A program made the position numbers and the translations under genes. A stretch of DNA of 64,000 nt from an uncultured Bacteroidales bacterium. GTDB lineage: Bacteria; Bacteroidota; Bacteroidia; Bacteroidales; UBA932. The notes beneath the pieces are model-generated. The model did no database searches, had not been told where the DNA came from, and saw only the letters and a program-made list of their open reading frames with translations. The stretch is from assembly GCA_947168065.1 (NCBI GenBank), contig CAMVKH010000001.1, positions 124,001-188,000 on the forward strand. Reading direction: 5' to 3'. Positions 1 to 64,000 of this stretch are shown piece after piece; position 1 is the stretch's first letter; each line of letters starts with the position of its first letter.

Positions 1-81
1 ACGCCGGCCCCGGGCGACACGGCCCGTTCCCGTCAGATTACCCTCATCCTCAAAGAACAGTATACCCATGAGACTCAATAA
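1..81 (+). CDS. C-terminal tail of the upstream CDS, probably FtsI/PBP transpeptidase (partial)
   Basis: Frame 1 is open from the first base to a TAA at 79-81 and gives a 26-residue tail ending ITLILKEQYTHETQ. The stop lies 14 bases inside murE, which is typical of translational coupling in this cluster. In Bacteroidota the gene before murE is normally the division transpeptidase ftsI, whose C-terminus is a PASTA-like domain. The identity is inferred from this position and not from a diagnostic motif, because the gene body lies outside the window. Confidence 0.55.
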   Translation, partial: TPAPGDTARSRQITLILKEQYTHETQ

Positions 82-1528
82 AGTATTGCAAGGCATCGAT
101 GTAGTGGCCACCCGCGGTGACCTGGAACGCGAGATCGAAGAACTGACCTTCGACTCACGCACCTGCCGCCCCGGTTCGCTGTTCATCGCCGTACCCGGCA
201 CGGAAGCCGACGGACACCGGTTCATCGGCAAAGCCGTCGAAGCCGGCGCCACGGCCATCATCTACCAGAACGACACGCCCGGTCTGGAAGCGATGGAAGG
301 CGTCACGCTGGTGAAAGTAGCCGACAGCCGCCGCGCCCTGGCGCTGGCCGCCGACAACTGGTTCGACCACCCTTCCGGCAAACTGCATCTGGTGGGCATC
401 ACCGGAACCAACGGTAAGACGACCACCGTCACGCTGCTCTACAACCTGTTCACCGACCTGGGCTGGAGCTGCGGCCTGATCTCCACCATCGCCAACTACA
501 TCGACGGCGAGCGGCTGGAGACCTCCCACACCACCCCCGACCCCATCGAACTCAACAGCCTGCTCGCCCGGATGGCGGACAAGGGCTGCTCCTACTGCTT
601 CATGGAGGTCAGTTCCCATTCCGTGGACCAGGAGCGGATCGCCGGCCTGGAATTCAAGGTCGCCATCTTCTCCAACCTGACGCACGACCATCTGGACTAC
701 CACAAGACCTTCGCCGCCTACCGCGACTGCAAGAAGCGCTTCTTCGACAATCTCCCGAAAAGCGCCTATGCACTCGTGAATGTCGACGACCGCAACGGCG
801 AGGTCATGGTGCAGAACACCGTTGCCCAGGTGCGGACCTATGCCTGCAAACGCATGGCCGATTTCCGCTGCAAGATCGTGGAGGAGAGCCTGGAAGGAAT
901 GCTCGTAAGCATCGACGGCACCCAGGTCTGGACCCGCTTCATCGGCGCGCACAACGCCTACAACCTGCTGGCTGTCTATGCGACGGCCGTGCTGCTGGGC
1001 GCCAAACCCGAGGAAGTGCTGGTCAAGATGAGTGCGCTCGGACCCGTGGCCGGCCGGCTCGACTTCCTGCGCGGCGGCAACGACCTGACGGCTGTCGTGG
1101 ATTACTCCCACACGCCCGATGCCCTGGAGAACGCACTGCGCACGCTCCGCGAAACAGCCCGCGACCGGATGCTGGTCTGCGTCTTCGGCTGCGGAGGCAA
1201 CCGCGACCGCACCAAGCGCCCCGAGATGGGGGCCATCGCGGCCAAGTATGCCGACCGCGTCGTGGTCACTTCCGACAATCCGCGCCACGAGGATCCGGAC
1301 GAGATCATCCGTGAGATCCGCGCCGGCATGGACACGGCCGCCCGTGCGAAGAGCCTCTTCCTGACCGACCGCCGGGAAGCTATCCGCGCGGCGCTGATGA
1401 CCGCTCCCCAAGGCGCCGTCATCCTGGTGGCCGGCAAGGGACACGAAGACTACCAGATCATCGGCGACGTGAAGACCCACTTCGACGACAAGGAAGTGAT
1501 TGCGGAAACCTTTGAAGAAATGAAATAA
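68..1528 (+). CDS. murE: UDP-N-acetylmuramoyl-L-alanyl-D-glutamate--2,6-diaminopimelate ligase
   Basis: Cytoplasmic ATP-dependent ligase that adds the third amino acid to the peptidoglycan stem peptide. The 486-aa protein has normal family length. The Mur ligase P-loop (GTNGKTTT) is near residues 111-118, and the C-terminal domain carries SDNPRHEDP near 402. The DNPR motif marks enzymes that use meso-diaminopimelate rather than lysine. The start overlaps the upstream stop by 14 bases. mraY follows after 12 bases that include an AGGAGAAAGG ribosome-binding site. Confidence 0.97.
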   Translation: MRLNKVLQGIDVVATRGDLEREIEELTFDSRTCRPGSLFIAVPGTEADGHRFIGKAVEAGATAIIYQNDTPGLEAMEGVTLVKVADSRRALALAADNWFDHPSGKLHLVGITGTNGKTTTVTLLYNLFTDLGWSCGLISTIANYIDGERLETSHTTPDPIELNSLLARMADKGCSYCFMEVSSHSVDQERIAGLEFKVAIFSNLTHDHLDYHKTFAAYRDCKKRFFDNLPKSAYALVNVDDRNGEVMVQNTVAQVRTYACKRMADFRCKIVEESLEGMLVSIDGTQVWTRFIGAHNAYNLLAVYATAVLLGAKPEEVLVKMSALGPVAGRLDFLRGGNDLTAVVDYSHTPDALENALRTLRETARDRMLVCVFGCGGNRDRTKRPEMGAIAAKYADRVVVTSDNPRHEDPDEIIREIRAGMDTAARAKSLFLTDRREAIRAALMTAPQGAVILVAGKGHEDYQIIGDVKTHFDDKEVIAETFEEMK

Positions 1529-1540
1529 AGGAGAAAGGAC

Positions 1541-2731
1541 ATGCTCTATCACCTGTTTGAATACCTGAACAATGCGGGGATCGACTTCCCGGGCGCCGGC
1601 CTGATGCAATACATCTCGTTCCGTGCCATCAGCTGCGCCGTAATCGCCATCCTCACCTCGATGCTCGTGGGCAAGAAGATCATCGACCGGCTGCAGAAGA
1701 AGCAGATCGGCGAGACCATCCGCGACCTCGGCCTGGAAGGCCAGCTCCAGAAGAAAGGCACCCCCACGATGGGCGGCATCATCATCCTGATCTCCATCCT
1801 GGTCCCGATCCTGCTATTCGGCAACCTGGCCAACACCAACGTGCAGCTGCTGATCCTGACGACGGTGTGGCTCGGCGCCCTGGGCTTCATCGACGACTAC
1901 ATCAAAGTATTCAAGCACAACAAGGAAGGCCTCAACGGCAAATACAAGATCGTCGGGCAGGTGCTGCTCGGTCTGATCGTGGGCCTTACCCTCTACTTCA
2001 CTTCGGAACAGGGCGTAAGCTACAGCCGCACCACCATCCCTTTCGTCAAGGGCAATGAATTCGACTACAAATGGCTGATCCCCTTCTCCGGACAATTCGT
2101 CCGGGCACTGCAGGGCGGCCTCTATGTACTGGTGATCATCTTCATCATCACCGCCTGCTCCAACGGTACCAATCTGACCGACGGCATGGACGGCCTGGCG
2201 GCCGGTGTCTCGGCCATCGTGGGCGCCACGCTCGGTGTGCTGGCCTACGTTTCGGGCCACGCCGGTTTCGCCGAATACCTCAACATCATGTTCCTGCCCA
2301 ACATCGGTGAGGTCACCGTCTATGTGTGCTGCTTCGTGGGAGCCTTGCTGGGTTTCCTATGGTACAATGCTTTCCCGGCCCAGGTGTTCATGGGCGACAC
2401 GGGCAGCCTTGCCCTGGGCGGCATCATCGGCGTACTCGCCATCGTCATCCGGAAGGAATTGCTGCTTCCCATCCTCTGCGGCATTTTCCTGGTGGAGAGC
2501 CTCTCGGTCATCATCCAGCGATTCTATTTCAAATATACCAAGAAGAAAACCGGAACGGGCGTGCGGGTGTTCCGCATGTCGCCGCTCCATCACCACTACC
2601 AGAAGGAGAATCCCGACGCCCTGATCCAGACGCCGCACCGCATCCAGCCTGAGAACAAGATCGTCGTCCGGTTCTGGATCATCTCCATCATCCTGGCAGT
2701 CATCACCATCGTAACCTTGAAAATCCGATAA
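1541..2731 (+). CDS. mraY: Phospho-N-acetylmuramoyl-pentapeptide transferase
   Basis: Integral inner-membrane enzyme that transfers phospho-MurNAc-pentapeptide from UDP to undecaprenyl phosphate, giving lipid I. The 396-aa protein has many hydrophobic helices. The family's acidic motifs are present: FIDDYIKV near residue 117, [10 protein letters not shown] near 211, and the histidine-rich PLHHHYQ loop near 349. The length fits Bacteroidota MraY, which is longer than that of E. coli. It lies between murE and murD, with a 2-base gap to murD. Confidence 0.97.
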
Positions 2732-2733
2732 AC

Positions 2734-4068
2734 ATGAAAAAAGCAGTCATTCTCGGCGGCGGCGAAAGCGGCGTAGGCGCAGCGGTACTGGCCAAAGTCC
2801 AGCACTTCGACACCTTCCTGTCGGACAGCGGTTCCCTGAAAGAGAACTTCCGCAGCGAATTGCAGAAATGGGACATCCCCTTCGAGGAAGGCGGCCACAG
2901 CGCCGACCGTATCCTCGGAGCAGACCTCGTGATCAAGAGTCCCGGTATCCCGGAGACCGCTCCGCTGGTGGTAAAGCTCCACGAACAGGGCACACCCGTC
3001 ATCTCCGAGATCGAGTTCGCCGGCTACTACGACACGGCGAAGAAAATCTGCATCACCGGCAGCAACGGCAAGACCACGACCACCTCGCTCATCTACTATC
3101 TCCTGCAGAACGCAGGCCTGAACGTAGGTCTGGGCGGCAACATCGGGAAGAGCTACGCCATGCAGGTGGCCACGGAGAAACACGATATCTATGTGCTGGA
3201 GCTCAGTAGTTTCCAGCTCGACGGCATGTACGACTTCAAAGCCGACATCGCCGTGCTGATGAACATCACGCCCGACCATCTGGACCGCTACGACCACTGC
3301 TTCCAGAACTACATCAACGCCAAGTTCCGCATCACGCGCAATATGCGTCCCGAAGACTGCTTCATCTTCTGCAACGACGACGAGGTGACCATCGGCGAAC
3401 TCAACAAGATCGTGGTCCAGGCCCAGAAACTGCCGTTCACCCAGAACGGCATCGTGGAGGAAGGCGCCTGGCTGGAAGACGACCGGATGCGCGTCCGCTA
3501 CCAGGGCGACGAGTTCGACATCCTGGTGAACGAACTCTCGCTGGAAGGCCGCCACAATGTGTACAATTCCATGGCTGCTGCCATCACCGGCAAGATCATG
3601 AAGGTCACCAACGAGACCATCCGCCGGTCGCTCACCACTTTCGAAGGGGTGGAGCATCGGATGGAAAAAGTCCTCTCGGTGGGCGGCGTACTCTATATCA
3701 ACGACTCGAAGGCCACTAACGTCAACTCGACCTGGTATGCCCTCGAGAGCGTCCAGACCCCTATCGTCCTGATCCTGGGCGGAACCGACAAAGGAAACGA
3801 CTATGCGCCGATCGCAGACCTGGTACGCGAGAAAGTCAAAGCCATCGTCTGTCTGGGTGTGGACAACAAGAAGATCCATGATTTCTTCGGCAGCATCGTA
3901 CCGACCATCTGCGACACCCTTTCCGCCGGGGAATGCGTCCAAAAATGCGCCGAGCTGGCCGCGCCGGGCGACACCGTGCTGCTGAGCCCCTGCTGCGCCA
4001 GCTTCGACCTGTTCAAGAACTATGAAGACCGTGGCCGCCAGTTCAAGGAGGCGGTCCGCAAGCTGTAG
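2734..4068 (+). CDS. murD: UDP-N-acetylmuramoylalanine--D-glutamate ligase
   Basis: Cytoplasmic Mur ligase that adds D-glutamate to UDP-MurNAc-L-Ala. The 444-aa protein has an N-terminal Rossmann-like UDP-binding region, the ATP P-loop GSNGKTTTTS near residue 109, a central NITPDHLDRY motif, and a C-terminal ligase domain with NDSKATN and ILGGTDKG. All three Mur ligase domains are intact. The start follows mraY by 2 bases and ftsW begins 3 bases after the stop, so the three genes are almost certainly cotranscribed. Confidence 0.97.
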   Translation: MKKAVILGGGESGVGAAVLAKVQHFDTFLSDSGSLKENFRSELQKWDIPFEEGGHSADRILGADLVIKSPGIPETAPLVVKLHEQGTPVISEIEFAGYYDTAKKICITGSNGKTTTTSLIYYLLQNAGLNVGLGGNIGKSYAMQVATEKHDIYVLELSSFQLDGMYDFKADIAVLMNITPDHLDRYDHCFQNYINAKFRITRNMRPEDCFIFCNDDEVTIGELNKIVVQAQKLPFTQNGIVEEGAWLEDDRMRVRYQGDEFDILVNELSLEGRHNVYNSMAAAITGKIMKVTNETIRRSLTTFEGVEHRMEKVLSVGGVLYINDSKATNVNSTWYALESVQTPIVLILGGTDKGNDYAPIADLVREKVKAIVCLGVDNKKIHDFFGSIVPTICDTLSAGECVQKCAELAAPGDTVLLSPCCASFDLFKNYEDRGRQFKEAVRKL

Positions 4069-4071
4069 GCC

Positions 4072-5373
4072 ATGAAAGAATTCTGGAAGCTCAAGGGAGA
4101 CCGTGTGATCTGGATCATCGTCGTGCTGTTCGCGATGTTCTCGATCGCGGCTGTGTTCTCGTCGAGCAGCTTCCTGGCCTCCTCGCGCGGCATCAGCAAA
4201 GTCGCCATCTTCGCCGAACAGACCAAATCGGTGCTGATGGGCTTCCTGGCGCTGTTCATCTGCTACCTGATTCCGCTCCGCTTCTACCGCACCTTCTCAT
4301 TCGTCCTCTACGGAGCCTCCGTGCTGATGCTCCTGATGCTCTTTGTCCCGGGACTGCGCGCCGAGATCAACGGCGCCGTCCGCGGCATCAAGATCGCCGG
4401 CCATACCTTCCAGGTGTTCGAGTTCGCCAAGATCGGCGTAATCCTCTATCTGGCCAGGGCCCTGGAACGCTGGGGAGACGACTTGGCCGACTTCAAGCAG
4501 TTCGCCCTGAAGATCCTGCTTCCGGTGGGCGCCGTGTGCCTGCTGATCATGCAGAACAGCTTCTCGTCCGCCCTGTTGATCGCCCTGATCACGTTCCTGA
4601 TCCTGTTCTTCATGAACGTCAGCTTCAAGAACCTGATGATCACGGTCGGTATCGTTGCGGCAGCGGTCCTGCTGATGTTCCTGACCTACCACGCCTTCTA
4701 TGCCGGCCGTCCCGAGCGGCTCGAAACTTCGGTAGGCAAGTTGTTCAACCGTTTCGGCACGGTGGAGGGACGTCTGACGGCGCACTTCGACAAAGAAGAG
4801 GAGAATCTCGAAGGGCTCTCGCAGCGGGAAATCCAGCAGCTCAAGGACAAAGACCGCCAGAGCGAGAATGCGAAGGTAGCCATCTCCGAGGGCGGCATCT
4901 TCGGCAAAGGCCCGGGCAAGAGCACCCAGCGCTACTCCCTTTCGATGGCCTTCTCCGACTTCATCTACGCTTTCATCGTGGAAGAATACGGCCTGATCGG
5001 CGGACTTATCGTAATCCTGCTCTATCTGATCTTCCTCTTCCGCTGCATCCGGCTCTGCCAGCGATGCAAGGCAACCTATTCGAGCGTCCTGATCGTGGGC
5101 CTCTCGTTCCTGATCGCGACGCAGGCTTTCCTGCACATCCTGGTCAACGTGCGGCTCCTCCCGATCACCGGCCATACGCTTCCGCTCATCAGCCACGGCG
5201 GTACCGCCTATCTGGTGCTGAGCGGGGCCTTCGGCATGATCCTCTCGGTCAACCGCCAGCTCGACAAGCAGGACGCACAGGAGCGTGCTCAGCGCGCGGC
5301 CGAGGCCGCCCAGCTGAGCGATACCTATAACTATGATACAACCGATATAACCTATACGACTCCCGATGAATAA
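4072..5373 (+). CDS. ftsW: SEDS-family peptidoglycan glycosyltransferase / division protein FtsW
   Basis: Multi-pass inner-membrane SEDS protein that polymerises glycan strands at the septum with its cognate transpeptidase FtsI. The 433-aa sequence has about ten hydrophobic helices, a large periplasmic loop (roughly residues 220-285, charged and containing NRFGTVEGR), and the conserved late motifs VEEYGLIGG and ITGHTLPLISHGGTAYL. Its place between murD and murG favours FtsW over RodA. The C-terminus is a hydrophilic tail. The last 8 bases overlap murG. Confidence 0.95.
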   Translation: MKEFWKLKGDRVIWIIVVLFAMFSIAAVFSSSSFLASSRGISKVAIFAEQTKSVLMGFLALFICYLIPLRFYRTFSFVLYGASVLMLLMLFVPGLRAEINGAVRGIKIAGHTFQVFEFAKIGVILYLARALERWGDDLADFKQFALKILLPVGAVCLLIMQNSFSSALLIALITFLILFFMNVSFKNLMITVGIVAAAVLLMFLTYHAFYAGRPERLETSVGKLFNRFGTVEGRLTAHFDKEEENLEGLSQREIQQLKDKDRQSENAKVAISEGGIFGKGPGKSTQRYSLSMAFSDFIYAFIVEEYGLIGGLIVILLYLIFLFRCIRLCQRCKATYSSVLIVGLSFLIATQAFLHILVNVRLLPITGHTLPLISHGGTAYLVLSGAFGMILSVNRQLDKQDAQERAQRAAEAAQLSDTYNYDTTDITYTTPDE

Positions 5374-6472
5374 ACCTCGCATCATCATCAGCGGCGGCGG
5401 TACGGGCGGCCATATCTTCCCCGCCCTCTCGATCGCCAACTCCGTCAAGGAACTCTGCCCCGAAGCGGAAATCCTCTTCGTGGGCGCCATCGGCAAGATG
5501 GAGATGGAACGCGTGCCGGCGGCCGGCTACAAGATCATCGGCCTTCCGGTGGCCGGACTGCAAAGGTCGCTCTCGCTCAAGAACCTGGCCCTGCCCTTCA
5601 AGGTGGCCAAGAGCGTGCGCGAAGCGGGCAGGATCATCCAGGAGTTCAAACCCGACGTAGCGGTCGGCGTGGGCGGCTTTGCCAGCGCACCGCTGCTGTG
5701 GAGCGCTTCGCACAAGGGCATCCCCTGCCTGATCCAGGAGCAGAATTCCTATGCCGGCCTGACCAACAAGATCCTGGGCAAGCGGGCCGCCTGCATCTGC
5801 ACGGCTTACGAGGGCATGGAACGCTTCTTCCCGGCCGACCGGATCCTGCTCACCGGCAACCCGATCCGCAAGGAAATCGCCCGGCCTACGGCAGAGCAGC
5901 GTGCAGAGGGCTACCAGTTCTACGGTCTGGATCCGCACAAGAAGACACTCTTCGTAGTGGGCGGAAGCCTGGGCTGCGGCACCCTCAACCGCGTGATGCG
6001 CAACTGGGTGGAGAATCGCGCCGCGGGAGCGGACTACCAGGTGATCTGGCAGTGCGGCAAATACTACAAGGCCGGCGTGGATGAATTCATGGCGGGCCGC
6101 CAGGTACCGAACCTCTTCTACACCGATTTCATCAAACGGATGGACCTGGCCTACGCCGTAGCCGACCTGCTCGTTTCCCGCGCCGGCGCCGGCACGATCT
6201 CCGAACTCTGCGTAGCGGGAAAAGCCACGATCTTCGTTCCTTCTCCCAACGTGGCGGAAGACCACCAGACCCACAATGCCATGGCGCTGGTCGAAAAGGA
6301 CGCGGCGCTGATGGTCCGCGACGCCGATGCCGACGCCAACCTGCTCGACACGGTCGAGGGCCTGCTGCCCGACGAAGCGCGGCTGGCCGACCTGGAAAAG
6401 AACATCCTCAAGCTCGCCCGCAAGGACGCTTCCGAAGTGATTGCGCGCGAAGTCCTCAAACTGGTCAGATAA
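5366..6472 (+). CDS. murG: Lipid II synthase (UDP-GlcNAc transferase)
   Basis: GT28 glycosyltransferase on the cytoplasmic face of the membrane that adds GlcNAc to lipid I, giving lipid II. The 368-aa protein has the N-terminal G-loop SGGGTGGHIFPALS (residues about 8-21), the second loop VGVGGFASAP, and the C-terminal UDP-GlcNAc-binding region with SRAGAGTISEL and PSPNVAEDHQTHNA. The length is standard. It overlaps ftsW by 8 bases, and murC follows after 11. Confidence 0.97.
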   Translation: MNKPRIIISGGGTGGHIFPALSIANSVKELCPEAEILFVGAIGKMEMERVPAAGYKIIGLPVAGLQRSLSLKNLALPFKVAKSVREAGRIIQEFKPDVAVGVGGFASAPLLWSASHKGIPCLIQEQNSYAGLTNKILGKRAACICTAYEGMERFFPADRILLTGNPIRKEIARPTAEQRAEGYQFYGLDPHKKTLFVVGGSLGCGTLNRVMRNWVENRAAGADYQVIWQCGKYYKAGVDEFMAGRQVPNLFYTDFIKRMDLAYAVADLLVSRAGAGTISELCVAGKATIFVPSPNVAEDHQTHNAMALVEKDAALMVRDADADANLLDTVEGLLPDEARLADLEKNILKLARKDASEVIAREVLKLVR

Positions 6473-6483
6473 GGGATAACGAC

Positions 6484-7842
6484 ATGGCATACACCCACTA
6501 CTACTTCATCGGAATCGGGGGCATCGGCATGAGCGCCATCGCCCGCTACTTCAAGCACCAGGGCTACGAGGTCTCGGGCTATGACCGTACGCCCTCAGCC
6601 CTCACCCACGCACTGGAGGAGGAAGGCATTTCCGTTCACTATGAAGACGACGTGGATGCCATCCCGGCCGACGTGGCGCACACCTTCGTCATCTACACAC
6701 CCGCCATCCCCGAGGAACTGGGTGAACTGCAGTACGTGCGCAGCCACGGCTACGCCCTGTGCAAGCGCTCGAAAGCCCTGGGCGAAATCGCTCGCGGACA
6801 AGAGTGCCTCGCCGTATCGGGAACGCACGGGAAAACGACCACCAGCACGCTCCTGGCCCACATCCTGACGCAGTCCGGCGAAGGCTGCAACGCTTTCCTG
6901 GGCGGCATCTCGAAGAATTACGATACCAATCTGCTGCTGAGCAGGAACCCCGTCCTCGTGGCGGAGGCCGACGAATTCGACCGTTCGTTCCTGCAGCTGC
7001 ACCCGCATATCGCCGTGGTGACGGCTACGGACGCCGACCACCTCGACATCTACAGCGACCACGCGCACGTGGTGGAAGCTTTCGGCCAGTTTACCGCGCA
7101 AGTCGACGCAGACGGCGCAGTCATCGTCAAAGAAGGCGTCGAAGTGCCGCTCGAAGAGACCCGTGCCAAGGTCTTCCGCTATGCTTACGACACACCCTGC
7201 GACTTCTACGCTTCCGACATCACCCCGCTGCCGGGCGGACGTTTCGACTTCACGCTCAACTACCCGGGCGGAAGCATCGCCCACTGCAAGGTCGGCGTTC
7301 CGGGCTGGGTCAATGTCGAGAACGCCGTCGCCGCTTCGGCCATCGCCCTGCTGCACGGGACCGCTCCGGAAAAGATCCGCGAAGCCCTCGCCAGCTTCCA
7401 GGGCGTGAAGCGCCGCTTCGACATCCACATCGAGACCCCCCGCATCGCCTACGTCGATGACTATGCGCACCACCCCAACGAAATCAAGGCGGCCATCAGT
7501 TCCCTGCGCAACATCTTCCCCGGCCGCAGGCTGACCGGTATCTTCCAGCCGCATCTGTATACCCGCACGCGCGATTTCGCGCCTGACTTCGCCGAAGCCC
7601 TGAGCGGCCTCGACGCCCTCATCCTGCTGCCGATCTACCCGGCACGGGAAGAGCCCATCCCCGGCGTCACCTCCGACATCATCTTCGACCGCGTGACCAT
7701 CCCGGACAAGGTGCTCATTCCGAAAGAACAGCTGATGGAACATCTCCGCAGCCGCGATCTCGACTGCCTGGTCACCTTCGGCGCCGGCGACGTCGACCGC
7801 TTCATCGAACCCATTGAAACCTGGTTGAAATCCCGCTTATGA
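6484..7842 (+). CDS. murC: UDP-N-acetylmuramate--L-alanine ligase
   Basis: First amino-acid-adding Mur ligase, joining L-alanine to UDP-MurNAc. The 452-aa protein shows the N-terminal dinucleotide-like loop GIGGIGMSAIARY (residues about 9-21), the P-loop SGTHGKTTTS near 113, EADEFDRSF, and the C-terminal DDYAHHPNEIKA motif characteristic of MurC. Family length is normal. The last four bases (ATGA) overlap the ftsQ start, indicating translational coupling. Confidence 0.97.
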   Translation: MAYTHYYFIGIGGIGMSAIARYFKHQGYEVSGYDRTPSALTHALEEEGISVHYEDDVDAIPADVAHTFVIYTPAIPEELGELQYVRSHGYALCKRSKALGEIARGQECLAVSGTHGKTTTSTLLAHILTQSGEGCNAFLGGISKNYDTNLLLSRNPVLVAEADEFDRSFLQLHPHIAVVTATDADHLDIYSDHAHVVEAFGQFTAQVDADGAVIVKEGVEVPLEETRAKVFRYAYDTPCDFYASDITPLPGGRFDFTLNYPGGSIAHCKVGVPGWVNVENAVAASAIALLHGTAPEKIREALASFQGVKRRFDIHIETPRIAYVDDYAHHPNEIKAAISSLRNIFPGRRLTGIFQPHLYTRTRDFAPDFAEALSGLDALILLPIYPAREEPIPGVTSDIIFDRVTIPDKVLIPKEQLMEHLRSRDLDCLVTFGAGDVDRFIEPIETWLKSRL

Positions 7843-8615
7843 TCCGACGCATTATCCTCACTTCGCTGATCGTAGTCCTCTCGGGCGCACTGCTGGGCTG
7901 CTGGTTCCACTTCGTAGGCAAGTTGTCCGCCCAGGGTCGCGCGCAGGCAAACTGCCGGAAAGTCGAGGTCGTGCTGCTCGACTCGCTCGAAAGCGCGATC
8001 GTGGACAAGCAGGAAGTGCTGGATTCCCTCACCCGGTGCGCCGTCGGAAAGCACACTTGCCGCATCGACCTCGACTCCATCGAGAAAGCGCTGCTCGCGC
8101 GCGGCGAGGTGATGAGTGCCCAGGTCTATGCCGCCAACGAGCAGACGCTCGCCGTGGAGCTTACCCAACGCAAGCCGGTCATCCGCCTGGAGAACGCCGC
8201 ACTGCGCTGGTACGCCGATCCCGAAGGGTATCTTTTCCCGGTGACCAACGCCGTGGACGTTCCCATCGTCACGGGCCACATTCCGCTGTCGCTCGACAGG
8301 AAATGGCGCGGTCTCGTTCCGGAAGAGGAGCGTGACTGGCTCCTGGGGATGGTAACCCTTGCACGCTATATCGACAGCAAGCCTGCCCTGCGGAAGGAGA
8401 TTGCGCAGATGGATATCTCCGAAGACGGGGACATCGTGCTCTATACCCGCTCCGCCGGGCCTGCCATCATCTTCGGGGACAGCGGCGACTACGTCACCAA
8501 GTTTGAAAAACTCGACGCCTGGTGGCGCAACATCGCCCCGCAGCTGGAAGAAGGAAAAACCTACAAGACAATCAATTTAAAATATAATAATCAGATAATT
8601 TGCAAGCAGCTATGA
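7839..8615 (+). CDS. ftsQ: Cell division protein FtsQ/DivIB
   Basis: Single-pass membrane protein of the divisome. The 258-aa sequence has a short cytoplasmic N-terminus, one transmembrane helix (residues about 5-25), and a periplasmic domain that begins with a POTRA-like region (VVLLDSLESAIVDKQEV onward). Sequence conservation in this family is weak, so the call rests on size, topology and position between murC and ftsA. It starts in an ATGA overlap with murC and ends in an ATGA overlap with ftsA. Confidence 0.88.
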   Translation: MIRRIILTSLIVVLSGALLGCWFHFVGKLSAQGRAQANCRKVEVVLLDSLESAIVDKQEVLDSLTRCAVGKHTCRIDLDSIEKALLARGEVMSAQVYAANEQTLAVELTQRKPVIRLENAALRWYADPEGYLFPVTNAVDVPIVTGHIPLSLDRKWRGLVPEEERDWLLGMVTLARYIDSKPALRKEIAQMDISEDGDIVLYTRSAGPAIIFGDSGDYVTKFEKLDAWWRNIAPQLEEGKTYKTINLKYNNQIICKQL

Positions 8616-10021
8616 GCAGATACGCAGCAGCATTGGATTTTGGAAGCTCCAAGGTGGCGCTGGCGGTCGGCGAACAGACCTCCGACGGGGTGCGGATCGT
8701 GAGCTATCACGACATGCCCTCCAACGGTATCGAAGCGGGCGAAATCGTCAACGACTTCAAGGTCGCGGAAATCGTCCGCACGCTCGTCCAGCAGGCCGAA
8801 GCAGAGCTTGGCGAACCGATTACCGAGGTGACCGTCGGTCTCTCGGGCAGGGTACTCCACAGCAAGGACCTCCCTTGCCAGATCAACCGTACCGATCCCA
8901 AGGCCTACATCACCGAAGATGAGGTCCGGCAGATCACCCGGGCCCGGTACAAAGCCTCGCTCGAAGGCGATGAGACCGTCTTCGAGGCCGTCCCGCAGAA
9001 GTACAGCACCGAAGACCGCATCGGCATCACGCACGACGAACTGATCGGCATGGTCGGCGGACAGATAGACGCCGACTTCCGGCTCTTCTACGGTCGCAAG
9101 AGCATCCTCAACCGCCGCATCACCATCCTGGAGAACTGCGGGCTTACGCTCGGCAAGGCCATCCTTTCGCCGATCGCTTCGGCCCGCGCCGTCCTGACCA
9201 AGCCTGAGATGGAGAACGGCGTGGCGATGGTGGACATCGGCAAAGGCCTGACCGAAGTGGCCATCATCAAGGACAACATCGTCCGCCACGCGGCCATCAT
9301 CCCCTTCGGCGGCGAGTCGGTGACGGGCGACATCAAGACTGTGGCCAACATCACCCGCGAATGGGCCGAGACCATCAAGCTCCGTCACGGCCGCTGCTGC
9401 GAAGAATACGCTGTGGAGAACAAGAAACTGGTTCTCAAGAACGAGAGTGAATCCTCCGACGGTGAGATCGAGATGAGCCTGCTGGTACGTACCATCGAGG
9501 CGCGCCTGAGCGAAATCCTCGACGCCGTCCGCTACATCATCGAGCAGTCCGGCTATGCCGGCAAGATTGCCTCCGGAGTGGTCATCACCGGCGGCGCCAG
9601 CCACCACGAGGACCTGATCCAGCTTGCCAGCGCACTGCTGGGACAGAAGATCCGCCTCTCCGCCCCGGCTTCCATCGACAAGGACAGTGTGGAAGACGCC
9701 TTCGACGTCTATGCCGCCACGGCCGTCGGCCTGGTGCAGGAGACGCTCGATCCGCTGCTGTCGCACGCCATCGAGCAGAAGCAGGAAGCCAGCGCCGCAC
9801 AGACCGCCGCCAAAGCGGCCGATACCACGCTCTTCGAGGAAGAACCCGAGTTCGAGCCCGAAGAGCAGCGCATCAGCGAGCGCGAAATCCGCAGACGCGA
9901 GAAGGAGCGGGAGAAGGAAGCCCGCAGGAGGGAAAAAGAAGAGAAGAAGAGAGAGAAGGAGAAAGCCCCCAAGGGCCCGACCTTCTTTGACATGCTATTT
10001 TCCGATAACGACAACGCTTAA
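8612..10021 (+). CDS. ftsA: Cell division protein FtsA
   Basis: Actin-fold ATPase that tethers FtsZ to the membrane. Translation most likely starts at the ATG at 8612, which overlaps the ftsQ stop as ATGA. An in-frame TTG at 8600 would add four residues but is less plausible. The resulting 469-aa protein begins MSRYAAALDFGSSKVALAVG, the phosphate-1 loop. It also has DIGKGLTEVAI near 207-217 and VVITGGASHHEDL near 325. Between the actin fold and the C-terminal FFDMLF membrane helix lies a long acidic then Arg/Lys/Glu-rich stretch, unusually extended. ftsZ follows after 3 bases. Confidence 0.95.
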   Translation: MSRYAAALDFGSSKVALAVGEQTSDGVRIVSYHDMPSNGIEAGEIVNDFKVAEIVRTLVQQAEAELGEPITEVTVGLSGRVLHSKDLPCQINRTDPKAYITEDEVRQITRARYKASLEGDETVFEAVPQKYSTEDRIGITHDELIGMVGGQIDADFRLFYGRKSILNRRITILENCGLTLGKAILSPIASARAVLTKPEMENGVAMVDIGKGLTEVAIIKDNIVRHAAIIPFGGESVTGDIKTVANITREWAETIKLRHGRCCEEYAVENKKLVLKNESESSDGEIEMSLLVRTIEARLSEILDAVRYIIEQSGYAGKIASGVVITGGASHHEDLIQLASALLGQKIRLSAPASIDKDSVEDAFDVYAATAVGLVQETLDPLLSHAIEQKQEASAAQTAAKAADTTLFEEEPEFEPEEQRISEREIRRREKEREKEARRREKEEKKREKEKAPKGPTFFDMLFSDNDNA

Positions 10022-10024
10022 GCC

Positions 10025-11263
10025 ATGGATGCAGATTTAATACCTACCAGCTGGGAGAAACGGGGCAACATCATCACGGTCGTCGGTGTGGGCGGCGGTG
10101 GCAACAATGCCGTTTCCTATATGTACAAACTCGGACTCAAGGACGTGGATTTCGTCGTGTGCAACACCGACACGCAGGCGCTCCAGAAGAGTCCCGTACC
10201 CACCAAGCTCCAGATCGGTCCGATCCTGACCAAGGGTCTGGGCGCCGGCACCGACTACACGGTCGGACGCCAAGCCGCCGAGGAATCGCTCGAAGAGATC
10301 AGCCGGCTCTTTGAAGGCGATACGCAGATGGTATTTGTGACCTGCGGTATGGGTGGCGGCACCGGTACAGGCGCCGCGCCGCTGGTGGCCAAGACCGCCA
10401 AGGAGCAGGGCAAGCTGACGGTCGGCGTCGTTACCGTCCCCTTCCGCGATGAAGGCAAGGAAGCGCTCTACCGGGCTGTCGAAGGCATCAAGGAGCTCAG
10501 CAAGCATGTTGACAGCATCCTGGTGATCGACAACCAGAAGCTCTACCAGCTCTACGGAAAGATGAACATCTTCACGGCCTTCAACAAGGCCGACGAGGTA
10601 CTCGCCACGGCCGTCAAGAGCATCGCCGAGATCATCACCAGCAGCGGCTACATCAACGTGGACTTCGCCGACGTGAAGAAGGTGATGAAGAACAGCGGCG
10701 TGGCCATCATGGGTATCGGCGAGGCCGAAGGCCAGGACCGTGCCACCAAGGCCGTCGAGCAGGCGCTCAACTCCCCGCTGCTGAACGACCTCAACCTGCG
10801 CAGCGTGAAGAACGCCCTGATCAACATCACGGCCAGCTCCGACGAGGAGCACGGCATCTCGATGGAGGAACTCTCCCAGATCATGGACTTCACCTCGCAG
10901 TACACCGGCGCGACGATCAACTTCAAGCGCGGTATCGTATTCGACGAGACGATGGGCGACAAGATCAGCGTCACGATCATCGCCACGGGCTTCGAGATGT
11001 GGCAGCTGCCGGTCATCGACGAGAACGAGATCAACCGCAGCAACCGCATCGACGTGAAGTACGTCAAAGACCTGTTCCGCACCCGCAAGAAAGGCCGTCC
11101 CATCGCACCGGACAACGGCAAGCTGCTCAACAAGCAGCGCGTGACGGGCATCCCCGCCCTCATCGTGGAGGACGTCCGGCTCATCAAGGAGCTGGAGGAA
11201 GAGCCCGCCTGCGTCCGCCGCGAGCGTATGCTCAATGTCAAGGAAACCCCCGCAAGCGAATAA
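10025..11263 (+). CDS. ftsZ: Cell division protein FtsZ (tubulin-like GTPase)
   Basis: Polymerising GTPase that forms the Z-ring. The 412-aa protein has the GTP-binding motif VGVGGGGNNAV near residue 21, the tubulin signature GMGGGTGTGAAP near 109, and the T7-loop region NVDFADVKKVM near 215. After the core domain the linker is short. The C-terminal PACVRRERML fits the basic FtsA-binding peptide of Bacteroidota FtsZ. The start ATG is 3 bases after ftsA and the stop is 3 bases before gltX. Confidence 0.98.
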   Translation: MDADLIPTSWEKRGNIITVVGVGGGGNNAVSYMYKLGLKDVDFVVCNTDTQALQKSPVPTKLQIGPILTKGLGAGTDYTVGRQAAEESLEEISRLFEGDTQMVFVTCGMGGGTGTGAAPLVAKTAKEQGKLTVGVVTVPFRDEGKEALYRAVEGIKELSKHVDSILVIDNQKLYQLYGKMNIFTAFNKADEVLATAVKSIAEIITSSGYINVDFADVKKVMKNSGVAIMGIGEAEGQDRATKAVEQALNSPLLNDLNLRSVKNALINITASSDEEHGISMEELSQIMDFTSQYTGATINFKRGIVFDETMGDKISVTIIATGFEMWQLPVIDENEINRSNRIDVKYVKDLFRTRKKGRPIAPDNGKLLNKQRVTGIPALIVEDVRLIKELEEEPACVRRERMLNVKETPASE

Positions 11264-11266
11264 ACC

Positions 11267-12820
11267 ATGGAAAGAAAACGCAGAGTCCGTTTCGCGCCGA
11301 GCCCGACCGGGCCGCTCCATATGGGCGGCGTCCGCACGGCGCTCTACAACTACCTCTATGCCAAACAGGCGGGCGGTGATTTCATCCTCCGCATCGAAGA
11401 CACTGATTCCCAACGTTTCGTGCCCGGTGCCGAGGCCTATATCATCGAGAGTCTCCGTTGGTGCGGCATCTATCCCGACGAAGGCGTGGACGAGGCTGGC
11501 AACGTGGTGGAAGTGGCTTCGCCGAAGCATCCCCACGCGCCCTACCGCCAGTCGCAGCGCCGCGGCATCTACCGCAAGTATGCGGAAGAACTGGTTGAGA
11601 AGGGTTATGCCTACTATGCCTTCGACACGGCCGAGGAGCTTACTGCGCTCCGCACGGCTGCCGAGGCGGAAAAGAAAACCTTTACCTACAACTGGGAGAC
11701 GCGCGGTCAGCTCCGGAATTCGCTGACGCTGCCGGCCGATGAAGTGGCCCGGCGCGTGGCGGGAACCACCGACTGGACCATCCGCTTCAAGATTCCCGAA
11801 AACAGGACCGTCGCGATGGACGACCTGATCCGCGGCCACATCGAGGTCAACAGCAACACGCTCGACGACAAGGTTTTGTGGAAACGTGTGGACGAACTGC
11901 CCACCTACCACCTGGCCAACATCGTGGACGACCATCTGATGGAGATCACCGAAGTCATCCGCGGTGAGGAGTGGCTTCCTTCCCTGCCCCTGCACTATCT
12001 GCTTTACGAAGCATTCGGCTGGCAGGATTCGCAGCCGCGCTTCGCGCATCTGTCACTGCTACTCAAGCCCGACGGAAAGGGCAAGCTCAGCAAACGCGAC
12101 GGCGACCGGCTGGGATTTCCGGTTTTCCCGCTGCGCTGGGTCAACGCCGAAGGCGAAGTCTCCCGCGGCTACCGCGAGGACGGCTACTACCCCGAGGCTT
12201 TCGTCAACATGCTGGCCTTCCTGGGCTGGAACCCCGGCACGGAGCAGGAGATCTTCTCGCTGGAAGAGCTCGTGAAGGTCTTCTCGCTGGAGCGCGTCAT
12301 CAAATCGGGCGCCCGCTTCAATCCCGACAAAGCCAAATGGTTCAACCAGGAGTACCTGCGCATGCGGCCTACCGCACAGTTGGTGGCCGAATTCCGGGCT
12401 GCTGAAGGCGAGCGGGTGGCTGCATTCTCCGATGCGTACATCGGCGGCGTACTCGACCTGATGCGCGAACGTGTCCACTTCCCCACCGAGTTCCACGACG
12501 CGACGTCTTTCTTCTTCGAAGCGCCCGCCGCTTACGACCCGGCGGCCGTGGCCAAGTTCTGGAAAGACGACATCCCTGCGCTCATCCCCGGCGTACGCGA
12601 TTTCATCGCTTCGCTCACGCCCTTCACGAAAGAGCACGTCGGCGAATCGCTGGAAGGTCTCATCCGCGAGAACGGCTGGCCGATGGGCAAGGTCATGAAC
12701 ACGCTTCGCCTGTTCCTGGTCGGCAAGAGCGTCGGCCCCGGCGTCGCCGAAATGATGGCCCTCATGGGCAAGGACGAAGTCCTGCGCCGCATCGACAAAG
12801 GAATCGCTTCATTGACATAA
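11267..12820 (+). CDS. gltX: Glutamyl-tRNA synthetase
   Basis: Class I aminoacyl-tRNA synthetase that charges tRNA-Glu. The 517-aa protein has the HIGH-type motif PSPTGPLHMGG near residues 9-19, RIEDTDSQR, and the KMSKS-type motif KLSKRDGDRLG near 272. The length fits Bacteroidota GltX. The gene starts 3 bases after ftsZ, so it probably belongs to the dcw transcript, an extension beyond the usual end of the cluster. Between it and rpiB lie 42 bases with a stem-loop. Confidence 0.96.
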   Translation: MERKRRVRFAPSPTGPLHMGGVRTALYNYLYAKQAGGDFILRIEDTDSQRFVPGAEAYIIESLRWCGIYPDEGVDEAGNVVEVASPKHPHAPYRQSQRRGIYRKYAEELVEKGYAYYAFDTAEELTALRTAAEAEKKTFTYNWETRGQLRNSLTLPADEVARRVAGTTDWTIRFKIPENRTVAMDDLIRGHIEVNSNTLDDKVLWKRVDELPTYHLANIVDDHLMEITEVIRGEEWLPSLPLHYLLYEAFGWQDSQPRFAHLSLLLKPDGKGKLSKRDGDRLGFPVFPLRWVNAEGEVSRGYREDGYYPEAFVNMLAFLGWNPGTEQEIFSLEELVKVFSLERVIKSGARFNPDKAKWFNQEYLRMRPTAQLVAEFRAAEGERVAAFSDAYIGGVLDLMRERVHFPTEFHDATSFFFEAPAAYDPAAVAKFWKDDIPALIPGVRDFIASLTPFTKEHVGESLEGLIRENGWPMGKVMNTLRLFLVGKSVGPGVAEMMALMGKDEVLRRIDKGIASLT

Positions 12821-12835
12821 ACAACCTGACTTCAT

Positions 12836-12852
12836 TCCCGGTTTGACCGGGA
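12836..12852 (+). other. Short stem-loop between gltX and rpiB
   Basis: TCCCGGT, a TTG loop and ACCGGGA form a perfect 7-bp stem in the 42-base gltX-rpiB gap. No T-run follows; the next bases are A-rich and then the rpiB ATG at 12863. It therefore looks like a processing or attenuation structure rather than a full terminator. Confidence 0.4.
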
Positions 12853-12862
12853 GCCAAAAACT

Positions 12863-13294
12863 ATGAAAATCGGATTCGCTTCAGATCACGCCGGCTACCA
12901 GTACAAGCAGGCGCTGATCGCCTACCTGCGGCGGAAAGGCTATTCCGTCGTAGATTACGGAACACATGGAACCTCGAGTGTCGATTACCCCGACTTCGCC
13001 CACGCCCTGGCAGAGGGCATCGAAAAAGGCGAAGTAGATAAGGGAATCGCTCTCTGCGGAACGGGCAACGGCATGGCCATGACCCTCAACCACCACAAGG
13101 GTATCCGCGCCGGACTGGCCTGGAACCGCGACATCGGCGCCCTCATCTCGCAGCACAACAACGCCAACGTGCTGGTGATGCCGGCCCGCTTCATCACCCT
13201 GACGATGGCCCGGCTCATCGTCAAGACCTGGCTCGAAACCCCGTTTGAAGGTGGAAGACACCAGCGCCGCATCGACAAGATACCTTGTGCTTGA
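12863..13294 (+). CDS. rpiB: Ribose 5-phosphate isomerase B
   Basis: LacAB/RpiB-fold sugar-phosphate isomerase interconverting ribose 5-phosphate and ribulose 5-phosphate. The 143-aa protein begins MKIGFASDHAGYQYK. It contains VDYPDFAHALAE and the active-site Cys in IALCGTGNGMAM, and ends in the family's usual FEGGRHQRRIDKI. The length is normal. The gene lies in the same orientation between gltX and truB, probably as part of a housekeeping read-through operon. Confidence 0.92.
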   Translation: MKIGFASDHAGYQYKQALIAYLRRKGYSVVDYGTHGTSSVDYPDFAHALAEGIEKGEVDKGIALCGTGNGMAMTLNHHKGIRAGLAWNRDIGALISQHNNANVLVMPARFITLTMARLIVKTWLETPFEGGRHQRRIDKIPCA

Positions 13295-13316
13295 CGGCTG
13301 TCCCGTCGGAGAAGGC

Positions 13317-14087
13317 ATGCCCGCCTTCTTCGAAGCGCACCTCTCGCACGACCTGGCGGATTATCCCGACGGGATCGTCCTCCCTTTGGACAAACCCTAT
13401 CGCTGGACTTCCGCCGACCTCGTGCGCAAATGCAAATTTACCCTGCAGAAACACTTTGGCCTCCGCAAGCTGAAAGTCGGCCACGCCGGCACGCTCGACC
13501 CGCTCGCCACGGGCTTGCTACTTGTGTGCATCGGCAAGGCCACTAAGCTTGCGGAGGCGCTGCAGGCCTCTGAGAAAGAGTATCTGGCCACCGTAGAATT
13601 CGGTGCCACGACAGCTTCTTACGACCTGGAGCAGCCCATCGACCAGTTCTTCCCCTACGACCACATCACCGAAGAAACCGTCCGCGACGCCCTGCCGGCC
13701 TTCATCGGCCCGCAGGACCAGGTCCCACCCGTCTTCTCCGCCAAAATCGTCGGCGGCCTGCGGGCCTACGAATATGCCCGCAGCGGCGAACCGCTGGAAC
13801 TCAAGACGAACCGCATCGAAATCTTCGACATCCGTCTTGAAAACTTCACCTTGCACAATGAGATGGCAAGCGACGGCTACGTCGTCGACGAAGTGGTACG
13901 CCACGTCCACAACTATCACACGTCATCGACCAGCGACGGCACCCGTCCCGCCGCCACCCTCCGCATCCGCTGCTCCCGCGGCACCTACATCCGCTCCCTC
14001 GCCCGCGACCTGGGCCTCGCCCTGGGCTCCGGCGCCTACCTGACCGCCCTGCGCCGCACCGCCAGCGGCGACTTCAGGCTGGTGTGA
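13317..14087 (+). CDS. truB: tRNA pseudouridine(55) synthase
   Basis: Converts U55 to pseudouridine in the T loop of tRNAs. The ORF is open from 13245, but that start would overlap rpiB by 50 bases. The ATG at 13317 gives a 256-aa protein beginning MPAFFEAHLS, preceded by GGAGAAGG, although the spacing to the ATG is very short. The family motifs are present: GIVLPLDKPYRWTSADLV and VGHAGTLDPLATGLL, where the Asp is the catalytic nucleophile, then RIRCSRGTYIRSLARDLG near the end. About 25 variable residues before that last motif look like a lineage insertion. Confidence 0.93.
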   Translation: MPAFFEAHLSHDLADYPDGIVLPLDKPYRWTSADLVRKCKFTLQKHFGLRKLKVGHAGTLDPLATGLLLVCIGKATKLAEALQASEKEYLATVEFGATTASYDLEQPIDQFFPYDHITEETVRDALPAFIGPQDQVPPVFSAKIVGGLRAYEYARSGEPLELKTNRIEIFDIRLENFTLHNEMASDGYVVDEVVRHVHNYHTSSTSDGTRPAATLRIRCSRGTYIRSLARDLGLALGSGAYLTALRRTASGDFRLV

Positions 14088-14217
14088 AGAGAAGCCATCT
14101 CTACATCAAGTGATTGTTATTGGCATATGCAATCGCTTCGGAAATTGATTTCACGCATGGTTTATTGTCTTAGTCCCATCTTTTGTTACCGTAAAAAAGA
14201 GACTTACAACGAATATA

Positions 14218-14231
14218 ACTAAATAAATTAG
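14218..14231 (+). promoter_or_regulatory. Candidate BlaI operator of module 1
   Basis: ACTAAATAAATTAG, extended on both sides to the palindrome AACTAA-N5-TTAGTT (14217-14233). It overlaps the -33 region of the promoter upstream of the BlaI gene. A version with one base changed sits at the same place upstream of the second BlaI gene (38122-38135). Members of this repressor family usually autoregulate by binding short dyads in their own promoter. Confidence 0.6.
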
Positions 14232-14261
14232 TTGCATATCAAATCTTTTTCGTTATCTTTG
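14232..14261 (+). promoter_or_regulatory. Promoter of module 1 (blaI-M56-barrel)
   Basis: TTG at 14232-14234, 19 bases, then TATCTTTG at 14254-14261. This is a perfect match to the Bacteroidota housekeeping consensus. Initiation would fall near 14267, leaving a leader of about 14 bases that includes AAGGA before the ATG at 14281. The rest of the truB-blaI gap (14088-14216) shows nothing recognisable. Confidence 0.7.
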
Positions 14262-14280
14262 CAGAAAAGCAAGGACCGCT

Positions 14281-14637
14281 ATGCGAAGACTGACGAAAAA
14301 AGAAGAGATCATTATGGAGCGTTTCTGGGAGCGGGGACCGCTGTTCGTGCGCGAACTGCGGGAGACCTATCCCGATCCCAAACCGCATTTCAATACCCTC
14401 TCCACTCAGGTACGTACGCTCGAAGCCGCCGGCTTCCTCGCCCACAAGGCCTATGGACCCACCTACCAGTACCACGCTGCCGTCTCCAGGGAGGAATACC
14501 AGGAATCGTCTCTGTCGGGGCTGGTGGACAAACTCTTCAACAACTCCTATCTCCAAGTGGTCTCCGCCTTCGTCAAGGACGACAAAATCACGGTTGAGGA
14601 GTTGAAGGAACTCATCCAGGAAATCGAAAACCAGTAG
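14281..14637 (+). CDS. BlaI/MecI/CopY-family transcriptional repressor (module 1)
   Basis: The 118-aa protein has an N-terminal winged helix (LTKKEEIIMERFWERG, then VRELRETYPD and FNTLSTQVRTLEAAGFL) and a C-terminal helical dimerisation tail (LSGLVDKLFNNSYLQVVSAF). This is the standard layout and length of BlaI repressors. They hold their operons off until the partner M56 protease causes their cleavage. The M56 gene starts 10 bases downstream. A paralogue is encoded at 37702-38064. Confidence 0.9.
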   Translation: MRRLTKKEEIIMERFWERGPLFVRELRETYPDPKPHFNTLSTQVRTLEAAGFLAHKAYGPTYQYHAAVSREEYQESSLSGLVDKLFNNSYLQVVSAFVKDDKITVEELKELIQEIENQ

Positions 14638-14647
14638 AAGGAAACGG

Positions 14648-15952
14648 ATGACTGCCTTTCTCATTTATCTCCTGAAAGCCACACTGGCAACGACGCTGCT
14701 CTACTTCGTCTATCCCGCGACAATCAAGGGCAGCACCCTGCACGCTGCCGGGCGGGCCTACCTGCTCGGCACAGCGCTGGCCGGATGCCTGCTGCCGCTG
14801 CTGACCCTCACCTTCCACCGGACCCTGCCCCTGAACGAAGTGACGCAGATCTCCGACCTGGTCCCTGCAACTACGGCCGCCATTCCCGCCTTGGAACAGA
14901 TCGGCCTGCCGGCCGGAGGCGGATGGGCCGCCCCGCTCCTTGCCGTCTATCTCGCTGGTGCCCTCTGGCGCGGCGCCCGGCTGCTGGCTTCGCATTACCG
15001 CGTAAGGAAAGCCATCCGCTGCGGTGAGCGGAAAGGGGAAGAAGGCCGGATCACGACGGTACTGGTGGACGACCCGATGGCTCCCTGCAGCTGGATGCAC
15101 TACATCCTCCTTCCCCGAAACGGACACGGGGCGGAAAACGCGCAAATGCTCGCACACGAACGCGCTCACGTCGCCCTCTGCCACAGCGCAGACCTGCTGC
15201 TGGTCGATCTGGTCGCCGTCCTGCAGTGGTTCAACCCCTGCCTCCGACGGTTGCGCGCCGACCTGTGCGCCTTGCACGAATTCCAGGCAGACGAGGCAGT
15301 GCTGCGCGGCGGAGGCAGTCCGAAAGAGTACCAGTACCTTCTTCTTCAGTACAGTGCAGCCGTCCGCGGACTGGCCGTGGCCAACAGCCTTGGCAGCGAC
15401 GAACTCAAGGCACGGATCCGGATGATGTCCCAGCCACGGACGGCAGCCCGGAAACGCTGGCTGCTGCTCTGCGCCCTGCCTGTCCTCTGCCTGATACTTC
15501 TGGTCGGCGCGCGTGTACAAAGCGACGGCTACAATGCCCAGATGCCACCCCTGCTGCTTCTTGACCGGGAATCCATCTCCCTCGACAGGCTGTTGACCTT
15601 GCCGGAACTGGAGGGCGGAAACCTCACGGTCATTTCGCCGGAAGACGCTTCCCGTATCTGCGGACACCGCATACCCGGCGGAATCCTGAACATCACACCC
15701 AAAGCGGAGATACTGGCCGCCGACGGAAAGGTCTCCTTCCGGGCGGTCCCAGGATTCAACCTGGGCGAAAACGGCCAATGCCCGTTGCTGCTGGTCAACG
15801 GCGTGGAATTCCCCTACCAGCGCCGGAAAGAATTCCTGTCGAAGCAATGGAACTGGAAATGGTTCGCTTTCCTGCACGGCGACCAGGCCATTCCGATTTA
15901 CGGAGAAAAGGCCCGCAACGGAGCCTTCCTCCTCAACATAGAACCGCATTAA
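14648..15952 (+). CDS. M56 (BlaR1-type) membrane metallopeptidase with a C-terminal plug-like domain
   Basis: The 434-aa protein has about four hydrophobic N-terminal segments. The zinc-protease motif HERAH (near residue 169) sits before WFNPCLRRLRADLCALHEFQADEAVL, the BlaR1/M56 signature. A further helix near 275-290 is followed by about 140 residues. That tail ends PLLLVNGVEFP and then YGEKARNGAFLLNI, a pattern like the plug of SusC-type receptors (xxVVDGV ... YGxRAxNGVIxV). It is not a penicillin-binding sensor. Established role of the family: signal-dependent cleavage of BlaI. The meaning of the plug-like tail is inferred only. Confidence 0.85.
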   Translation: MTAFLIYLLKATLATTLLYFVYPATIKGSTLHAAGRAYLLGTALAGCLLPLLTLTFHRTLPLNEVTQISDLVPATTAAIPALEQIGLPAGGGWAAPLLAVYLAGALWRGARLLASHYRVRKAIRCGERKGEEGRITTVLVDDPMAPCSWMHYILLPRNGHGAENAQMLAHERAHVALCHSADLLLVDLVAVLQWFNPCLRRLRADLCALHEFQADEAVLRGGGSPKEYQYLLLQYSAAVRGLAVANSLGSDELKARIRMMSQPRTAARKRWLLLCALPVLCLILLVGARVQSDGYNAQMPPLLLLDRESISLDRLLTLPELEGGNLTVISPEDASRICGHRIPGGILNITPKAEILAADGKVSFRAVPGFNLGENGQCPLLLVNGVEFPYQRRKEFLSKQWNWKWFAFLHGDQAIPIYGEKARNGAFLLNIEPH

Positions 15953-15956
15953 TCTT

Positions 15957-16799
15957 ATGGAAACGCGCCTTATCCGCTGCCTGTGCCTGCTGCTTGCGCT
16001 CTTCTCGCTGGTTTCCTGCAAAAAGGACAAGGAGGACCCGTCACTGTACAAGTCCTCCGACGGGAATTACAGCACCACCTTGAAATTGCTCAACGCCAAG
16101 CAAAGTGACATCTATCAATTCAGTTCCAGTCCGGAGGAAGAGAACCGGGATATCCGGAACCTCAACGAGGAACGCCTGCGGCTGGCATGCATCTACGCAT
16201 CCTCCCATCCGGAGGCCCTGAAGATGGTGAAAGACGAGGCCGGAAAGCTCAGCCGGGAAGAGATGCAGGAAGTCTATAACTCGCTGACACCCGCTCTCCA
16301 GAAGACGCAACTGGGCAAGGCAATCAAGGCCTATCCGCTGAAAAAGGGAGTGCTGGCCGGCGATCCGCTGCCGCATTTCGAAGGCTTCGGGCCTGATGGA
16401 AAGCCCTTCGACTGGTCAGTGACCGAAGGGAAACGCGTCCTGCTCATCTATGAGGGATGGGGCTACCTGAAGCGCAGCACGCACTTCTGGTTCAAGGACC
16501 TGCTCGCCGCCACCGACAGGGACAGCCTCGCCGTGGTAGCCTATGTCTATGCCGCTTCCCAGGCGGAACTGCAGAAACGGGTCAAGGCCTTCCAGCTGGA
16601 GCCTTATCTGGTGATTTCCGACCTTCAGGGAAAGGAAGGCCCGCTTGACAAGAAGATGGGCATCAAGGGCATTCCAACCTATTACTATACGGACCGGCAA
16701 GGTCGGGTGCGCCGCGTTATCGCAGGCTTCGACCCCGACCGCTTCACACAGGAAACCGGACTCTCGCCCGCGTGGGGTGAAAGCTGGATTGACGAATAA
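15957..16799 (+). CDS. Thioredoxin-fold lipoprotein lacking the CxxC motif (module 1)
   Basis: The 280-aa protein starts with a signal peptide ending in LFSLVSC, a lipobox, so it is a predicted lipoprotein. The C-terminal half looks like a thioredoxin/TlpA fold: GDPLPHFEGFGPDGKPFDW, a strand VLLIYEGWGYLK where the active-site motif should be, and KGIPTYYYTDRQGRV with the cis-Pro. The WCxxC is replaced by EGWGYLKRS with no Cys, so disulfide chemistry is not expected. It lies 4 bases after the M56 gene and 11 before the barrel gene, a tight operon. A chaperone or adaptor role is possible but unproven. Confidence 0.72.
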   Translation: METRLIRCLCLLLALFSLVSCKKDKEDPSLYKSSDGNYSTTLKLLNAKQSDIYQFSSSPEEENRDIRNLNEERLRLACIYASSHPEALKMVKDEAGKLSREEMQEVYNSLTPALQKTQLGKAIKAYPLKKGVLAGDPLPHFEGFGPDGKPFDWSVTEGKRVLLIYEGWGYLKRSTHFWFKDLLAATDRDSLAVVAYVYAASQAELQKRVKAFQLEPYLVISDLQGKEGPLDKKMGIKGIPTYYYTDRQGRVRRVIAGFDPDRFTQETGLSPAWGESWIDE

Positions 16800-16810
16800 C
16801 CCTGCCAACG

Positions 16811-19759
16811 ATGAAAAGAATCCCCTGCCTGCTACTGCTGCTGCTCTTGGGTCCTCCCGCCCCGGCCCAGATCGTCATCTATGGAAGCTACGGCTCCGAA
16901 CAGGGCAACGTAAAAGTGAAAGTCCTGGAAGAAGGGACGGACGCACCCGTTCCCTATGCATCCGCCTACCTGACGGCCAAGGGCGATACGCTGATCACCA
17001 ATTTCACGCTGACCGACTCGACCGGCGTGGCCAACCTCACCAAAGTGACGCGAGGCACCTACGACCTGACCATCGAGATGCTGGGATACAAGACCTGCCG
17101 GAAGGAACACTACATCTCGTTTTCCTGGGATAAACGGACGGTGGATCTGGGCACGGTCCACCTGGCGCAGGACGCCGAGATGCTGGAGGCCGCACGTGTG
17201 ACGGCCATCGGCAATCCCGTCGAGATCCGGCAGGACACAGTCATCTTCAATGCCTCTTCCTTCATCATCGGACAGAACCAGATGCTGGAAGACCTGCTCA
17301 AGCGGATGCCCGGAATGGACGTTTCCGGCGACGGAACGGTGAAATACAACGGCGAGACGATCCAGAAGATTACGGTCGGCGGAAAGACCTTCTTCTTCGA
17401 CGACCCGAAGATGGCCCTCAAGAACCTGCCCGCCAAGGTCGTGGACAAGGTGAAGGTCATCGACAAGGTGAGCGATTCCGAACAGTTTACGGGCGTGGCC
17501 ACCGACCGCGAAAAAGTAATGGACCTGGAATTCAAGCAGGAATTCAAGGAAGGCTGGTTCGGCAATATCTCGGCCGGGCTCGGCACCACCCTGGCCGGCG
17601 ACCGCAAGGAAGAAATGGTGGACGACCGCGGCCTTCTCTACAACACCAACGGGATGGTTTCGGGCTACAACGAGAAGGACCAGCTTACCGTGGTCGGCAG
17701 TGCTTCCAACGCTCCAATCAGCAACGACGACGTGGTTGTCTTTTATTCCCTGGAAGGTGACCAGACACCTTCCGTCGGCGGCATCCGGACGGAAAGACAA
17801 GCCGGCGCCAACCTCAACACGACGCGGATCAAGAAGATGGAGACCGCCGCAATGGCCAGTTACAACTACAGTTTCAGCGACAGCCGCTCCCGCTCACAGC
17901 GGCAGACCTTCGTCAAGGACGGCAGCGACATCCTCTCGGATGCAGCATCGAAGCGTTTCGCTTCCAACGATGCCTTCAGACTGGGCATTGAGCTCAAGAA
18001 TACTTCGCGCAAGAAATTCCTCTTCAATTTCGAACCCCGCTTCAACTATACACTGAGCCGGACGGAAAGCTACAACGACAACGACGCCCGACAATACGAT
18101 GACGGCTTGCATCTCAACCGTTCTTCTTCGAGCACCTATCTCGAAGCGCGACAGTTCAGCCACAATGCTTCGCTCTCGGCCGGCATCCGGAACCTCGGGA
18201 ATGTCCGCCGCAGCCTGACGCTCAACGGGAGCTGGTCGGTGAGCGACTACAACGCCGACAGCCGGGAATTCTCCGAAACAGTCCTCCGCACAGCGGCCAC
18301 CCCGCAAGTCAAAGATCTTTTCTACGCGACCGACAACCGGACCTTCTCGGGACGGGCCGGACTCTCCTACATCGAGCCGATCGCCAAGTTGTGGGTCCTC
18401 TCCGTCGATGTCAACGGCTATGCGTCGCTGCGCGACAACCGGAAGGATGCATTCAACCGGACCATCGGAACGGCCGGCTTTGATGCGTCCGTCCTGGACA
18501 AAGGGAACTACCGTGAGCGCAACGACTACTACTCGACCTCTATGCGCAACGACTACTATTACCTGCAGGAGATCGTGCAATTCCAGTACAAGAAGGACCG
18601 GACGAGCATCCAACTGGGCTTCCAGTTGCAGGAATCCCTCAACGAGACCCGTTCCCGCTCGCTGGGGCGCGATACCGAGACCGGCATCGGCGAGTGGCTG
18701 CTCGACTGGAGCCCCTATGTCAATATCCGCTGGGGAAAGGCGCAGCACAACTACAGCTTCTTCTACAACGGCCGCTCCAGCCAGCCTTCCAACAGCAATC
18801 TCCTCCCGGTGCTCGACATTTCAGTGCCCACTCGGCAGCGGCTCGGCAACATCTACCTTCAGCCCAGCTTCCGGCAGAATACGAGCCTGAACATCTTCGT
18901 CAGCAATCCCGAGAAGCAATGGAATTACAGTATTTGGGGAAACGTCAGCATCACTTCGCGCGCGACGGTCACCGCCAGTTGGTTCGACGGCAACGGCGTA
19001 CAGTACAGCATCCCTGTCAACTCGGCCAAGCCTTCCGTTTCGCCCAACTTGACCGGGAACCTGGGCGGCCCCCTTTCGGCGGACAAGAAGTTCCGCGTGT
19101 CCTTTTCCCTGAGTTCCGGGGCATCCTGGTCCGTCAGTTACCAGAATACCCGCCGAATAGACGGACCGGATGCCGACAGCTTCGACTACACGGCATTCAT
19201 GGAACAATTCTGGGGCGACCGCTCCGGCAGCCGGTTCTACTCCGGCCAGAGCGGATTCAGCGAAAGCATCACCCGGACATTCAGCGTGAGTCCCTTCCTT
19301 TCCTTCTCCTACCGGGGAGAGAAGATGACGGCCTCCGTCAGCGGCGGGACCTCCTATCGCAGCTCCCACTATTCGCTCGACAGCAGCGCCGACACCCGGA
19401 CCTGGACGAACAACGTGGGCGGCAGTTTTGAATGGACGACGCCGCACCAGTGGGAAATCGCCACCGATGCCCGATATTCTTTCTACAAAGGCTATATCAG
19501 CGGTTTCTACACGCCCTATCTGCGGTGGAACGCCAGCCTGACGAAGAACATCAAGGCCTGGGCCATCAGCGTCCACTTCAACGACATCCTGAACTCCGTG
19601 CGTTCGACCTCGCATACAGTCACTGCCAACTACGTGGAGGACGCGATGCAGAACCAACTCGGCCGCCACATCTACCTCAGCGTAAAATGGAATTTCGGAA
19701 AACTGAACGCCGCCAAGAGCCGCAACGCCACCAGCGCCGCCTACAAGATGCTGCGGTAA
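16811..19759 (+). CDS. Outer-membrane beta-barrel receptor-like protein (module 1)
   Basis: The 982-aa protein has a signal peptide (ends PAPA/QIVI), a carboxypeptidase-regulatory-like Ig domain (residues about 30-115, VKVLEEGTDAPVPYASAYLT), then a plug-like region and a long Asn/Ser/Tyr-rich barrel ending in aromatic-rich strands (HIYLSVKWNFGKLNA). This fits the Bacteroidota outer-membrane beta-barrel family related to TonB-dependent receptors. Residues 174-245 are identical to the paralogue at 32191-35163, while the barrels differ considerably. The substrate is unknown. It is the last gene of the BlaI/M56 operon. Confidence 0.85.
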   Translation: MKRIPCLLLLLLLGPPAPAQIVIYGSYGSEQGNVKVKVLEEGTDAPVPYASAYLTAKGDTLITNFTLTDSTGVANLTKVTRGTYDLTIEMLGYKTCRKEHYISFSWDKRTVDLGTVHLAQDAEMLEAARVTAIGNPVEIRQDTVIFNASSFIIGQNQMLEDLLKRMPGMDVSGDGTVKYNGETIQKITVGGKTFFFDDPKMALKNLPAKVVDKVKVIDKVSDSEQFTGVATDREKVMDLEFKQEFKEGWFGNISAGLGTTLAGDRKEEMVDDRGLLYNTNGMVSGYNEKDQLTVVGSASNAPISNDDVVVFYSLEGDQTPSVGGIRTERQAGANLNTTRIKKMETAAMASYNYSFSDSRSRSQRQTFVKDGSDILSDAASKRFASNDAFRLGIELKNTSRKKFLFNFEPRFNYTLSRTESYNDNDARQYDDGLHLNRSSSSTYLEARQFSHNASLSAGIRNLGNVRRSLTLNGSWSVSDYNADSREFSETVLRTAATPQVKDLFYATDNRTFSGRAGLSYIEPIAKLWVLSVDVNGYASLRDNRKDAFNRTIGTAGFDASVLDKGNYRERNDYYSTSMRNDYYYLQEIVQFQYKKDRTSIQLGFQLQESLNETRSRSLGRDTETGIGEWLLDWSPYVNIRWGKAQHNYSFFYNGRSSQPSNSNLLPVLDISVPTRQRLGNIYLQPSFRQNTSLNIFVSNPEKQWNYSIWGNVSITSRATVTASWFDGNGVQYSIPVNSAKPSVSPNLTGNLGGPLSADKKFRVSFSLSSGASWSVSYQNTRRIDGPDADSFDYTAFMEQFWGDRSGSRFYSGQSGFSESITRTFSVSPFLSFSYRGEKMTASVSGGTSYRSSHYSLDSSADTRTWTNNVGGSFEWTTPHQWEIATDARYSFYKGYISGFYTPYLRWNASLTKNIKAWAISVHFNDILNSVRSTSHTVTANYVEDAMQNQLGRHIYLSVKWNFGKLNAAKSRNATSAAYKMLR

Positions 19760-19825
19760 GACGCTGCGCAATCTGCGCCTTCCTGCTCCTGCTGGCAGCG
19801 GAAAAAGGGCAAAAAGAAGGGGCGC

Positions 19826-20986
19826 TCAGGGCCTTTTCCGGAAATGCTGGATGACCGAGAGGAGGGCGCGGGCGTCGTCGAGCTTCGGGGCAGCTTCAGC
19901 GTCGGCTTTGCCGCGCGGTGCGGGCTTTTCGTTCTGGATGGCGTAGAAGCGGTCCAGGAAGTTGGCGTTGCCCGACCAGATGGTGTGGATGTAGCCCTGG
20001 AAGCGCTCGGCGGCTGCGGGGGCGGACTGACGCCGGAAGCGGCGTTGGTCAGCGATCTGCTGCAGGCAGACTTCCGGATTGCGATAGCCGCAGCTAGCGA
20101 CCGGGAACCCCTTGAGGGCGAAGTAGGCGGCGGTCAGGTCGGCCCTTTCATAGTGCCAGTCGCAGATGAATACGTCTTTGGGAATCAGGTCGATGGCCGG
20201 CCAGGTGTCGTTGTAGCTGGCTTCCCACTCCCCGATGCCGGTGGTCCGGCCGTCGATCAGCCGGTCGCCCCAGATCATCAGCTGACGGCCCTTTTCCGCA
20301 AGATGGTCGTGGATCAGCGTCACCTCTCCCGCGAACAGTTCCGCTTTGTCCTTGTCGTGGCAGCGCGGGCATTCTTCTTCGCCCAGATAGAAGACTTCGT
20401 CCATCCCGGCGTGGAAAGCGTCGGCCTCGAAGGCATCGCAGACCTCATCGACCACGGCGAAAACGACATCGTGCACTTCGGGATGCAACGGGCAGTAGCT
20501 CTTGCAGTAGAGCCGCTCCGGGTTGGGCCAGGGCGTATAGTTTTCCGTCTTGACGGAAGGGTTCTCATCGAACTGGGGATATTCCCGCAGCAGCGCGTGG
20601 GTGGTCTTTGCCCAGGACTGGTGGCCCAGCAGGTTGATCTGGGGCACCAGACGGATATCGTGTTTCCGGCAGAGCGCCACGATGCGCTGCACATCTTCCC
20701 GCGTCAGCGGATCCGGGTCGCGGAGTTCGGGATGCGACTCGTAAGCGTAGTTCCAGTCTACCCTGAGGATGAGCAGATTGAAATGGGCCGGAACGAGTTC
20801 TTCCTCCACAAAGGTCAGGAAACGGTCGATGCCAGCGGGCTTGGGCGCTTCGATGGCCAGCCCGCGCACCGGCAGCGGGTCACCCGCTTCCAGTGTCGAT
20901 TCCGCCGGGGCGGATCCGGAAGGACGGCAGGATGGCAGGATCAGGAAAAAGGACAGTGTCAGCAGCAGGAAGGATAGTCGTTTCAT
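19826..20986 (-). CDS. GH20-like glycoside hydrolase lipoprotein
   Basis: The ORF is open upstream to 21226, but the ATG at 20986 gives a proper signal peptide (MKRLSFLLLTLSFFLILPSC, a lipobox) and a 386-aa protein. The TIM-barrel sequence shows FNLLILRVDWNYAYES, LVPQINLLGHQSW and HAGMDEVFYLG. The Asp-Glu pair of the last motif corresponds to the catalytic pair of family 20 hexosaminidases. The protein is shorter than classic GH20 enzymes and has no obvious accessory domain. Activity on terminal N-acetylhexosamine is the likeliest, but the substrate is not shown. It is convergent with the module 1 barrel gene. Confidence 0.75.
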   Translation of the reverse strand: MKRLSFLLLTLSFFLILPSCRPSGSAPAESTLEAGDPLPVRGLAIEAPKPAGIDRFLTFVEEELVPAHFNLLILRVDWNYAYESHPELRDPDPLTREDVQRIVALCRKHDIRLVPQINLLGHQSWAKTTHALLREYPQFDENPSVKTENYTPWPNPERLYCKSYCPLHPEVHDVVFAVVDEVCDAFEADAFHAGMDEVFYLGEEECPRCHDKDKAELFAGEVTLIHDHLAEKGRQLMIWGDRLIDGRTTGIGEWEASYNDTWPAIDLIPKDVFICDWHYERADLTAAYFALKGFPVASCGYRNPEVCLQQIADQRRFRRQSAPAAAERFQGYIHTIWSGNANFLDRFYAIQNEKPAPRGKADAEAAPKLDDARALLSVIQHFRKRP

Positions 20987-21018
20987 AGCGGTGTTCTTTT
21001 CTCGAAAGATAGCATTTT

Positions 21019-21051
21019 TTGGGCTACCCGGCAAGAAAAACCCTACCTTTG
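21019..21051 (+). promoter_or_regulatory. Promoter of the CPBP protease gene
   Basis: TTG at 21019-21021 and TACCTTTG at 21044-21051, separated by 22 bases (slightly long), upstream of the ATG at 21102. On the other strand, TATCTTTC ending near 21006 could serve the divergent GH20-like gene. Confidence 0.5.
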
Positions 21052-21101
21052 CATGCTGAAACAAATGCTGCTCCTGAGAGCACTGATAAATCCGTCCGCC
21101 T

Positions 21102-21926
21102 ATGTCCATTAAAACGATGCCTGTCTGGAAATGGGTGCTGCTGCTGATCGCCAGCTTCATCCTCGCCCTGGTAATGTACGCCTTTTCGCAATTGGCGTCC
21201 GACGCCGTGAAGCCGGATTTCCTCAAGTGGTTTGTATCGATTATCGTGTCGGTCGTGATGATTGCCCTCTATGCAGTCTTTGTCCAGTGGTTTGAGAAGC
21301 AACCCGCCAAAGACATCCCTCTGCGGAAAATACCGGCCGACACCGGAAAGGGACTGGCCATCGGCGCCGTCTTCATTTTGGCAGTGACGCTGATCATGAT
21401 GCTGTGCGGCCTCTATCGGATCGACGCCGTCCGCGCCGACGATCCGATCCCGCTCGTCACGGCTTTCTTCCTGTTCCTGTATGTGGCCGTCGGAGAGGAA
21501 ATCCTTTTCCGCGGCGTCCTTTTCCGCTGGATTGATGAAAAATGGGGGTTCATCGCAGCCCTGGTCGTATCCGCCCTGCTCTTCGGCTTCATGCACTTGG
21601 GCCAGCCGGGCTCCAGCTGGTGGTCGTCGCTGGCCATCGCCATCGAGGCCGGACTCCTGCTGGGCGCGGCCTACAAATACAGCGGAACGCTCTGGCTGCC
21701 CATCGGCATCCATTGGGCCTGGAACTTCGTGCAGGGCAATATCTTCGGTTTCGAAGTATCCGGCGGCGACGCCGGGAACTCCCTGCTGAAAGCCACCGTC
21801 AAAGGCCCTGAAATCCTGACCGGCGGCAGTTTCGGTGCCGAAGCATCCGTCATCACCGTCGTACTGGGTCTGGCCTTGTCCGTCTGGTTCCTGCTCCGCA
21901 TCCGCCGGACCACCCAAGCTCGATAA
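21102..21926 (+). CDS. CPBP-family intramembrane glutamic/metalloprotease
   Basis: The 274-aa polytopic membrane protein carries all the CPBP (Abi/CAAX protease-like) motifs: EEILFRG near residue 131, FGFMHLG near 163, and HWAWNFVQG near 205. Members of this family cleave or modify membrane substrates; bacterial ones are tied to bacteriocin self-immunity and other processes. Which applies here cannot be read from the sequence. The next gene starts 3 bases after the stop, so the two are likely cotranscribed. Confidence 0.88.
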   Translation: MSIKTMPVWKWVLLLIASFILALVMYAFSQLASDAVKPDFLKWFVSIIVSVVMIALYAVFVQWFEKQPAKDIPLRKIPADTGKGLAIGAVFILAVTLIMMLCGLYRIDAVRADDPIPLVTAFFLFLYVAVGEEILFRGVLFRWIDEKWGFIAALVVSALLFGFMHLGQPGSSWWSSLAIAIEAGLLLGAAYKYSGTLWLPIGIHWAWNFVQGNIFGFEVSGGDAGNSLLKATVKGPEILTGGSFGAEASVITVVLGLALSVWFLLRIRRTTQAR

Positions 21927-21929
21927 TCC

Positions 21930-23936
21930 ATGATGAAAAGTACCTTGCGCACCGCACTGCTCTGCCTGCTGGTAACCCTGGCGGTTGGGAGCTCCTGCTC
22001 CCGACCGGAGGCGGAAATCTACCACATCGTCACGACGGTCTGCGAAGACGCCGCTTCCGCCGTCACGGTCAATTACCATTGCAGCCTGCCCGACAGTTAT
22101 GTGCTCGTCACGCAAGCGGATGATACGACCTTCAGGCACGCAGAAAAGATCAAGCCTGTAAGCCGTATTTGGAGCACTGTCGGCATCGACAATACCGCTA
22201 CCGAATCTACATTCTACACGAAAGAACGGTACGTGTGCTACGCCACGATTTCCGGATTGGAAGCTGACACGCGTTACCGCTACAAGATCGTTGCCGGCAA
22301 GACCCGGACCGATGCCCGCCAATTCAAAACGGCCGGAAAGAAGGAACCGTGGAACTTCGTAGTTTTCACCGACTTCCAGCACCGGGAGAATCCTGTTACC
22401 CTGCCACTGGTCGAGATGATGAAAGAGATTGCTTCGCCCGACCTGGTCATCTGCAGCGGCGACCAGATCGATGTGGCGGGCAACGAGTATGAATGGTCTT
22501 TCCTGCTCGACAACGACATCTTCCGCGATTTCGTCTATGCCGCCTCGCCCGGCGACCATGCCTACTGGGCCTCCGATAAAACGCCGGACGGGCATTATCC
22601 CCAGTATGACAAGCCTTATACCTTCGTCAATCTTTTCCATTTCCCCGACAACGGCGCTCCTGACAGCAAAGGCAGCTCCTACTATTTCTACTACAACGAC
22701 ATCCTGTTCGTGGCACTCGACATGAACAACTCCAACCTGTCGTCAGGCTCCCGATTCGACGCACAAGCTGCCTGGTTCTCAGAGACACTCGACCATCTTG
22801 CGGGCACCTACCGGTACCTGGTGGTCTTCATGCACAAGTCCGTGTTTGGCTCCGACCTTATCGATGCTGCCGTCGCACGGAACATCCGCCCGCAGTGGGC
22901 GTCCCTGTTCCGGCAATACGGGGTGGACCTGGTGCTGAGCGGCCACGACCACATCTATTCCCGGACCCTTGCGATGGACGGAGACCAGGTGACGGAAGAC
23001 CCCGCGGCCGGCACATTCTATCTCGACATGGGCTCCAGCGGCGACAAGCGCCGCCCGCTCGACGAATCCCTGACCGGCAATCCCCGCTACGCCAAGGTCA
23101 TGGACCTCAAGGAACTCGACCAAAGCTGCGCCTGCAACATCGAAGTCGACGAAACCTGCCTGAAAGTCACCGTCTACAACCAGCACCGCCAGGTAGTGGA
23201 CGGCTTTACCATCCCGCTCAAGGAACGGCCGGCGGCATCCGAAAGCCGGGAGGGATTCCTCTTTGTCCACATGACCGATCCCCAGATCGGATTCCGGGAT
23301 GTTTCGCCGGGATACGGCCAGACCGACACGTTGATGCAGAAGGCCGTGGCCCTTGCCAATACACTTCGGCCGGAGGCCGTCTTCGTGACCGGCGACCTGG
23401 TCAACGACGCCGCAGACCCGCTTCAGGACGCCATTTTCACACGGAATCTTGCGGTGCTTACCGCTCCTGTCTGGTGCATCCCCGGCAACCATGACAGCTT
23501 TTCCGACCGGTTCTCGTTCAGGATGAAAGGCTGCGCCTTCATCGGACTCGACACGAACTGCATCAAAGACGCCGCTCCCGAGGCGGAAGCGGCACAGTTC
23601 GACTGGCTCACCCAGCAGTTGGAGAACGCCCGCGACGCCCGCTACACCTTCGTATTCCTCCACTGTCCGCTCGTCCGCGAATCACTCGAAGAACCCGAAG
23701 ACTACTTCAACTTCAGCAAGGAACAACGCCGCAGGTACCTCGACATCTTCACGCAATACGGCGTCGATGCCGTCTTCGCTGGCCACACCCACTGCGACTA
23801 CACCACCGAAATCTCAGGTATCCGTTTTTACACCGCCAATCCAGTCGGCAAAACCCTTAAACACGGCATCTCCGGCTTCAACCTCATCAAAGTCGGCCCG
23901 GTCGGCTTCGAAGTGAAGTTTCTCCCTACGCGCTAG
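21930..23936 (+). CDS. Lipoprotein with two tandem calcineurin-like phosphoesterase domains
   Basis: The 668-aa protein has a lipobox signal peptide (AVGSSC) and an N-terminal fibronectin-like domain as in purple acid phosphatases (residues about 30-130). The first metallophosphoesterase domain (about 138-420) has FTDFQH, SGDQID, PGDHAYW and LSGHDHIYSR. The second (about 443-668) has MTDPQIG, VTGDLVND, PGNHDSF and FAGHTHCD. In the first domain the usual GNH is GDH, a possible weakening of metal binding. Both would act in the periplasm or on the cell surface on phosphate esters. No substrate is evident. Confidence 0.82.
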   Translation: MMKSTLRTALLCLLVTLAVGSSCSRPEAEIYHIVTTVCEDAASAVTVNYHCSLPDSYVLVTQADDTTFRHAEKIKPVSRIWSTVGIDNTATESTFYTKERYVCYATISGLEADTRYRYKIVAGKTRTDARQFKTAGKKEPWNFVVFTDFQHRENPVTLPLVEMMKEIASPDLVICSGDQIDVAGNEYEWSFLLDNDIFRDFVYAASPGDHAYWASDKTPDGHYPQYDKPYTFVNLFHFPDNGAPDSKGSSYYFYYNDILFVALDMNNSNLSSGSRFDAQAAWFSETLDHLAGTYRYLVVFMHKSVFGSDLIDAAVARNIRPQWASLFRQYGVDLVLSGHDHIYSRTLAMDGDQVTEDPAAGTFYLDMGSSGDKRRPLDESLTGNPRYAKVMDLKELDQSCACNIEVDETCLKVTVYNQHRQVVDGFTIPLKERPAASESREGFLFVHMTDPQIGFRDVSPGYGQTDTLMQKAVALANTLRPEAVFVTGDLVNDAADPLQDAIFTRNLAVLTAPVWCIPGNHDSFSDRFSFRMKGCAFIGLDTNCIKDAAPEAEAAQFDWLTQQLENARDARYTFVFLHCPLVRESLEEPEDYFNFSKEQRRRYLDIFTQYGVDAVFAGHTHCDYTTEISGIRFYTANPVGKTLKHGISGFNLIKVGPVGFEVKFLPTR

Positions 23937-23959
23937 CAGCGACTGCGCCGTCAGTCTGC

Positions 23960-23999
23960 TCGCGAAACGGACGAAACAAATGAATCATCCGTTTCGCGA
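23960..23999. repeat. REP-like palindrome (family shared with 27570-27609)
   Basis: Perfect 12-bp arms (TCGCGAAACGGA at 23960-23971 and TCCGTTTCGCGA at 23988-23999) flank a 16-base loop containing ATGAATCA. It sits between two convergent genes and could act as a bidirectional terminator. The right arm encodes the last residues and stop codon of the - strand lipoprotein gene. The same core recurs at 27570-27609 and, in reverse complement, inside the direct repeats at 41037-41187 and 42301-42451. Confidence 0.75.
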
Positions 24000-25550
24000 A
24001 CAATACTGACGGATTACGCCGGCGGTCCTTTCGTACCATTCTCCGTCCACACGCAGGTGCGTGCCATAATCGACGATCCTGCCCTGTCTGTCGACCAGGA
24101 TAAAATACGGAATCGGCTGCGTCTTCATGAATTGGCGAACCATATCGCTGTTCTGTTCTTCGTTCAGGATGTACTCTTCACTGCGGAACTTGAAGCCCAG
24201 CCATTCTTCTGCGCGGCGCAGACGCTTGTCGGCATCCTTATCCATATAAATGGAAATTACCCGCAGGGGCTGGCCTTTGAATTCCTCGATGAGACGGTTC
24301 TGGCCTTGTTTCTGAAGGATGCACGGTTCACACCACGTAGCGCCAATGGAAATGTATAACACCTGATTCGGAGAAACTTCGATCCAACCATTGAGCAAGT
24401 CGAGGAAAGGATGCGGCTCCACATCCACGACCAGCTGGTCGGAATTGCGTTTTTCCGGATGGAGAATGATATCGGAGACCTTCGACGGATCTTGCTTGTA
24501 AGCGGCCTTCTGTGTATAATACTCCTGGATAGGAACAGTCAGGAAAGGAGCCGTCACATAGGCGTTGAAAGCTTCAAGATTATTCTCGAAGGACTCTGTA
24601 TCGTTCATGGACAGGAATCGGTAGTATGTCCGGGCAATGATCATTTCGGACAGCAACGGATTGGAGATGGAATCACGGACGACCTGGCAGAATGTTTCAC
24701 CCGTATCGGACACACCCTTCTCTCTAAAAACTTTATGCATGGACGGCGCGAGCCAAGTCCAATAGCGGTCGGCCAGTTCAAATTGCGAACTGTTAATGAC
24801 TTCGTATGTGAAGAGGTCTTCCACTGCACTTCGCGAAAACAGCTTGTCCTGTGGTGTCTCCGAGTGCATCTCGTACCGGTAGACGAGCAGACGGTCTATG
24901 AGCTGGCTATAATAGCCAATCTCTATTTCCCGGCGGCACCACGACAACAGTTCTTCGCTGGGCTTTTGCTTTCTGGCGAAGTCATCCAGTCGGTCCATAT
25001 AGTCCTGCCGCCCTGCTCTCATCGCTTCCACAAATTCACTCTCCGAGCGGATTCCGGCCCCGTTCATAATCTCTTCTTCCGTATATAGGAGGTCATCTTC
25101 CCCAGTTTTGAATTCGGACGGCCAGCGGTTACCATAATACTGAAGCATGAATACGGCGAGATTGTCATTGTCACGGGCGGCGGGACCTGAGAAATGTGTA
25201 TAAGTCAGGTCCGCAAAATCAAGTTCTACATGCAGGGAGTCTCCCGGGGCGATGACGAAGCGGTCGACAAAAGTCTGGATGGAGCCATCGCGAAAGGTGT
25301 ACGGAAACAGCACAAGACTGAAGGTCCCGTCTTCCCGAATGGGAGCCACGTATTTCTGCGGCTGCCGTTCGTCAATAAAAGGTAGAACGACCGTGATTTC
25401 ACGGGTTTTGGGATAGAACTCGGGGTGCAGCACCTTGCCGGTGAGAATGGCTGGCTCGGCGTAATCGAAGGTGTCAGCTGGCTTGGGATGATGGCAGCCG
25501 GCGATTATCAGGAGCAGGAGTCCAATCAGGAAAAGAGGCAAGTGTCTCAT
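23985..25550 (-). CDS. TlpA/ResA-like thioredoxin-fold lipoprotein
   Basis: The ATG at 25550 gives a lipobox signal peptide (MRHLPLFLIGLLLLIIAGC) and 521 aa. An N-terminal beta-rich domain is followed by a long helical region and a C-terminal TlpA-like domain with ISIGATWCEPCILQKQ (active WCxxC) and PIPYFILVDRQGRIVDYG (cis-Pro). It is a predicted envelope thiol-disulfide reductase. The C-terminal residues SRNG and the TGA stop are encoded by the REP-like palindrome. It is the third gene of an operon behind an XRE regulator and a small membrane protein, with an 11-base gap. Confidence 0.8.
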   Translation of the reverse strand: MRHLPLFLIGLLLLIIAGCHHPKPADTFDYAEPAILTGKVLHPEFYPKTREITVVLPFIDERQPQKYVAPIREDGTFSLVLFPYTFRDGSIQTFVDRFVIAPGDSLHVELDFADLTYTHFSGPAARDNDNLAVFMLQYYGNRWPSEFKTGEDDLLYTEEEIMNGAGIRSESEFVEAMRAGRQDYMDRLDDFARKQKPSEELLSWCRREIEIGYYSQLIDRLLVYRYEMHSETPQDKLFSRSAVEDLFTYEVINSSQFELADRYWTWLAPSMHKVFREKGVSDTGETFCQVVRDSISNPLLSEMIIARTYYRFLSMNDTESFENNLEAFNAYVTAPFLTVPIQEYYTQKAAYKQDPSKVSDIILHPEKRNSDQLVVDVEPHPFLDLLNGWIEVSPNQVLYISIGATWCEPCILQKQGQNRLIEEFKGQPLRVISIYMDKDADKRLRRAEEWLGFKFRSEEYILNEEQNSDMVRQFMKTQPIPYFILVDRQGRIVDYGTHLRVDGEWYERTAGVIRQYCSRNG

Positions 25551-25561
25551 AAGGTCCCCGT

Positions 25562-25771
25562 CTATTTTTCCCAATCGGAGTCTTCCAATTCGAATATCTG
25601 TTCGACAGTCAGGCCGAAGATGCAAGCGATCTTCAGGGCCAGGACGGTGGACGGATTGAAGCGTCCCTGTTCGATGGCGGCGATGGTCTGGCGGATGACG
25701 CCGGCCTTTTCGGCCAGTTCCTGCTGGGACATCCTGGCCCGTGCCCTTTCCACCCGGATGTTATTCTTCAT
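25562..25771 (-). CDS. Small XRE/Cro-type transcriptional regulator
   Basis: The 69-aa protein is a single helix-turn-helix domain, VERARARMSQQELAEKAGV followed by RQTIAAIEQGRFNPS, with the usual SxxELA...RQTI pattern. It resembles the YozG-type regulators found paired with a small membrane protein. It overlaps the upstream membrane-protein gene by 11 bases and precedes the TlpA-like gene by 11. Confidence 0.88.
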   Translation of the reverse strand: MKNNIRVERARARMSQQELAEKAGVIRQTIAAIEQGRFNPSTVLALKIACIFGLTVEQIFELEDSDWEK

Positions 25772-26240
25772 CTCGCGACAGTTTTTTATTCTCCGACCAC
25801 AAAGATAGCTTGAAAATCAGCAGATAGTACAGGATGAAGGCAGGGACACAGAGGAAAGTGCGCTTAATGAGCATTACCTGCACCAATGAATCCATGCTCA
25901 GCATCCGCCCCAGGACCAGATTGGCAACCAGGTTCAGTGCCAAGACAAAGAGATAAAGGATAACCGTTCTGGCCAACGCCTGCTGGCGGATGTGAATAAT
26001 TCGTTCATCTTCCCTATACTCTTGGGAAAAAGCCAGCAGCACCACCCCGATTGAAAAGAAGATAACGACCAGCGAAGACGCCCAGCCGGCGCCGAAGGAA
26101 TCATATCGCTGCGCAGAATTGACCTGGAACATGTCGTGCACGACAGCCCGGAAACAGGACACGAAAAGAAGCAAGCAGAGCGCCAGCAGCACCCGGCCGA
26201 CAATCTTCCAGGAATGAGGAAGCATCTTGATGGTTTTCAT
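25761..26240 (-). CDS. Four-helix membrane protein paired with the XRE regulator
   Basis: The 159-aa protein has four hydrophobic segments (about residues 12-32, 50-70, 90-112 and 125-147). A cytoplasmic loop reads SQEYREDERIIHIRQQA, and the DER...A pattern resembles small membrane proteins such as DUF2178. Such proteins commonly sit next to YozG-type regulators. No function is known. It is the first gene of a three-gene operon with the XRE regulator and the TlpA-like lipoprotein. Confidence 0.7.
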   Translation of the reverse strand: MKTIKMLPHSWKIVGRVLLALCLLLFVSCFRAVVHDMFQVNSAQRYDSFGAGWASSLVVIFFSIGVVLLAFSQEYREDERIIHIRQQALARTVILYLFVLALNLVANLVLGRMLSMDSLVQVMLIKRTFLCVPAFILYYLLIFKLSLWSENKKLSRDEE

Positions 26241-26271
26241 AGCAGCAAAATAATCTCGTTGTTTTCTGCCA

Positions 26272-26279
26272 CAAAGATA
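26272..26279 (-). promoter_or_regulatory. -7 element of the membrane protein/XRE/TlpA operon
   Basis: TATCTTTG on the - strand, 31 bases before the ATG at 26240. Further upstream, CAAAATG (26292-26298) and CATTTTG (26313-26319) form an inverted repeat with 14 bases between, a possible operator for the XRE regulator. Confidence 0.5.
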
Positions 26280-26398
26280 TATATTTATTTACAAAATGCA
26301 AATAATAATATACATTTTGAATAGTATTGTCAACGCCCTCACCTCCCTCGCGCTGCCGCGCTCCGTCGATTCGATTTGGAATCGGGCCAATCGTACAC

Positions 26399-26485
26399 TA
26401 TCTTCGCAGCAAGCATTTCTACTGTGACGGGCAACGTGGCGGGAGAAACATGAAACGGAATCTGTGATTGGAAGAAAGAAATGCA
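26399..26485 (+). promoter_or_regulatory. Conserved leader of RAYT-like gene 1
   Basis: This starts with the -7-like TATCTTCG at 26399-26406. Over the next 80 bases it aligns with the leader of RAYT-like gene 2 (41237-41326). Shared elements are AAGCATTTC, CTGTG, AACG-N-GGCGG, GAAAC, and AAATGC just before the start codon. Conservation of non-coding leader sequence suggests a shared promoter or RNA-level control. Confidence 0.55.
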
Positions 26486-27427
26486 ATGAAGAAAATCTAT
26501 CATCTTTGTCTGTCGTCCCACGACGAAGTCCTGTTCCGAAGCGAAGCCGACTTTAACCGCGGATTCAACGCCTTGGCGCTCGCTTCCTTGATGACCGATT
26601 CAAACTTGTTGGCTGACGGTCTGTTAACCACGCACCTGCGCCAGCTCGTACAAACGGACAGCCCGATTGAGACCGTTTTCAGGATGCGGTACTCCTATGT
26701 ACGGTATTTCAACACGAAATACAAACGGAAAGGGAAACTGGGTGAGCGAAGGCCCTACTGTCTGGAAGTCGAAGGCTATCACCATACGCTTGCGGCATTG
26801 AATTACGTAAACCGACAGGGCCTTCACCATGGGCTCTCCCCCTCTCCTTTCGGCTATCCATACTGCTCATCAAACGCTTTCTTCCGAAAATTGCTGGGCA
26901 AAGAATTTGACAAGCCGCTCCTGCCGACAAACCAAAGGTATAAATACCTCCCGGAAGGAGTGTCCCTTCCGGAACGATACAGGATGGATACATCAGGCCT
27001 ATTGCTTCGCGAAGATATCATCGACACCACCCTGGTGGAAACATACTATGTGTCATCTCGGAACTACCTTTTCCAGATGAACAAGATCGGTGATGAAATC
27101 TCCCGGAAAGAACAGCAGGAAGAACGGTCTTCCTCACCGGTCATCACGCTTGAACTGATTGAGAAAGGCGTCCCCGGCATGGACATCGAACAATTGCTCC
27201 GCAACGAATCCGGCAAGCACAATCCACAACTGATCAGTGATCTGGAATTATGCACCCTGATAGACGAAACGCTTCTTCCCAAGTACTATCCGGGACTGAC
27301 CATCTACGAAGCTTCCCTATCACAACGCGCAGATCTGTACAATAGAATCTGGAAAGGCCTATGGGCCTCCCGGCATAAACGCACGACCGACGCCCAGCTC
27401 CGCCGCTGCCTGTGCCTAAACCCGTAA
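26486..27427 (+). CDS. RAYT-like (Y1 transposase-fold) protein, copy 1, degenerate active site
   Basis: The 313-aa protein starts at the ATG at 26486, matching the start of copy 2. Residues 1-135 follow the Y1 (HUH) transposase layout: YHLCLS, DEVLF, then TTHLRQL where the HUH motif is expected (H50, L51, R52, second His lost). Next come SYVRYFNTKYKRKGKLGE, the tyrosine region LAALNYVNRQGLHHG (Y107), and CSSNAFF. A C-terminal extension ends KRTTDAQLRRCLCL. RAYTs are single-copy relatives of IS200 transposases that process REP palindromes. The family call is by motif only. REP-like palindromes follow at 27495-27609. Confidence 0.68.
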   Translation: MKKIYHLCLSSHDEVLFRSEADFNRGFNALALASLMTDSNLLADGLLTTHLRQLVQTDSPIETVFRMRYSYVRYFNTKYKRKGKLGERRPYCLEVEGYHHTLAALNYVNRQGLHHGLSPSPFGYPYCSSNAFFRKLLGKEFDKPLLPTNQRYKYLPEGVSLPERYRMDTSGLLLREDIIDTTLVETYYVSSRNYLFQMNKIGDEISRKEQQEERSSSPVITLELIEKGVPGMDIEQLLRNESGKHNPQLISDLELCTLIDETLLPKYYPGLTIYEASLSQRADLYNRIWKGLWASRHKRTTDAQLRRCLCLNP

Positions 27428-27494
27428 CTGCTGCCTTACACGGCCCGGACAAGGAGGTCCAGGACTGGACAAGGACGGCTGCGGCGCCCCCTTG

Positions 27495-27609
27495 CTCGCG
27501 AAACGGATGAAAGCGCTGCTTGGTCCGGCTCGCGAGCGCGAGATCCGGCGCCCGGCCGGTTTCACGCTCGCGAAACGGACGAGACGGATGAATCATCCGT
27601 CTCGCGAAC
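27495..27609. repeat. REP-like palindrome cluster downstream of RAYT-like gene 1
   Basis: A half-unit CTCGCGAAACGGATGAA (about 27495-27511) and a GCTCGCGAGC palindrome (from about 27528) precede a complete unit at 27570-27609. That unit contains the perfect inverted repeat CGAGACGGATGA (27580-27591), A, TCATCCGTCTCG (27593-27604), flanked by CGCGAAACGGA. It lies in the gap between convergent genes ending at 27427 and 27635. There is no T-run. Confidence 0.7.
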
Positions 27610-27634
27610 AGGGGGTTAGCACCGGAGGTGCGGA

Positions 27635-28624
27635 TCATGATTGTCCGAATAACTGATCGGCATACTCGTAGAATTCTTCGCTTTCACCCACCATAATCTT
27701 GTTGATTTTGCCTTCGGGATCGATGACGATCTTGGTGGGATATCCCGGAATTCCATAAATGCGAGCGATGTCATCCTCTTTGCTGTTGTAGACGTGAAGC
27801 CACGGTAGTGCATATTTCTCAACGGCATCTTTCCATTCTTCCTCGGTATCACGACAATCAATGCCAACGATTTCAAACTTTCCGGCACATTTCTCATAGT
27901 AGGCTTTCATCTTGGGAAAGCCCTTGAGGCACCAGCCGCACCAGGAGCCCCAGAAGTCGAGTATGATCCACTTGCCACGGAGGGTTGACAACGTTAACGG
28001 CTTTCCTTTCAAGTCAGGCAGGGTAAAGTCCGGGGCCATGGCGCCTTCTACGACCTCCTTGCCAATCAGATTCTTTTGTGCCTGTCGCAATAATGCATCC
28101 GCAATGGGCTTCAGTCGTCCGTTTCTGACTTTCGGATCGATGGCGTTGATGGCGGTTTCCATCTGTTCCGGTTCGAGACCGTAGAGCAGGGCCATGGACA
28201 CTTCCGACTTCGGATGAGCAAGGATATAGTCAAGTGCGTTTTCCTCTTCATCTGCTACCAGGGCATACTCCCGATAAAAACGGCTGCCACTCATCTGATA
28301 ATCGCCAAAACGCCCCCGCAGGACGACTTCTTCTCCTGCGATTGCCGGAAAACCGATATAGTCAGCGTAATCGGCACTTCTGATTGTCACGAAATAGGGA
28401 TTGTCCACAGGGAGGAACAAATCTAGATGACCATCCACAGCAGGATAAAACTTAAGTACAGGCGGCCATGAGCCGTATTCGAGCGTCATAAAGGCTACGC
28501 TGTCTTTCAATCCATCGAGGATGGCGTCGATATGCACGGCTTCTTTCTTGACCTGGCTGGACTGGCAACTGGCCAAAGTGAAGCCTAACGAAAGAACCAA
28601 TACAAAAAGAGTTATTCTTTTCAT
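27635..28624 (-). CDS. TlpA-family thiol-disulfide oxidoreductase lipoprotein
   Basis: The 329-aa protein has a lipobox signal peptide (LGFTLASC) and an N-terminal DUF4369-like beta domain (residues about 28-120). A helical linker leads to a C-terminal thioredoxin domain with APDFTLPDLKGKPLTL, WIILDFWGSWCGWCLKGFP (active WCGWC) and YGIPGYPTKIVIDPEG. Proteins of this kind reduce periplasmic disulfides or serve redox relays. A small ExbB-like gene lies 14 bases upstream on the same strand. Confidence 0.86.
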   Translation of the reverse strand: MKRITLFVLVLSLGFTLASCQSSQVKKEAVHIDAILDGLKDSVAFMTLEYGSWPPVLKFYPAVDGHLDLFLPVDNPYFVTIRSADYADYIGFPAIAGEEVVLRGRFGDYQMSGSRFYREYALVADEEENALDYILAHPKSEVSMALLYGLEPEQMETAINAIDPKVRNGRLKPIADALLRQAQKNLIGKEVVEGAMAPDFTLPDLKGKPLTLSTLRGKWIILDFWGSWCGWCLKGFPKMKAYYEKCAGKFEIVGIDCRDTEEEWKDAVEKYALPWLHVYNSKEDDIARIYGIPGYPTKIVIDPEGKINKIMVGESEEFYEYADQLFGQS

Positions 28625-28638
28625 TGATTATAAAGGAA

Positions 28639-28989
28639 TTATAACCGGGGCTTCCGGATGATGCGGATGACGAGGGAGAGCAGATAGATGATCAGGCCGT
28701 AGCAGAGGGTAACAATGCAGCATTTGAGGCCAATCCAAAGCAATGCAGGAGAGATATTGCCATTGCAGGCTTCAACTGCAGAAGCGGCATTGTACCAACT
28801 GAAGGCAACGGCAAGAATGCTGAAGACAAGTGCGGCGGAGCCGATTTCCTTTACCCAGGCTGGCGCTTTCCACGCGGCAAACAAGAGACACACCAGCAGG
28901 ATGGTGAGAATGGACATACTGATTGGACCGCCTTCGACAAACAATGTCGGAAAAGAGGTAAGGGACATCAGGGAAGAAAGGAAGATCAT
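28639..28989 (-). CDS. Small membrane protein resembling MotA/TolQ/ExbB
   Basis: The 116-aa protein has three hydrophobic segments and the sequence FVEGGPISMSILTILL, IGSAALVFSILAVAFSWYNA and SPALLWIGLKCCIVTLCYGLIIYLL. These match the compact MotA/TolQ/ExbB-like proteins of Bacteroidota, but the protein is only about half the length of a true ExbB. A proton-channel role is therefore doubtful. It is cotranscribed with the TlpA-like gene downstream. A -7 box TACCTTTG lies on the - strand at 29043-29036. Confidence 0.6.
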   Translation of the reverse strand: MIFLSSLMSLTSFPTLFVEGGPISMSILTILLVCLLFAAWKAPAWVKEIGSAALVFSILAVAFSWYNAASAVEACNGNISPALLWIGLKCCIVTLCYGLIIYLLSLVIRIIRKPRL

Positions 28990-29035
28990 AATACTAGAGG
29001 GTTTGAATGGTTTATTATTCGTGCTATCTCGAATA

Positions 29036-29043
29036 CAAAGGTA
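29036..29043 (-). promoter_or_regulatory. -7 element of the ExbB-like/TlpA operon
   Basis: TACCTTTG on the - strand, 47 bases before the start at 28989. It is divergent from the LytTR gene, whose own -7 box TATATTTG lies at 29142-29149 on the + strand, 31 bases before its ATG. The two promoters share a gap of 190 bases. Confidence 0.5.
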
Positions 29044-29179
29044 CGGCGACTATTTGATAAATTGGTCTGTCAAATCCCCCGCAAAAGTGGTTAAAAGCCC
29101 CGGTTTCGATCCGTTGAGGGCCATATCTCGAGAAGATTCTCTATATTTGTAAGTAAGGAGAACTACGAGCGATTCATCC

Positions 29180-29905
29180 ATGAAGAGGCCCCTGATTGTC
29201 ATCATCGCCTGGTTGCTTGCCATCCTGCTCATTGCAGCAATGGTGGTCAGCATGGATTTCTCTTTCCCTGAAGCTTTGCTCATCAGCGTGACGTTTCTTC
29301 CCGGCGCTCTGACGGCTCGCTTTTTTTTCTCTAAAATTTCTTTCGAAAACCGAAGGGAAGGCATCATCAATGCTTGTTTCGTTTTCCTCGCCATCCTGGT
29401 GGTGGAAACAGCTTTGGTCTTGGCTGCGGACTTGTATATCCTCTGGCTACGAGAACATACGCACGGGCTTTTCAACATCGTTGATGGCAAGCAGTTTCCT
29501 AATACCCTTTTTAACCCCATTTTTATCTCTCTCATCCTGACGCTGCTGCTTGTCGGCGACTGGGCCCTGGCTCGCCTGCTGGAAAAGCGGTTTCCGGCCG
29601 CGAAGGAGCCGGTCCGATTCATCTCGGAGAGGAAGCCCGTCAGCCTGCTGCCGGAAGAAATCCTTTTTATTGAGTCGAATGACAAGGAAGTGACTGTATT
29701 CGCGACTGGAGGACGCCGGTTCCGGAACAGGACTGGCATCGCCCAGTGGGAGTCGCTGCTGGGTCCTGACTTCGTGCGCATTCACCGCTCCTATCTCGTC
29801 CAACGCTCCGCCATCTCACAAATCGGTGCCGACTCGCTCATCGCGGCCGGCACCTCACTTCCCATCTCCCGCAAGTATCGGGAATCGGTTCAATCGCTGC
29901 GCTGA
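29180..29905 (+). CDS. LytTR-family regulator with an N-terminal membrane domain
   Basis: The 241-aa protein begins with four hydrophobic helices (about residues 5-25, 32-52, 65-88 and 108-130). It ends with a LytTR DNA-binding domain: VSLLPEEILFIESNDKEV, RFRNRTGIAQWESLLGPDF, VRIHRSYLVQRSAI and PISRKYRESV. There is no receiver domain, so it is a membrane-anchored one-component regulator. It is divergent from the ExbB-like/TlpA operon, a possible target. Confidence 0.86.
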   Translation: MKRPLIVIIAWLLAILLIAAMVVSMDFSFPEALLISVTFLPGALTARFFFSKISFENRREGIINACFVFLAILVVETALVLAADLYILWLREHTHGLFNIVDGKQFPNTLFNPIFISLILTLLLVGDWALARLLEKRFPAAKEPVRFISERKPVSLLPEEILFIESNDKEVTVFATGGRRFRNRTGIAQWESLLGPDFVRIHRSYLVQRSAISQIGADSLIAAGTSLPISRKYRESVQSLR

Positions 29906-29920
29906 TTCCTGTGCGGCGGG

Positions 29921-31054
29921 CTAGTGCAGATGCTGCTGCAGGTATTCGTCGAATTCGTCGAGATTGTGGTGGCCCTGAAGGACGATTTCGCCCTGGGGGT
30001 CGAGGAGGAAGAAATGCGGGACACCCTCAATCTGGAGGCGGTTACAGAGGACGCCCTCCAGGTCGAAAAGCTGGTCGTAATCAATCTTCAGTTCGGCAAT
30101 GGCTGCCAGCGAGCTCTCCGGTTGGTCCTGGACCGTGATGCCTATCACCTTCAGACCTTTCCCGGCGTATTTGTCGTTCAGACGGATGACATTTGGAATC
30201 TCTTCCCGGCAAGGTGCGCACCAGCTTCCCCAGAAGTCGAGCATGACATACTGCCCCTGCCCCGTCACCTCCTCAAAACGAGCGACTGCTTGACATTCCT
30301 CCCGCGACACCACGCTGCCACCGGGACCGACGGTAACCCATTCCGCTTTACCGTCTTCCTGGTTTTCAGCGTCCCTGTAGGTCATTATCATGGCAATGGT
30401 CGGATCCTCCCGGATACAGTCGCCGCCAAGCGCAATCATCTCTTTCAGCTCTTCGTAAGGAGCCGAGAAGGCCCATAAGATCATGGTCTGGACACCCACA
30501 GCATCGTCGGGATGGGCAAGATAATATACGCGCAGCACGGAATCCAGCCTTTGGCGTGAACGGTTGGAGAGTTCTTCCATTTTCTGCGCATCCCCCGCTT
30601 CGGAGGCCGCTATCATTTCATCCATCTCCGGGCCTGGCCCTTCCATAATCTGGTACGTCTCCTTGATCAGGTTGTTCATCGCGGAAGTCAGCGGACTTCC
30701 GGAAGCCGTATGATTGTCGAAATCGACTGTCATTTTACGGGTATCGGCCACGATCTCCATCATGTCGAAAAGGCCGCCGTCGCCCACCTCGGCACCCGTC
30801 GCGTCGATAAAACGGATCCGCTGCTGGACGCGCGGATCCCGCCGCGTCCGGAGCGTATAGGCCCCGTCCACGACCTGACACGTATCTACATCGCTGCCGC
30901 CGCACACGAGAATGGCATAATATGTCTGGTCCGGATCCGGCACGGTGACTGTACCCTGGATGGTGCAGAGCTTCTCGGAAGCGCATGCCCCCACGAAAAG
31001 AAGCACGGACGAAAGGATCAGGAAGCCTGCCACCCTAGAAGCTTTATCTTTCAT
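29921..31054 (-). CDS. TlpA-family thioredoxin-fold lipoprotein
   Basis: The ORF is open to 31096, but the ATG at 31054 gives a lipobox signal peptide (SSVLLFVGAC) and 377 aa. A beta-rich N-terminal domain (TIQGTVTVPDPDQTYYAIL) and a helical middle are followed by a thioredoxin domain. The active site is VMLDFWGSWCAPCREEIP, with IEGVPHFFLLDPQGEI near the end. It is the third TlpA-like lipoprotein within 7 kb. The operon is monocistronic. On the - strand a -7 box TAACTTTG lies at 31089-31082. Confidence 0.86.
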   Translation of the reverse strand: MKDKASRVAGFLILSSVLLFVGACASEKLCTIQGTVTVPDPDQTYYAILVCGGSDVDTCQVVDGAYTLRTRRDPRVQQRIRFIDATGAEVGDGGLFDMMEIVADTRKMTVDFDNHTASGSPLTSAMNNLIKETYQIMEGPGPEMDEMIAASEAGDAQKMEELSNRSRQRLDSVLRVYYLAHPDDAVGVQTMILWAFSAPYEELKEMIALGGDCIREDPTIAMIMTYRDAENQEDGKAEWVTVGPGGSVVSREECQAVARFEEVTGQGQYVMLDFWGSWCAPCREEIPNVIRLNDKYAGKGLKVIGITVQDQPESSLAAIAELKIDYDQLFDLEGVLCNRLQIEGVPHFFLLDPQGEIVLQGHHNLDEFDEYLQQHLH

Positions 31055-31081
31055 GATAATGGGTTTAATGGTTTTCCTTTG

Positions 31082-31089
31082 CAAAGTTA
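31082..31089 (-). promoter_or_regulatory. -7 element of the TlpA-like gene at 29921-31054
   Basis: TAACTTTG on the - strand, 27 bases before the ATG at 31054. Between this and the divergent promoter lies a perfect dyad CCGTTCC-G-GGAACGG (31143-31157), a candidate operator for either gene. Confidence 0.5.
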
Positions 31090-31162
31090 CACACAAAAGT
31101 CCTATCCGCCAAAGTTAAAACCCTCTGTGGCCGTGTTGAATCCCGTTCCGGGAACGGAATCC

Positions 31163-31193
31163 TTGCCGAAGCGGGGACTTTTACGTATTTTTG
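31163..31193 (+). promoter_or_regulatory. Promoter of the S41 peptidase gene
   Basis: TTG at 31163-31165, 20 bases, TATTTTTG at 31186-31193. This fits the Bacteroidota consensus and lies 51 bases before the ATG at 31245. Confidence 0.55.
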
Positions 31194-31244
31194 TCATCCT
31201 AAAGACGGCCGCACGTATCGCGCAAACAACGATAATCCTATCCT

Positions 31245-32150
31245 ATGAAATCTCTTACCCTAATCCTGGCCCTCACGATGGCCAGTCTGACGATTGCCGG
31301 CTGCGGATCGCCGGAGCAGCAGTATGTAAAAAAAGCCGTCAAGCTGATGGATCGCAAATGCCTGTTTGCCGAAGGGCCTGCCTGGGAAGAGGCGAAGGCC
31401 AAGGCGCTGGCGGCCAGGCCGGCCACAAAGGAGGAGGCCTATGAGGTCACCCGAGAGGCTTTGAAAGTAGCCGGCGGAAAGCACTCCTTCATCTTTACGG
31501 TAGAAAGGCAGGAAGAGAGTGCGGCCGAGGATAAGGTGACAGAGCCTTCCGTAAAGCCTTGTGGAGACGGCATCCTGCTGATTACACTGCCGGCATTCAG
31601 CGGCCAGACAAAAGACGAGAACCTGCGCTATGCCCACACGGTACTCGATGCCCTGCCGGAGGCCAGCACGCCGGAGGCTGAAAGCCTGAAAGGCGTCGTC
31701 ATCGACCTGCGTGGCAACACGGGCGGCAATATGTATCCGATGATCGCGGCCGTTCACCGTTTCTTGCCCGATGACTCTATCCTGCGCTTCAAGAGCCGCA
31801 AGTTCACGATGCCCGTGACGAAAGAGTTTGTCCTGCGGAACGTCGGCATCGAGGCTGGAACCGCCCTCACTTGCCCTGTCGCGCTGCTGACCGATGATTG
31901 GACAGGCAGTTCCGGTGAAGCTACTCTCCTCTGTTTCAGAGGATTGGAGAATGCTCGCACTTTCGGCGCACCCACAGCCGGCTATGCTTCGGCCAATTCG
32001 CCTTTCCCGATGCCCGACGGCTCGAAACTCGTGTTGACAATCAGCTGCGACATGGCCCGCACGGGTGAAATCTTCTGCGACGATCCCATCGAACCCGACG
32101 TACCAACAAACCACCCCCTGGAAGAAGCCTTGACCTGGCTCCAACGATAG
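31245..32150 (+). CDS. S41-family peptidase lipoprotein (NSR-like)
   Basis: The 301-aa protein has a lipobox signal peptide (MASLTIAGC) and an S41 protease fold: GGKHSFIF near residue 81, GVVIDLRGNTGGNMYPMIAA, DDWTGSSGEATLL, and FGAPTAGYAS. The His of GGKHSF and the Ser of SSGE match the catalytic dyad described for nisin-resistance protease NSR. The Lys of C-terminal processing proteases is absent at the TAGYAS position. It lacks a PDZ domain. It may cleave a small peptide at the cell surface; the substrate is unknown. Confidence 0.75.
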   Translation: MKSLTLILALTMASLTIAGCGSPEQQYVKKAVKLMDRKCLFAEGPAWEEAKAKALAARPATKEEAYEVTREALKVAGGKHSFIFTVERQEESAAEDKVTEPSVKPCGDGILLITLPAFSGQTKDENLRYAHTVLDALPEASTPEAESLKGVVIDLRGNTGGNMYPMIAAVHRFLPDDSILRFKSRKFTMPVTKEFVLRNVGIEAGTALTCPVALLTDDWTGSSGEATLLCFRGLENARTFGAPTAGYASANSPFPMPDGSKLVLTISCDMARTGEIFCDDPIEPDVPTNHPLEEALTWLQR

Positions 32151-32190
32151 ATAGTGGGCGAAAGCGAGCGGAGCGAAGCGATCGACGTTG

Positions 32191-35163
32191 TTAGAACATC
32201 ATGTTCAGCGCTGCCCGGCTGGCCTTTTGGCTCTGGGTGGCGTTGAGCTTGCCGAAATTCCACTTGAAGGTGATGAAGAAGTGGCGACCCAACTGGTTGT
32301 ACATCGAATCCTCGATATAGTTGTCGGTCGTGATGTGCCGCGTGGTACGCGTACTGTTGAGAATATCGTTCACGTGGAAACCGATGGAGAACTGCTTGAT
32401 ATTCTTGCTCATTTCGAAATTCCACAACAGGTACGGTTCGTTGTAACCGGAGGGGAAACCCTTGAAGAAGTTGTACTCGACTTCCGTACTCAGTTCCCAG
32501 CCGTTCTTCGACGACCAATCGCCATCGAAATAAACGCCGCTGCTCCAGGTTTTCGTGTCCGCCGCACTGTCGAGGGAATAATGGGCCGAACGGTAATTGG
32601 TCCCTCCGTACAGGCTTGCCGTAATCGTTTCTCCCCGATAACTCAAACCGACGTTCGGAGCGAGCGACAGGCTGTTGGTGACGCTTTCGCTGAACCCGCT
32701 CTGCCCCGAAAAGAAACGGCTGCCGCTGCTATCTCCCCAGAAGTCCTCCATGAACCGGTTGTAGTTGAAGGTTTCCACGTCGAGGCCGTCCAGCCGCCTT
32801 GTGTTCTGGTAGCTGATGGACCGGCTGTCCGTTGCAGAGAAACCAGTCCGCAGACTCAGTTTCTTGTCCTGTGTCAAGGCAATACGACCATTGAGAAACG
32901 CCGAGACCGATACAGCGGGCTTCGCGGAATTGACGGGGATGCTGTACTGGATGCCGTCGTCATCGAACCAGCTGGCCATCACCGTCTGCCGCTGGATCAA
33001 GGATGATGTCAGGTACAAGTTCAGATTATGCTGTTTCTGCGGATTGTTGAGATAGATGCTGCCCGTTGCGGAATGGCTGTAGGAAGGTTTCAGGTAGATG
33101 TTACCCATCTGGAGGCGCGTAGGGACGGCTATGTCAAGCACAGGCATCTGCCGCGCGGCTGAAGGCCGGGAAGAACGGCCATTGTAGGAAAAATCGAAGC
33201 TGTTCTGCTTCTTCATCCAACGGAAGTTCAGATACGGGCTCCAGTCCAGCAGCCACTCGCCGATACCGGTTTCGGTATCGCGGCCCAGCGACCGGGCGCG
33301 CATCTCGTTGAGCGTCTCCTGCATCTGGGCGCCGAGCTGTACGGAAGTCTGGTCCTTCCTGTACTGGAATTGAACCGTCTCATTGAAATAGATGTACTTG
33401 TTCTTCGTGAAAGTAGAATAGTAGTCATTCTTCCGGGTATAGTTGTCCTTGTCGATGACCGAGGGGTCGAAACCGGGCGTTCCGGCGGTCCGGTCGAAGG
33501 CATCCTTGCCGTTGTTGCGCCAGGAGCCAAAGCTGCTCAGATCGACCGACAGGATCCACCGTTCAGCGAGCGGCTCGTTATAGGACAGACGGAACTGACC
33601 GCTGTAATTGCGATTGTCCGTCCGGTAGAAAAGGTCGCGTGTAATGGGATCCGACGCTGCCTGCAGGTAGGTCTGCGAGAACTCACGGCTGCCGGCATCG
33701 TAGTCCGTCAGGTTGTAGTAACCGTTCAGCGTGACGCTCCGGCGCTTGTTGCCGCCGAGTTCCTTGATACCGAAACTCAAATTCGCGTTGTGGGAGAACT
33801 GACGGGATTCGGCGTAATTGCTCGACGAAGCCTGATTGAGGCGCTGCCCGCCTGCCACCTGGACGGATTCGTTGTCATTGTAGCCTTCCGTCCTGCCGCC
33901 GGCATAGCGGACGGTCGGGGAAAAACTGAACAGGTATTTCTTGCGGTTCGTGTTCTTGAGTTCGAAGTTCAACTTGACGTTGTCGTTCGTCACAAAGTTC
34001 TTGCTCTCGGTCCCGGTGAAAATGTCACTGCCGCCGCTGACGAAAGTCGTCCGCTTCGAACGGCCGCGAGAGTCGTTGAAAGAATGGTTGTAGTTGGCTG
34101 CCGCCGTGCTCTCCAGCCCCTTGATGCGCGTCGTGTTGTAGTTCGCGCCTGCCTGTCCATAGGTCTGGATGCCGCCGCCGAGGCCGCCGCCGAGGATGAC
34201 CCGGCTATCCTCTTCTTCGATGTTCCGGAAAACGATGACACCCTTTTCATCGGAAATCGGCGCGTTGTAAGCGCCGCCCACCAGCGTGACCTGGTCCTTT
34301 TCGTTATATCCGGAAGCCATCACGTTGCCCGTATAGAGGAAACCGCGGTTGTCGATCATCTCGTCCTTGCGGTCACCGGCCACCGTCGTTCCGGCACCTA
34401 CGGTAGCGTTTCCGAACCAGCCCTTCTGGAACTCCTGCTTGAATTCCAGGTCCATCACTTTCTCCCGGTCGGTGGCCACGCCGGTGAACTGTTCGGAGTC
34501 GCTCACCTTGTCGATGACTTTCACCTTGTCAACGACCTTGGCGGGCAGGTTCTTGAGAGCCATCTTCGGATCATCGAAGAAGAAGGTCTTGCCGCCCACG
34601 GTAATCTTCTGGATTGTCTCGCCATTGTATTTCACGGTGCCGTCTTTCGACACCTCCATACCCGGCATCCGCTTGAGCAGGTCTTCCAGCATCTGGTTCT
34701 GCCCTACCTGGAAGGATGATGCATTGAAGATGATGGTATCCTGCCTGATCTCGATCGGATTGCCGATGGCCGACACATGCGCGGCATCGAGCATCTGTGC
34801 ATCCTCGGCGAGCCGGATGACCCCCAGGTCCACCGAATCCCTGTCCCAGTCGAACGAGAAATAGTGCTCTTTGTTGTAGGTCTTGTAGCCCAACATCTCG
34901 ACAGTGAGCACGTAGGTACCGCGCGTCACTTTCGTGATGCGGGCGACACCAGACGTGTCGGTCAGTGCAAAGTTGGTGATCAGCGTATCGTTTTTGGCTG
35001 TCAGATAGGCAGAGGCATAAGGCACAGGAGCCTCCGTCTTCTCTTCCAGGACTTTGACGAGGACGGACCCCTGATTTCTTTCGAAAAGGCCGCCGGGAAT
35101 GAACTGCGCCCGCGCCGATACCGCGGCAATCAAGCAGAACAGGATGGCAAAGAATCGTTTCAT
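32191..35163 (-). CDS. Outer-membrane beta-barrel receptor-like protein (module 2)
   Basis: The 990-aa paralogue of the barrel at 16811-19759. It has a signal peptide (AAVSARA/QFIPGG), an Ig-like regulatory domain (VKVLEEKTEAPVPYASAYLT), a plug-like region and a long barrel ending HFFITFKWNFGKLNA. A 72-residue stretch (34429-34644) is identical to module 1, although the codons differ at scattered third positions. Many barrel segments are alike (RSLGRDTETGIGEWLLDWSP) but others diverge. It is the last gene of the second BlaI/M56 operon, 45 bases after the TPR gene. Confidence 0.85.
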   Translation of the reverse strand: MKRFFAILFCLIAAVSARAQFIPGGLFERNQGSVLVKVLEEKTEAPVPYASAYLTAKNDTLITNFALTDTSGVARITKVTRGTYVLTVEMLGYKTYNKEHYFSFDWDRDSVDLGVIRLAEDAQMLDAAHVSAIGNPIEIRQDTIIFNASSFQVGQNQMLEDLLKRMPGMEVSKDGTVKYNGETIQKITVGGKTFFFDDPKMALKNLPAKVVDKVKVIDKVSDSEQFTGVATDREKVMDLEFKQEFQKGWFGNATVGAGTTVAGDRKDEMIDNRGFLYTGNVMASGYNEKDQVTLVGGAYNAPISDEKGVIVFRNIEEEDSRVILGGGLGGGIQTYGQAGANYNTTRIKGLESTAAANYNHSFNDSRGRSKRTTFVSGGSDIFTGTESKNFVTNDNVKLNFELKNTNRKKYLFSFSPTVRYAGGRTEGYNDNESVQVAGGQRLNQASSSNYAESRQFSHNANLSFGIKELGGNKRRSVTLNGYYNLTDYDAGSREFSQTYLQAASDPITRDLFYRTDNRNYSGQFRLSYNEPLAERWILSVDLSSFGSWRNNGKDAFDRTAGTPGFDPSVIDKDNYTRKNDYYSTFTKNKYIYFNETVQFQYRKDQTSVQLGAQMQETLNEMRARSLGRDTETGIGEWLLDWSPYLNFRWMKKQNSFDFSYNGRSSRPSAARQMPVLDIAVPTRLQMGNIYLKPSYSHSATGSIYLNNPQKQHNLNLYLTSSLIQRQTVMASWFDDDGIQYSIPVNSAKPAVSVSAFLNGRIALTQDKKLSLRTGFSATDSRSISYQNTRRLDGLDVETFNYNRFMEDFWGDSSGSRFFSGQSGFSESVTNSLSLAPNVGLSYRGETITASLYGGTNYRSAHYSLDSAADTKTWSSGVYFDGDWSSKNGWELSTEVEYNFFKGFPSGYNEPYLLWNFEMSKNIKQFSIGFHVNDILNSTRTTRHITTDNYIEDSMYNQLGRHFFITFKWNFGKLNATQSQKASRAALNMMF

Positions 35164-35208
35164 ACAATAGATTAGACGCAGAATCCCCGCAATAGTTATA
35201 CCGTATTT

Positions 35209-36402
35209 CTATTTCTCTTCCATAAAAAGCTCTCCTTTGATGTACTCGATGCTCTTTTTTGCGAATTCATAGCCACGGGAGCCGGGGCGGGCGACTCTGA
35301 GATACTTTTCGTAGTATTCGAGCGCCTGTTTGTACTTTTTCTGGCGCTCGTAGCAATACGCGATGGTCGAGAGTGCCTGGATGAAAGAGGGATTGTGGCG
35401 GTAAGCTTCCTGATAGTGTTCGATAGCCTTGTCGAACTGTTCCCGGCCATAGTAGCCCGTTCCGTACTGCTGATGGATGCGGGAGACCAGCGCAGAATCG
35501 GGCTGGATCATGGTCTCTGCCTTTTCGAGCCAGGGCTTGACGGTTTTTTCGAAGGACCGGTACATCTCGGTCTCGACGGCGGCGATGGCCCAGGCCAGGT
35601 TGGCGTCGGACGAGTCGAGGGCCCAGGCTTTCAGCAGTTCCCTCTCCGCCTCGTACGTGACATTCGTGTGCCAATAGCTTTGGCCGAGATAATAGTGCAG
35701 CGGATAATTGTCGGCGCCCAGTTTCTCCAGCCGCTCGAAAACGACAGTAGCGGAATCGTACTGCGCACTCAGATAGTATGCCAACCCCCGGATGGGCGCC
35801 ACGGTGAAATTGTCGGGATCCATTGCCAGATAATCGCCCGTCATCGACAGGACGCCGTCGTAGTCCTTGGCGGTGAGCAGCAGGTTGGCCGCCTTGCTGA
35901 CGACTGCTTCGTTCCGGGGCTTGAGGGCCAGCGCCTGCCGGTAGCAGACCAGTGCAGAGTCGGCAAGGCCCGCCAGATTGTAGGCATCCCCTACCAGTGC
36001 CGCCACGGCAGGAATCGAGTCTTGCTGCAGAATCTCCCGTCCCTTCTCCGCTGTCGTGTGATAATCCTTCATCCGGTAGGCCAGTTGCATCTGTCTGATC
36101 TGGTAGAACAGATTCCCCGGTTCGTGGAGCGAAAGCAACTGGTAGGTGCCTGCCGCCGTCTCATAGTCGCCATTGGTGAAGTGGCAGTCCGCCAGCTCGG
36201 AGAGCACCTCCTCATCGAAGACGCCAGGCGTCACCAGCCCCGAGAGCCGCTCGATGGCCGCATCCGTCTTGTAGATGCTTTTCAGGTAGCGGGCTTCCGT
36301 GAGCGCTGCGCGGCGCGCCAGCGAATCCGCCGGCTGCGCCGCCGCCGCGCCGGATAGCAGCGCAGCGGCCACCACGGCCAGCGACAGGACAAGCGATTTC
36401 AT
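35209..36402 (-). CDS. Tetratricopeptide-repeat periplasmic protein (module 2)
   Basis: The 397-aa protein has a signal peptide (ALLSGAAAA/QPADS) and repeats of about 34 residues throughout. Examples are LSELADCHFTNGDYETAAGT, ADSALVCYRQALALKPRN, GREQFDKAIEHYQEAYRHNP and KKYKQALEYYEKYLRV. TPR arrays are protein-binding scaffolds. It starts 1 base after the M56 stop, so translation is coupled. It takes the position that the thioredoxin-like lipoprotein holds in module 1. Confidence 0.85.
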   Translation of the reverse strand: MKSLVLSLAVVAAALLSGAAAAQPADSLARRAALTEARYLKSIYKTDAAIERLSGLVTPGVFDEEVLSELADCHFTNGDYETAAGTYQLLSLHEPGNLFYQIRQMQLAYRMKDYHTTAEKGREILQQDSIPAVAALVGDAYNLAGLADSALVCYRQALALKPRNEAVVSKAANLLLTAKDYDGVLSMTGDYLAMDPDNFTVAPIRGLAYYLSAQYDSATVVFERLEKLGADNYPLHYYLGQSYWHTNVTYEAERELLKAWALDSSDANLAWAIAAVETEMYRSFEKTVKPWLEKAETMIQPDSALVSRIHQQYGTGYYGREQFDKAIEHYQEAYRHNPSFIQALSTIAYCYERQKKYKQALEYYEKYLRVARPGSRGYEFAKKSIEYIKGELFMEEK

Positions 36403-36403
36403 A

Positions 36404-37705
36404 CTACTTCAATTGAAAGACGACCGGAAAGTTATAGACGACGCGGACGGGCTTGCCATCAATTTTGCCGGGTTCCCATTTCGGAGACTGGCTGACCACT
36501 TTCTGGGCTTCGGCGTCGAGGATCGGATGGACGCCTCTGAGGACACGGACGCCGGTGACGCTGCCGTCCTGCTCGACGGTGAACTGCAGGGTTACCCGAC
36601 CTTGCACACAAAGGTCTTTCGCTTCCTCCGGATAATGGAGATGTTCGTTCACCCAATGGGAGAAACGATTGGCGTCACCCCCATCGAACTGGGGCTTGGC
36701 CTCGACCAACGCAAAGGGAACCGCCTTGTCGGCTTCCGATTCGCTGACATTTTCAGCAGCGGGCTCATCCGTAACGATCACGGAGTAGGGATTATCTGGA
36801 ACAGCTTCTTCCGAAGCAGGAATCTCTTCCTGCGGGGAAGCGCTGCATTCGGCCAGCAGAAGCATCGTGCCTGCCAGCAGGGGTAAGAGGAGCAGCAGGA
36901 AGAGTTTTTTCCAGGCTGCTTTCGTAGGAGTCTGCATCATCGTAATACGGTTTTTGAGTTGGGCGTGATTGAAGCCGTTGGCCAGGAGGAAACGCTTTTC
37001 CCCCACGGCTTTTTTCACGAGTAATAATTGGTATTGCGTTGCATCGATGCCTTGATTGAGGACGAAGTCGTCGGCTTCGTATTCGTGGAGCAGCTTCAGT
37101 TCGCTGCGGCAGATCCACACCAGCGGATTGAACCACTGCAAGACGGTCAGTGCCGAAGAGAGAAGCAGGTCCATGGAATGGCCGTAGCGGACGTGCGCCC
37201 GCTCGTGCGTAAGGATGGCGGGATAGCGCTCGTAGTCATTCCGCCCGAGGACGATATGCCGCAGCCAGCTGAAAGAGGGGGCTTCCCGCGGCACAAGATG
37301 GAGGATATATCCGTCACGCCGTTCCCCGGGCGTGCGCCGGAGGAGGCGGAACATGCTGCCGTAAGAACGGATGTAAAGACCAAGCGTCACGAGCACTCCG
37401 GCCAGATAGAGCAGGAGTACGACAGCCTGCCAGGAGGGCAGCAAGCCGCCGGCAGCCCCGGCAGCAGAAGGTTCAGCGCCTTGTCCGGCAGCCACCACCA
37501 CCGGTTCCAGCCACTCCGAATACAAGGTCGGCCGGTTCACCCGGAAGCGGATCAGCGGCAACAGCAGGCAGACCGCGCTTCCGGCCAGCAGCGTGATGCG
37601 GTTGAAACGGAAATGCCCGTCCCGCCGCATCACCAGCAGGAAGAATGCGTCGAACACCGCCAGCAGCAGCGTCGCTTTCAACAGGTATGTCAGGAAAGCA
37701 CTCAT
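36404..37705 (-). CDS. M56 (BlaR1-type) membrane metallopeptidase fused to a TonB C-terminal domain
   Basis: The 433-aa protein has N-terminal membrane helices, the zinc motif HERAH (near residue 170) followed by WFNPLVWICRSELKLLHEYEADDFVL, a further helix near 275-295, an acidic periplasmic linker, and a TonB-type C-terminal domain. That domain reads YPEEAKDLCVQGRVTLQFTV, GSVTGVRVLRGVHPILDAEA and WEPGKIDGKPV. The domain pairing suggests that the protease directly contacts or energises an outer-membrane partner. It overlaps the BlaI stop by 4 bases (ATGA). Confidence 0.9.
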   Translation of the reverse strand: MSAFLTYLLKATLLLAVFDAFFLLVMRRDGHFRFNRITLLAGSAVCLLLPLIRFRVNRPTLYSEWLEPVVVAAGQGAEPSAAGAAGGLLPSWQAVVLLLYLAGVLVTLGLYIRSYGSMFRLLRRTPGERRDGYILHLVPREAPSFSWLRHIVLGRNDYERYPAILTHERAHVRYGHSMDLLLSSALTVLQWFNPLVWICRSELKLLHEYEADDFVLNQGIDATQYQLLLVKKAVGEKRFLLANGFNHAQLKNRITMMQTPTKAAWKKLFLLLLLPLLAGTMLLLAECSASPQEEIPASEEAVPDNPYSVIVTDEPAAENVSESEADKAVPFALVEAKPQFDGGDANRFSHWVNEHLHYPEEAKDLCVQGRVTLQFTVEQDGSVTGVRVLRGVHPILDAEAQKVVSQSPKWEPGKIDGKPVRVVYNFPVVFQLK

Positions 37706-38064
37706 TTCCGGCCGTTTTCTATCTGGGAGATCAGGGCTTTGAGTTCGTCGAGGTCCATTTTCTCTTCCTCCACGAAGCGCGACACCACGCTCGCGTAGGA
37801 ATTGTCGTAGAATTTTTCGACGGTGTCAGAAATCACGAGGTCGGCGAAATCCCGTTCACTCACGACGGCGTGGTAGCGATAGGCGTTGGCGAACTTCTCG
37901 CGGGCCACGTAGCCCTTCTCTTCCAGAAAGCCCACCTGCGTGGCAACAGTGTTATAATGCGGTTTCGGATCCGGGAAATGCTTCAGCAGGTCCTGGATGA
38001 ACATCGGCCCATAGGCCCAGAACATCCGGAGGATTTCATCTTCTTTGGCAGTCAGTTTTTCCAT
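37702..38064 (-). CDS. BlaI/MecI/CopY-family transcriptional repressor (module 2)
   Basis: The 120-aa protein starts at the ATG at 38064, equivalent to the start of the module 1 repressor; a GTG at 38079 would add five residues. The winged helix reads LTAKEDEILRMFWAYGPMF, LLKHFPDPKPHYNTVATQVG and FLEEKGYVAREKF, followed by the helical dimerisation tail DTVEKFYDNSYASVVSRFVE. It resembles the 14281 paralogue over its whole length, including HFNT/HYNT in the recognition region. It is the first gene of the operon. Confidence 0.9.
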   Translation of the reverse strand: MEKLTAKEDEILRMFWAYGPMFIQDLLKHFPDPKPHYNTVATQVGFLEEKGYVAREKFANAYRYHAVVSERDFADLVISDTVEKFYDNSYASVVSRFVEEEKMDLDELKALISQIENGRK

Positions 38065-38094
38065 TTTTTGGGAGTTCACGGAGTTTTCTCACTG

Positions 38095-38102
38095 CAAAGA
38101 TA
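38095..38102 (-). promoter_or_regulatory. -7 element of module 2
   Basis: TATCTTTG on the - strand, 30 bases before the ATG at 38064, identical to the -7 box of module 1. It lies 19 bases downstream of the candidate operator at 38122-38135, whose TTAG end takes the place of the -33 TTG. Confidence 0.65.
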
Positions 38103-38121
38103 ATGCATTATTCTTTATTTC

Positions 38122-38135
38122 CTAATTTTTTTAGT
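38122..38135 (-). promoter_or_regulatory. Candidate BlaI operator of module 2
   Basis: ACTAAAAAAATTAG read on the - strand, one base different from the module 1 operator (ACTAAATAAATTAG at 14218-14231). It occupies the same place over the -33 element of a blaI promoter. No other copy was seen in the window by eye. Confidence 0.6.
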
Positions 38136-38193
38136 AGACAACCGAAAAATTTTCGTCCGTGGCCCATCTTTCCGCCGGGTTGAGCAGAAAGTT

Positions 38194-39045
38194 TCAGAAA
38201 ACCACGTCCACGAAGAGCGGCAAGTGGTCGGAGGCGGTCTCCACGTCCCCGTGCGTGAACGAGGTGGGGACGCCGCTTCCGGAGACCGTTACCCTGGGGC
38301 CGCCGTGCAATACGAAGATATAGTCGATGCAGACATGCGGCTCCTTGGCGGAGTAACTGTATTCCAGCGGAGAAAGGAGGGTCCAGTCGCGGGAGAGCTG
38401 GCGCAGCAGTGCGCTGTCGGGCGTGTCGTTGAAATCGCCGGAAAGGAAGACCGGTTTACGACCTTTGCCGTAACGGCGCTGCAACTCCACGGTCAGGACG
38501 CGGGCCTGCTCCAGACGGGCAACCTCGTCGATATGGTCGAGATGGCACGCGGCATAGACATAACGCGGCGTTTCCACCACCACGCACACGCGCGGCTCAC
38601 TTCCCGCCCCTTTGGGCAGGGCGATATTGAAATGGTCCCAGATTCGCACCCGCGACACGATTCCGCAGCCATAGGCGCCGCCGGCATAGGCCATAGCACG
38701 GCCGAAACGCCCCCGCCACGACGCTTTCCGCCCACCCGTTCCGGACAGGGCATTCAGTTCGTCACACAGGTGCTGCACCTGATTGATGCCGTGCCGGCGG
38801 TTGCAACTGTCCAATTCGTTGAGTCCGACCACTTCCGCGCCCAGCTCCGCAATCATGCGGGCTATCATGGGCGCACTGTCATCCATCTCTTTGCCGAAGG
38901 CTCCTACATTATAGGTCATAAGCCGCACGGAGTGTCTCTGCGCGAAGGCTGGTTGCTGCAGAAAAAAGCCCGCAACGAAGCATGCCGCCAGCAGCAGTCC
39001 CTTCCAGTTCCCGGGCAAAGTACCTTTGTATCCCAATGTTTTCAT
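38194..39045 (-). CDS. Endonuclease/exonuclease/phosphatase-family protein, secreted
   Basis: With the ATG at 39045 the protein has 283 aa and a signal peptide (AACFVAGFFLQQPAFA/Q). EEP-fold motifs follow: RLMTYNVGAF, VVGLNELDSCNRR, ACHLDHIDE, FLSGDFNDTPDS and the terminal ASDHLPLFVD. These provide the metal ligands and catalytic residues. Such proteins hydrolyse phosphodiesters of nucleic acids or lipids; the substrate here is unknown. An in-frame ATG at 39087 lies upstream of a -7-like TATCTTTG (39059-39052) and is less likely. Confidence 0.84.
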   Translation of the reverse strand: MKTLGYKGTLPGNWKGLLLAACFVAGFFLQQPAFAQRHSVRLMTYNVGAFGKEMDDSAPMIARMIAELGAEVVGLNELDSCNRRHGINQVQHLCDELNALSGTGGRKASWRGRFGRAMAYAGGAYGCGIVSRVRIWDHFNIALPKGAGSEPRVCVVVETPRYVYAACHLDHIDEVARLEQARVLTVELQRRYGKGRKPVFLSGDFNDTPDSALLRQLSRDWTLLSPLEYSYSAKEPHVCIDYIFVLHGGPRVTVSGSGVPTSFTHGDVETASDHLPLFVDVVF

Positions 39046-39079
39046 CCAGACAAAGATACAAACAAAAATGCGGGTTTTC

Positions 39080-39110
39080 TTGCGCATTTGCCGGAAATCA
39101 CGTACTTTTG
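39080..39110 (+). promoter_or_regulatory. Promoter of the tRNA-Ala gene
   Basis: TTG at 39080-39082, 20 bases, TACTTTTG at 39103-39110, followed by the tRNA at 39127. It fits the Bacteroidota consensus. Confidence 0.6.
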
Positions 39111-39126
39111 CCTCTCACAAACAAGC

Positions 39127-39199
39127 GGGGTATTAGCTCAGCTGGTAGAGCGATAGGTTCGCAATCTATAGGTCAGGGGTTCGAATCCCCTATGCTCCA
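39127..39199 (+). tRNA. tRNA-Ala (anticodon CGC)
   Basis: A complete 73-nt cloverleaf. The acceptor stem GGGGTAT pairs with ATGCTCC, the D arm is TAGCTCAGCTGGTAGAGC, the anticodon arm ATAGG-TTCGCAA-TCTAT gives anticodon CGC, and the T arm is AGGGG-TTCGAAT-CCCCT. The discriminator base is A and no CCA is encoded. The G3:U70 wobble pair in the acceptor stem is the alanine identity element, in agreement with a GCG-reading tRNA-Ala. Confidence 0.93.
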
Positions 39200-39210
39200 C
39201 GAACGAAGAG

Positions 39211-39238
39211 GCATCGCAGCTTTGGCTGCGATGCTTTT
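39211..39238 (+). terminator. Rho-independent terminator after the tRNA
   Basis: GCATCGCAGC, a TTTG loop and GCTGCGATGC form a perfect 10-bp stem (39211-39234), followed directly by TTTT. Confidence 0.85.
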
Positions 39239-39296
39239 ATGTATGCAGTGTGTCGCAAGAAAGCTCGTTTTCTTCCGCCACACTGCATACATAAAA
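39235..39296. repeat. Long hairpin downstream of the tRNA
   Basis: Perfect 18-bp arms (39235-39252 and 39279-39296, core TATGCAGTGTG) flank a 26-base loop that can partly fold again (AAGAAA with TTTTCTT). The whole 62 bases form a near-continuous imperfect palindrome. Confidence 0.75.
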
Positions 39297-39328
39297 GGCT
39301 TCGGGGGCTCCTCAGAGCCCCCGAAGCC
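39297..39328. terminator. Second GC-rich hairpin after the tRNA
   Basis: GGCTTCGGGGGCTC and GAGCCCCCGAAGCC form a perfect 14-bp stem with a CTCA loop. On the - strand it is followed by TTTTATG, so it could end transcripts running leftward. On the + strand there is no T-run. Confidence 0.55.
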
Positions 39329-39360
39329 CTCCCGTTCGTAAGGAAACCTCCGGAGGAAAG

Positions 39361-39438
39361 GGGAATGCGCAGGCCGCCCGCGGCCGAGCACAATCCCGCC
39401 AGGGAATGCGCAGGCGTCTTAACGCCGAGCACAATCCC
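39361..39438. repeat. Pair of 37-bp direct repeats with internal inverted symmetry
   Basis: Two units, 39361-39397 and 39402-39438, share GGGAATGCGCAGGC and GCCGAGCACAATCCC and differ only in the 8-base loop. Each can fold imperfectly on itself. The structure resembles a small dispersed repeat family. The rest of the gap up to the ATG at 39482 is AT-rich. Confidence 0.65.
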
Positions 39439-39481
39439 TCTCTATTTTTGCTTTTTCACCGAAAATCGGTATTTTTAAGTC

Positions 39482-40111
39482 ATGAAACGATTCCATCTTC
39501 CGGCGATCCCCGTTGTCCTCGCGCTGGGACTGTTAGTCTCTGCATGCCAGACTGATCCCGTACGGGAGGCTATCTCAAAGCAGCTGGAATGCTATCCCGA
39601 ATCCCGCGTCCAGGATATTTACAAGAGTTTCTGCCAGGACAATCTCGGTCCCGGGCATCTGATCCCCAATCCGGAGCAGGCGCGAGCCTACTTGTTATCT
39701 GAACTGAAAGAGTACCAGGAAGATCTCGAAAACGGTAAATACACGAAGCCGCAACTCCGGTACGTGCCGGTCGGCGACCAGGGCCATTATGTCCGGATCG
39801 ACCTGTCCGTCGTCCTGGACGGACTCGTCGATGCCGAAACGCTGCTGGACTCCTTTGTCCGGAGCGCCAACGAAGGCAAGGTGCTTTCGGAAGAGGCTTG
39901 GAAACAAAAGTGGAGCGATGTGGCGGATGTCATCCGACACCACTTCCCGGACATTCCGGGGGCGGCGGAAGACCTGGCCGCCATCGACTCCCTGATCAAG
40001 GCCGGACATCTGATCCTGCACCACAGCGAGGCGTTCAGCGAAGCCTACCATCCCCATTACCGGATCGTGGACCGGCAGATTTTTGACAATGAAATCAAAG
40101 AAAGGATATGA
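39482..40111 (+). CDS. Lipoprotein of unknown function
   Basis: The 209-aa protein has a lipobox signal peptide (LALGLLVSAC). I do not recognise a named domain. Visible features are YPESRVQDIYKSFCQDNLGPGHLIPN near the N-terminus, RYVPVGDQGHYVRIDLSVVL in the middle, and ILHHSEAFSEAYHPHYRIV near the end, which is rich in His and aromatic residues. The stop overlaps the start of the esterase gene by 4 bases (ATGA), so the two are cotranscribed and probably act in the same compartment. Confidence 0.75.
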   Translation: MKRFHLPAIPVVLALGLLVSACQTDPVREAISKQLECYPESRVQDIYKSFCQDNLGPGHLIPNPEQARAYLLSELKEYQEDLENGKYTKPQLRYVPVGDQGHYVRIDLSVVLDGLVDAETLLDSFVRSANEGKVLSEEAWKQKWSDVADVIRHHFPDIPGAAEDLAAIDSLIKAGHLILHHSEAFSEAYHPHYRIVDRQIFDNEIKERI

Positions 40112-40965
40112 AAAGAATCTCTCTCCTGCTGTGCCTGGCCCTGATGGTGCCGGCCTTTTCCGCCCAAGCGGGCAAAGTGGTGACGGACAGCCTGAAAAGT
40201 GACATTCTCGGCGCTGTTGTCAAATACAATGTCTATCTTCCGAACGGCTTCGACAAGTCTGACAAATGCTACCCTGTGGTGTATCTGCTGCACGGTCTGA
40301 CCGACACCTATACGGCCTGGGTCGAGCGGGGCAACATGCAGATTGTCGTGGATGAACTGATCGGAACGGGCGAAGCCTGCGAAATGGTCATCGTGATGCC
40401 CAATGCCGGCGGCCCCGACACGAAGAATACCTGGAACGGCTATTTCAACATGCCCGGCTGGCGCTATGAAGACTTCTTCTTCCAGGAGTTTATGCCTGCC
40501 GTTGAGAAGAAGTACCGTGTCATCAGCGACAAGGGCCACCGGGCCGTGATGGGTCTTTCGATGGGCGGCGGTGGCAGCACGGTCTATGCCCAGCGGCATC
40601 CCGACATGTTCTCCAGCTGCTATGCCATGAGCGCCTGGCTCGACAACAAATCGAACGAAGTCGCCGCCAAGAACGAACCGAAGGACTGCCGCTACTACGT
40701 GGCGGAATCCGTACGGGAACATTCCGCCCTGGACTTCATCGACAACGCCGACGATGCCACGCTGGAAGCCCTGCGCACCGTGGCCTGGTTCATCGACTGC
40801 GGAGACGACGACTTCCTGCTGGACCTGAACGTAGCCCTGCACCAGAAGATGCGGAACCGCCGCGTCAAGAGCGAACTCCGCGTACGCAACGGCGTCCACA
40901 ACTGGGAATACTGGCACCTCGCCCTGCGCTGGTCCCTCCCCTTCGCCTCCCGCAACTTCGACTAA
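40108..40965 (+). CDS. Secreted esterase, alpha/beta hydrolase of the esterase D/CE1 type
   Basis: The 285-aa protein has a signal peptide (MVPAFSAQA/GKVV). The alpha/beta-hydrolase sequence shows PVVYLLHGLTDTYTAW, VIVMPNAGG and the nucleophile elbow GLSMGGGGS. The acid is likely in FIDCGDDDFLL and the histidine in GVHNWEYWHLAL. This layout is typical of feruloyl/acetyl-xylan-type CE1 enzymes and S-formylglutathione hydrolase relatives. Secretion favours a polysaccharide ester substrate. It is translationally coupled to the lipoprotein upstream. Confidence 0.85.
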   Translation: MKRISLLLCLALMVPAFSAQAGKVVTDSLKSDILGAVVKYNVYLPNGFDKSDKCYPVVYLLHGLTDTYTAWVERGNMQIVVDELIGTGEACEMVIVMPNAGGPDTKNTWNGYFNMPGWRYEDFFFQEFMPAVEKKYRVISDKGHRAVMGLSMGGGGSTVYAQRHPDMFSSCYAMSAWLDNKSNEVAAKNEPKDCRYYVAESVREHSALDFIDNADDATLEALRTVAWFIDCGDDDFLLDLNVALHQKMRNRRVKSELRVRNGVHNWEYWHLALRWSLPFASRNFD

Positions 40966-40997
40966 ACGAATCTACCCTCTGCCCCATCACCTTTATG

Positions 40998-41026
40998 AAG
41001 GTCCGGTGTCCATGACTCCGGACCTT
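40998..41026 (+). terminator. Hairpin after the esterase gene
   Basis: AAGGTCCGG and CCGGACCTT form a 9-bp perfect stem with an 11-base loop. No T-run follows, so termination would be weak or factor-dependent. Confidence 0.45.
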
Positions 41027-41036
41027 TGACGTATCT

Positions 41037-41187
41037 TCCCTTCCTTCATCCCATTCCCTGGCCGCGAGAGGGATGATTCATCTGTCTCGTCCCTTTCGCG
41101 TCCTGATATACGGCGATTCCTGGCAAAGGTGGCCGCGAAAGGCATCAAGCGGCGCCGCCATACCTTTCGCAAACGGGGCCGCAGCGC
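41037..41187 (+). repeat. Left 151-bp direct repeat flanking RAYT-like gene 2
   Basis: Nearly identical to 42301-42451 (about five mismatches). It holds a REP-like unit, CGCGAGAGGGA (41063-41073) against TCCCTTTCGCG (41090-41100) with one mismatch, and a second stem GCGAAAGG/CCTTTCGC. In reverse complement its core reads GACGAGACAGATGAATCATC, matching the palindromes at 23960 and 27570. The gap 40966-41326 otherwise holds the esterase hairpin and the RAYT leader. Confidence 0.85.
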
Positions 41188-41236
41188 CAGAAGTTCCTAT
41201 CGTGAAAGGAGAAGACGAAACACATCTTTCTTTTTG

Positions 41237-41326
41237 TATATTTGTAGTAAGCATTTCGGCTGTGGCGGAAGAACGCGGCGGACGAAACGTGCGAAAGATT
41301 TGTGTAACCCAAGAAAACGAAATGCT
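41237..41326 (+). promoter_or_regulatory. Conserved leader of RAYT-like gene 2
   Basis: Starts with the -7 box TATATTTG (41237-41244). It is followed by AAGCATTTCGGCTGTG, AACGCGGCGG and GAAAC, which align with the leader of RAYT-like gene 1 (26399-26485). Confidence 0.55.
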
Positions 41327-42265
41327 ATGCGAAAGACTTTTCACATCTCCCTATCCTCTCCCGACGAAGTCCTTTTTCGATGCGAGGCCGACTTGATCCG
41401 AGGGTTCAATGGCTTGGCCCTTGCCACTCTTGAAACCGATTCCCGATTATTGGCGGATGGTTTTCCAACCACCCATTTCCACAGTCTGCTGCAATCCGAT
41501 TGTCCCGCCGAGGTCATCACCCAATCCCGCTACTCCTACAGCAGATACTTCAATGCGAGATACAAACGAAAGGGGCGTCTAGCCGAAAAAAGAGGCTTCA
41601 TCCTGGAAGTCGACGGCTATTATCATACGCTGGCAGCCCTGAATTATGTAAACCGGCAAGGGTTGCACCACGGCATATCCCCTACTCCTTTCGGATATCG
41701 CCACTGCTCGGCCAACGCCTTCTTCTCCAAGCAACTGGGGAAGGCGGCACCCAGCGAATTGATGCCCGCACCCCAACGCTACAAGTACCTTCCAAAAGGA
41801 ATCCACCTCCCTGCCAGCTATCGAATGGACACATCGGGTCTGCTGCTGCGTGAAGACATCCTTGACATAGCGCAAGTGGAAGCCATCTACGTCACGCCCC
41901 GGAATTATATTTACCAAATGAACAAGATCGGTGACGAGCATTCCATGAAAAACCAGCAGGAGGAGTCCTCGTCTTCCCCACTCATCACATTGGAACTGAT
42001 TGAGAAAGGCACTCCGGGCATGAATCTCGAGCAACTTCTTCGGAATGAGAACGGAAAGCACGACCCGGCCTGGATCTCTGACTTGGAACTTTGCCAAATC
42101 ATCGACAAGACCTGTCTTCCCAAATACTGCAACGTCGAAAGTATCTATGAAACCCGGATCTCTCAGCGATCCTTTCTGTATGACCTCCTCTGGAAGAACC
42201 TCTGGAGGACACATCGGAAAAGGACGACAGATGCACAACTCCGGCGATGCCTTTGCTTGAAATGA
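41327..42265 (+). CDS. RAYT-like (Y1 transposase-fold) protein, copy 2, HxH motif intact
   Basis: The 312-aa protein starts at the ATG at 41327; the reading frame is open upstream into the direct repeat but matches nothing there. The Y1/HUH layout is complete: FHISLS, DEVLF, then TTHFHSLL (H50-F51-H52), YSRYFNARYKRKGRLAE, tyrosine region LAALNYVNRQGLHHG (Y107) and CSANAFF. A C-terminal extension ends KRTTDAQLRRCLCL as in copy 1. REP-like 151-bp direct repeats flank it on both sides, as expected for a RAYT and its substrates. Activity is not shown. Confidence 0.72.
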   Translation: MRKTFHISLSSPDEVLFRCEADLIRGFNGLALATLETDSRLLADGFPTTHFHSLLQSDCPAEVITQSRYSYSRYFNARYKRKGRLAEKRGFILEVDGYYHTLAALNYVNRQGLHHGISPTPFGYRHCSANAFFSKQLGKAAPSELMPAPQRYKYLPKGIHLPASYRMDTSGLLLREDILDIAQVEAIYVTPRNYIYQMNKIGDEHSMKNQQEESSSSPLITLELIEKGTPGMNLEQLLRNENGKHDPAWISDLELCQIIDKTCLPKYCNVESIYETRISQRSFLYDLLWKNLWRTHRKRTTDAQLRRCLCLK

Positions 42266-42300
42266 AGCCTCCCACAGCCAAGCTCACCCTAGCCGTTTTT

Positions 42301-42451
42301 TCCCTTCCTTCGTCCCATTCCCTGGCCGCGAGAGGGATGATTCATCTGTCTCGTCCCTTTCGCGTCCTGATATACGGCGATCCCTGGCAAAGATGGCCGC
42401 GAAAGGCATCAAGCGGCGCCGCCATACCTCTCGCGAACGGGGCCGCAGCGC
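42301..42451 (+). repeat. Right 151-bp direct repeat flanking RAYT-like gene 2
   Basis: Counterpart of 41037-41187 at an offset of 1264 bases, with REP-like stems at the same positions (its second stem is closer to perfect: CCTCTCGCGAACGG). Its right end, GCAGCGC, runs directly into the 22-bp tandem array. Confidence 0.85.
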
Positions 42452-42460
42452 AAGACCGCA

Positions 42461-42770
42461 GCGCCAGGGACGAAAGACAGCCGCGCCAAAGGCGAAAGAC
42501 AGCTGCGCCAGGGACGAAAGACAGCCGCGCCAGGGACGAAAGACAGCCGCGCCAAAGACGAAAGACCGCAGCGCCAGGGACGAAAGACAGCCGCGCCAGG
42601 GACGAAAGACAGCCGCGCCAAAGACGAAAGACCGCAGCGCCAGGGACGAAAGACAGCCGCGCCAGGGACGAAAGACAGCCGCGCCAAAGACGAAAGACCG
42701 CAGCGCCAGGGACGAAAGACAGCTTCACCTGGTGCAAAAGACAGCAGCACCTCAGGGATGAAAAACAGCT
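42461..42770 (+). repeat. 22-bp tandem repeat array with a 66-bp higher-order period
   Basis: Twelve well-kept units (42461-42724) of the type GCGCCAGGGACGAAAGACAG plus 2 bases, then two degenerate units to 42770. From unit 3 on, variants recur every three units (AGGGACG, AGGGACG, AAAGACG), so the array grew by copying 66-bp blocks. A partial unit lies at 42445-42460. All long frames through it are artefacts of the 66-bp period. The rest of the gap 42266-42838 is the direct repeat and about 70 bases with no recognised feature. Confidence 0.9.
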
Positions 42771-42838
42771 GCGCCAGCAAAACCGGTCGGCATCGGCCGT
42801 TGCGAAGAAGAGCAACTGCAGAACAAATGGTCCGGAGG

Positions 42839-43201
42839 TTAGAAGGCTTCGCGTTTTTTGGAGAGCAGGACCAGGCCGAGGGCGATGGCGAGGCAGGCGA
42901 TGGCGCCGAAGAGGAATTCTTTGCCGTTTTGCAGGGATTCGACGGCTTTGATGAAGATGGATTGATCCGGCTCGAGGAGCTGGATGGGATAAAGCAGCAC
43001 CACCAGCGTTACCAGGCATCCGAGAACCAGGCCTGTCACCAGTGCGATGATCAGCGCAACCCGCCCGCGGCGGCGTTCGCCGTCCACGGTCTGCTTGATG
43101 CCTTCGACGGCGTTCAGCCGGGCGTTCGTTTCTATCATGAACTGGCCCTCGTCCGGGGTCTCCGGAGCGTTGTCGCGTAAGAACTGTTCGATGTCTTTCA
43201 T
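42839..43201 (-). CDS. Putative anti-sigma factor / membrane partner of the ECF sigma factor
   Basis: The 120-aa protein starts at the ATG at 43201, overlapping the sigma-factor stop as ATGA. It has a soluble N-terminal part (MKDIEQFLRDNAPETPDEGQ, near the ASD-like position of small anti-sigma factors), a basic stretch, and two hydrophobic helices (about residues 50-72 and 93-112). There is no zinc-binding motif. The call rests on size, topology and coupling to the sigma factor. Confidence 0.7.
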   Translation of the reverse strand: MKDIEQFLRDNAPETPDEGQFMIETNARLNAVEGIKQTVDGERRRGRVALIIALVTGLVLGCLVTLVVLLYPIQLLEPDQSIFIKAVESLQNGKEFLFGAIACLAIALGLVLLSKKREAF

Positions 43202-43683
43202 AAGCGGATGAGCTGTTTGAGGTGGTCCCGGCCCACCGAGAGATGGTATTTGACCGTTCCGGCAGGGATCTGCATGATGGATGCGATCTCCTTGACCGAC
43301 AGGTCTTCGAAATAATGGAGGGCGATGGCGGTCCGTTCCTTTTCCGGAATCCGCGCCAGCGCCCGAGTCAAGGCTTCGTGCCGGAAAGCATCGTCCGAAG
43401 CAGACGCATCGGCCACGTGCTGCACTTCGTACGAATCGAAGGATACGGAGGAAGCCGGTACTCTCCGTAGATTGTCGATGAAGCAATTGTAAGCGATCCG
43501 GAAGAGCCATGCCTTGAAGTTCCCGATGAAGCGGCCCGAGTTGACATAAGCGCGCACGAGTGCTTCCTGGGCAAGGTCGTCGGCCAGGGCGGCATCACCG
43601 CACAGCGATGTCAGGAACCGCCGCAGCCGTCCCTGACATGCCCTCACTTCGGAGATGAACCGCTCCCGGGTCATGGGTCGCAA
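43198..43683 (-). CDS. ECF-family RNA polymerase sigma factor
   Basis: The 161-aa protein has region 2 (DLAQEALVRAYVNSGRFIGN, then FKAWLFRIAYNCFIDNLRR) and region 4 (ALARIPEKERTAIALHYFED, LSVKEIASIMQIPAGTVKYH and LSVGRDHLKQLI). This is the minimal two-domain ECF layout. The putative anti-sigma gene overlaps its stop, and the membrane protein gene upstream ends 3 bases before its start. An ECF-type promoter candidate lies ahead of the operon (44165-44191). Confidence 0.93.
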   Translation of the reverse strand: MRPMTRERFISEVRACQGRLRRFLTSLCGDAALADDLAQEALVRAYVNSGRFIGNFKAWLFRIAYNCFIDNLRRVPASSVSFDSYEVQHVADASASDDAFRHEALTRALARIPEKERTAIALHYFEDLSVKEIASIMQIPAGTVKYHLSVGRDHLKQLIRL

Positions 43684-43686
43684 GGG

Positions 43687-44109
43687 TTATTCCTGATTGG
43701 AAAGATTCTTCTCCTCAAGTTCGATCTCCTTGGCGAGCATCTTCTTGCTCACGAAATAGGAGGCGAACAGCCCGATACCTACAGCGATCAAGACAACCGC
43801 TCCCAAGATCAGAAAATCGCCCGGGAAACCGATCTTGATACCGGTCAGCTTAAGGATCAGGAATCCCAGGCCCATCAGGCTGGTGATGCAGGCCCCGTTG
43901 AGTTTTTCCAGGAGATCCTTTTTGATGGACGTTTTCTTGTTCTTGTTGAAAACCGTCGGGTCGACGGGCGTACCCGCCTCGATGGCTTTGATCATGATTT
44001 CCGCCTTCCGGTCGGTCTCGTTCTTGCGGACGCGGGTAACCAGCCACACGATCAGGACGGGCAATACGACACAAACGCCCAGGGGGACCAAAATGTTCAT
44101 CAGATGCAT
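43687..44109 (-). CDS. DUF6249-like membrane protein, first gene of the ECF operon
   Basis: The 140-aa protein has an N-terminal helix (LVPLGVCVVLPVLIVWLVT), a charged segment (KNETDRKAEIMIKAIEAGTP), two further helices (about residues 75-90 and 97-118), and an acidic tail. The layout resembles DUF6249 proteins that often accompany ECF sigma factors in Bacteroidota. The domain name is from memory of the pattern. The start may be the ATG at 44109 or the one at 44100. It lies 3 bases ahead of the sigma gene. Confidence 0.72.
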   Translation of the reverse strand: MHLMNILVPLGVCVVLPVLIVWLVTRVRKNETDRKAEIMIKAIEAGTPVDPTVFNKNKKTSIKKDLLEKLNGACITSLMGLGFLILKLTGIKIGFPGDFLILGAVVLIAVGIGLFASYFVSKKMLAKEIELEEKNLSNQE

Positions 44110-44164
44110 AGTAACAGTCTTTTAAGGGTTCGACGATGGCCCCTTTGCGGGGCGTTTACACAGC

Positions 44165-44191
44165 TATAACGCAAAACCCGCCCGAAAGGTT
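44165..44191 (-). promoter_or_regulatory. Candidate ECF-type promoter of the sigma operon
   Basis: On the - strand: AACCTTT (44191-44185), then CGTTATA (44171-44165), with 17 bases between the AAC and CGT cores. This differs from the TTG/TAnnTTTG housekeeping pattern and resembles ECF promoters (AAC...CGT). A GCCCC/GGGGC stem-loop (44139-44153) follows in the leader. Autoregulation by the ECF factor is inferred. Confidence 0.45.
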
Positions 44192-44200
44192 GGAAAAATT

Positions 44201-45025
44201 TTAGTTTTCCGCTGCAATCACGTCGTTGAAGGTCCTGAAGCCGTATCCGCGGGCCTTCAGGGTATCGATGATTTCGCCAAGATGATTGTAGGGACGCTCG
44301 TAATCCTGCTTCTCCGGGTAATTCATGGCGTGGATCAGCAGGATCAGGCCATTGAGGCCCTCTGTCTCTTCCAACTCCCACAAACGGGCCAGCATCTGGT
44401 CGATGGTCTTGTAAGAGTCCATATCCGGCGTCGTCCAGTCGAAACCGAAGATCGGTCCTTCCGAAGGATTGAGCAGTTTATAGCCCAAGGCCTCGATGTT
44501 CTCCCGCGACTCGGTGTTGCAGGTCTCGTAGGGCGGAATCATCCAGTAATACTGTTTCTTCTCCAGACCGAAACGTGCGAGCTGGGCCTCCATCAAGGCG
44601 AAGTCGCGAGCGAGGGAATCAGCGCTGACCAGGGTCTCGCCATTTTCACAAAGCACGAGATGCGCATAGGAATGGGCGGACAGATAATGTCCTTCGTCTA
44701 TAATACGGCGGATAGGCTCCTCATACTGCGGCTGGGCGAAGCACACGCCCGTCGGGAAGAAGGAGCCTTTCACACCCTTCTCTTTCAGGGTATTGAGCAC
44801 CGGAACGATCCCGTCGAAATTCTCGAAATAGCCATTGTCGTTCTCGCTGAAATGTGCCGTAAAGACCAGATAGACATTCTTCTCGGCCGGATTCACCCGA
44901 CGGACGATGCCACTGTCGTCTTTCACGAAAACCGGAGCCTTGTGCCCGGACGGACGGCCGCAGCCTGTCAAAATCAGAAGCGCGGCAAAAACGGCCGCAA
45001 CCCATGTCAAATGATTGTTTTTCAT
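44201..45025 (-). CDS. Polysaccharide deacetylase-like (CE4) lipoprotein
   Basis: The 274-aa protein has a lipobox signal peptide (LLILTGC). The NodB-type fold shows VYLVFTAHFSENDNG, GSFFPTGVCF, and the HSYAHLVL metal-binding motif (HxxxH), then PPYETCN and LLIHAMNY near the end. The first motif, where CE4 enzymes have TFDDG, is changed to TAHFSEND. The catalytic Asp is therefore uncertain and the substrate may differ. It lies between the LacI-type regulator and the ECF operon on the - strand. Confidence 0.78.
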   Translation of the reverse strand: MKNNHLTWVAAVFAALLILTGCGRPSGHKAPVFVKDDSGIVRRVNPAEKNVYLVFTAHFSENDNGYFENFDGIVPVLNTLKEKGVKGSFFPTGVCFAQPQYEEPIRRIIDEGHYLSAHSYAHLVLCENGETLVSADSLARDFALMEAQLARFGLEKKQYYWMIPPYETCNTESRENIEALGYKLLNPSEGPIFGFDWTTPDMDSYKTIDQMLARLWELEETEGLNGLILLIHAMNYPEKQDYERPYNHLGEIIDTLKARGYGFRTFNDVIAAEN

Positions 45026-45049
45026 AGCAAAAGGAATATTCAGGATTAA

Positions 45050-46129
45050 TCAATAGTCGTCTATGTTCTCCCGGGAAAGAATGTCCATATGCATGTAATT
45101 GTCCCGCCGTTCCGGTTCCTTGTTCAAAATGAGATAATCGACCATGGAATTGATGGCCAGCCGGGTCTGCTCGTCGGTATGCTGTGTGATGAGATAGCGG
45201 ATCGCCCCCCGGCGCAGCGCAGCCAGGTTGTCGTCGAGATTGTCGAAACCGATGGCGCGGATCTTGTTTTCCTGGCGCAGCGATTCGAGCGCCGGTGCGA
45301 TGAGGTGGACCCTGGAATTGAACATCGCGATGTGCGTGATGCCGGGATTGGCGGAACAGAATGCCGACAGCGTATCGATGATGCCCCGGGGATCGTGGGG
45401 ATCGATATAGACGCTGAGGATTTCCACTTCCGGGTAATGTTCCCGCATATAATCGATGAATCCGGCCCTGCGGATCGCAGTCGGGTCGCTCTTGCGGTTC
45501 CGGTCGTGCTCGATCCGGACGATGGCCACTTTCATCTCCTCAGCTGCCTCGGGAACGGAGGAGATGGAGTCGAACAGAAGGTCGGCGCACAGATAGCCGC
45601 TCTTGTACATCGGCATGCCGTAAAAAGTGAGGTACCCGTCTTCCTCCAGTTTGGTATCCACATAAGAATAAGGTATCCCCCGCTCCCGCAACGTCGCTGT
45701 CAGAACCGCCGTCTCATTCCGGAAGATGGGAGGGAGTACGACGGCCGAAGGCGAGAGTTCCAGCATCTGCGCACAGGCGGCGCGGAAAGATTCGATGTCG
45801 TACTGGTCGTAGAGGAAGGTTTCAATGCTCACATTGAAGGTCCGCGCATAGGCCTGCGCCAGGGAGGCACCCCGGCCGGCCATTTCCCAATACTCTCCGG
45901 GACGGTAGCTGGGCAGTAGAAGCGCAATGCTCCGACTCTTGTCATGAGCGAGGATTGAAGCATAGATATTGGGCTCATAGCCAATATCTTTGATGACCCG
46001 CATGACATCGTCATGACGCTGTCGGGACACATCACCCCTGTTATGGATGACGCGGTCGACAGTTCCACGGGAGACGCCGGCCATTCTGGCCACATCCTTG
46101 ATCGTAATTTTTCCTTTGTTCTTTTCCAC
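45050..46129 (-). CDS. LacI-family transcriptional regulator of the divergent PUL
   Basis: The N-terminal LacI HTH reads ITIKDVARMAGVSRGTVDRV and IHNRGDVSRQRHDDV. The periplasmic-binding-protein-like ligand domain (IALLLPSYRPGEYW, then GYLCADLLFDSISS, HIAMFNSRVHLIAPAL, IRAIGFDNLD) follows. The GTG at 46129 gives 359 aa with the usual short leader. An ATG at 46165 also keeps the frame, but it lies upstream of a -7-like TATATTTG (46140-46133). The gene is divergent from the susC-type gene, so it is the likely sugar-sensing repressor of the PUL. Confidence 0.85.
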   Translation of the reverse strand: MEKNKGKITIKDVARMAGVSRGTVDRVIHNRGDVSRQRHDDVMRVIKDIGYEPNIYASILAHDKSRSIALLLPSYRPGEYWEMAGRGASLAQAYARTFNVSIETFLYDQYDIESFRAACAQMLELSPSAVVLPPIFRNETAVLTATLRERGIPYSYVDTKLEEDGYLTFYGMPMYKSGYLCADLLFDSISSVPEAAEEMKVAIVRIEHDRNRKSDPTAIRRAGFIDYMREHYPEVEILSVYIDPHDPRGIIDTLSAFCSANPGITHIAMFNSRVHLIAPALESLRQENKIRAIGFDNLDDNLAALRRGAIRYLITQHTDEQTRLAINSMVDYLILNKEPERRDNYMHMDILSRENIDDY

Positions 46130-46132
46130 ACA

Positions 46133-46140
46133 CAAATATA
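46133..46140 (-). promoter_or_regulatory. -7-like element before the LacI-type gene
   Basis: TATATTTG on the - strand, ending 3 bases before the GTG at 46129. If this is the promoter, the transcript has almost no leader. If not, the gene may start at the ATG at 46165. Confidence 0.35.
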
Positions 46141-46165
46141 GTCTTTTTTCGCCGAAAAATAACAT

Positions 46166-46207
46166 GCACTGTGCACGCGCACGGCTTTCCGTGCACGCGC
46201 ACAGTGC
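46166..46207. promoter_or_regulatory. Candidate LacI-type operator: duplicated GTGCACGCGCAC
   Basis: Two copies of GTGCACGCGCAC (46171-46182 and 46191-46202), 20 bases apart, framed by GCACTGTGC (46166-46174) and GCACAGTGC (46199-46207). The CGCG-centred dyads suit LacI-family operators. The site lies midway between the regulator and the susC-type promoter. Confidence 0.55.
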
Positions 46208-46233
46208 TAAAAATCAATTATTTATAGAAAAAA

Positions 46234-46250
46234 TGGGTTTTGAAAACCCA
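46234..46250. promoter_or_regulatory. 17-bp perfect palindrome over the -33 of the PUL promoter
   Basis: TGGGTTTT-G-AAAACCCA. It covers the -33 TTG (46240-46242), so a bound repressor would block the promoter. It is a second operator candidate for the divergent regulator. Confidence 0.55.
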
Positions 46251-46269
46251 ATCTTTCTACCTACCTTTG
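46240..46269 (+). promoter_or_regulatory. Promoter of the PUL
   Basis: TTG at 46240-46242, 19 bases, TACCTTTG at 46262-46269, a full match to the Bacteroidota consensus. It directs the susC-type gene and the seven genes after it. Confidence 0.7.
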
Positions 46270-46335
46270 CACAGATAGAGAGCCTTTATGGAAAACCAAC
46301 TCATTCATATCAATCAAGTATTCTCAACAACACTC

Positions 46336-49300
46336 ATGACACAAAGCAATTCCTTCCGAAAGAGAATCGCGCCAGCAGCGCGTCTCTTTCTCGTTGCGGC
46401 CGTGCTGCTGCTTGCTGGTTTCCAGCCGGCATCCGCACAGACGCTCGAAGTGAAAGGCACCGTGGTCTCCGCGACCGACGGCCTGCCTGTCATCGGCGCT
46501 TCTGTCGTTGAGAAAGGCACATCCAACGGCACCGTCGTCTCGAACGACGGCGCCTACCAGATCCGCGTCCGTCGCGGTGCCGTGCTGGTCGTTTCGGCCC
46601 TCGGCTATGCGACGCAGGAAGTAGAAGTCCGGACGGGGGTCGTGGATGTCATTCTCGCAGAAGACGATTTGTGGCTCAACGATGCCGTAGTCATCGGCTA
46701 CGGTGTCCAGAAGAAGAAACTCGTCACCGGTTCGACCGTCCAGGTCAAGGGTGACGATGTTGCCAAACTGAACACCGTCGACGTGCTCGGCGCCCTGCAG
46801 AGCCAGTCCCCGGGTGTCAACATCACCCAGAACAGCGGCTTCCTCGGAGCCGGCTTCAAAGTCAACATCCGCGGCTTGGGTACGACCGGCGATTCTTCCC
46901 CGCTCTACGTAGTCGACGGTGTGGCCAACGGCAGCATCTCCGCCCTCAACCCGTCTGACATCGAGTCGGTCGACGTCCTCAAGGATGCTGCTTCGGCAGC
47001 CATCTACGGTGCCCGTGCGGCGAACGGCGTCATCCTGGTTACGACCAAGAAAGGCCGCGCCGGCCAGTCCAACATCACGTACGACGGCTACTATGGACTC
47101 CAGAACCTCTACAAGATCCCGACCATCCTCAATGCCTCCGAGTATATGGCAATCCAGGACGAATCGCGCGTCATGGATGGTCTGGAACCTTACAACTGGC
47201 CCAACTACATCCCGGCAGCCACGCTCAGTTCCATCGCGAACGGCTCCTGGAACGGTACCAACTGGCTCAAGGAAATCATCAACCACAACGCCCCGGTGAC
47301 CAGCCACGCAGTGAATGTTACCGGCGGTACGGACCGGGCCGTTTACTCCCTCGGTCTGGGTTACATGCGGCAGGATGCCACGATGGGCGTCCCGTCCGCC
47401 ATCCCGCAGCTGCGCCGCTACAACCTCCGTATCAACAACGAGTACACCGTGTTCAAGAAGAACAACCTCGACATCCTCAAGGTGGGTGAGACCCTGAACT
47501 ACCGGTACTCTGAGACGGACGGCTCCTTCGCCACGGGCGGCATCTACTGGAACGGCGTCCACAACATGCTCGTAATGAGCCCGCTCCAGTACGCCTACAA
47601 CGAAGACGGCACCTATCATGTGCGCAAGGACGGCGACGGCTACAACTGGGATACCGCCAACGGCGCTTCCAAGAACCCGATCGCCTACATGGATTACAAT
47701 GCCAACCAGAACCGCAGCAAGTCGCACTATCTGCAGGCAAGCGTCTATGCCGACCTGCAGCCGATCCGCAACCTCCACCTCCGCAGCCAGTTCGGCTACC
47801 TGATGGGGGCAAGCAGCTACCGTTCCTACATCCCGGAATACGACCTCGACATCACCGCCCAGCGGACACAGGACGGCGTATCGCAGTCGATGTCGCTCTA
47901 CAACCGCTGGAGCTGGGAAAACACGGCAAGCTACGCGCTCGAACTGGTGGATCACCGCATCGACTTCCTCGTCGGTTCCTCCCTGGAAAAATGGGGTTTC
48001 GGCGAATCGCTGAGCGCTTCGAACGTGAACTCGAACTTCAACGACCTGGAGCACGCCTATCTGACCAACGTTTCGACCACGCCGGGTCCCGCCGCTTCCA
48101 TCAGCGGTTCTCCTTCCAGCCAGGGCGCCCTCGCTTCTTTCTTCGCCCGTGCGAACTGGAACTGGAAAGAGACCTACATGGCATCCGCTACCCTGCGCGC
48201 CGATGGTTCCTCGACCTTCGCCCGCGGCAATCGCTGGGGTATCTTCCCTTCCGCATCGGTCGGCTGGGTGGTGTCGAACGAACCTTTCATGGAATCCCTC
48301 CGCGGCGGAATCGATTTCTTCAAGATCCGCGCTTCCTGGGGCCAGAACGGTAACTGCAACGTGGCCGGCTTCCAGTATCTCTCGCTGGTGACGTCCAACA
48401 ACGGTTACGGCGGATACGTATTCGGCGATACCCTGACCGACCGTGCCACCGGTACCTATGCCTATATGATCACCAACCCCGACCTGAAGTGGGAAACCTC
48501 GGAACAGCTCGACCTCGGTTTTGACGCACGCTTCATCGGCAACCGTCTCGGCGTCGAATTCGACTGGTACCGCAAGATGACGAAAGACTGGCTCGTAACG
48601 GCGCCGGTCCTTTACTCCTACGGTGCGAACGCCCCGTACATCAACGGTGGTAACGTCCTCAACACCGGTGTGGAACTGGCCCTCCACTGGAACGACCATA
48701 TCGGAGACTTCTTCTATGGCCTCAACGTCAACGGCACGTACAACCAGAACCGCGTCACCAAGATCGCCAATGCCGACGGCATCATCCACGGTGACGGCAG
48801 CATTCCGTGGGAAGGCGCCGAAGAGGTGTTCCGCGCAGAAGTGGGCTACCCCATCGGCTTCTTCTATGGCTACCAGACCGCAGGTATCTTCCAGAACCAG
48901 GCCCAGATCGACGCCTACACCGGCGCGAAGATCAACGGCAGCAACACCGTTCCCGGTGACGTGATCTTCGTCGATACCAACGAAGACGGCGTCATCGACG
49001 CCAACGACCGTACGATGATCGGCGACCCGCACCCGGACTTCACGCTCGGTGCCTCCCTCAACTTCGAGTTCAAGGGCATCGACCTCTCGGTCACGGGCTT
49101 CGGCGCTTTCGGCCAGCAGATCTTCAAGTGCTACCGCGACTTCTCGGCCTCGCCGCTGGCCAACTTCACGACCGATATCTTCAAGAGATGGACCGGCGAA
49201 GGCTCGTCCAACTTCTACCCGCGCCTGTCGAGTTCCTCCAGCTACAACTGGAACAAGATCTCCACGCTGTATATCGAAGACGGCGACTATTTCAAGATCC

Positions 49301-49527
49301 AGAACATCACGCTCGGATACAACCTCGCCAAGGCTTTCCGGAATTTCCCGCTCCAGACGCTCCGGGTCTATGTGACTGCACAGAACCTGTTCACCTTCAC
49401 GAAGTATTCCGGCATGGACCCCGAAATCGGCTACGGCGGTGACTCCTACGGATGGGCACAGGGCATCGACCTGGGCTACTATCCCAGCTCGCGCAACTTC
49501 CTCGTGGGTATCAGTCTTAAATTCTAA
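46336..49527 (+). CDS. SusC/RagA-type TonB-dependent outer-membrane transporter
   Basis: With the ATG at 46336 the protein has 1063 aa and a signal peptide (AAVLLLAGFQPASA/Q). An ATG at 46288 would add 16 residues in the very short leader. Next come a carboxypeptidase-regulatory-like domain (GTVVSATDGLPVIGASVVEK), the plug with SPLYVVDGV, IESVDVLKDAASAAIYGARA and ANGVILVTTKKG, and the barrel ending in NFLVGISLKF. It imports glycans bound at the surface, with SusD as the lid. The tightly coupled susD-type gene follows after 14 bases. Confidence 0.95.
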   Translation: MTQSNSFRKRIAPAARLFLVAAVLLLAGFQPASAQTLEVKGTVVSATDGLPVIGASVVEKGTSNGTVVSNDGAYQIRVRRGAVLVVSALGYATQEVEVRTGVVDVILAEDDLWLNDAVVIGYGVQKKKLVTGSTVQVKGDDVAKLNTVDVLGALQSQSPGVNITQNSGFLGAGFKVNIRGLGTTGDSSPLYVVDGVANGSISALNPSDIESVDVLKDAASAAIYGARAANGVILVTTKKGRAGQSNITYDGYYGLQNLYKIPTILNASEYMAIQDESRVMDGLEPYNWPNYIPAATLSSIANGSWNGTNWLKEIINHNAPVTSHAVNVTGGTDRAVYSLGLGYMRQDATMGVPSAIPQLRRYNLRINNEYTVFKKNNLDILKVGETLNYRYSETDGSFATGGIYWNGVHNMLVMSPLQYAYNEDGTYHVRKDGDGYNWDTANGASKNPIAYMDYNANQNRSKSHYLQASVYADLQPIRNLHLRSQFGYLMGASSYRSYIPEYDLDITAQRTQDGVSQSMSLYNRWSWENTASYALELVDHRIDFLVGSSLEKWGFGESLSASNVNSNFNDLEHAYLTNVSTTPGPAASISGSPSSQGALASFFARANWNWKETYMASATLRADGSSTFARGNRWGIFPSASVGWVVSNEPFMESLRGGIDFFKIRASWGQNGNCNVAGFQYLSLVTSNNGYGGYVFGDTLTDRATGTYAYMITNPDLKWETSEQLDLGFDARFIGNRLGVEFDWYRKMTKDWLVTAPVLYSYGANAPYINGGNVLNTGVELALHWNDHIGDFFYGLNVNGTYNQNRVTKIANADGIIHGDGSIPWEGAEEVFRAEVGYPIGFFYGYQTAGIFQNQAQIDAYTGAKINGSNTVPGDVIFVDTNEDGVIDANDRTMIGDPHPDFTLGASLNFEFKGIDLSVTGFGAFGQQIFKCYRDFSASPLANFTTDIFKRWTGEGSSNFYPRLSSSSSYNWNKISTLYIEDGDYFKIQNITLGYNLAKAFRNFPLQTLRVYVTAQNLFTFTKYSGMDPEIGYGGDSYGWAQGIDLGYYPSSRNFLVGISLKF

Positions 49528-49541
49528 TGGAGGGCATTATC

Positions 49542-51371
49542 ATGAAAAAGATCACATCTATCATCCTTACATTGGCAACCGTCCTGCTTCTGGCAAGCTG
49601 CGAGGACTTCCTGGACAGCCAGAACCTCACACAACGGACCACGGAGACCTTCCCCGAAACCGAGCTTGATGCGCAGCAGATGGTGACGGCCATCTACGCC
49701 CACCTCCTCTATGAATCACCCGAGAGTTCGGCCTTCATGTACATCGCACAGCTCGCCGGTGACGACTGCCTCGGCGGCAATCTTTCCTACTCCGGCAACT
49801 GCGCCACCAACTTCCTCCTCTACAAGGACAACCTGAACTCCTTCCTGGACATGTGGGACCGCGATTACACGCTGATCAACCGGGCCAACAGCGCCCTGGC
49901 CAACATGGACAACGTGAAGAGCTGGTCGAGTGAAAGCGAGAAGAACCGTCTCCTCGGCGAGACATACTTCCTCCGCGCATTCGCCTACTACGAACTCGCC
50001 CAGACCTTCGGTGGCGTTCCCTTGCGGACGACCACCGATGCCGTCAACATCCCGCGCGCCAGCGTGGACGATGTTTACAAGCTCATCGGCGAAGACCTGG
50101 CGAAAGCCATCGAGCTGATGCCGAACCGCATCTACACCTTCGGCTCCAACATGACCGGCCACGCCACGAAGGCGGCCGCCGAAGCCATGCAGGCCCGTGT
50201 GTTCCTGTTCTACACCGGACGTTACGGCAAGACCGAACTTCCGAACGGAACCACCAAGGCCAAGGTCATCTCCGACCTGGAAGACTGCATCCGGAATTCG
50301 GGACACGACCTGGTGAAAGACCAGCGCGAGCTCTGGGGCTACACGAACGATTACACCAACAAGAACGCGGCAGGCTACCGCTACGGTTACACCGTGGCCC
50401 ACGACCTGCACTGGGTAGGCAACAGTTCCATCGAGACCGTGTTCGCCAACAAGCACAACCTGACCTCCAACTGGACCTACACCTGGTTCTCCAACACCTT
50501 CTCGATGTTCTGCTCGCCTTCGAACGACAACCGCGACATGGCACAGAGCTATCCGTTCAGCTTCGGCTGGGGCTGCGGTCCTGTCTCTCCCGCCATCATC
50601 GAAGACTGGAAAGCCTGGGACAAGCAGCAGGTCCACACCGACGGCTATACGGAAGACCCGCGTCTGAGCGGCTCGGTCTGGTCGTACAACGCATACGACC
50701 CCAACGAAGCCGGCCACATCCTGATCGGCGACCGCAAGCTCGACCCGAGCGAACCGGACTACACCGTTTCCTACCGTTACTACGAGCAGACGGGTTACTT
50801 CCAGAAGAAGTACATCAACGTCGGTGCCTGGAGTGATGAAAAGAACCAGTACTTCCACTCGTTCGCCAAGGCTGAGTATCCCGACGTGACGGCACAGACC
50901 TCCGCACAGCTGCTCCAGACCCCCGACCTGATCCACATCCGCTTCGCCGATGTGCTGCTGATGCACTCCGAGCTGACGGAAACGGCCGACGGCATGAACC
51001 GCGTCAGGGCTCGCAGCCACCTCGGCCCGATCCCCTACTCGCTGGAGGCACTCAAGAACGAGCGCCGCTTCGAGCTGGCCTTCGAAGCCATCCGCTGGCC
51101 GGACATCCTGCGCTGGGCGGGTCCTTCGCTGCAGTCCGCCGGTGAACTCCTCAACAAGCAGACCGGCTTCACCGTCATCAACGAAGGTGTCGTCACCCCG
51201 ATGGTCCGCTACGACTATGCCGCCCGCCTGCAGGAAACCCAGGGTTACTGGCCCATCCCGCAGACCGAGATCGACATCGCCGGCAAGGACGAGAACGGAA
51301 ACGACATCCTCGAACAGAATCCGGGCTGGGGCTCTGCCGCTCAATTCAACGACTGGAACAACTTTAAATAG
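49542..51371 (+). CDS. SusD/RagB-type glycan-binding lipoprotein
   Basis: The ATG at 49542 (after GGAGG at 49529-49533) gives a 609-aa protein with a lipobox (TVLLLASC). The SusD signature is present: EDFLDSQ at the N-terminus, YFLRAFAYYELAQTFGGVPL, the TPR-like helical region, and KNERRFELAFEAIRWPDILRW near the end. SusD proteins form a lid on the SusC barrel and capture oligosaccharides. The glycan is not readable from the sequence. Confidence 0.95.
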   Translation: MKKITSIILTLATVLLLASCEDFLDSQNLTQRTTETFPETELDAQQMVTAIYAHLLYESPESSAFMYIAQLAGDDCLGGNLSYSGNCATNFLLYKDNLNSFLDMWDRDYTLINRANSALANMDNVKSWSSESEKNRLLGETYFLRAFAYYELAQTFGGVPLRTTTDAVNIPRASVDDVYKLIGEDLAKAIELMPNRIYTFGSNMTGHATKAAAEAMQARVFLFYTGRYGKTELPNGTTKAKVISDLEDCIRNSGHDLVKDQRELWGYTNDYTNKNAAGYRYGYTVAHDLHWVGNSSIETVFANKHNLTSNWTYTWFSNTFSMFCSPSNDNRDMAQSYPFSFGWGCGPVSPAIIEDWKAWDKQQVHTDGYTEDPRLSGSVWSYNAYDPNEAGHILIGDRKLDPSEPDYTVSYRYYEQTGYFQKKYINVGAWSDEKNQYFHSFAKAEYPDVTAQTSAQLLQTPDLIHIRFADVLLMHSELTETADGMNRVRARSHLGPIPYSLEALKNERRFELAFEAIRWPDILRWAGPSLQSAGELLNKQTGFTVINEGVVTPMVRYDYAARLQETQGYWPIPQTEIDIAGKDENGNDILEQNPGWGSAAQFNDWNNFK

Positions 51372-51380
51372 CAGACGATC

Positions 51381-52262
51381 ATGAAAAAACTGAAACTGTT
51401 CATTGCAGCAGCCGCTCTTGTGAGTTTCATGGCCTGCAACCCCATCGAGGACCTCTCGCTGCGCGAGCAATACGTGGTCAAGGCCGGCACGCCGATCACT
51501 TCGGCCGAACTGACCTCCGCCCTGACCGTTGCGCAGGAGGGTGCTACCAACGACATCGTGACCCTCAAGAACAACCGGACCGATGTCGGCGGCGCCTGGC
51601 ACATAGGTACGGCCATGGGTGAAACCATCGTCAAGAACGACCAGTACACCTATGTATACGAATCCAACGGCAATTTCGAGATCTACTATGTCGGCATGTC
51701 CGAGGGCAAGATCGTCGAATCGGCACACTTCCCCATCACCGTCACTGACGTCTATGATCCCTGGGCCGGTATGCTGACCGGTGCCAAGAGCAACACGGAC
51801 AAGGGTGCGAAGAAGACCTGGTCCTGGCGGGAAGTCTCCTGGGGCTCGATCTGCAACATGGGCGCCCACGGCGGCTGGAAGTATGCTTCCGCTGGCTATA
51901 CACCCGAGTCCAACTTCGCCTGGTGGGCCAACTTCACCCTGGCTGACGTCGACGTCACCAAGGAGAAGATGGTCTTCGAATACGACGGCAGCAAGATGAC
52001 CACCTACGGCCCCGACGGCAGCGTTGCCGCCCAGGGTACGTTCGGATTCATCAAGACCTCGCCTGAAGAAGCCGTGCTCGGTACCTGGGTGACGACCGCC
52101 CCGCTGATCGGCGCACGCTTCGACGACTGCGGCCAGGGTTCGAACAACCAGTTCTACCTGCTTACCTTCACCGACAAGTTCATCACCATCTACCACAACG
52201 GATGGGACGGCTCCGCCGACTGGGATGACTGCGGCTGGTACGCCTACTTCGAAGCACAGTAA
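51381..52262 (+). CDS. PUL surface lipoprotein, probable glycan-binding protein (SusE/F position)
   Basis: The 293-aa protein has a lipobox (ALVSFMAC) and a beta-rich sequence dense in Trp, Tyr and Gly (WHIGTAMGE, TWSWREVSWGSICNMG, WKYASAGY, YHNGWDGSADWDDCGWYAY). It lies directly after susD, where binding lipoproteins are normally encoded, and has exposed aromatic residues suited to sugar stacking. No named domain is recognised with confidence. The N-terminal part could be a PKD-like Ig domain. Confidence 0.7.
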   Translation: MKKLKLFIAAAALVSFMACNPIEDLSLREQYVVKAGTPITSAELTSALTVAQEGATNDIVTLKNNRTDVGGAWHIGTAMGETIVKNDQYTYVYESNGNFEIYYVGMSEGKIVESAHFPITVTDVYDPWAGMLTGAKSNTDKGAKKTWSWREVSWGSICNMGAHGGWKYASAGYTPESNFAWWANFTLADVDVTKEKMVFEYDGSKMTTYGPDGSVAAQGTFGFIKTSPEEAVLGTWVTTAPLIGARFDDCGQGSNNQFYLLTFTDKFITIYHNGWDGSADWDDCGWYAYFEAQ

Positions 52263-52271
52263 CACCTGTTT

Positions 52272-52832
52272 ATGAAAAGGCTCCTCCCTTTCATCGCGGT
52301 CCTGCTTACCGCCTTGTCCTGCCAGCCGGACGGCCCCGTTCTCGAAATACGGGGACGCATCGACAGCGCGCTCGACGGACAGAAGGTCTATTTCTGCCCG
52401 CAGCCCAAGCCGACGGCCGACATCGTGGACTCGACCGTGGTGAAAGGGGGAACTTTTTTCTTCCGGATTCCCGCCGATTCGCTCTACATCGCCGACATCA
52501 CGCTCTCCAAGCGGGCGCCCGGCTACGCGGAACGGATTCTGATCGCAGTGGAACCCGGTATCCTCGAGCTCTCCCTGGGAATGCCCAGCAGTGCGCGGGG
52601 AACACCCCTCAACGATACCCTCCAGCACTGGAAGGAACAGCTGCAGGGGGCAACCTCTCCCGAAGCAGCCAAAAGCTGCACCTATGAAACCGCCCTGCAC
52701 AATCCCAACATCGTCGGCGGTTACCTGTACATGCTCTTTCAGAGAGGATTCGACCCGGAGCAGAACAGGGTACTCGATTCACTTGGTTACGGAAAACTGA
52801 TCCCGGATGTCACTACGCGCAGACAGAAATAG
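52272..52832 (+). CDS. DUF4369-like lipoprotein
   Basis: The 186-aa protein has a lipobox (VLLTALSC) and a compact beta domain resembling DUF4369, the N-terminal domain of many TlpA-like proteins: LEIRGRIDSALDGQKVYF, DSTVVKGGTFFFRIP and VEPGILELSLG. Here the thioredoxin domain is missing, and a helical tail ends at residue 186. The gene ends 26 bases inside the next one. Confidence 0.65.
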   Translation: MKRLLPFIAVLLTALSCQPDGPVLEIRGRIDSALDGQKVYFCPQPKPTADIVDSTVVKGGTFFFRIPADSLYIADITLSKRAPGYAERILIAVEPGILELSLGMPSSARGTPLNDTLQHWKEQLQGATSPEAAKSCTYETALHNPNIVGGYLYMLFQRGFDPEQNRVLDSLGYGKLIPDVTTRRQK

Positions 52833-54210
52833 AAGCATCCTTCCCGTCACCCTCTGGTTCGTGGCGCTGTGGGCGTTTTTCCAATTCGCCTTCCCGTACC
52901 ACCTTGCACTCAAGGAACGGTACGTGCTCTTCCTGTCCGATGCGACCTGGCTGTCCACCTACTTCCAGAAGCCAGCCCCGCTTTCCTATATCACGGGAGA
53001 CTGGCTGACGCAATTCTTCCTGATCCCGAGCGCAGCCGCCTTGCTCGTGACGGCACTCCTCATCCTGTTTTGGGATGGGATTCGTCTCATCCTCAAGCCG
53101 TTGGGGAGCAAGCACCCGGCCCTTTGGGCACTGCTTCCCACTGCGGTCCTGGCGTTCCTCATCCTCTTCCCTGAGGTTCCGCTGGCCGTACTCACCGGCG
53201 CGTGTTTCTTCGCCTGGCTCTTCGCAGCTGCAGTCCGTATCCGGAGCCGGGCGCTCCGCCTCGGCACGTTCCTGCTGCTGCTCGCGCTCCTGATTCCCAC
53301 AGCGCGCAGTCTGACACCCACGGCCCGGCTTTCCCGGATCAGTCTCGAACGGGAATACGACTACCGCATCTATTTCAACGCGTGCGCCGGCCATTGGGAC
53401 CGTGTAGAAAAGATGGGGTTGCGGAATCCGCACGAAAGCGTCGTGACCGCCTACTACTACAATCTCTCACAAGCACGCGCGGACCATCTCCCTGACGGGC
53501 TGCTCAAAGCCTACCAGCCCACCTGGCACGGGCTGTTCATTCCGGTTCGGGAAGGCGTCGAATGCTTCCGGCTGATGGCCAGCGCTGATGCACTCATCCT
53601 CTCCGGCGACTATGCCCAGGCCCAGCATTCCGCCATGCTGGGGATGACTTTCTCCCCGCGGCAGCGCTCCGCGGCGATGCTCCGCACGATGTCGGATATC
53701 GCCTTTGCCAACGGCGACTATGACACGGCCCGGCGCTATTTGAAAATGCTCTCGCATACAGCGCTTTACAAACGATGGGCACAGGAAGGGCTCCGGCTCC
53801 TCGACACGGAGGCCGGCAACCTGACCCTCAAGAATGACTGCCGCGACATCCTCGTCCAGCACAACGACTACCGTACGTCACTGGCCAATATCGCGGCAAC
53901 GGCTTCCCAGGGAAAGACGGCGACAGATTATCTGCTCTGTCTGGACCTGCTGGACAAGAATCTCGGGAATTTCCGGGAGGATTACGACACCCTGTACAAA
54001 GGAAGATACGACCGGCAGACGGTCCCTGTCCTTTACCAGGAAGCCCTGTTGATGACGTTCGACGAGAACACCTCTCCTGCGGATCAACTGACGGAATACC
54101 GCATCGCACGCCAGACGCTCGACAACATCACCGAATTCCTGAAGGGGAATGAAGGGCTTTTCCGGAAAAGTTATTGGTTTTACTATAAATACGCTCAGCC
54201 CGCACGATGA
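52807..54210 (+). CDS. DUF6057-like membrane protein
   Basis: The 467-aa protein has an N-terminal half of about five transmembrane helices (TLWFVALWAFFQFAFPYHLA, LIPSAAALLVTALLILFW, ALLPTAVLAFLILFPEV and others). The C-terminal half is helical and TPR-like (YAQAQHSAMLGMTFSPRQRS, NGDYDTARRYLKMLSHTALY). The pattern suggests DUF6057, whose function is unknown. It overlaps the DUF4369-like gene by 26 bases and the TolB-like gene by 4 (ATGA), so a functional link is likely. Confidence 0.65.
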   Translation: MSLRADRNRSILPVTLWFVALWAFFQFAFPYHLALKERYVLFLSDATWLSTYFQKPAPLSYITGDWLTQFFLIPSAAALLVTALLILFWDGIRLILKPLGSKHPALWALLPTAVLAFLILFPEVPLAVLTGACFFAWLFAAAVRIRSRALRLGTFLLLLALLIPTARSLTPTARLSRISLEREYDYRIYFNACAGHWDRVEKMGLRNPHESVVTAYYYNLSQARADHLPDGLLKAYQPTWHGLFIPVREGVECFRLMASADALILSGDYAQAQHSAMLGMTFSPRQRSAAMLRTMSDIAFANGDYDTARRYLKMLSHTALYKRWAQEGLRLLDTEAGNLTLKNDCRDILVQHNDYRTSLANIAATASQGKTATDYLLCLDLLDKNLGNFREDYDTLYKGRYDRQTVPVLYQEALLMTFDENTSPADQLTEYRIARQTLDNITEFLKGNEGLFRKSYWFYYKYAQPAR

Positions 54211-55664
54211 GACACTCATGGGTTTTAATCGGTGTTGCACTCTTGCTTACATCCTGCGGGCTGAGCTTTTCTGATAAAGTAGCGGCAGGTCGCGTGCCGC
54301 AGATGTTCCCGGACTACACGGACATCACCCTTCCCGTTAACATCGCCCCGCTGAACTTCAGCGTCGAGGGCGCAGACGCGCTGCGACTTGAGATCGAAGG
54401 GAGGGCGTCCCATCTCTTCAAGGCAAACGGCTCCGAGATGCGTTTCCCGATGAAAAGATGGAAGCAGCTGATGGCCGCGGAAGCCGGCGATACGCTCTGC
54501 CTCAGCCTGTCCGCCCGCTTCGGAAAAGAAACAGTCCGCTATGCGCCCTTCCACTGGGTCGTATCGGCCGACAGCATCGACCACTATATGAGCTACCGCC
54601 TGATCGAGCCCGCCTACGAAGTGTGGAACGTGCTGAGCGTCGAAGAGCGCGACCTGGAATCTTTCCGGACCCGTCTCCTGGCCGACAATACCCGCACCGA
54701 AGGGACCTGCATCAACTGCCATACGGCCAACCGGGGCGGTCAATCCCAGGTCTCCTTCATGCACGTACGCGGAAAGAAAGGCGGAACGCTCTACAGCCGC
54801 GACGGCAAGATGCGGAAGCTCAATACGGCCACTGACAGCACCGCCGGTGCAGCCGTGTACGGGGAAATCTCGGCAGACGGCCGCTACGGCATCTTCACGA
54901 CTGCTGACATCCGGCCCATCCTCCACAGCGGCCGGCACGATAAACTCGAGGTCTTCGACGCATCCAGCGACCTGATCCTCCTCGACTTTGAGGCGGGAAC
55001 CGTCACCGACTCACCCCTTACCAAAGGAGCCGCCTTTCAGGAGACCTTCCCCTGCTGGTCCGCCGACGGGAAAACCATCTATTTCTGCCGCGCCAGTGCG
55101 CGCCCCCAACCGGAAGAGACTTTCGACATGCACTACGACCTCTGCGCCGTCGGCTTCGACCCTGAAACCGGACGCATGGGCGACAGCCTCACGACCGTCG
55201 TGAATGCCGCTGCCATCGGCAAGTCCATCAGCTTCCCCAAGTGCTCTCCCGACGGAAAATACATCCTGATGACGGTCTCCGACTACGGAACGTTCCCGAT
55301 CTGGCACAGCGAAACCGATCTGTGGCTCTATGAAATCGCCACGGGCAAGATCTCCACGCTTGAAACCGTCAACGGGAAGTATTCCGACTCCTACCACAGC
55401 TGGAACAGCGACGGCCACTGGATCTGCTGGGCCTCCAAACGCGACGACAGGCTGTACGGCAGACCCTATTTCGCACACGTCAGTCCCGACGGAACCGTCT
55501 CCAAGCCTTTCGTCCTGCCCCAGAAAGACCCGGACCACTATCTGATGACGCTCAAATCATTCAACATACCGGAACTATACCGATTCCCGGAATCCTACGA
55601 CGCCTCCTTTGTCCGTGACTTTTACCGCGACATGAAGGCGGAACAAATGACCTATCGCCCATGA
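54207..55664 (+). CDS. TolB-like beta-propeller lipoprotein with a heme c motif
   Basis: The 485-aa protein has a lipobox (ALLLTSC) and an N-terminal beta domain. A single CxxCH heme c motif, GTCINCHTANRG, is near residues 169-180. A C-terminal half of WD40/TolB-like blades follows (GEISADGRYGIFTTADI, CWSADGKTIYF, FPKCSPDGKYILMTVSDYG, HSWNSDGHWICWAS). A cytochrome-type propeller in a PUL is unusual and suggests redox or sensing at the envelope. Gene coupling to its neighbours is by ATGA overlaps on both sides. Confidence 0.75.
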   Translation: MRHSWVLIGVALLLTSCGLSFSDKVAAGRVPQMFPDYTDITLPVNIAPLNFSVEGADALRLEIEGRASHLFKANGSEMRFPMKRWKQLMAAEAGDTLCLSLSARFGKETVRYAPFHWVVSADSIDHYMSYRLIEPAYEVWNVLSVEERDLESFRTRLLADNTRTEGTCINCHTANRGGQSQVSFMHVRGKKGGTLYSRDGKMRKLNTATDSTAGAAVYGEISADGRYGIFTTADIRPILHSGRHDKLEVFDASSDLILLDFEAGTVTDSPLTKGAAFQETFPCWSADGKTIYFCRASARPQPEETFDMHYDLCAVGFDPETGRMGDSLTTVVNAAAIGKSISFPKCSPDGKYILMTVSDYGTFPIWHSETDLWLYEIATGKISTLETVNGKYSDSYHSWNSDGHWICWASKRDDRLYGRPYFAHVSPDGTVSKPFVLPQKDPDHYLMTLKSFNIPELYRFPESYDASFVRDFYRDMKAEQMTYRP

Positions 55665-56827
55665 AAAAGAATCTGAACAGAATCCTTTCCTGCCTGGCTG
55701 TCCTCCTGATCGGAGCCTGTGCCCTCTCCTGCGTTGAAGACCCGTATGAGGCGGGACCGAACGGAAGCAGTGTCTCCGGCGACGGAAAGGTAACGCATCC
55801 CCAGCGGAAAGATGGCCGTATCGTCCTGGGATACTGCACCTACTACGGGTCCAAGACGCCGGATGCAGAAGTGCTGACCCATATCAACTACGCATTTGCG
55901 GAACTCTATGTGCGTGATGGACAATATGTTACGTTCAAGCTGCAGGGTGACGAGAAACGCTTCCAGCAAATCGTCAACGTCAAGCAGCAGCATCCGGAAC
56001 TCAAGATCTGCCTCTCCTTCTCGCATACCGTCACCAATCCGGACAACTTCCAGGCGGGCGGCTTTTCCGTAATGGCCAGCACGGAGGAAGGCCGGAAAGC
56101 GTTCGCCAACGACTGTCTGTCTTTCCTGCGCAAATGGAACATCGACGGCATCGATATCGACTGGGAGTTTCCCGGCCTCTCCTGGAGCGGCCATGCCTGT
56201 GATCCTGCCCACGACGTCGAGAACTTCACGCTGCTGATGAAACAGCTGCGCGAGACCCTCGGCAATCAATACCTGCTCACCTACGCCGGCTACGTGATGA
56301 ACGTCCAGGGAAGCGGGGACAACCGCCGGTTCATCGATATCGCCGCCGTGGACCCGTACGTGGACTTTGTCAACCTTATGACCTACGACATCGCCGCCGG
56401 ATCGGAAGGGCAGCACCAGTCCGCGTGGGACAGACCCGACTACTATTGGGACTGTGTACGCGCCATCAACGCCTATACCTCAGCCGGTGTCTCCCCTTCC
56501 AAACTTGTGCTGGGCATCCCCTTCTACGCCCGCCACGCCTGGGACGACAGCGATGGTTTCAAAGGATGTGTGGACTATAACAAGTTCGCCGCCGAATACC
56601 CTGCCAGCAAAGGATTCACCACCGAGAACTGGGATGAGCGGGGACAGGTTCCCTACGTTGCCCGCAACGGGAAGATCTGGGCCGGCTACGACAATCCCAA
56701 AAGTATCGGACTCAAGGCCGAAAAGGTTCTTGCCAAGGGGATGAAAGGACTGATGTACTGGGATTACGACGCGGACGACGCGGCGGGTACGCTCCGCAAC
56801 GCGGTCTGGGATTCCGTCATGAAATAA
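55661..56827 (+). CDS. GH18 chitinase-like lipoprotein
   Basis: The 388-aa protein has a lipobox signal peptide (CALSC). The GH18 barrel carries HINYAFAELYV, LKICLSFSHT and the catalytic motif DGIDIDWEFP (DxxDxDxE, Glu as the acid), then FVNLMTYDIAAGSE and GIPFYARHAW. The DWEFP form is chitinase-like. Endo-beta-N-acetylglucosaminidases of the same family remain possible, so the PUL could target chitin-like or N-glycan material. The start overlaps the previous stop by 4 bases. Confidence 0.88.
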   Translation: MKKNLNRILSCLAVLLIGACALSCVEDPYEAGPNGSSVSGDGKVTHPQRKDGRIVLGYCTYYGSKTPDAEVLTHINYAFAELYVRDGQYVTFKLQGDEKRFQQIVNVKQQHPELKICLSFSHTVTNPDNFQAGGFSVMASTEEGRKAFANDCLSFLRKWNIDGIDIDWEFPGLSWSGHACDPAHDVENFTLLMKQLRETLGNQYLLTYAGYVMNVQGSGDNRRFIDIAAVDPYVDFVNLMTYDIAAGSEGQHQSAWDRPDYYWDCVRAINAYTSAGVSPSKLVLGIPFYARHAWDDSDGFKGCVDYNKFAAEYPASKGFTTENWDERGQVPYVARNGKIWAGYDNPKSIGLKAEKVLAKGMKGLMYWDYDADDAAGTLRNAVWDSVMK

Positions 56828-56866
56828 CGAAAAACACAATCATATACTATTTAACACCCAACAACA

Positions 56867-57628
56867 ATGTACGCTAACGAATGGAAAAAGAACGCCTTTG
56901 GCGTCATGGACAAGATTGAGGCGACTCAAATGCAGAACATCAAAGAAGTGGCAACCCTGATGGCGGATTGCATCCAGTCGGGACATATGGTCCACACTTT
57001 CGGCTGTGGCCACGCCAACCTTCCGATCGAGGAGATGTATCCCCGCATCGGCGGTTTCGTGGGTTTCCACCCGATCTGCGAACTTCCCCTGACTTTCTTC
57101 ACCCACATCGTAGGTGAGATGGGCATCAACCAGTTCCTCTGGCTCGAACGGGCCGAAGGCTATGGCAAGGCCATCATGAGCAGCTGGAATTTCAACGAGA
57201 ACGACATCATGTGGATCTTCTCGCATACCGGCATCAACGCCGTCAACATCGACGTGGCCCTCGAGGCGAAGAAACGCGGCATGAAAGTCGTCGTCTTCGG
57301 CTCCGCCGCTGAGACCGGTGCCAAGGTGCCGCGCCACTCCTGCGGCAAGAACCTCTTCCAGATCGCCGACTACGTGGTCGACTCCTGCTGCCCGCTGCAG
57401 GATGCTTCGGTCAAGATGAAGAAGGAATTCGACAAGATCGGTCCCCTCTCCACCATGGCTTTCGTCACCCTGGTATGGATGACCATCTGCACCGTGGCCG
57501 AGATTCTCGAGGAACGCGGCGTAAAACTCTACATCCACCCGTCCCACAACGTCCCGGGCGACACGACGGCAGCCGAGCGGCTGGACGCCTGCATCCAGAA
57601 GTACAAGGCACTCGTAGCGGGCGTTTAA
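56867..57628 (+). CDS. SIS-domain sugar-phosphate-binding protein (UPF0309-like)
   Basis: The 253-aa protein has no signal peptide and is cytoplasmic. The SIS fold shows HTFGCGHANLPIEEM, DIMWIFSHTGINAVN and VKVVVFGSAAETG. SIS domains bind phosphorylated hexosamines. As the last gene of a GlcNAc-releasing PUL, it could act on N-acetylhexosamine phosphate brought in by the pathway. It follows GH18 after 39 bases and precedes a strong terminator. Confidence 0.8.
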   Translation: MYANEWKKNAFGVMDKIEATQMQNIKEVATLMADCIQSGHMVHTFGCGHANLPIEEMYPRIGGFVGFHPICELPLTFFTHIVGEMGINQFLWLERAEGYGKAIMSSWNFNENDIMWIFSHTGINAVNIDVALEAKKRGMKVVVFGSAAETGAKVPRHSCGKNLFQIADYVVDSCCPLQDASVKMKKEFDKIGPLSTMAFVTLVWMTICTVAEILEERGVKLYIHPSHNVPGDTTAAERLDACIQKYKALVAGV

Positions 57629-57654
57629 GACGGCTCGCTACAGGCAATGGAAGA

Positions 57655-57687
57655 CCGTTGGGGGATTAATCCTCCAACGGTTTTTTT
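57655..57687 (+). terminator. Terminator of the PUL, overlapping the BASS gene end
   Basis: CCGTTGGGGGA (57655-57665), TTAA loop and TCCTCCAACGG (57670-57680) form an 11-bp stem with one G-U pair, followed by seven T. It overlaps the last codons of the convergent BASS gene (stop at 57666), so it may stop both transcripts. Confidence 0.85.
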
Positions 57688-58625
57688 GAACGGTTGAAGA
57701 AGCCGGCCACAGCCAGACCGGAAATGATGTGCCAGACACCCCACCAGGCCGTGATGACCAGCATGCCGCCGTGCGGCGGGAGGCCGGCGAAGATCTGCGT
57801 TCCCAGCAGCAGGACCAGACCGAGCCCCGAGTTCTGGATGCCGGTCTCAATGGTCAGGGTGCGACGGTCGCGGCGCGGGAGCTTGAAGATCGAGGCGGTG
57901 TTGAAACCGATGGTCAGCGCCAGCAAGTTGTGGATGAGCACGATCAGGAAGATATACTTGATGCACTTGACGAAAGCGTCCAGATTGCCCATAAAGGAGA
58001 GGACGACCATCGCCAGGAAGAATACGATACTGGCATACTGGAACGGCTTCTTCATCTTTTCCGCCAATTTGGGCAGGTATCGCGACGTCAGGATACCCAG
58101 CGTCAAAGGAACGCCCAGCAGGATGAAGATCGTCTTGAATACATCCCACAGCGGAATTACCAGATGCGGCACCTCGCCGTGTACGGCTGCAAACTTCAAG
58201 AAGAGGTTTCCGTAAAGCCAGAAATTGAACGGGGTCATCAGGACGGCCAGGGCCGTACTGATGGCTGTCAGACAGACCGAAAGCTCGATGTTCGCCTTGG
58301 AAAGGGAACTGATGAAATTGGAAATGTTGCCACCCGGACAGGATGCCACCAGAATCATACCCAACGCCATCGACCAGGAAATCCAGCCAACGGAATCCAT
58401 CAGCAGCGCCAGAAGGAACGTGAAAAGCGGCAGCAGGACCAGCTGGCAACAGACGCCCACGACCACGGATTTGGGCTTTTGGAATACTTCGACGAAAGAA
58501 TGAGGCTTGATGCCGAGTGCCACGCCATACATCACGAAGGCGAGGACGATGTTGATGGTGTTCATGCCTCCGGCATTCATCGTGACATTGATGCTGTCGA
58601 TGGCGGCTTCGATTTCGGGTTTCAT
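57666..58625 (-). CDS. Bile acid:sodium symporter family (BASS) transporter
   Basis: The 319-aa polytopic protein has about nine or ten membrane helices and the BASS signatures SCPGGNISNFISSLSKANI and TIETGIQNSGLGLVLL. These are the two crossing-helix motifs of the sodium-coupled fold. Bacterial members carry organic anions, not necessarily bile acids. The last codons lie on the terminator hairpin of the convergent PUL. Confidence 0.9.
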   Translation of the reverse strand: MKPEIEAAIDSINVTMNAGGMNTINIVLAFVMYGVALGIKPHSFVEVFQKPKSVVVGVCCQLVLLPLFTFLLALLMDSVGWISWSMALGMILVASCPGGNISNFISSLSKANIELSVCLTAISTALAVLMTPFNFWLYGNLFLKFAAVHGEVPHLVIPLWDVFKTIFILLGVPLTLGILTSRYLPKLAEKMKKPFQYASIVFFLAMVVLSFMGNLDAFVKCIKYIFLIVLIHNLLALTIGFNTASIFKLPRRDRRTLTIETGIQNSGLGLVLLLGTQIFAGLPPHGGMLVITAWWGVWHIISGLAVAGFFNRSKKPLED

Positions 58626-58668
58626 GGTTCAGGTTCGGATAATCGTTCGCTAGTATATCGGGAATCTA

Positions 58669-59403
58669 TTATTGGGCGATGAAACGGTACAGGATCCAGC
58701 CGGGCTGCGATTTTTCCGCATCAGCAGATGCAGAAAAACGCGAGCGTTTGGCTGCGTCAATGGCAAAGGAATGAAGGGAGGCATCGGCCGAAGATCCTTC
58801 GGGCCGGACACGGGCGGCCGTCACGCGACCGGCCTGGTTGACTTCGATGTCGACCAGCACGTCCCCTGCCCCATAGCCTTTATAGGCCGGAACGGGCAGG
58901 CTGAGCGCCTTACGGCCCTCCAATTCATAGGAGATGACGGACGGCCCCTTGTAAGCCGGGGCAGGTTCCTGCGACTCCTGGCCTTGCTGTTGCTGATTGA
59001 GGTCCACAGCCTCTTCTTTCGCCTGCTGTGCAAGCGCGTCGCGCTTGGAAGCATCGAGTTTACGCTGCAGTTCCCGGGCCTCGTCATAGACTTCAGAAGG
59101 GTTCTTGAAACGGTCGTCCTTGAGCCGGCTGCCGGCATCGACCGCCACGTTGCGGATACGCTGCTGCTGCCGCTGGGCAATCTGGTCTTCGAGATTGCGG
59201 GCCACCTGCTCCTTGAGTTCGATCTCCTTCTGCAGCTTTTCCAGTTCCTCCTGCTTGGTAAAATCGAGCACGAACGTGTTCTCGGAGGAAGCCACGCGCC
59301 CGATCGAGACGATCAGCAGAATGATCAGGACGGCCAAATGAAAGACCAGGGTCGTGTAGAAACCGACCCGGTCCTCCTTGTTCCGACCGCCCCACCATTT
59401 CAT
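58669..59403 (-). CDS. TonB-like energy transducer
   Basis: The 244-aa protein has an N-terminal signal anchor (TTLVFHLAVLIILLIVSIG), a long charged coiled-coil region (KQEELEKLQKEIELKEQVAR onwards), and a C-terminal domain with VLVDIEVNQAGRVTAARV, SFAIDAAKRSRFSAS and GWILYRFIAQ, like TonB. It may transmit proton-motive energy to outer-membrane receptors. Its start overlaps the end of udk by 4 bases. Confidence 0.78.
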   Translation of the reverse strand: MKWWGGRNKEDRVGFYTTLVFHLAVLIILLIVSIGRVASSENTFVLDFTKQEELEKLQKEIELKEQVARNLEDQIAQRQQQRIRNVAVDAGSRLKDDRFKNPSEVYDEARELQRKLDASKRDALAQQAKEEAVDLNQQQQGQESQEPAPAYKGPSVISYELEGRKALSLPVPAYKGYGAGDVLVDIEVNQAGRVTAARVRPEGSSADASLHSFAIDAAKRSRFSASADAEKSQPGWILYRFIAQ

Positions 59404-60029
59404 GCTTCGCCTTCCTTTTCACGGGCCATCTTCCGGATACCGGAAAGGAGTACGTTGATGGCCACCTTATTATGCCCGCCCTGCGGCACGATGATATCGG
59501 CATAGCGCTTGCTCGGGGCGATGAACTGCAGATACATCGGCTTGACGGTCTTGGTGTAGCGGTCGATGACCCACTCCACGTTCTTGCCGCGCTCGACGAT
59601 GTCGCGCGTGATGACCCGCATCAGCCGGTCGTCGTCGTCGGCATCGACGAACACCTTGATGTCCAGTTCATCCATCAGCTCCTTGCAGGTGAAGATCAGG
59701 ATACCTTCGACGATGATGATGTCGGAAGGCTCCACGTGGACGGTCTCCTCCTGCCGGGTGCAGGTGATGTAGGAATAGGTGGGCTGGTCGATGGCCTTTC
59801 CCGCCTTCAGGTCCCGGAGCTGCCGTACGAGCAGTTCCCAGTCGATGGAATCCGGATGGTCGAAGTTCAGAGCCTGGCGCTCCTCCATCGAGAGATGGCC
59901 CTGGTCCTTGTAATAGGAGTCCTGCGGAATGACCGTCACGTGCTCGTGGGGAGACATCCTGCGGGCGATCTCCCTGACAACAGTCGTCTTGCCGGAGCCT
60001 GAGCCCCCTGCGATGCCGATGATTAGCAT
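59400..60029 (-). CDS. udk: Uridine kinase
   Basis: The 209-aa cytoplasmic kinase phosphorylates uridine and cytidine in pyrimidine salvage. It has the P-loop GIAGGSGSGKTTVV (residues about 5-18), NFDHPDSIDWE, IIIVEGILIF and KVFVDADDDDRLMRVITRD, all typical of Udk. Length is normal. It is in the same operon as the TonB-like gene. Confidence 0.95.
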   Translation of the reverse strand: MLIIGIAGGSGSGKTTVVREIARRMSPHEHVTVIPQDSYYKDQGHLSMEERQALNFDHPDSIDWELLVRQLRDLKAGKAIDQPTYSYITCTRQEETVHVEPSDIIIVEGILIFTCKELMDELDIKVFVDADDDDRLMRVITRDIVERGKNVEWVIDRYTKTVKPMYLQFIAPSKRYADIIVPQGGHNKVAINVLLSGIRKMAREKEGEA

Positions 60030-60053
60030 AGTTCAGTCTGCGTTTATGGAAGT

Positions 60054-61433
60054 TTAGAATTCAGCCGTCTTGGGCGTTCTGGGGAACGGGATCACGTCGC
60101 GGATGTTGGCCATGCCGGTAACGAAGAGCAGCAGGCGCTCGAAGCCCAGGCCGAATCCGCTGTGCGGGCAGGTACCGAAGCGACGGGTGTCGAGGTACCA
60201 CCAGAGGTTGGTCGTGTCCATCTTCAGCTCCTCGATGCGACGGTTGAGCTTTTCGAGCGAAGCTTCACGCTCGGAACCGCCGATGATCTCGCCGATCTTC
60301 GGGAAGAGGACGTCCGTGCCGCGGACCGTCTTTCCGTCGTCGTTCTGCTTCATGTAGAAAGCCTTGATGTCTTTCGGATAGTCGGTCAGGATGACCGGTT
60401 TGCCGAAATGCTTCTCCACCAGGTAACGCTCGTGCTCACTCTGCAGGTCCACGCCCCAGGCCACCGGGAACTCGAATTTCTGGCCGCTGGCCTCGAGGAT
60501 GCGGATGCCTTCGGTATAGGTCAGGCGCACGAATTCGGTCGAGACGACGCTCTTGAGCCGGGCAATCAGCTCGGGATCGATCATCTTGTTGAGGAAAGCC
60601 AGATCGTCCTGGCAGTTGTCGAGGGCATACTGCACCAGATACTTGATGAACTCTTCTTCGAGGTCCATCAGGTCGTTCACATCATAGAAGGCCATCTCCG
60701 GCTCGACCATCCAGAATTCGGCCAGGTGACGCGGCGTATTGGAATTTTCGGCGCGGAAGGTCGGGCCGAAGGTATAGATGCTGCCCAGCGCGGTGGCACC
60801 CAGCTCACCTTCAAGCTGTCCGCTCACGGTCAGCGAGGTCTGACGGCCGAAGAAGTCCTGGGAATAGTCGATCTTCCCCTCTTCGGTGCGCGGAAGGTTG
60901 TCCAGATCGAGGGTCGTGACCTGGAACATCTCGCCGGCGCCTTCGCAGTCACTGGCAGTGATAAGCGGCGTATGGAGATAGAAGAAACCCTTGTCGTTGA
61001 AGAACTTATGGATAGCGAAAGCCATCGCGTGACGGATACGGAGCACCGCGCCGAAAGTATTGGTGCGGGGACGCAGGTGTGCGATCTCGCGCAGGAATTC
61101 CATGCTGTGGCCTTTCTTCTGAAGCGGATAGGTTTCCGGATCGGCGGTGCCGTAGACCTCGATGTTGCGGGCCTGGACCTCCACGGCCTGTCCGCTGCCC
61201 AGCGACGGGACGAGGTCGCCCTGCACGCAGAGGCAGGCACCGGTCGTGATCTGCTTCATCAGCGCTTCGTCGAAGTGCTGCAGGTCACAGACGACTTGGA
61301 TATTGTTGATCGTAGAACCGTCATTGAGGGCGATGAAGGCCACGTTCTTGTTGCCACGTTTGGTGCGGACCCAGCCTTTCACCACCACGTCTTTCTCGGG
61401 CTGGCCGCTCAGATAGTCTTTGATTCTTTTCAT
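60054..61433 (-). CDS. asnS: Asparaginyl-tRNA synthetase
   Basis: The 459-aa class II synthetase charges tRNA-Asn. An N-terminal OB-fold ([20 protein letters not shown]) is followed by the catalytic domain with motif 2 ([20 protein letters not shown], then MVEPEMAF) and motif 3 ([16 protein letters not shown]). The [13 protein letters not shown] form is the AsnRS-type sequence. The length is standard. Confidence 0.96.
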
Positions 61434-61442
61434 ATATTCAGT

Positions 61443-62972
61443 TTACCATTTGATTGCTTTCGAAGGTTTGCTCTCGTTCCAGCAGCGGTCGACGACCGTC
61501 ACCACATACTTGTACTTGCCGTTGCGTTTTCCGGAAGGCACATACTTGTTCTGGCGGGTGATCTTCACGATATGGCGGCTCTCCGTCAGATCCACCTTCT
61601 CTTTCGCGCCGAAGCGGTACACCACATAGAAATGCGGCTGCTGCAGCACGTCGTCCGTCTTCTCAGGCTGCCAGGCGATAGCATGGCCGGAAACACGGAT
61701 CGAGGCGACAGGCTCGGGAACCACGGCATCGAGATCCGTGTAGGCAGGAATCAGCGCAGGATACTTCTGGTACACGACCCTGAGCGAATCCTGCAGCTTG
61801 AAATCGCTGCGTCCGCCCCGGCGCGGGCCGGAATAGCCCGGCTGCGCCTCAGGCGCCAGCGACCAGCCCGGCCACCACACATTGCCGTCCACGTTCGGAA
61901 GGTCACGGACCAGATCCATCTTGCGCCCGGTCTGCGTGACAGCCGGATTATCGAGATCCGGTTCACCGAAGGTGGAGATGCTCTGGCCGATGTAGAGCTG
62001 TCCTTTGTAATCCTTGTCGTTCCACCAGTTGATCAGCACTTCGTAGTCTGCGGCAGGATAGCCGATGCGCCAATAGAGCTGCGGCACGATGTAGTCGATG
62101 TAACCTTTCTCAGCCCAACCCGGCACGTCGGCGAAAAGCTGGTCGTAGTTCGACAGTCCGTTGGTTTCACTCCCCTCCGGATCATCTTTCTTGTTGCGAT
62201 GGATGCCGAAAGGCGAGATACCGAAACGCACCCAGGGTTTGATGGCCTTGATCGTGTCGTTGACAGCGTGGATGAGCGTCTCCACGTTATTGCGCCGCCA
62301 GTCATTCTTCTGCCAGTATTCGAAACCCTGCGCCGCACCGTAACGGGCGAAGGAGGTATCGTCGTGGAACTCCTCGAATTTCTCGGGGTAGGGATAGAAA
62401 TAGTCGTCGAAATGGATGGCATCCACGTCGTAGCGCGTCACGATGTCGGCAATTACATTCACGGTATGGGCCACCGCTTCCGGCTCGCCCGGATCGAAGT
62501 AGAGCTGCTTCCCATAGCGCTTGAAGATCTCGGGCTTGCGGAAATACAGATGGTCCGGATGGAGCTGCTCCTTGTCGTTGGATGTCACCCGGTAAGGATT
62601 GAGCCAGGCGTGGAGTTCCATGCCCCGGGCATGGCATTGCTCGATCATGAACTGCAGCGGATCCCAGAGCGGATCGGGCGCAACTCCCTGCTCACCGGTC
62701 ATAAAGCGGGTCCAGGGCTCGAGTTCCGACACATAGAAAGCGTCGGCCTGCGGGCGGACCTGGAAGATCACGGCATTGCAGCCCTGCGCCTGCAGCGCGT
62801 CGAGCGTAGCGGTGAACCATTGCTGGATCTGCTCGCGCGAAAGGTTCTTGATTTGCTGGTTGCCTACGATGTGGAGCCAGGCACCGCGGAATTCGCGCTT
62901 GGGCGGTTCCTGCGCGAAGGCAGGGGCAAAAGCCAGAAGGAGCGCAAGCAGGAAGGGAAGCGTTCTTTTCAT
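61443..62972 (-). CDS. GHL10-type (family 10-like) secreted glycoside hydrolase
   Basis: The 509-aa protein has a signal peptide (LLLAFAPAFA/Q) and the N-terminal barrel of the glycosyl hydrolase-like 10 family: FRGAWLHIVGNQ, CNAVIFQVRPQADAFY, GMELHAWLNPYRVT, DAIHFDDYFYPYPEKF and VRFGISPFGIHRN. The C-terminus has a small beta domain. Members act on the cell envelope, some on peptidoglycan-type chains; substrate not known here. It precedes asnS by 9 bases. Confidence 0.85.
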   Translation of the reverse strand: MKRTLPFLLALLLAFAPAFAQEPPKREFRGAWLHIVGNQQIKNLSREQIQQWFTATLDALQAQGCNAVIFQVRPQADAFYVSELEPWTRFMTGEQGVAPDPLWDPLQFMIEQCHARGMELHAWLNPYRVTSNDKEQLHPDHLYFRKPEIFKRYGKQLYFDPGEPEAVAHTVNVIADIVTRYDVDAIHFDDYFYPYPEKFEEFHDDTSFARYGAAQGFEYWQKNDWRRNNVETLIHAVNDTIKAIKPWVRFGISPFGIHRNKKDDPEGSETNGLSNYDQLFADVPGWAEKGYIDYIVPQLYWRIGYPAADYEVLINWWNDKDYKGQLYIGQSISTFGEPDLDNPAVTQTGRKMDLVRDLPNVDGNVWWPGWSLAPEAQPGYSGPRRGGRSDFKLQDSLRVVYQKYPALIPAYTDLDAVVPEPVASIRVSGHAIAWQPEKTDDVLQQPHFYVVYRFGAKEKVDLTESRHIVKITRQNKYVPSGKRNGKYKYVVTVVDRCWNESKPSKAIKW

Positions 62973-62981
62973 CAGTGGGAA

Positions 62982-64000
62982 TTAAAACTGCACGCCCATG
63001 GCGGCACAGATCTTCTTGGGAATGTCGGTGTTGTCCTGACGTGCAGCGAACAATTCACTGCCCACGCCTTTGGCCCAGACCGGGACCGGACCGCCGCAAT
63101 GCGAGGTCGTGGTCCAGCCGATGCGGGCTTCCTCGTTGACGCTGTCGATCGATTTGGGATCGTTCATATACTGCTCCACATCGGTGGATGCCGAAGCGTT
63201 CTTGATCTTGTCGATGACCGTCAGGTCGAAGTTGTAGCCTTTGCGGCCCAGGGCGATACCGCCGGTCTCATGGTCGGCGGTCACGACGATCAGCGTCTCC
63301 TTGGGGTGACGCTCATAGAAGGCGTTCGCCACAGCGATGGCCTGGTCGAAATCGAGAATCTCGAAGATGGTGCCTGCCAGGTCCTGGCTATGCGCCGTCC
63401 AGTCGATCAGACCGCCTTCGGCCATCATGAAAAAGCCTTTCGGATTGCGCTCCAGCACGCTGATGGCGGCCTCCACGATCTGGGGAAGCGTCAACGCACC
63501 TTCAGGACGGCCCAGGGCATAGGGGCAGATCTCTTCCGAGTCTTCCGCCTGTACCAGGACGATGCGGTCAGCCTCTTTCTTGGCCTTGAAATCCTCATAG
63601 CCGTATGCCAGCGTATAGCCGCCTTCGGCAATCATATCGTAGAGAGACACGGGCTGATCCTTGTCCTTTCCTTTGGGATGGTAGAGTCCGCCGCCGGCGA
63701 AGAACTCGAAGCCGGTGGAAGGAATCTCCTTGCCGATCTCATAATAGTTGCCGCGTTTGATGTTGTGGCCGAAGAAAGCGGCCGGGGTGGCGTGGTTGAT
63801 CGGCGTGGTCGACATTACGCCCACACTGTAACCCGCCTCATGTATCTTGTATGCAATACTTTTCAAAAGGGTGGTCGAATCCGGGGCGATGCAGAGCATG
63901 CCGTTCTTGGTCTTCTCGCCCGTAGAGAGGGCGGTGCCGGCCGCCGAGGAGTCGGTAATGATACTGTTGGCCGAAAAACTGGTCGCTTCACCCATGACAG
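62982..64000 (-). CDS. Alkaline phosphatase (partial, 5' end beyond the window)
   Basis: The frame runs to the window edge; about 338 residues of the C-terminal part are seen. The catalytic Ser motif is SIITDSSAAGTALSTG (DSxAAGTA). Metal ligands follow: TPINHATPAAF, MAEGGLIDWTAHSQD, TADHETGGIALG and TTTSHCGGPVPVW. The ends and spacing are normal for PhoA-type enzymes. It would be periplasmic, releasing phosphate from esters. The start is not in the window. Confidence 0.92.
   Translation of the reverse strand, partial: VMGEATSFSANSIITDSSAAGTALSTGEKTKNGMLCIAPDSTTLLKSIAYKIHEAGYSVGVMSTTPINHATPAAFFGHNIKRGNYYEIGKEIPSTGFEFFAGGGLYHPKGKDKDQPVSLYDMIAEGGYTLAYGYEDFKAKKEADRIVLVQAEDSEEICPYALGRPEGALTLPQIVEAAISVLERNPKGFFMMAEGGLIDWTAHSQDLAGTIFEILDFDQAIAVANAFYERHPKETLIVVTADHETGGIALGRKGYNFDLTVIDKIKNASASTDVEQYMNDPKSIDSVNEEARIGWTTTSHCGGPVPVWAKGVGSELFAARQDNTDIPKKICAAMGVQF

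Follow-up and report, generated by a model that had tools for sequence, protein, structure and literature searches.

The BlaI/MecI operators of staphylococci are of the TACA-N2-TGTA type, and the canonical core of BlaI-family operators, TACANNTGTA, is typical rather than defining. TonB-dependent receptors are numerous in gut and rumen Bacteroidales; to our knowledge, the matching of receptor supply to Ton capacity, beyond SusCD-type and sigma/anti-sigma control, is not generally known. BlaR1 joins a cytoplasmic-facing protease to a sensor on the outside of the cell and is itself the enzyme that cuts BlaI (parts of PMC9834060), and in FecA/FecR/FecI and FpvA/FpvR signalling the state of a receptor reaches a promoter through periplasmic contact and proteolysis (parts of PMC9249621).

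The window (the whole 64,000-nucleotide stretch that was analysed, from an uncultured Bacteroidales bacterium of the gut) contains two relatives of the penicillin switch in which pieces of the Ton machine appear to stand in place of the penicillin sensor, each apparently controlling a large outer membrane receptor. The two modules are convergent, and in each the order is BlaI, M56 protease, third gene and a barrel of ~985 amino acids:

14214..14239, + strand: operator-like site of the module 1 BlaI promoter (dyad AACTAA-N5-TTAGTT; score 36.5)
14253..14261, + strand: promoter -7 box TTATCTTTG, module 1 (Bacteroidota TAnnTTTG type)
14281..14637, + strand: BlaI/MecI-type repressor, module 1 (Pfam Penicillinase_R 1.7e-25; clade {m1,b})
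14648..15952, + strand: M56 metallopeptidase, module 1 (HERAH motif; two plug-half-like repeats in tandem as its periplasmic tail)
15957..16799, + strand: third gene, module 1, redoxin-like lipoprotein without CXXC (Pfam Redoxin 2e-4, below cut-off)
16811..19759, + strand: TonB-dependent-receptor-like barrel, module 1 (Pfam OMP_b-brl_3; 62% identity to the module 2 barrel)
32191..35163, - strand: TonB-dependent-receptor-like barrel, module 2 (Pfam OMP_b-brl_3)
35209..36402, - strand: third gene, module 2, TPR protein (Pfam; follows BlaI-M56 across the genus)
36404..37705, - strand: M56 metallopeptidase, module 2 (HERAH motif; Pfam M56 2.5e-12, C-terminal TonB_C 8e-20)
37702..38079, - strand: BlaI/MecI-type repressor, module 2 (ATG 38064, GTG 38079; Pfam 1.8e-25; clade apart from m1)
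38095..38103, - strand: promoter -7 box TTATCTTTG, module 2 (Bacteroidota TAnnTTTG type)
38114..38139, - strand: operator-like site of the module 2 BlaI promoter (dyad CTACTAA-N5-TTAGGA; score 37.1)

All eight genes are open frames where a preliminary description had placed two inverted BlaI-M56-barrel modules. Its gap of about 12.4 kb from barrel to barrel is borne out (12,431 bp between the barrel ends), and its distance of about 18 kb between the blaR-type genes needs correction, the M56 genes being 20,451 bp apart. A SusC/SusD pair is located elsewhere in the window (46288-51371).

M56 proteases and their tails

The winged-helix Penicillinase_R domain is found in both BlaI proteins (1.7e-25 and 1.8e-25, 90 bits, against a Pfam cut-off of 22.6), and the Peptidase_M56 domain in both proteases (1.6e-10 in module 1, 2.5e-12 in module 2), of which the module 2 protein also matches BlaR1 8exp (phmmer, 1.8e-4). 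Like staphylococcal BlaR1/BlaI and MecR1/MecI, the modules combine a BlaI-type repressor with an M56 protein that has HExxH and a region on the outer face after the last membrane helix: in all four M56 proteins of this genome the HExxH motif (HERAH or HEKAH) and a downstream HExxAD are intact, and three to four hydrophobic segments, the last within residues 268-303, are followed by a C-terminal outer domain. Unlike BlaR1 and MecR1, none of the four has a Pfam match to a penicillin-binding (transpeptidase-like) sensor domain, for which reason they are not filed as BlaR1; their tails resemble TonB (module 2), plug halves in tandem (module 1) or ExbD (two other loci). The two module proteases are similar to each other in the protease part only (36% over 276 columns). 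The module 1 tail has no Pfam Plug match; a poor AF2 model, built from 5 sequences (pLDDT 43), was not used. The module 2 tail and the free TonB of the same genome share 69% identity across 105 residues, which suggests that a binding face has been retained.

Similar Ton-like tails are carried by seven of the seven M56 proteins that were read next to barrels in other genera, the ExbD matches at L207-L209 being below cut-off. In the lineage of a further M56 of this genome (b), the tail is, depending on the species, ExbD, TonB with an ExbD-like stretch, or plug with TonB, as if the reading head had been swapped among the parts of one machine. The M56 gene at L029 is split by a frame break, and its pieces were kept unaltered.

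Fifty-nine M56 proteins were sampled elsewhere in the Bacteroidota, comprising 55 of 58 same-class matches outside this genome (three close neighbours were omitted) and four from other classes. The key motif residues do not vary anywhere in the alignment of the 59, and all 59 are paired with BlaI; their tails include TonB_C (20), Plug (8), Amidase_3 (2), M23 (1) and POTRA (1). The modules share these TonB_C and Plug combinations and the neighbouring BlaI, and differ from the sample in the barrel cargo and its operators, and in the ExbD tails of the same genome, which occur in 0 of the 59. A barrel of this kind directly follows just one of the 59, so that a conserved BlaI-M56-barrel order across the phylum was discarded. 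Since TonB_C and Plug are nevertheless this common, the tail is not dependent on such a cargo. No functional account of M56-TonB_C or M56-Plug proteins was found among the portions of articles that a literature search returned: neither M56 nor BlaR occurs in the text of PMC12204202, and no such system appears in the strain-growth and cloning methods or the reference text of PMC12578637.

Operator-like sites and linkage of the barrels

Both BlaI genes of the window have a dyad operator-like site at their own promoter, with -7 boxes of the Bacteroidota TAnnTTTG type; the dyad adjoins the promoter of each BlaI operon, of which the barrel is the last gene. Within the window, sites scoring at least 20 are confined to these two promoters. 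With up to one mismatch, the module 1 pattern occurs in the 2.02-Mb assembly (both strands) only at its own site, and the module 2 pattern at two places only, before BlaI of module 2 and upstream of a BlaI at another locus (a). The sites are of the CTAA-N5-TTAG type, unlike the staphylococcal operators, and TACANNTGTA is found neither in the window nor in the BlaI upstream regions examined. They fall into two classes, the half-site of the class being present in 25 of 31 and 10 of 11 BlaI upstream regions, respectively; four b-type BlaI genes have a single half of the m1/b dyad only. Genus-wide, the module 1 pattern with one mismatch occurs in 23 of 40 genomes and in controls at the same order, and by itself it therefore lacks specificity. 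The long module 2 pattern with two mismatches gave mostly noise (40 of 40 genomes, at least 7 matches in this one, controls mostly higher) and was not used.

Barrel units outside BlaI-headed operons were compared with controls: the site precedes 8 of 15 such units, and is present in 2 of the 307 upstream regions that served as controls. The units were selected manually, each genome locus contributing a single place, and barrels cut by contig ends (G015, G033 C71) were left out; L017, where the barrel comes after BlaI-redoxin and has an upstream gap of its own, is also among the 11 contiguous genomes. A first control set of 334 regions, of which 13 scored at least 20 and 22 at least 14, was reduced to 307 by excluding those less than 700 bp from the start of a module gene. 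The other 7 of the 15 units have no recognisable site. Nor does a site precede the barrel of G007, which lies outside any BlaI operon. Some lone units of relatives are preceded by two sites in tandem. Because lone units keep the site so much more often than controls, the barrel is very probably the cargo of BlaI, and regulation of the receptor operon by BlaI is well supported by the predicted sites.

Gene order around the barrels is often reshuffled across the genus, and an m2-type M56 is present in all 18 barrel-bearing genomes. In other genera (15 of 16 genomes read, G191 being left out and G205 contributing two loci), the BlaI-M56-barrel linkage recurs at 6 of 16 barrel loci; at the other 10, no M56 lies within the stretch read. 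The earlier proposal that the regulated cargo is a receptor-type outer membrane barrel is thus upheld by operator-like sites and by linkage, beyond gene order. Its suggestion that the two modules may act together finds no support in the promoters, which differ in operator class, or in the restriction of high-scoring sites in the window to those two promoters. Modules 1 and 2 are best read as distinct switches, each with an operator class of its own.

Barrels, third genes and module history

Both barrels match OMP_b-brl_3 (9e-16 and 1e-15), with CarboxypepD_reg domains under the cut-offs. They are 62% identical over 989 columns, far beyond chance, and are each other's closest paralogues in the genome. 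Their plug regions are nearly identical and their barrel parts divergent, from which it is probable that they have a periplasmic partner in common and differ in their ligands. The predicted model best resembles TonB-dependent receptors, with a plug and a large transmembrane barrel (VIA-align); barrels that do not depend on TonB are close behind in the fold list (CymA 14.8, Mtr complex 14.0, OmpG 13.8). There is no Pfam Plug match, and the fold alignments of several receptors start at residues 162-185. A phmmer search of the PDB gave only short matches to YehD and an allergen, and tblastn against plasmids gave only distant barrels (28 records, all below 60% identity). The predicted layout of CarboxypepD_reg, plug and barrel is that of SusCD/RagAB, from which the modules differ in the barrel family, in having no SusD-like gene and in the linkage to BlaI-M56.

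An accessory envelope protein had been assigned to each module. A third gene is indeed present in both, but it is not the same gene: in module 1 it encodes a degenerate redoxin-like lipoprotein, in module 2 a TPR protein that also follows BlaI-M56 in one locus of another genus, and comparison of the two revealed no meaningful similarity.

Phylogenetic analysis indicates that the parts of the modules have different histories. BlaI of module 1 groups with the b-locus BlaI of the same genome, away from that of module 2 (100/100), and the two M56 proteins belong to separate clades (100/99, with long-branch warnings). The barrel tree, in which the longer piece of the frame-broken G033 barrel (L126, omitted from the fold alignment) was used, intermixes redoxin-side, TPR-side and lone barrels, so that the regulatory partner changes across the genus. 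Duplication of one ancestral module, as first proposed, is rejected on these older splits and the unrelated third genes, an outcome that the preliminary description had itself named as refuting; only the barrels are mutually closest.

Proposed signalling and alternatives

On balance, and with moderate confidence, each module is best read as an inducible, self-regulated receptor operon, employing a proteolytic relay of the BlaR1/BlaI type with a sensor borrowed from the Ton machine. BlaI would bind the dyad and keep the operon low, while the periplasmic tail of the M56 protein would dock on the Ton machinery or the receptor, the TonB tail of module 2 perhaps on receptor TonB boxes, and the plug-like tail of module 1 perhaps as a decoy receptor for TonB. 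Engagement of a ligand-loaded receptor would then move the tail and activate the cytoplasmic-facing protease to cut BlaI, inducing both barrel and sensor. Sensing of Ton or receptor engagement by the tail is the step that we infer. The likeness to Fec and Fpv, in that a receptor would signal to a promoter through periplasmic contact and proteolysis, is inferential as well; a repressor rather than an anti-sigma factor would be cut, the barrel N-terminus is CarboxypepD_reg-like, and sigma/anti-sigma signalling was discarded, the module genes (BlaI, M56, redoxin or TPR, barrel) including neither factor.

Control of the barrel by BlaI would also be compatible with a tail that senses some cue other than Ton, such as envelope stress or the state of the peptidoglycan, its Ton parts serving as spacers or anchors. 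The varied tails of the 59 sampled proteins, and the single barrel directly behind them, speak for such a cue; it is nonetheless rather unlikely, with Ton-like parts on four of four M56 proteins here and seven of seven beside barrels in other genera, and with a module 2 tail still close enough to free TonB to suggest a kept binding face. A strong TonB domain adjoining a receptor-like fold might also be a second TonB dedicated to energising the barrel, the protease being incidental. This is highly improbable: the protease motifs are intact in all four proteins and invariant in the alignment, BlaI is the partner of every sampled M56, the M56 core occupies the place of the motor-binding N-terminus of TonB, and plug and ExbD tails would presumably not energise a receptor.

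Were barrel and BlaI neighbours by chance, frequent reshuffling, the lack of such a barrel at most BlaI-M56 pairs of the phylum and the 7 of 15 units without a site would be expected; the site before the other eight, the m2-type M56 in 18 of 18 barrel genomes and the recurrence of the linkage in other genera make this very unlikely. Least credible is a classical response to beta-lactams or copper, which family membership of BlaI and M56 would suggest: it was discarded for want of a penicillin-binding domain in the four M56 proteins and of the canonical TACANNTGTA operator in the window, and no beta-lactamase or copper transporter is among the module genes.

If Ton parts are indeed the sensor, the relay would be a direct feedback from an energy-transducing machine to receptor genes via a repressor and a protease. 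It would also point to a role for the phylum's M56-TonB and M56-Plug proteins, which number 20 and 8 among the 59 sampled. More tentatively, the modules may represent a distinct class of trans-envelope signalling, in which BlaR1-like proteases with an exchangeable Ton sensor (TonB C-terminus, plug or ExbD) measure Ton engagement, cut a repressor and set receptor supply. The operator-like sites offer an in vitro test of the regulation, using purified BlaI. In P. gingivalis, a BlaI gene has a value of -1.74 in a hemin comparison, and the gene next in number encodes an M56 protein (parts of PMC10470040).

Two facing modules with separate regulators

The two facing modules of the preliminary description stood up, each comprising a BlaI repressor, an M56 metallopeptidase, a third envelope protein and a large TonB-dependent-receptor-like barrel:

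14281-19759, + strand: module 1, four genes
38079-32191, - strand: module 2, four genes
23985-25625, - strand: thioredoxin/TlpA-like protein with CXXC, between the modules
27635-28624, - strand: thioredoxin/TlpA-like protein with CXXC, between the modules
29921-31096, - strand: thioredoxin/TlpA-like protein with CXXC, between the modules
29180-29905: LytTR regulator, between the modules
31245-32150: S41 peptidase, between the modules
46288-51371: SusC/SusD pair

The third gene of module 1 encodes a redoxin-like lipoprotein without CXXC, a motif present in all three thioredoxin/TlpA-like proteins between the modules, and that of module 2 encodes a TPR protein unrelated to it. The barrels are 62% identical, the BlaI proteins 45%, and the M56 proteins 36% in their protease part only. 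The assembly, 77% complete, comprises 2.02 Mb over 17 contigs; among named records the closest is Bacteroidales bacterium UBA3290 (98% identity for both barrels), and many other related records come from herbivore rumen, omasum, reticulum or cecum, the remainder being MAGs without a named source.

The origin of both modules by duplication of one ancestral module, as previously proposed, is contradicted by the unrelated third genes and by trees in which paralogues and genus relatives were added to the window sequences. BlaI of module 1 groups with that of locus b, elsewhere in the same genome, apart from BlaI of module 2 and locus a (support 100/100), a split that recurs with family members added (100/100); M56 of module 1 falls with those of b and a, apart from module 2 (100/99), at a point where the program warns that long branches meet. 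The barrel tree is at odds with this split: the clade of module 2-type barrels includes barrels behind TPR genes, behind redoxin genes and alone, and the closest relative of the module 1 barrel outside the UBA3290 pair, in genome G035, is preceded by BlaI of module 2 type, M56 and TPR. The tree requires at least four changes of upstream partner between TPR and redoxin, or at least 11 when "none" and "another barrel" are counted as further states. Because the BlaI and M56 clades are split and the barrel tree is discordant with them, the modules are two separate regulator units drawing on a common pool of barrels that has been duplicated and reshuffled.

Ton parts on the M56 proteins

The M56 protein of module 2 ends in a TonB_C domain (Pfam, 8e-20), and over 105 residues its tail shares 69% identity with the free TonB of the genome; a quick tree places it, with weak support (83), among free TonB of the genus and some M56 tails of the family, apart from M56 tails belonging to other families. 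The M56 proteins of loci a and b match ExbD above the Pfam cut-off (1.2e-6 and 1.1e-7), and in blastp match ExbD-like frames, named by eye, of loci L013 and L015 (down to 6e-14). No plug was detected by Pfam in M56 of module 1, the tail of which contains two repeats resembling plug halves (hhalign 78.6% and 95.2%, with scores well above those of 100 column shuffles each, on a template of 11 segments, three from receptor-type frames and eight from M56 tails chosen by eye). Within the M56 b lineage of relatives, TonB_C occurs with a plug match below cut-off in G014 (0.0015; TonB_C above cut-off), and with a stretch resembling the ExbD part of M56 b in G026 (TonB_C by Pfam) and G024 (by eye and by similarity). 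All seven M56 proteins adjoining barrels in other genera carry Ton-type tails: three are ExbD-like below cut-off (Pfam 0.013-0.023), and four have TonB_C above cut-off, with an additional trace of a plug in three of the four that stays below it (0.0045-0.14). Besides the two modules, their contig carries two BlaI-M56 pairs (L011 and L012, C1:35.2 kb and C1:66.1 kb) whose M56 has an ExbD tail, with no barrel of module type over the 11.5 kb covered.

According to PMC9834060, BlaI is a direct cleavage target of BlaR1, whose sensor lies outside the cell, C-terminal to the membrane part. The module M56 proteins resemble it in their protease motifs and hydrophobic segments, but have the sensor replaced. 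The TonB tail may dock on the TonB box of the receptor and the plug tail on TonB; receptor engagement would activate the protease, upon which BlaI would be cut and the operon induced. In the FecA/FecR system (PMC9249621), which offers a comparison, a receptor signals to a promoter by periplasmic contact, whereas the modules would use a repressor and its protease. For both modules such regulation is a computational prediction throughout, and a strictly one-to-one interpretation is opposed by barrel units without sites, by the 58 of 59 phylum M56 genes without such a barrel directly behind, by b-type sites that are one-sided and by a plug tail that profiles support weakly.

Operator-like sites at BlaI and barrel genes

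Most BlaI genes have a putative, dyad-like operator approximately 36-72 bp ahead of their start, upstream of a promoter box of the TAnnTTTG type. In a half-site search devised after inspection, the right half was TTAGGA in 25 of 31 regions upstream of module 2/a-type BlaI and TAGTTG in 10 of 11 upstream of module 1/b-type BlaI; in three of the six module 2/a regions without it (L019, L054, L069), the barrel precedes BlaI in the operon. The left half is AACTAA in the module 1 type (clear in six of seven), variable in the module 2/a type (CTCCTAA, CTCCGAA, CTTAA), and absent from all four of the b type. In the genome itself, a tighter module 2-type pattern (at most one mismatch) occurs in two places, both BlaI promoters (reversed control, 21 places), and the module 1-type pattern only at the module 1 promoter (both strands, one site); across the genus the latter is not specific, with matches in 23 of 40 genomes and controls of the same order.

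Scoring matrices derived from the regions upstream of BlaI were used on those transcription units with a barrel whose first gene is not BlaI. Scores of at least 20 were obtained for eight of 15 such units, picked by hand, versus two of 307 control genes from the same loci, a difference whose significance is inflated by relatedness of the loci; the threshold was fixed after the scores were known (lowest positive L128, 20.7). The positives are lone barrels (L013, L128, L129), redoxin-barrel pairs (L014, L015, L029), a barrel that follows BlaI-redoxin (L017) and L019, ordered site-barrel-BlaI-M56-TPR, where BlaI itself lacks a site; in L013, L014 and L128 two sites stand 21 bp apart.

Distribution in the genus and beyond

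Barrels (at least 52% identity) were found in 18 of 40 genus genomes, many of the assemblies being fragmentary; the G015 barrel is cut short by the end of its contig. The suggested count of copies gave at least two barrels in seven of the 18 (G000, G006, G010, G017, G022, G033, G035) and one in the others; convergent pairs recur in G022 and G033, and G035 has a tandem pair. Module 2-type M56 (at least 60%) is present in all 18, partial or split in some, and in one of the 22 other genomes (G025), kinship not being controlled; relatives of module 1 M56 (at least 43%) are present in six genus genomes. Among the 18, a barrel stands in an unbroken run with BlaI in 11 (G000, G006, G010, G015, G017, G022, G024, G033, G035, G037, G038) and has its own site in six (G016, G018, G020, G026, G034, G036); that of G007 has neither.

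Several loci depart from the module plan. L017 (2405-6795), and likewise L043, has module 1 BlaI, redoxin and barrel, with a module 2-type site on the barrel and no M56 gene, a repressor left without a protease linked to it. Frame breaks split module 2 M56 in L029 (18112-19385) and the barrel in L126 (3926-6822), by decay or assembly error. An extra BlaI-M56 unit occurs in L123 (G010) and L124 (G033); it has a short linker and a tail of TonB_C, and is followed downstream, with no change of strand, by a barrel from another subfamily (25-26% identity). A third, distant barrel of the genome itself (31%; L008, C2:225801-228584), with no BlaI seen within the stretch read, is flanked by frames that by eye resemble a Holliday-junction resolvase and a pseudouridine synthase, and is matched at comparable identity in many genus genomes.

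Barrels (E 1e-135 or better) occur in 22 of 119 genomes of the family, 16 of them in other genera, from 15 of which 16 loci were read. M56 adjoins the barrel in six: four in the order BlaI-M56-barrel (L207, L208, L209, L212), one as BlaI-M56-TPR-barrel (L216, site score 43) and one as M56-barrel at a contig edge (L220); no M56 was found in the stretch read at the other ten. The BlaI units of L207-L209 have module 1-type sites (score 25-27), that of L212 a weak one (23.7). Mechanical gene calling in 59 M56 loci of other Bacteroidota (55 out of 58 matches in the same class and four from elsewhere) placed BlaI next to M56 in all 59, and a barrel of module type in the same gene run in one and elsewhere in the stretch in three more. 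With six of 16 and one of 59, the linkage extends beyond a single genus within the family and was rare in the phylum sample.

The 59 M56 tails include TonB_C in 20, Plug in eight and ExbD in none (Pfam), together with Amidase_3 in two, Peptidase_M23 in one and POTRA in one, domains that may be further interchangeable heads for this protease; by eye, the tail is a cell-wall amidase in L154 and L185, an M23 peptidase in L180 and POTRA in L157. Frames close in size to the SusC/SusD pair (1063 and 614 aa) also occur in the vicinity of the barrel in L019 and L020; the plug segment of the larger one is nearly identical.
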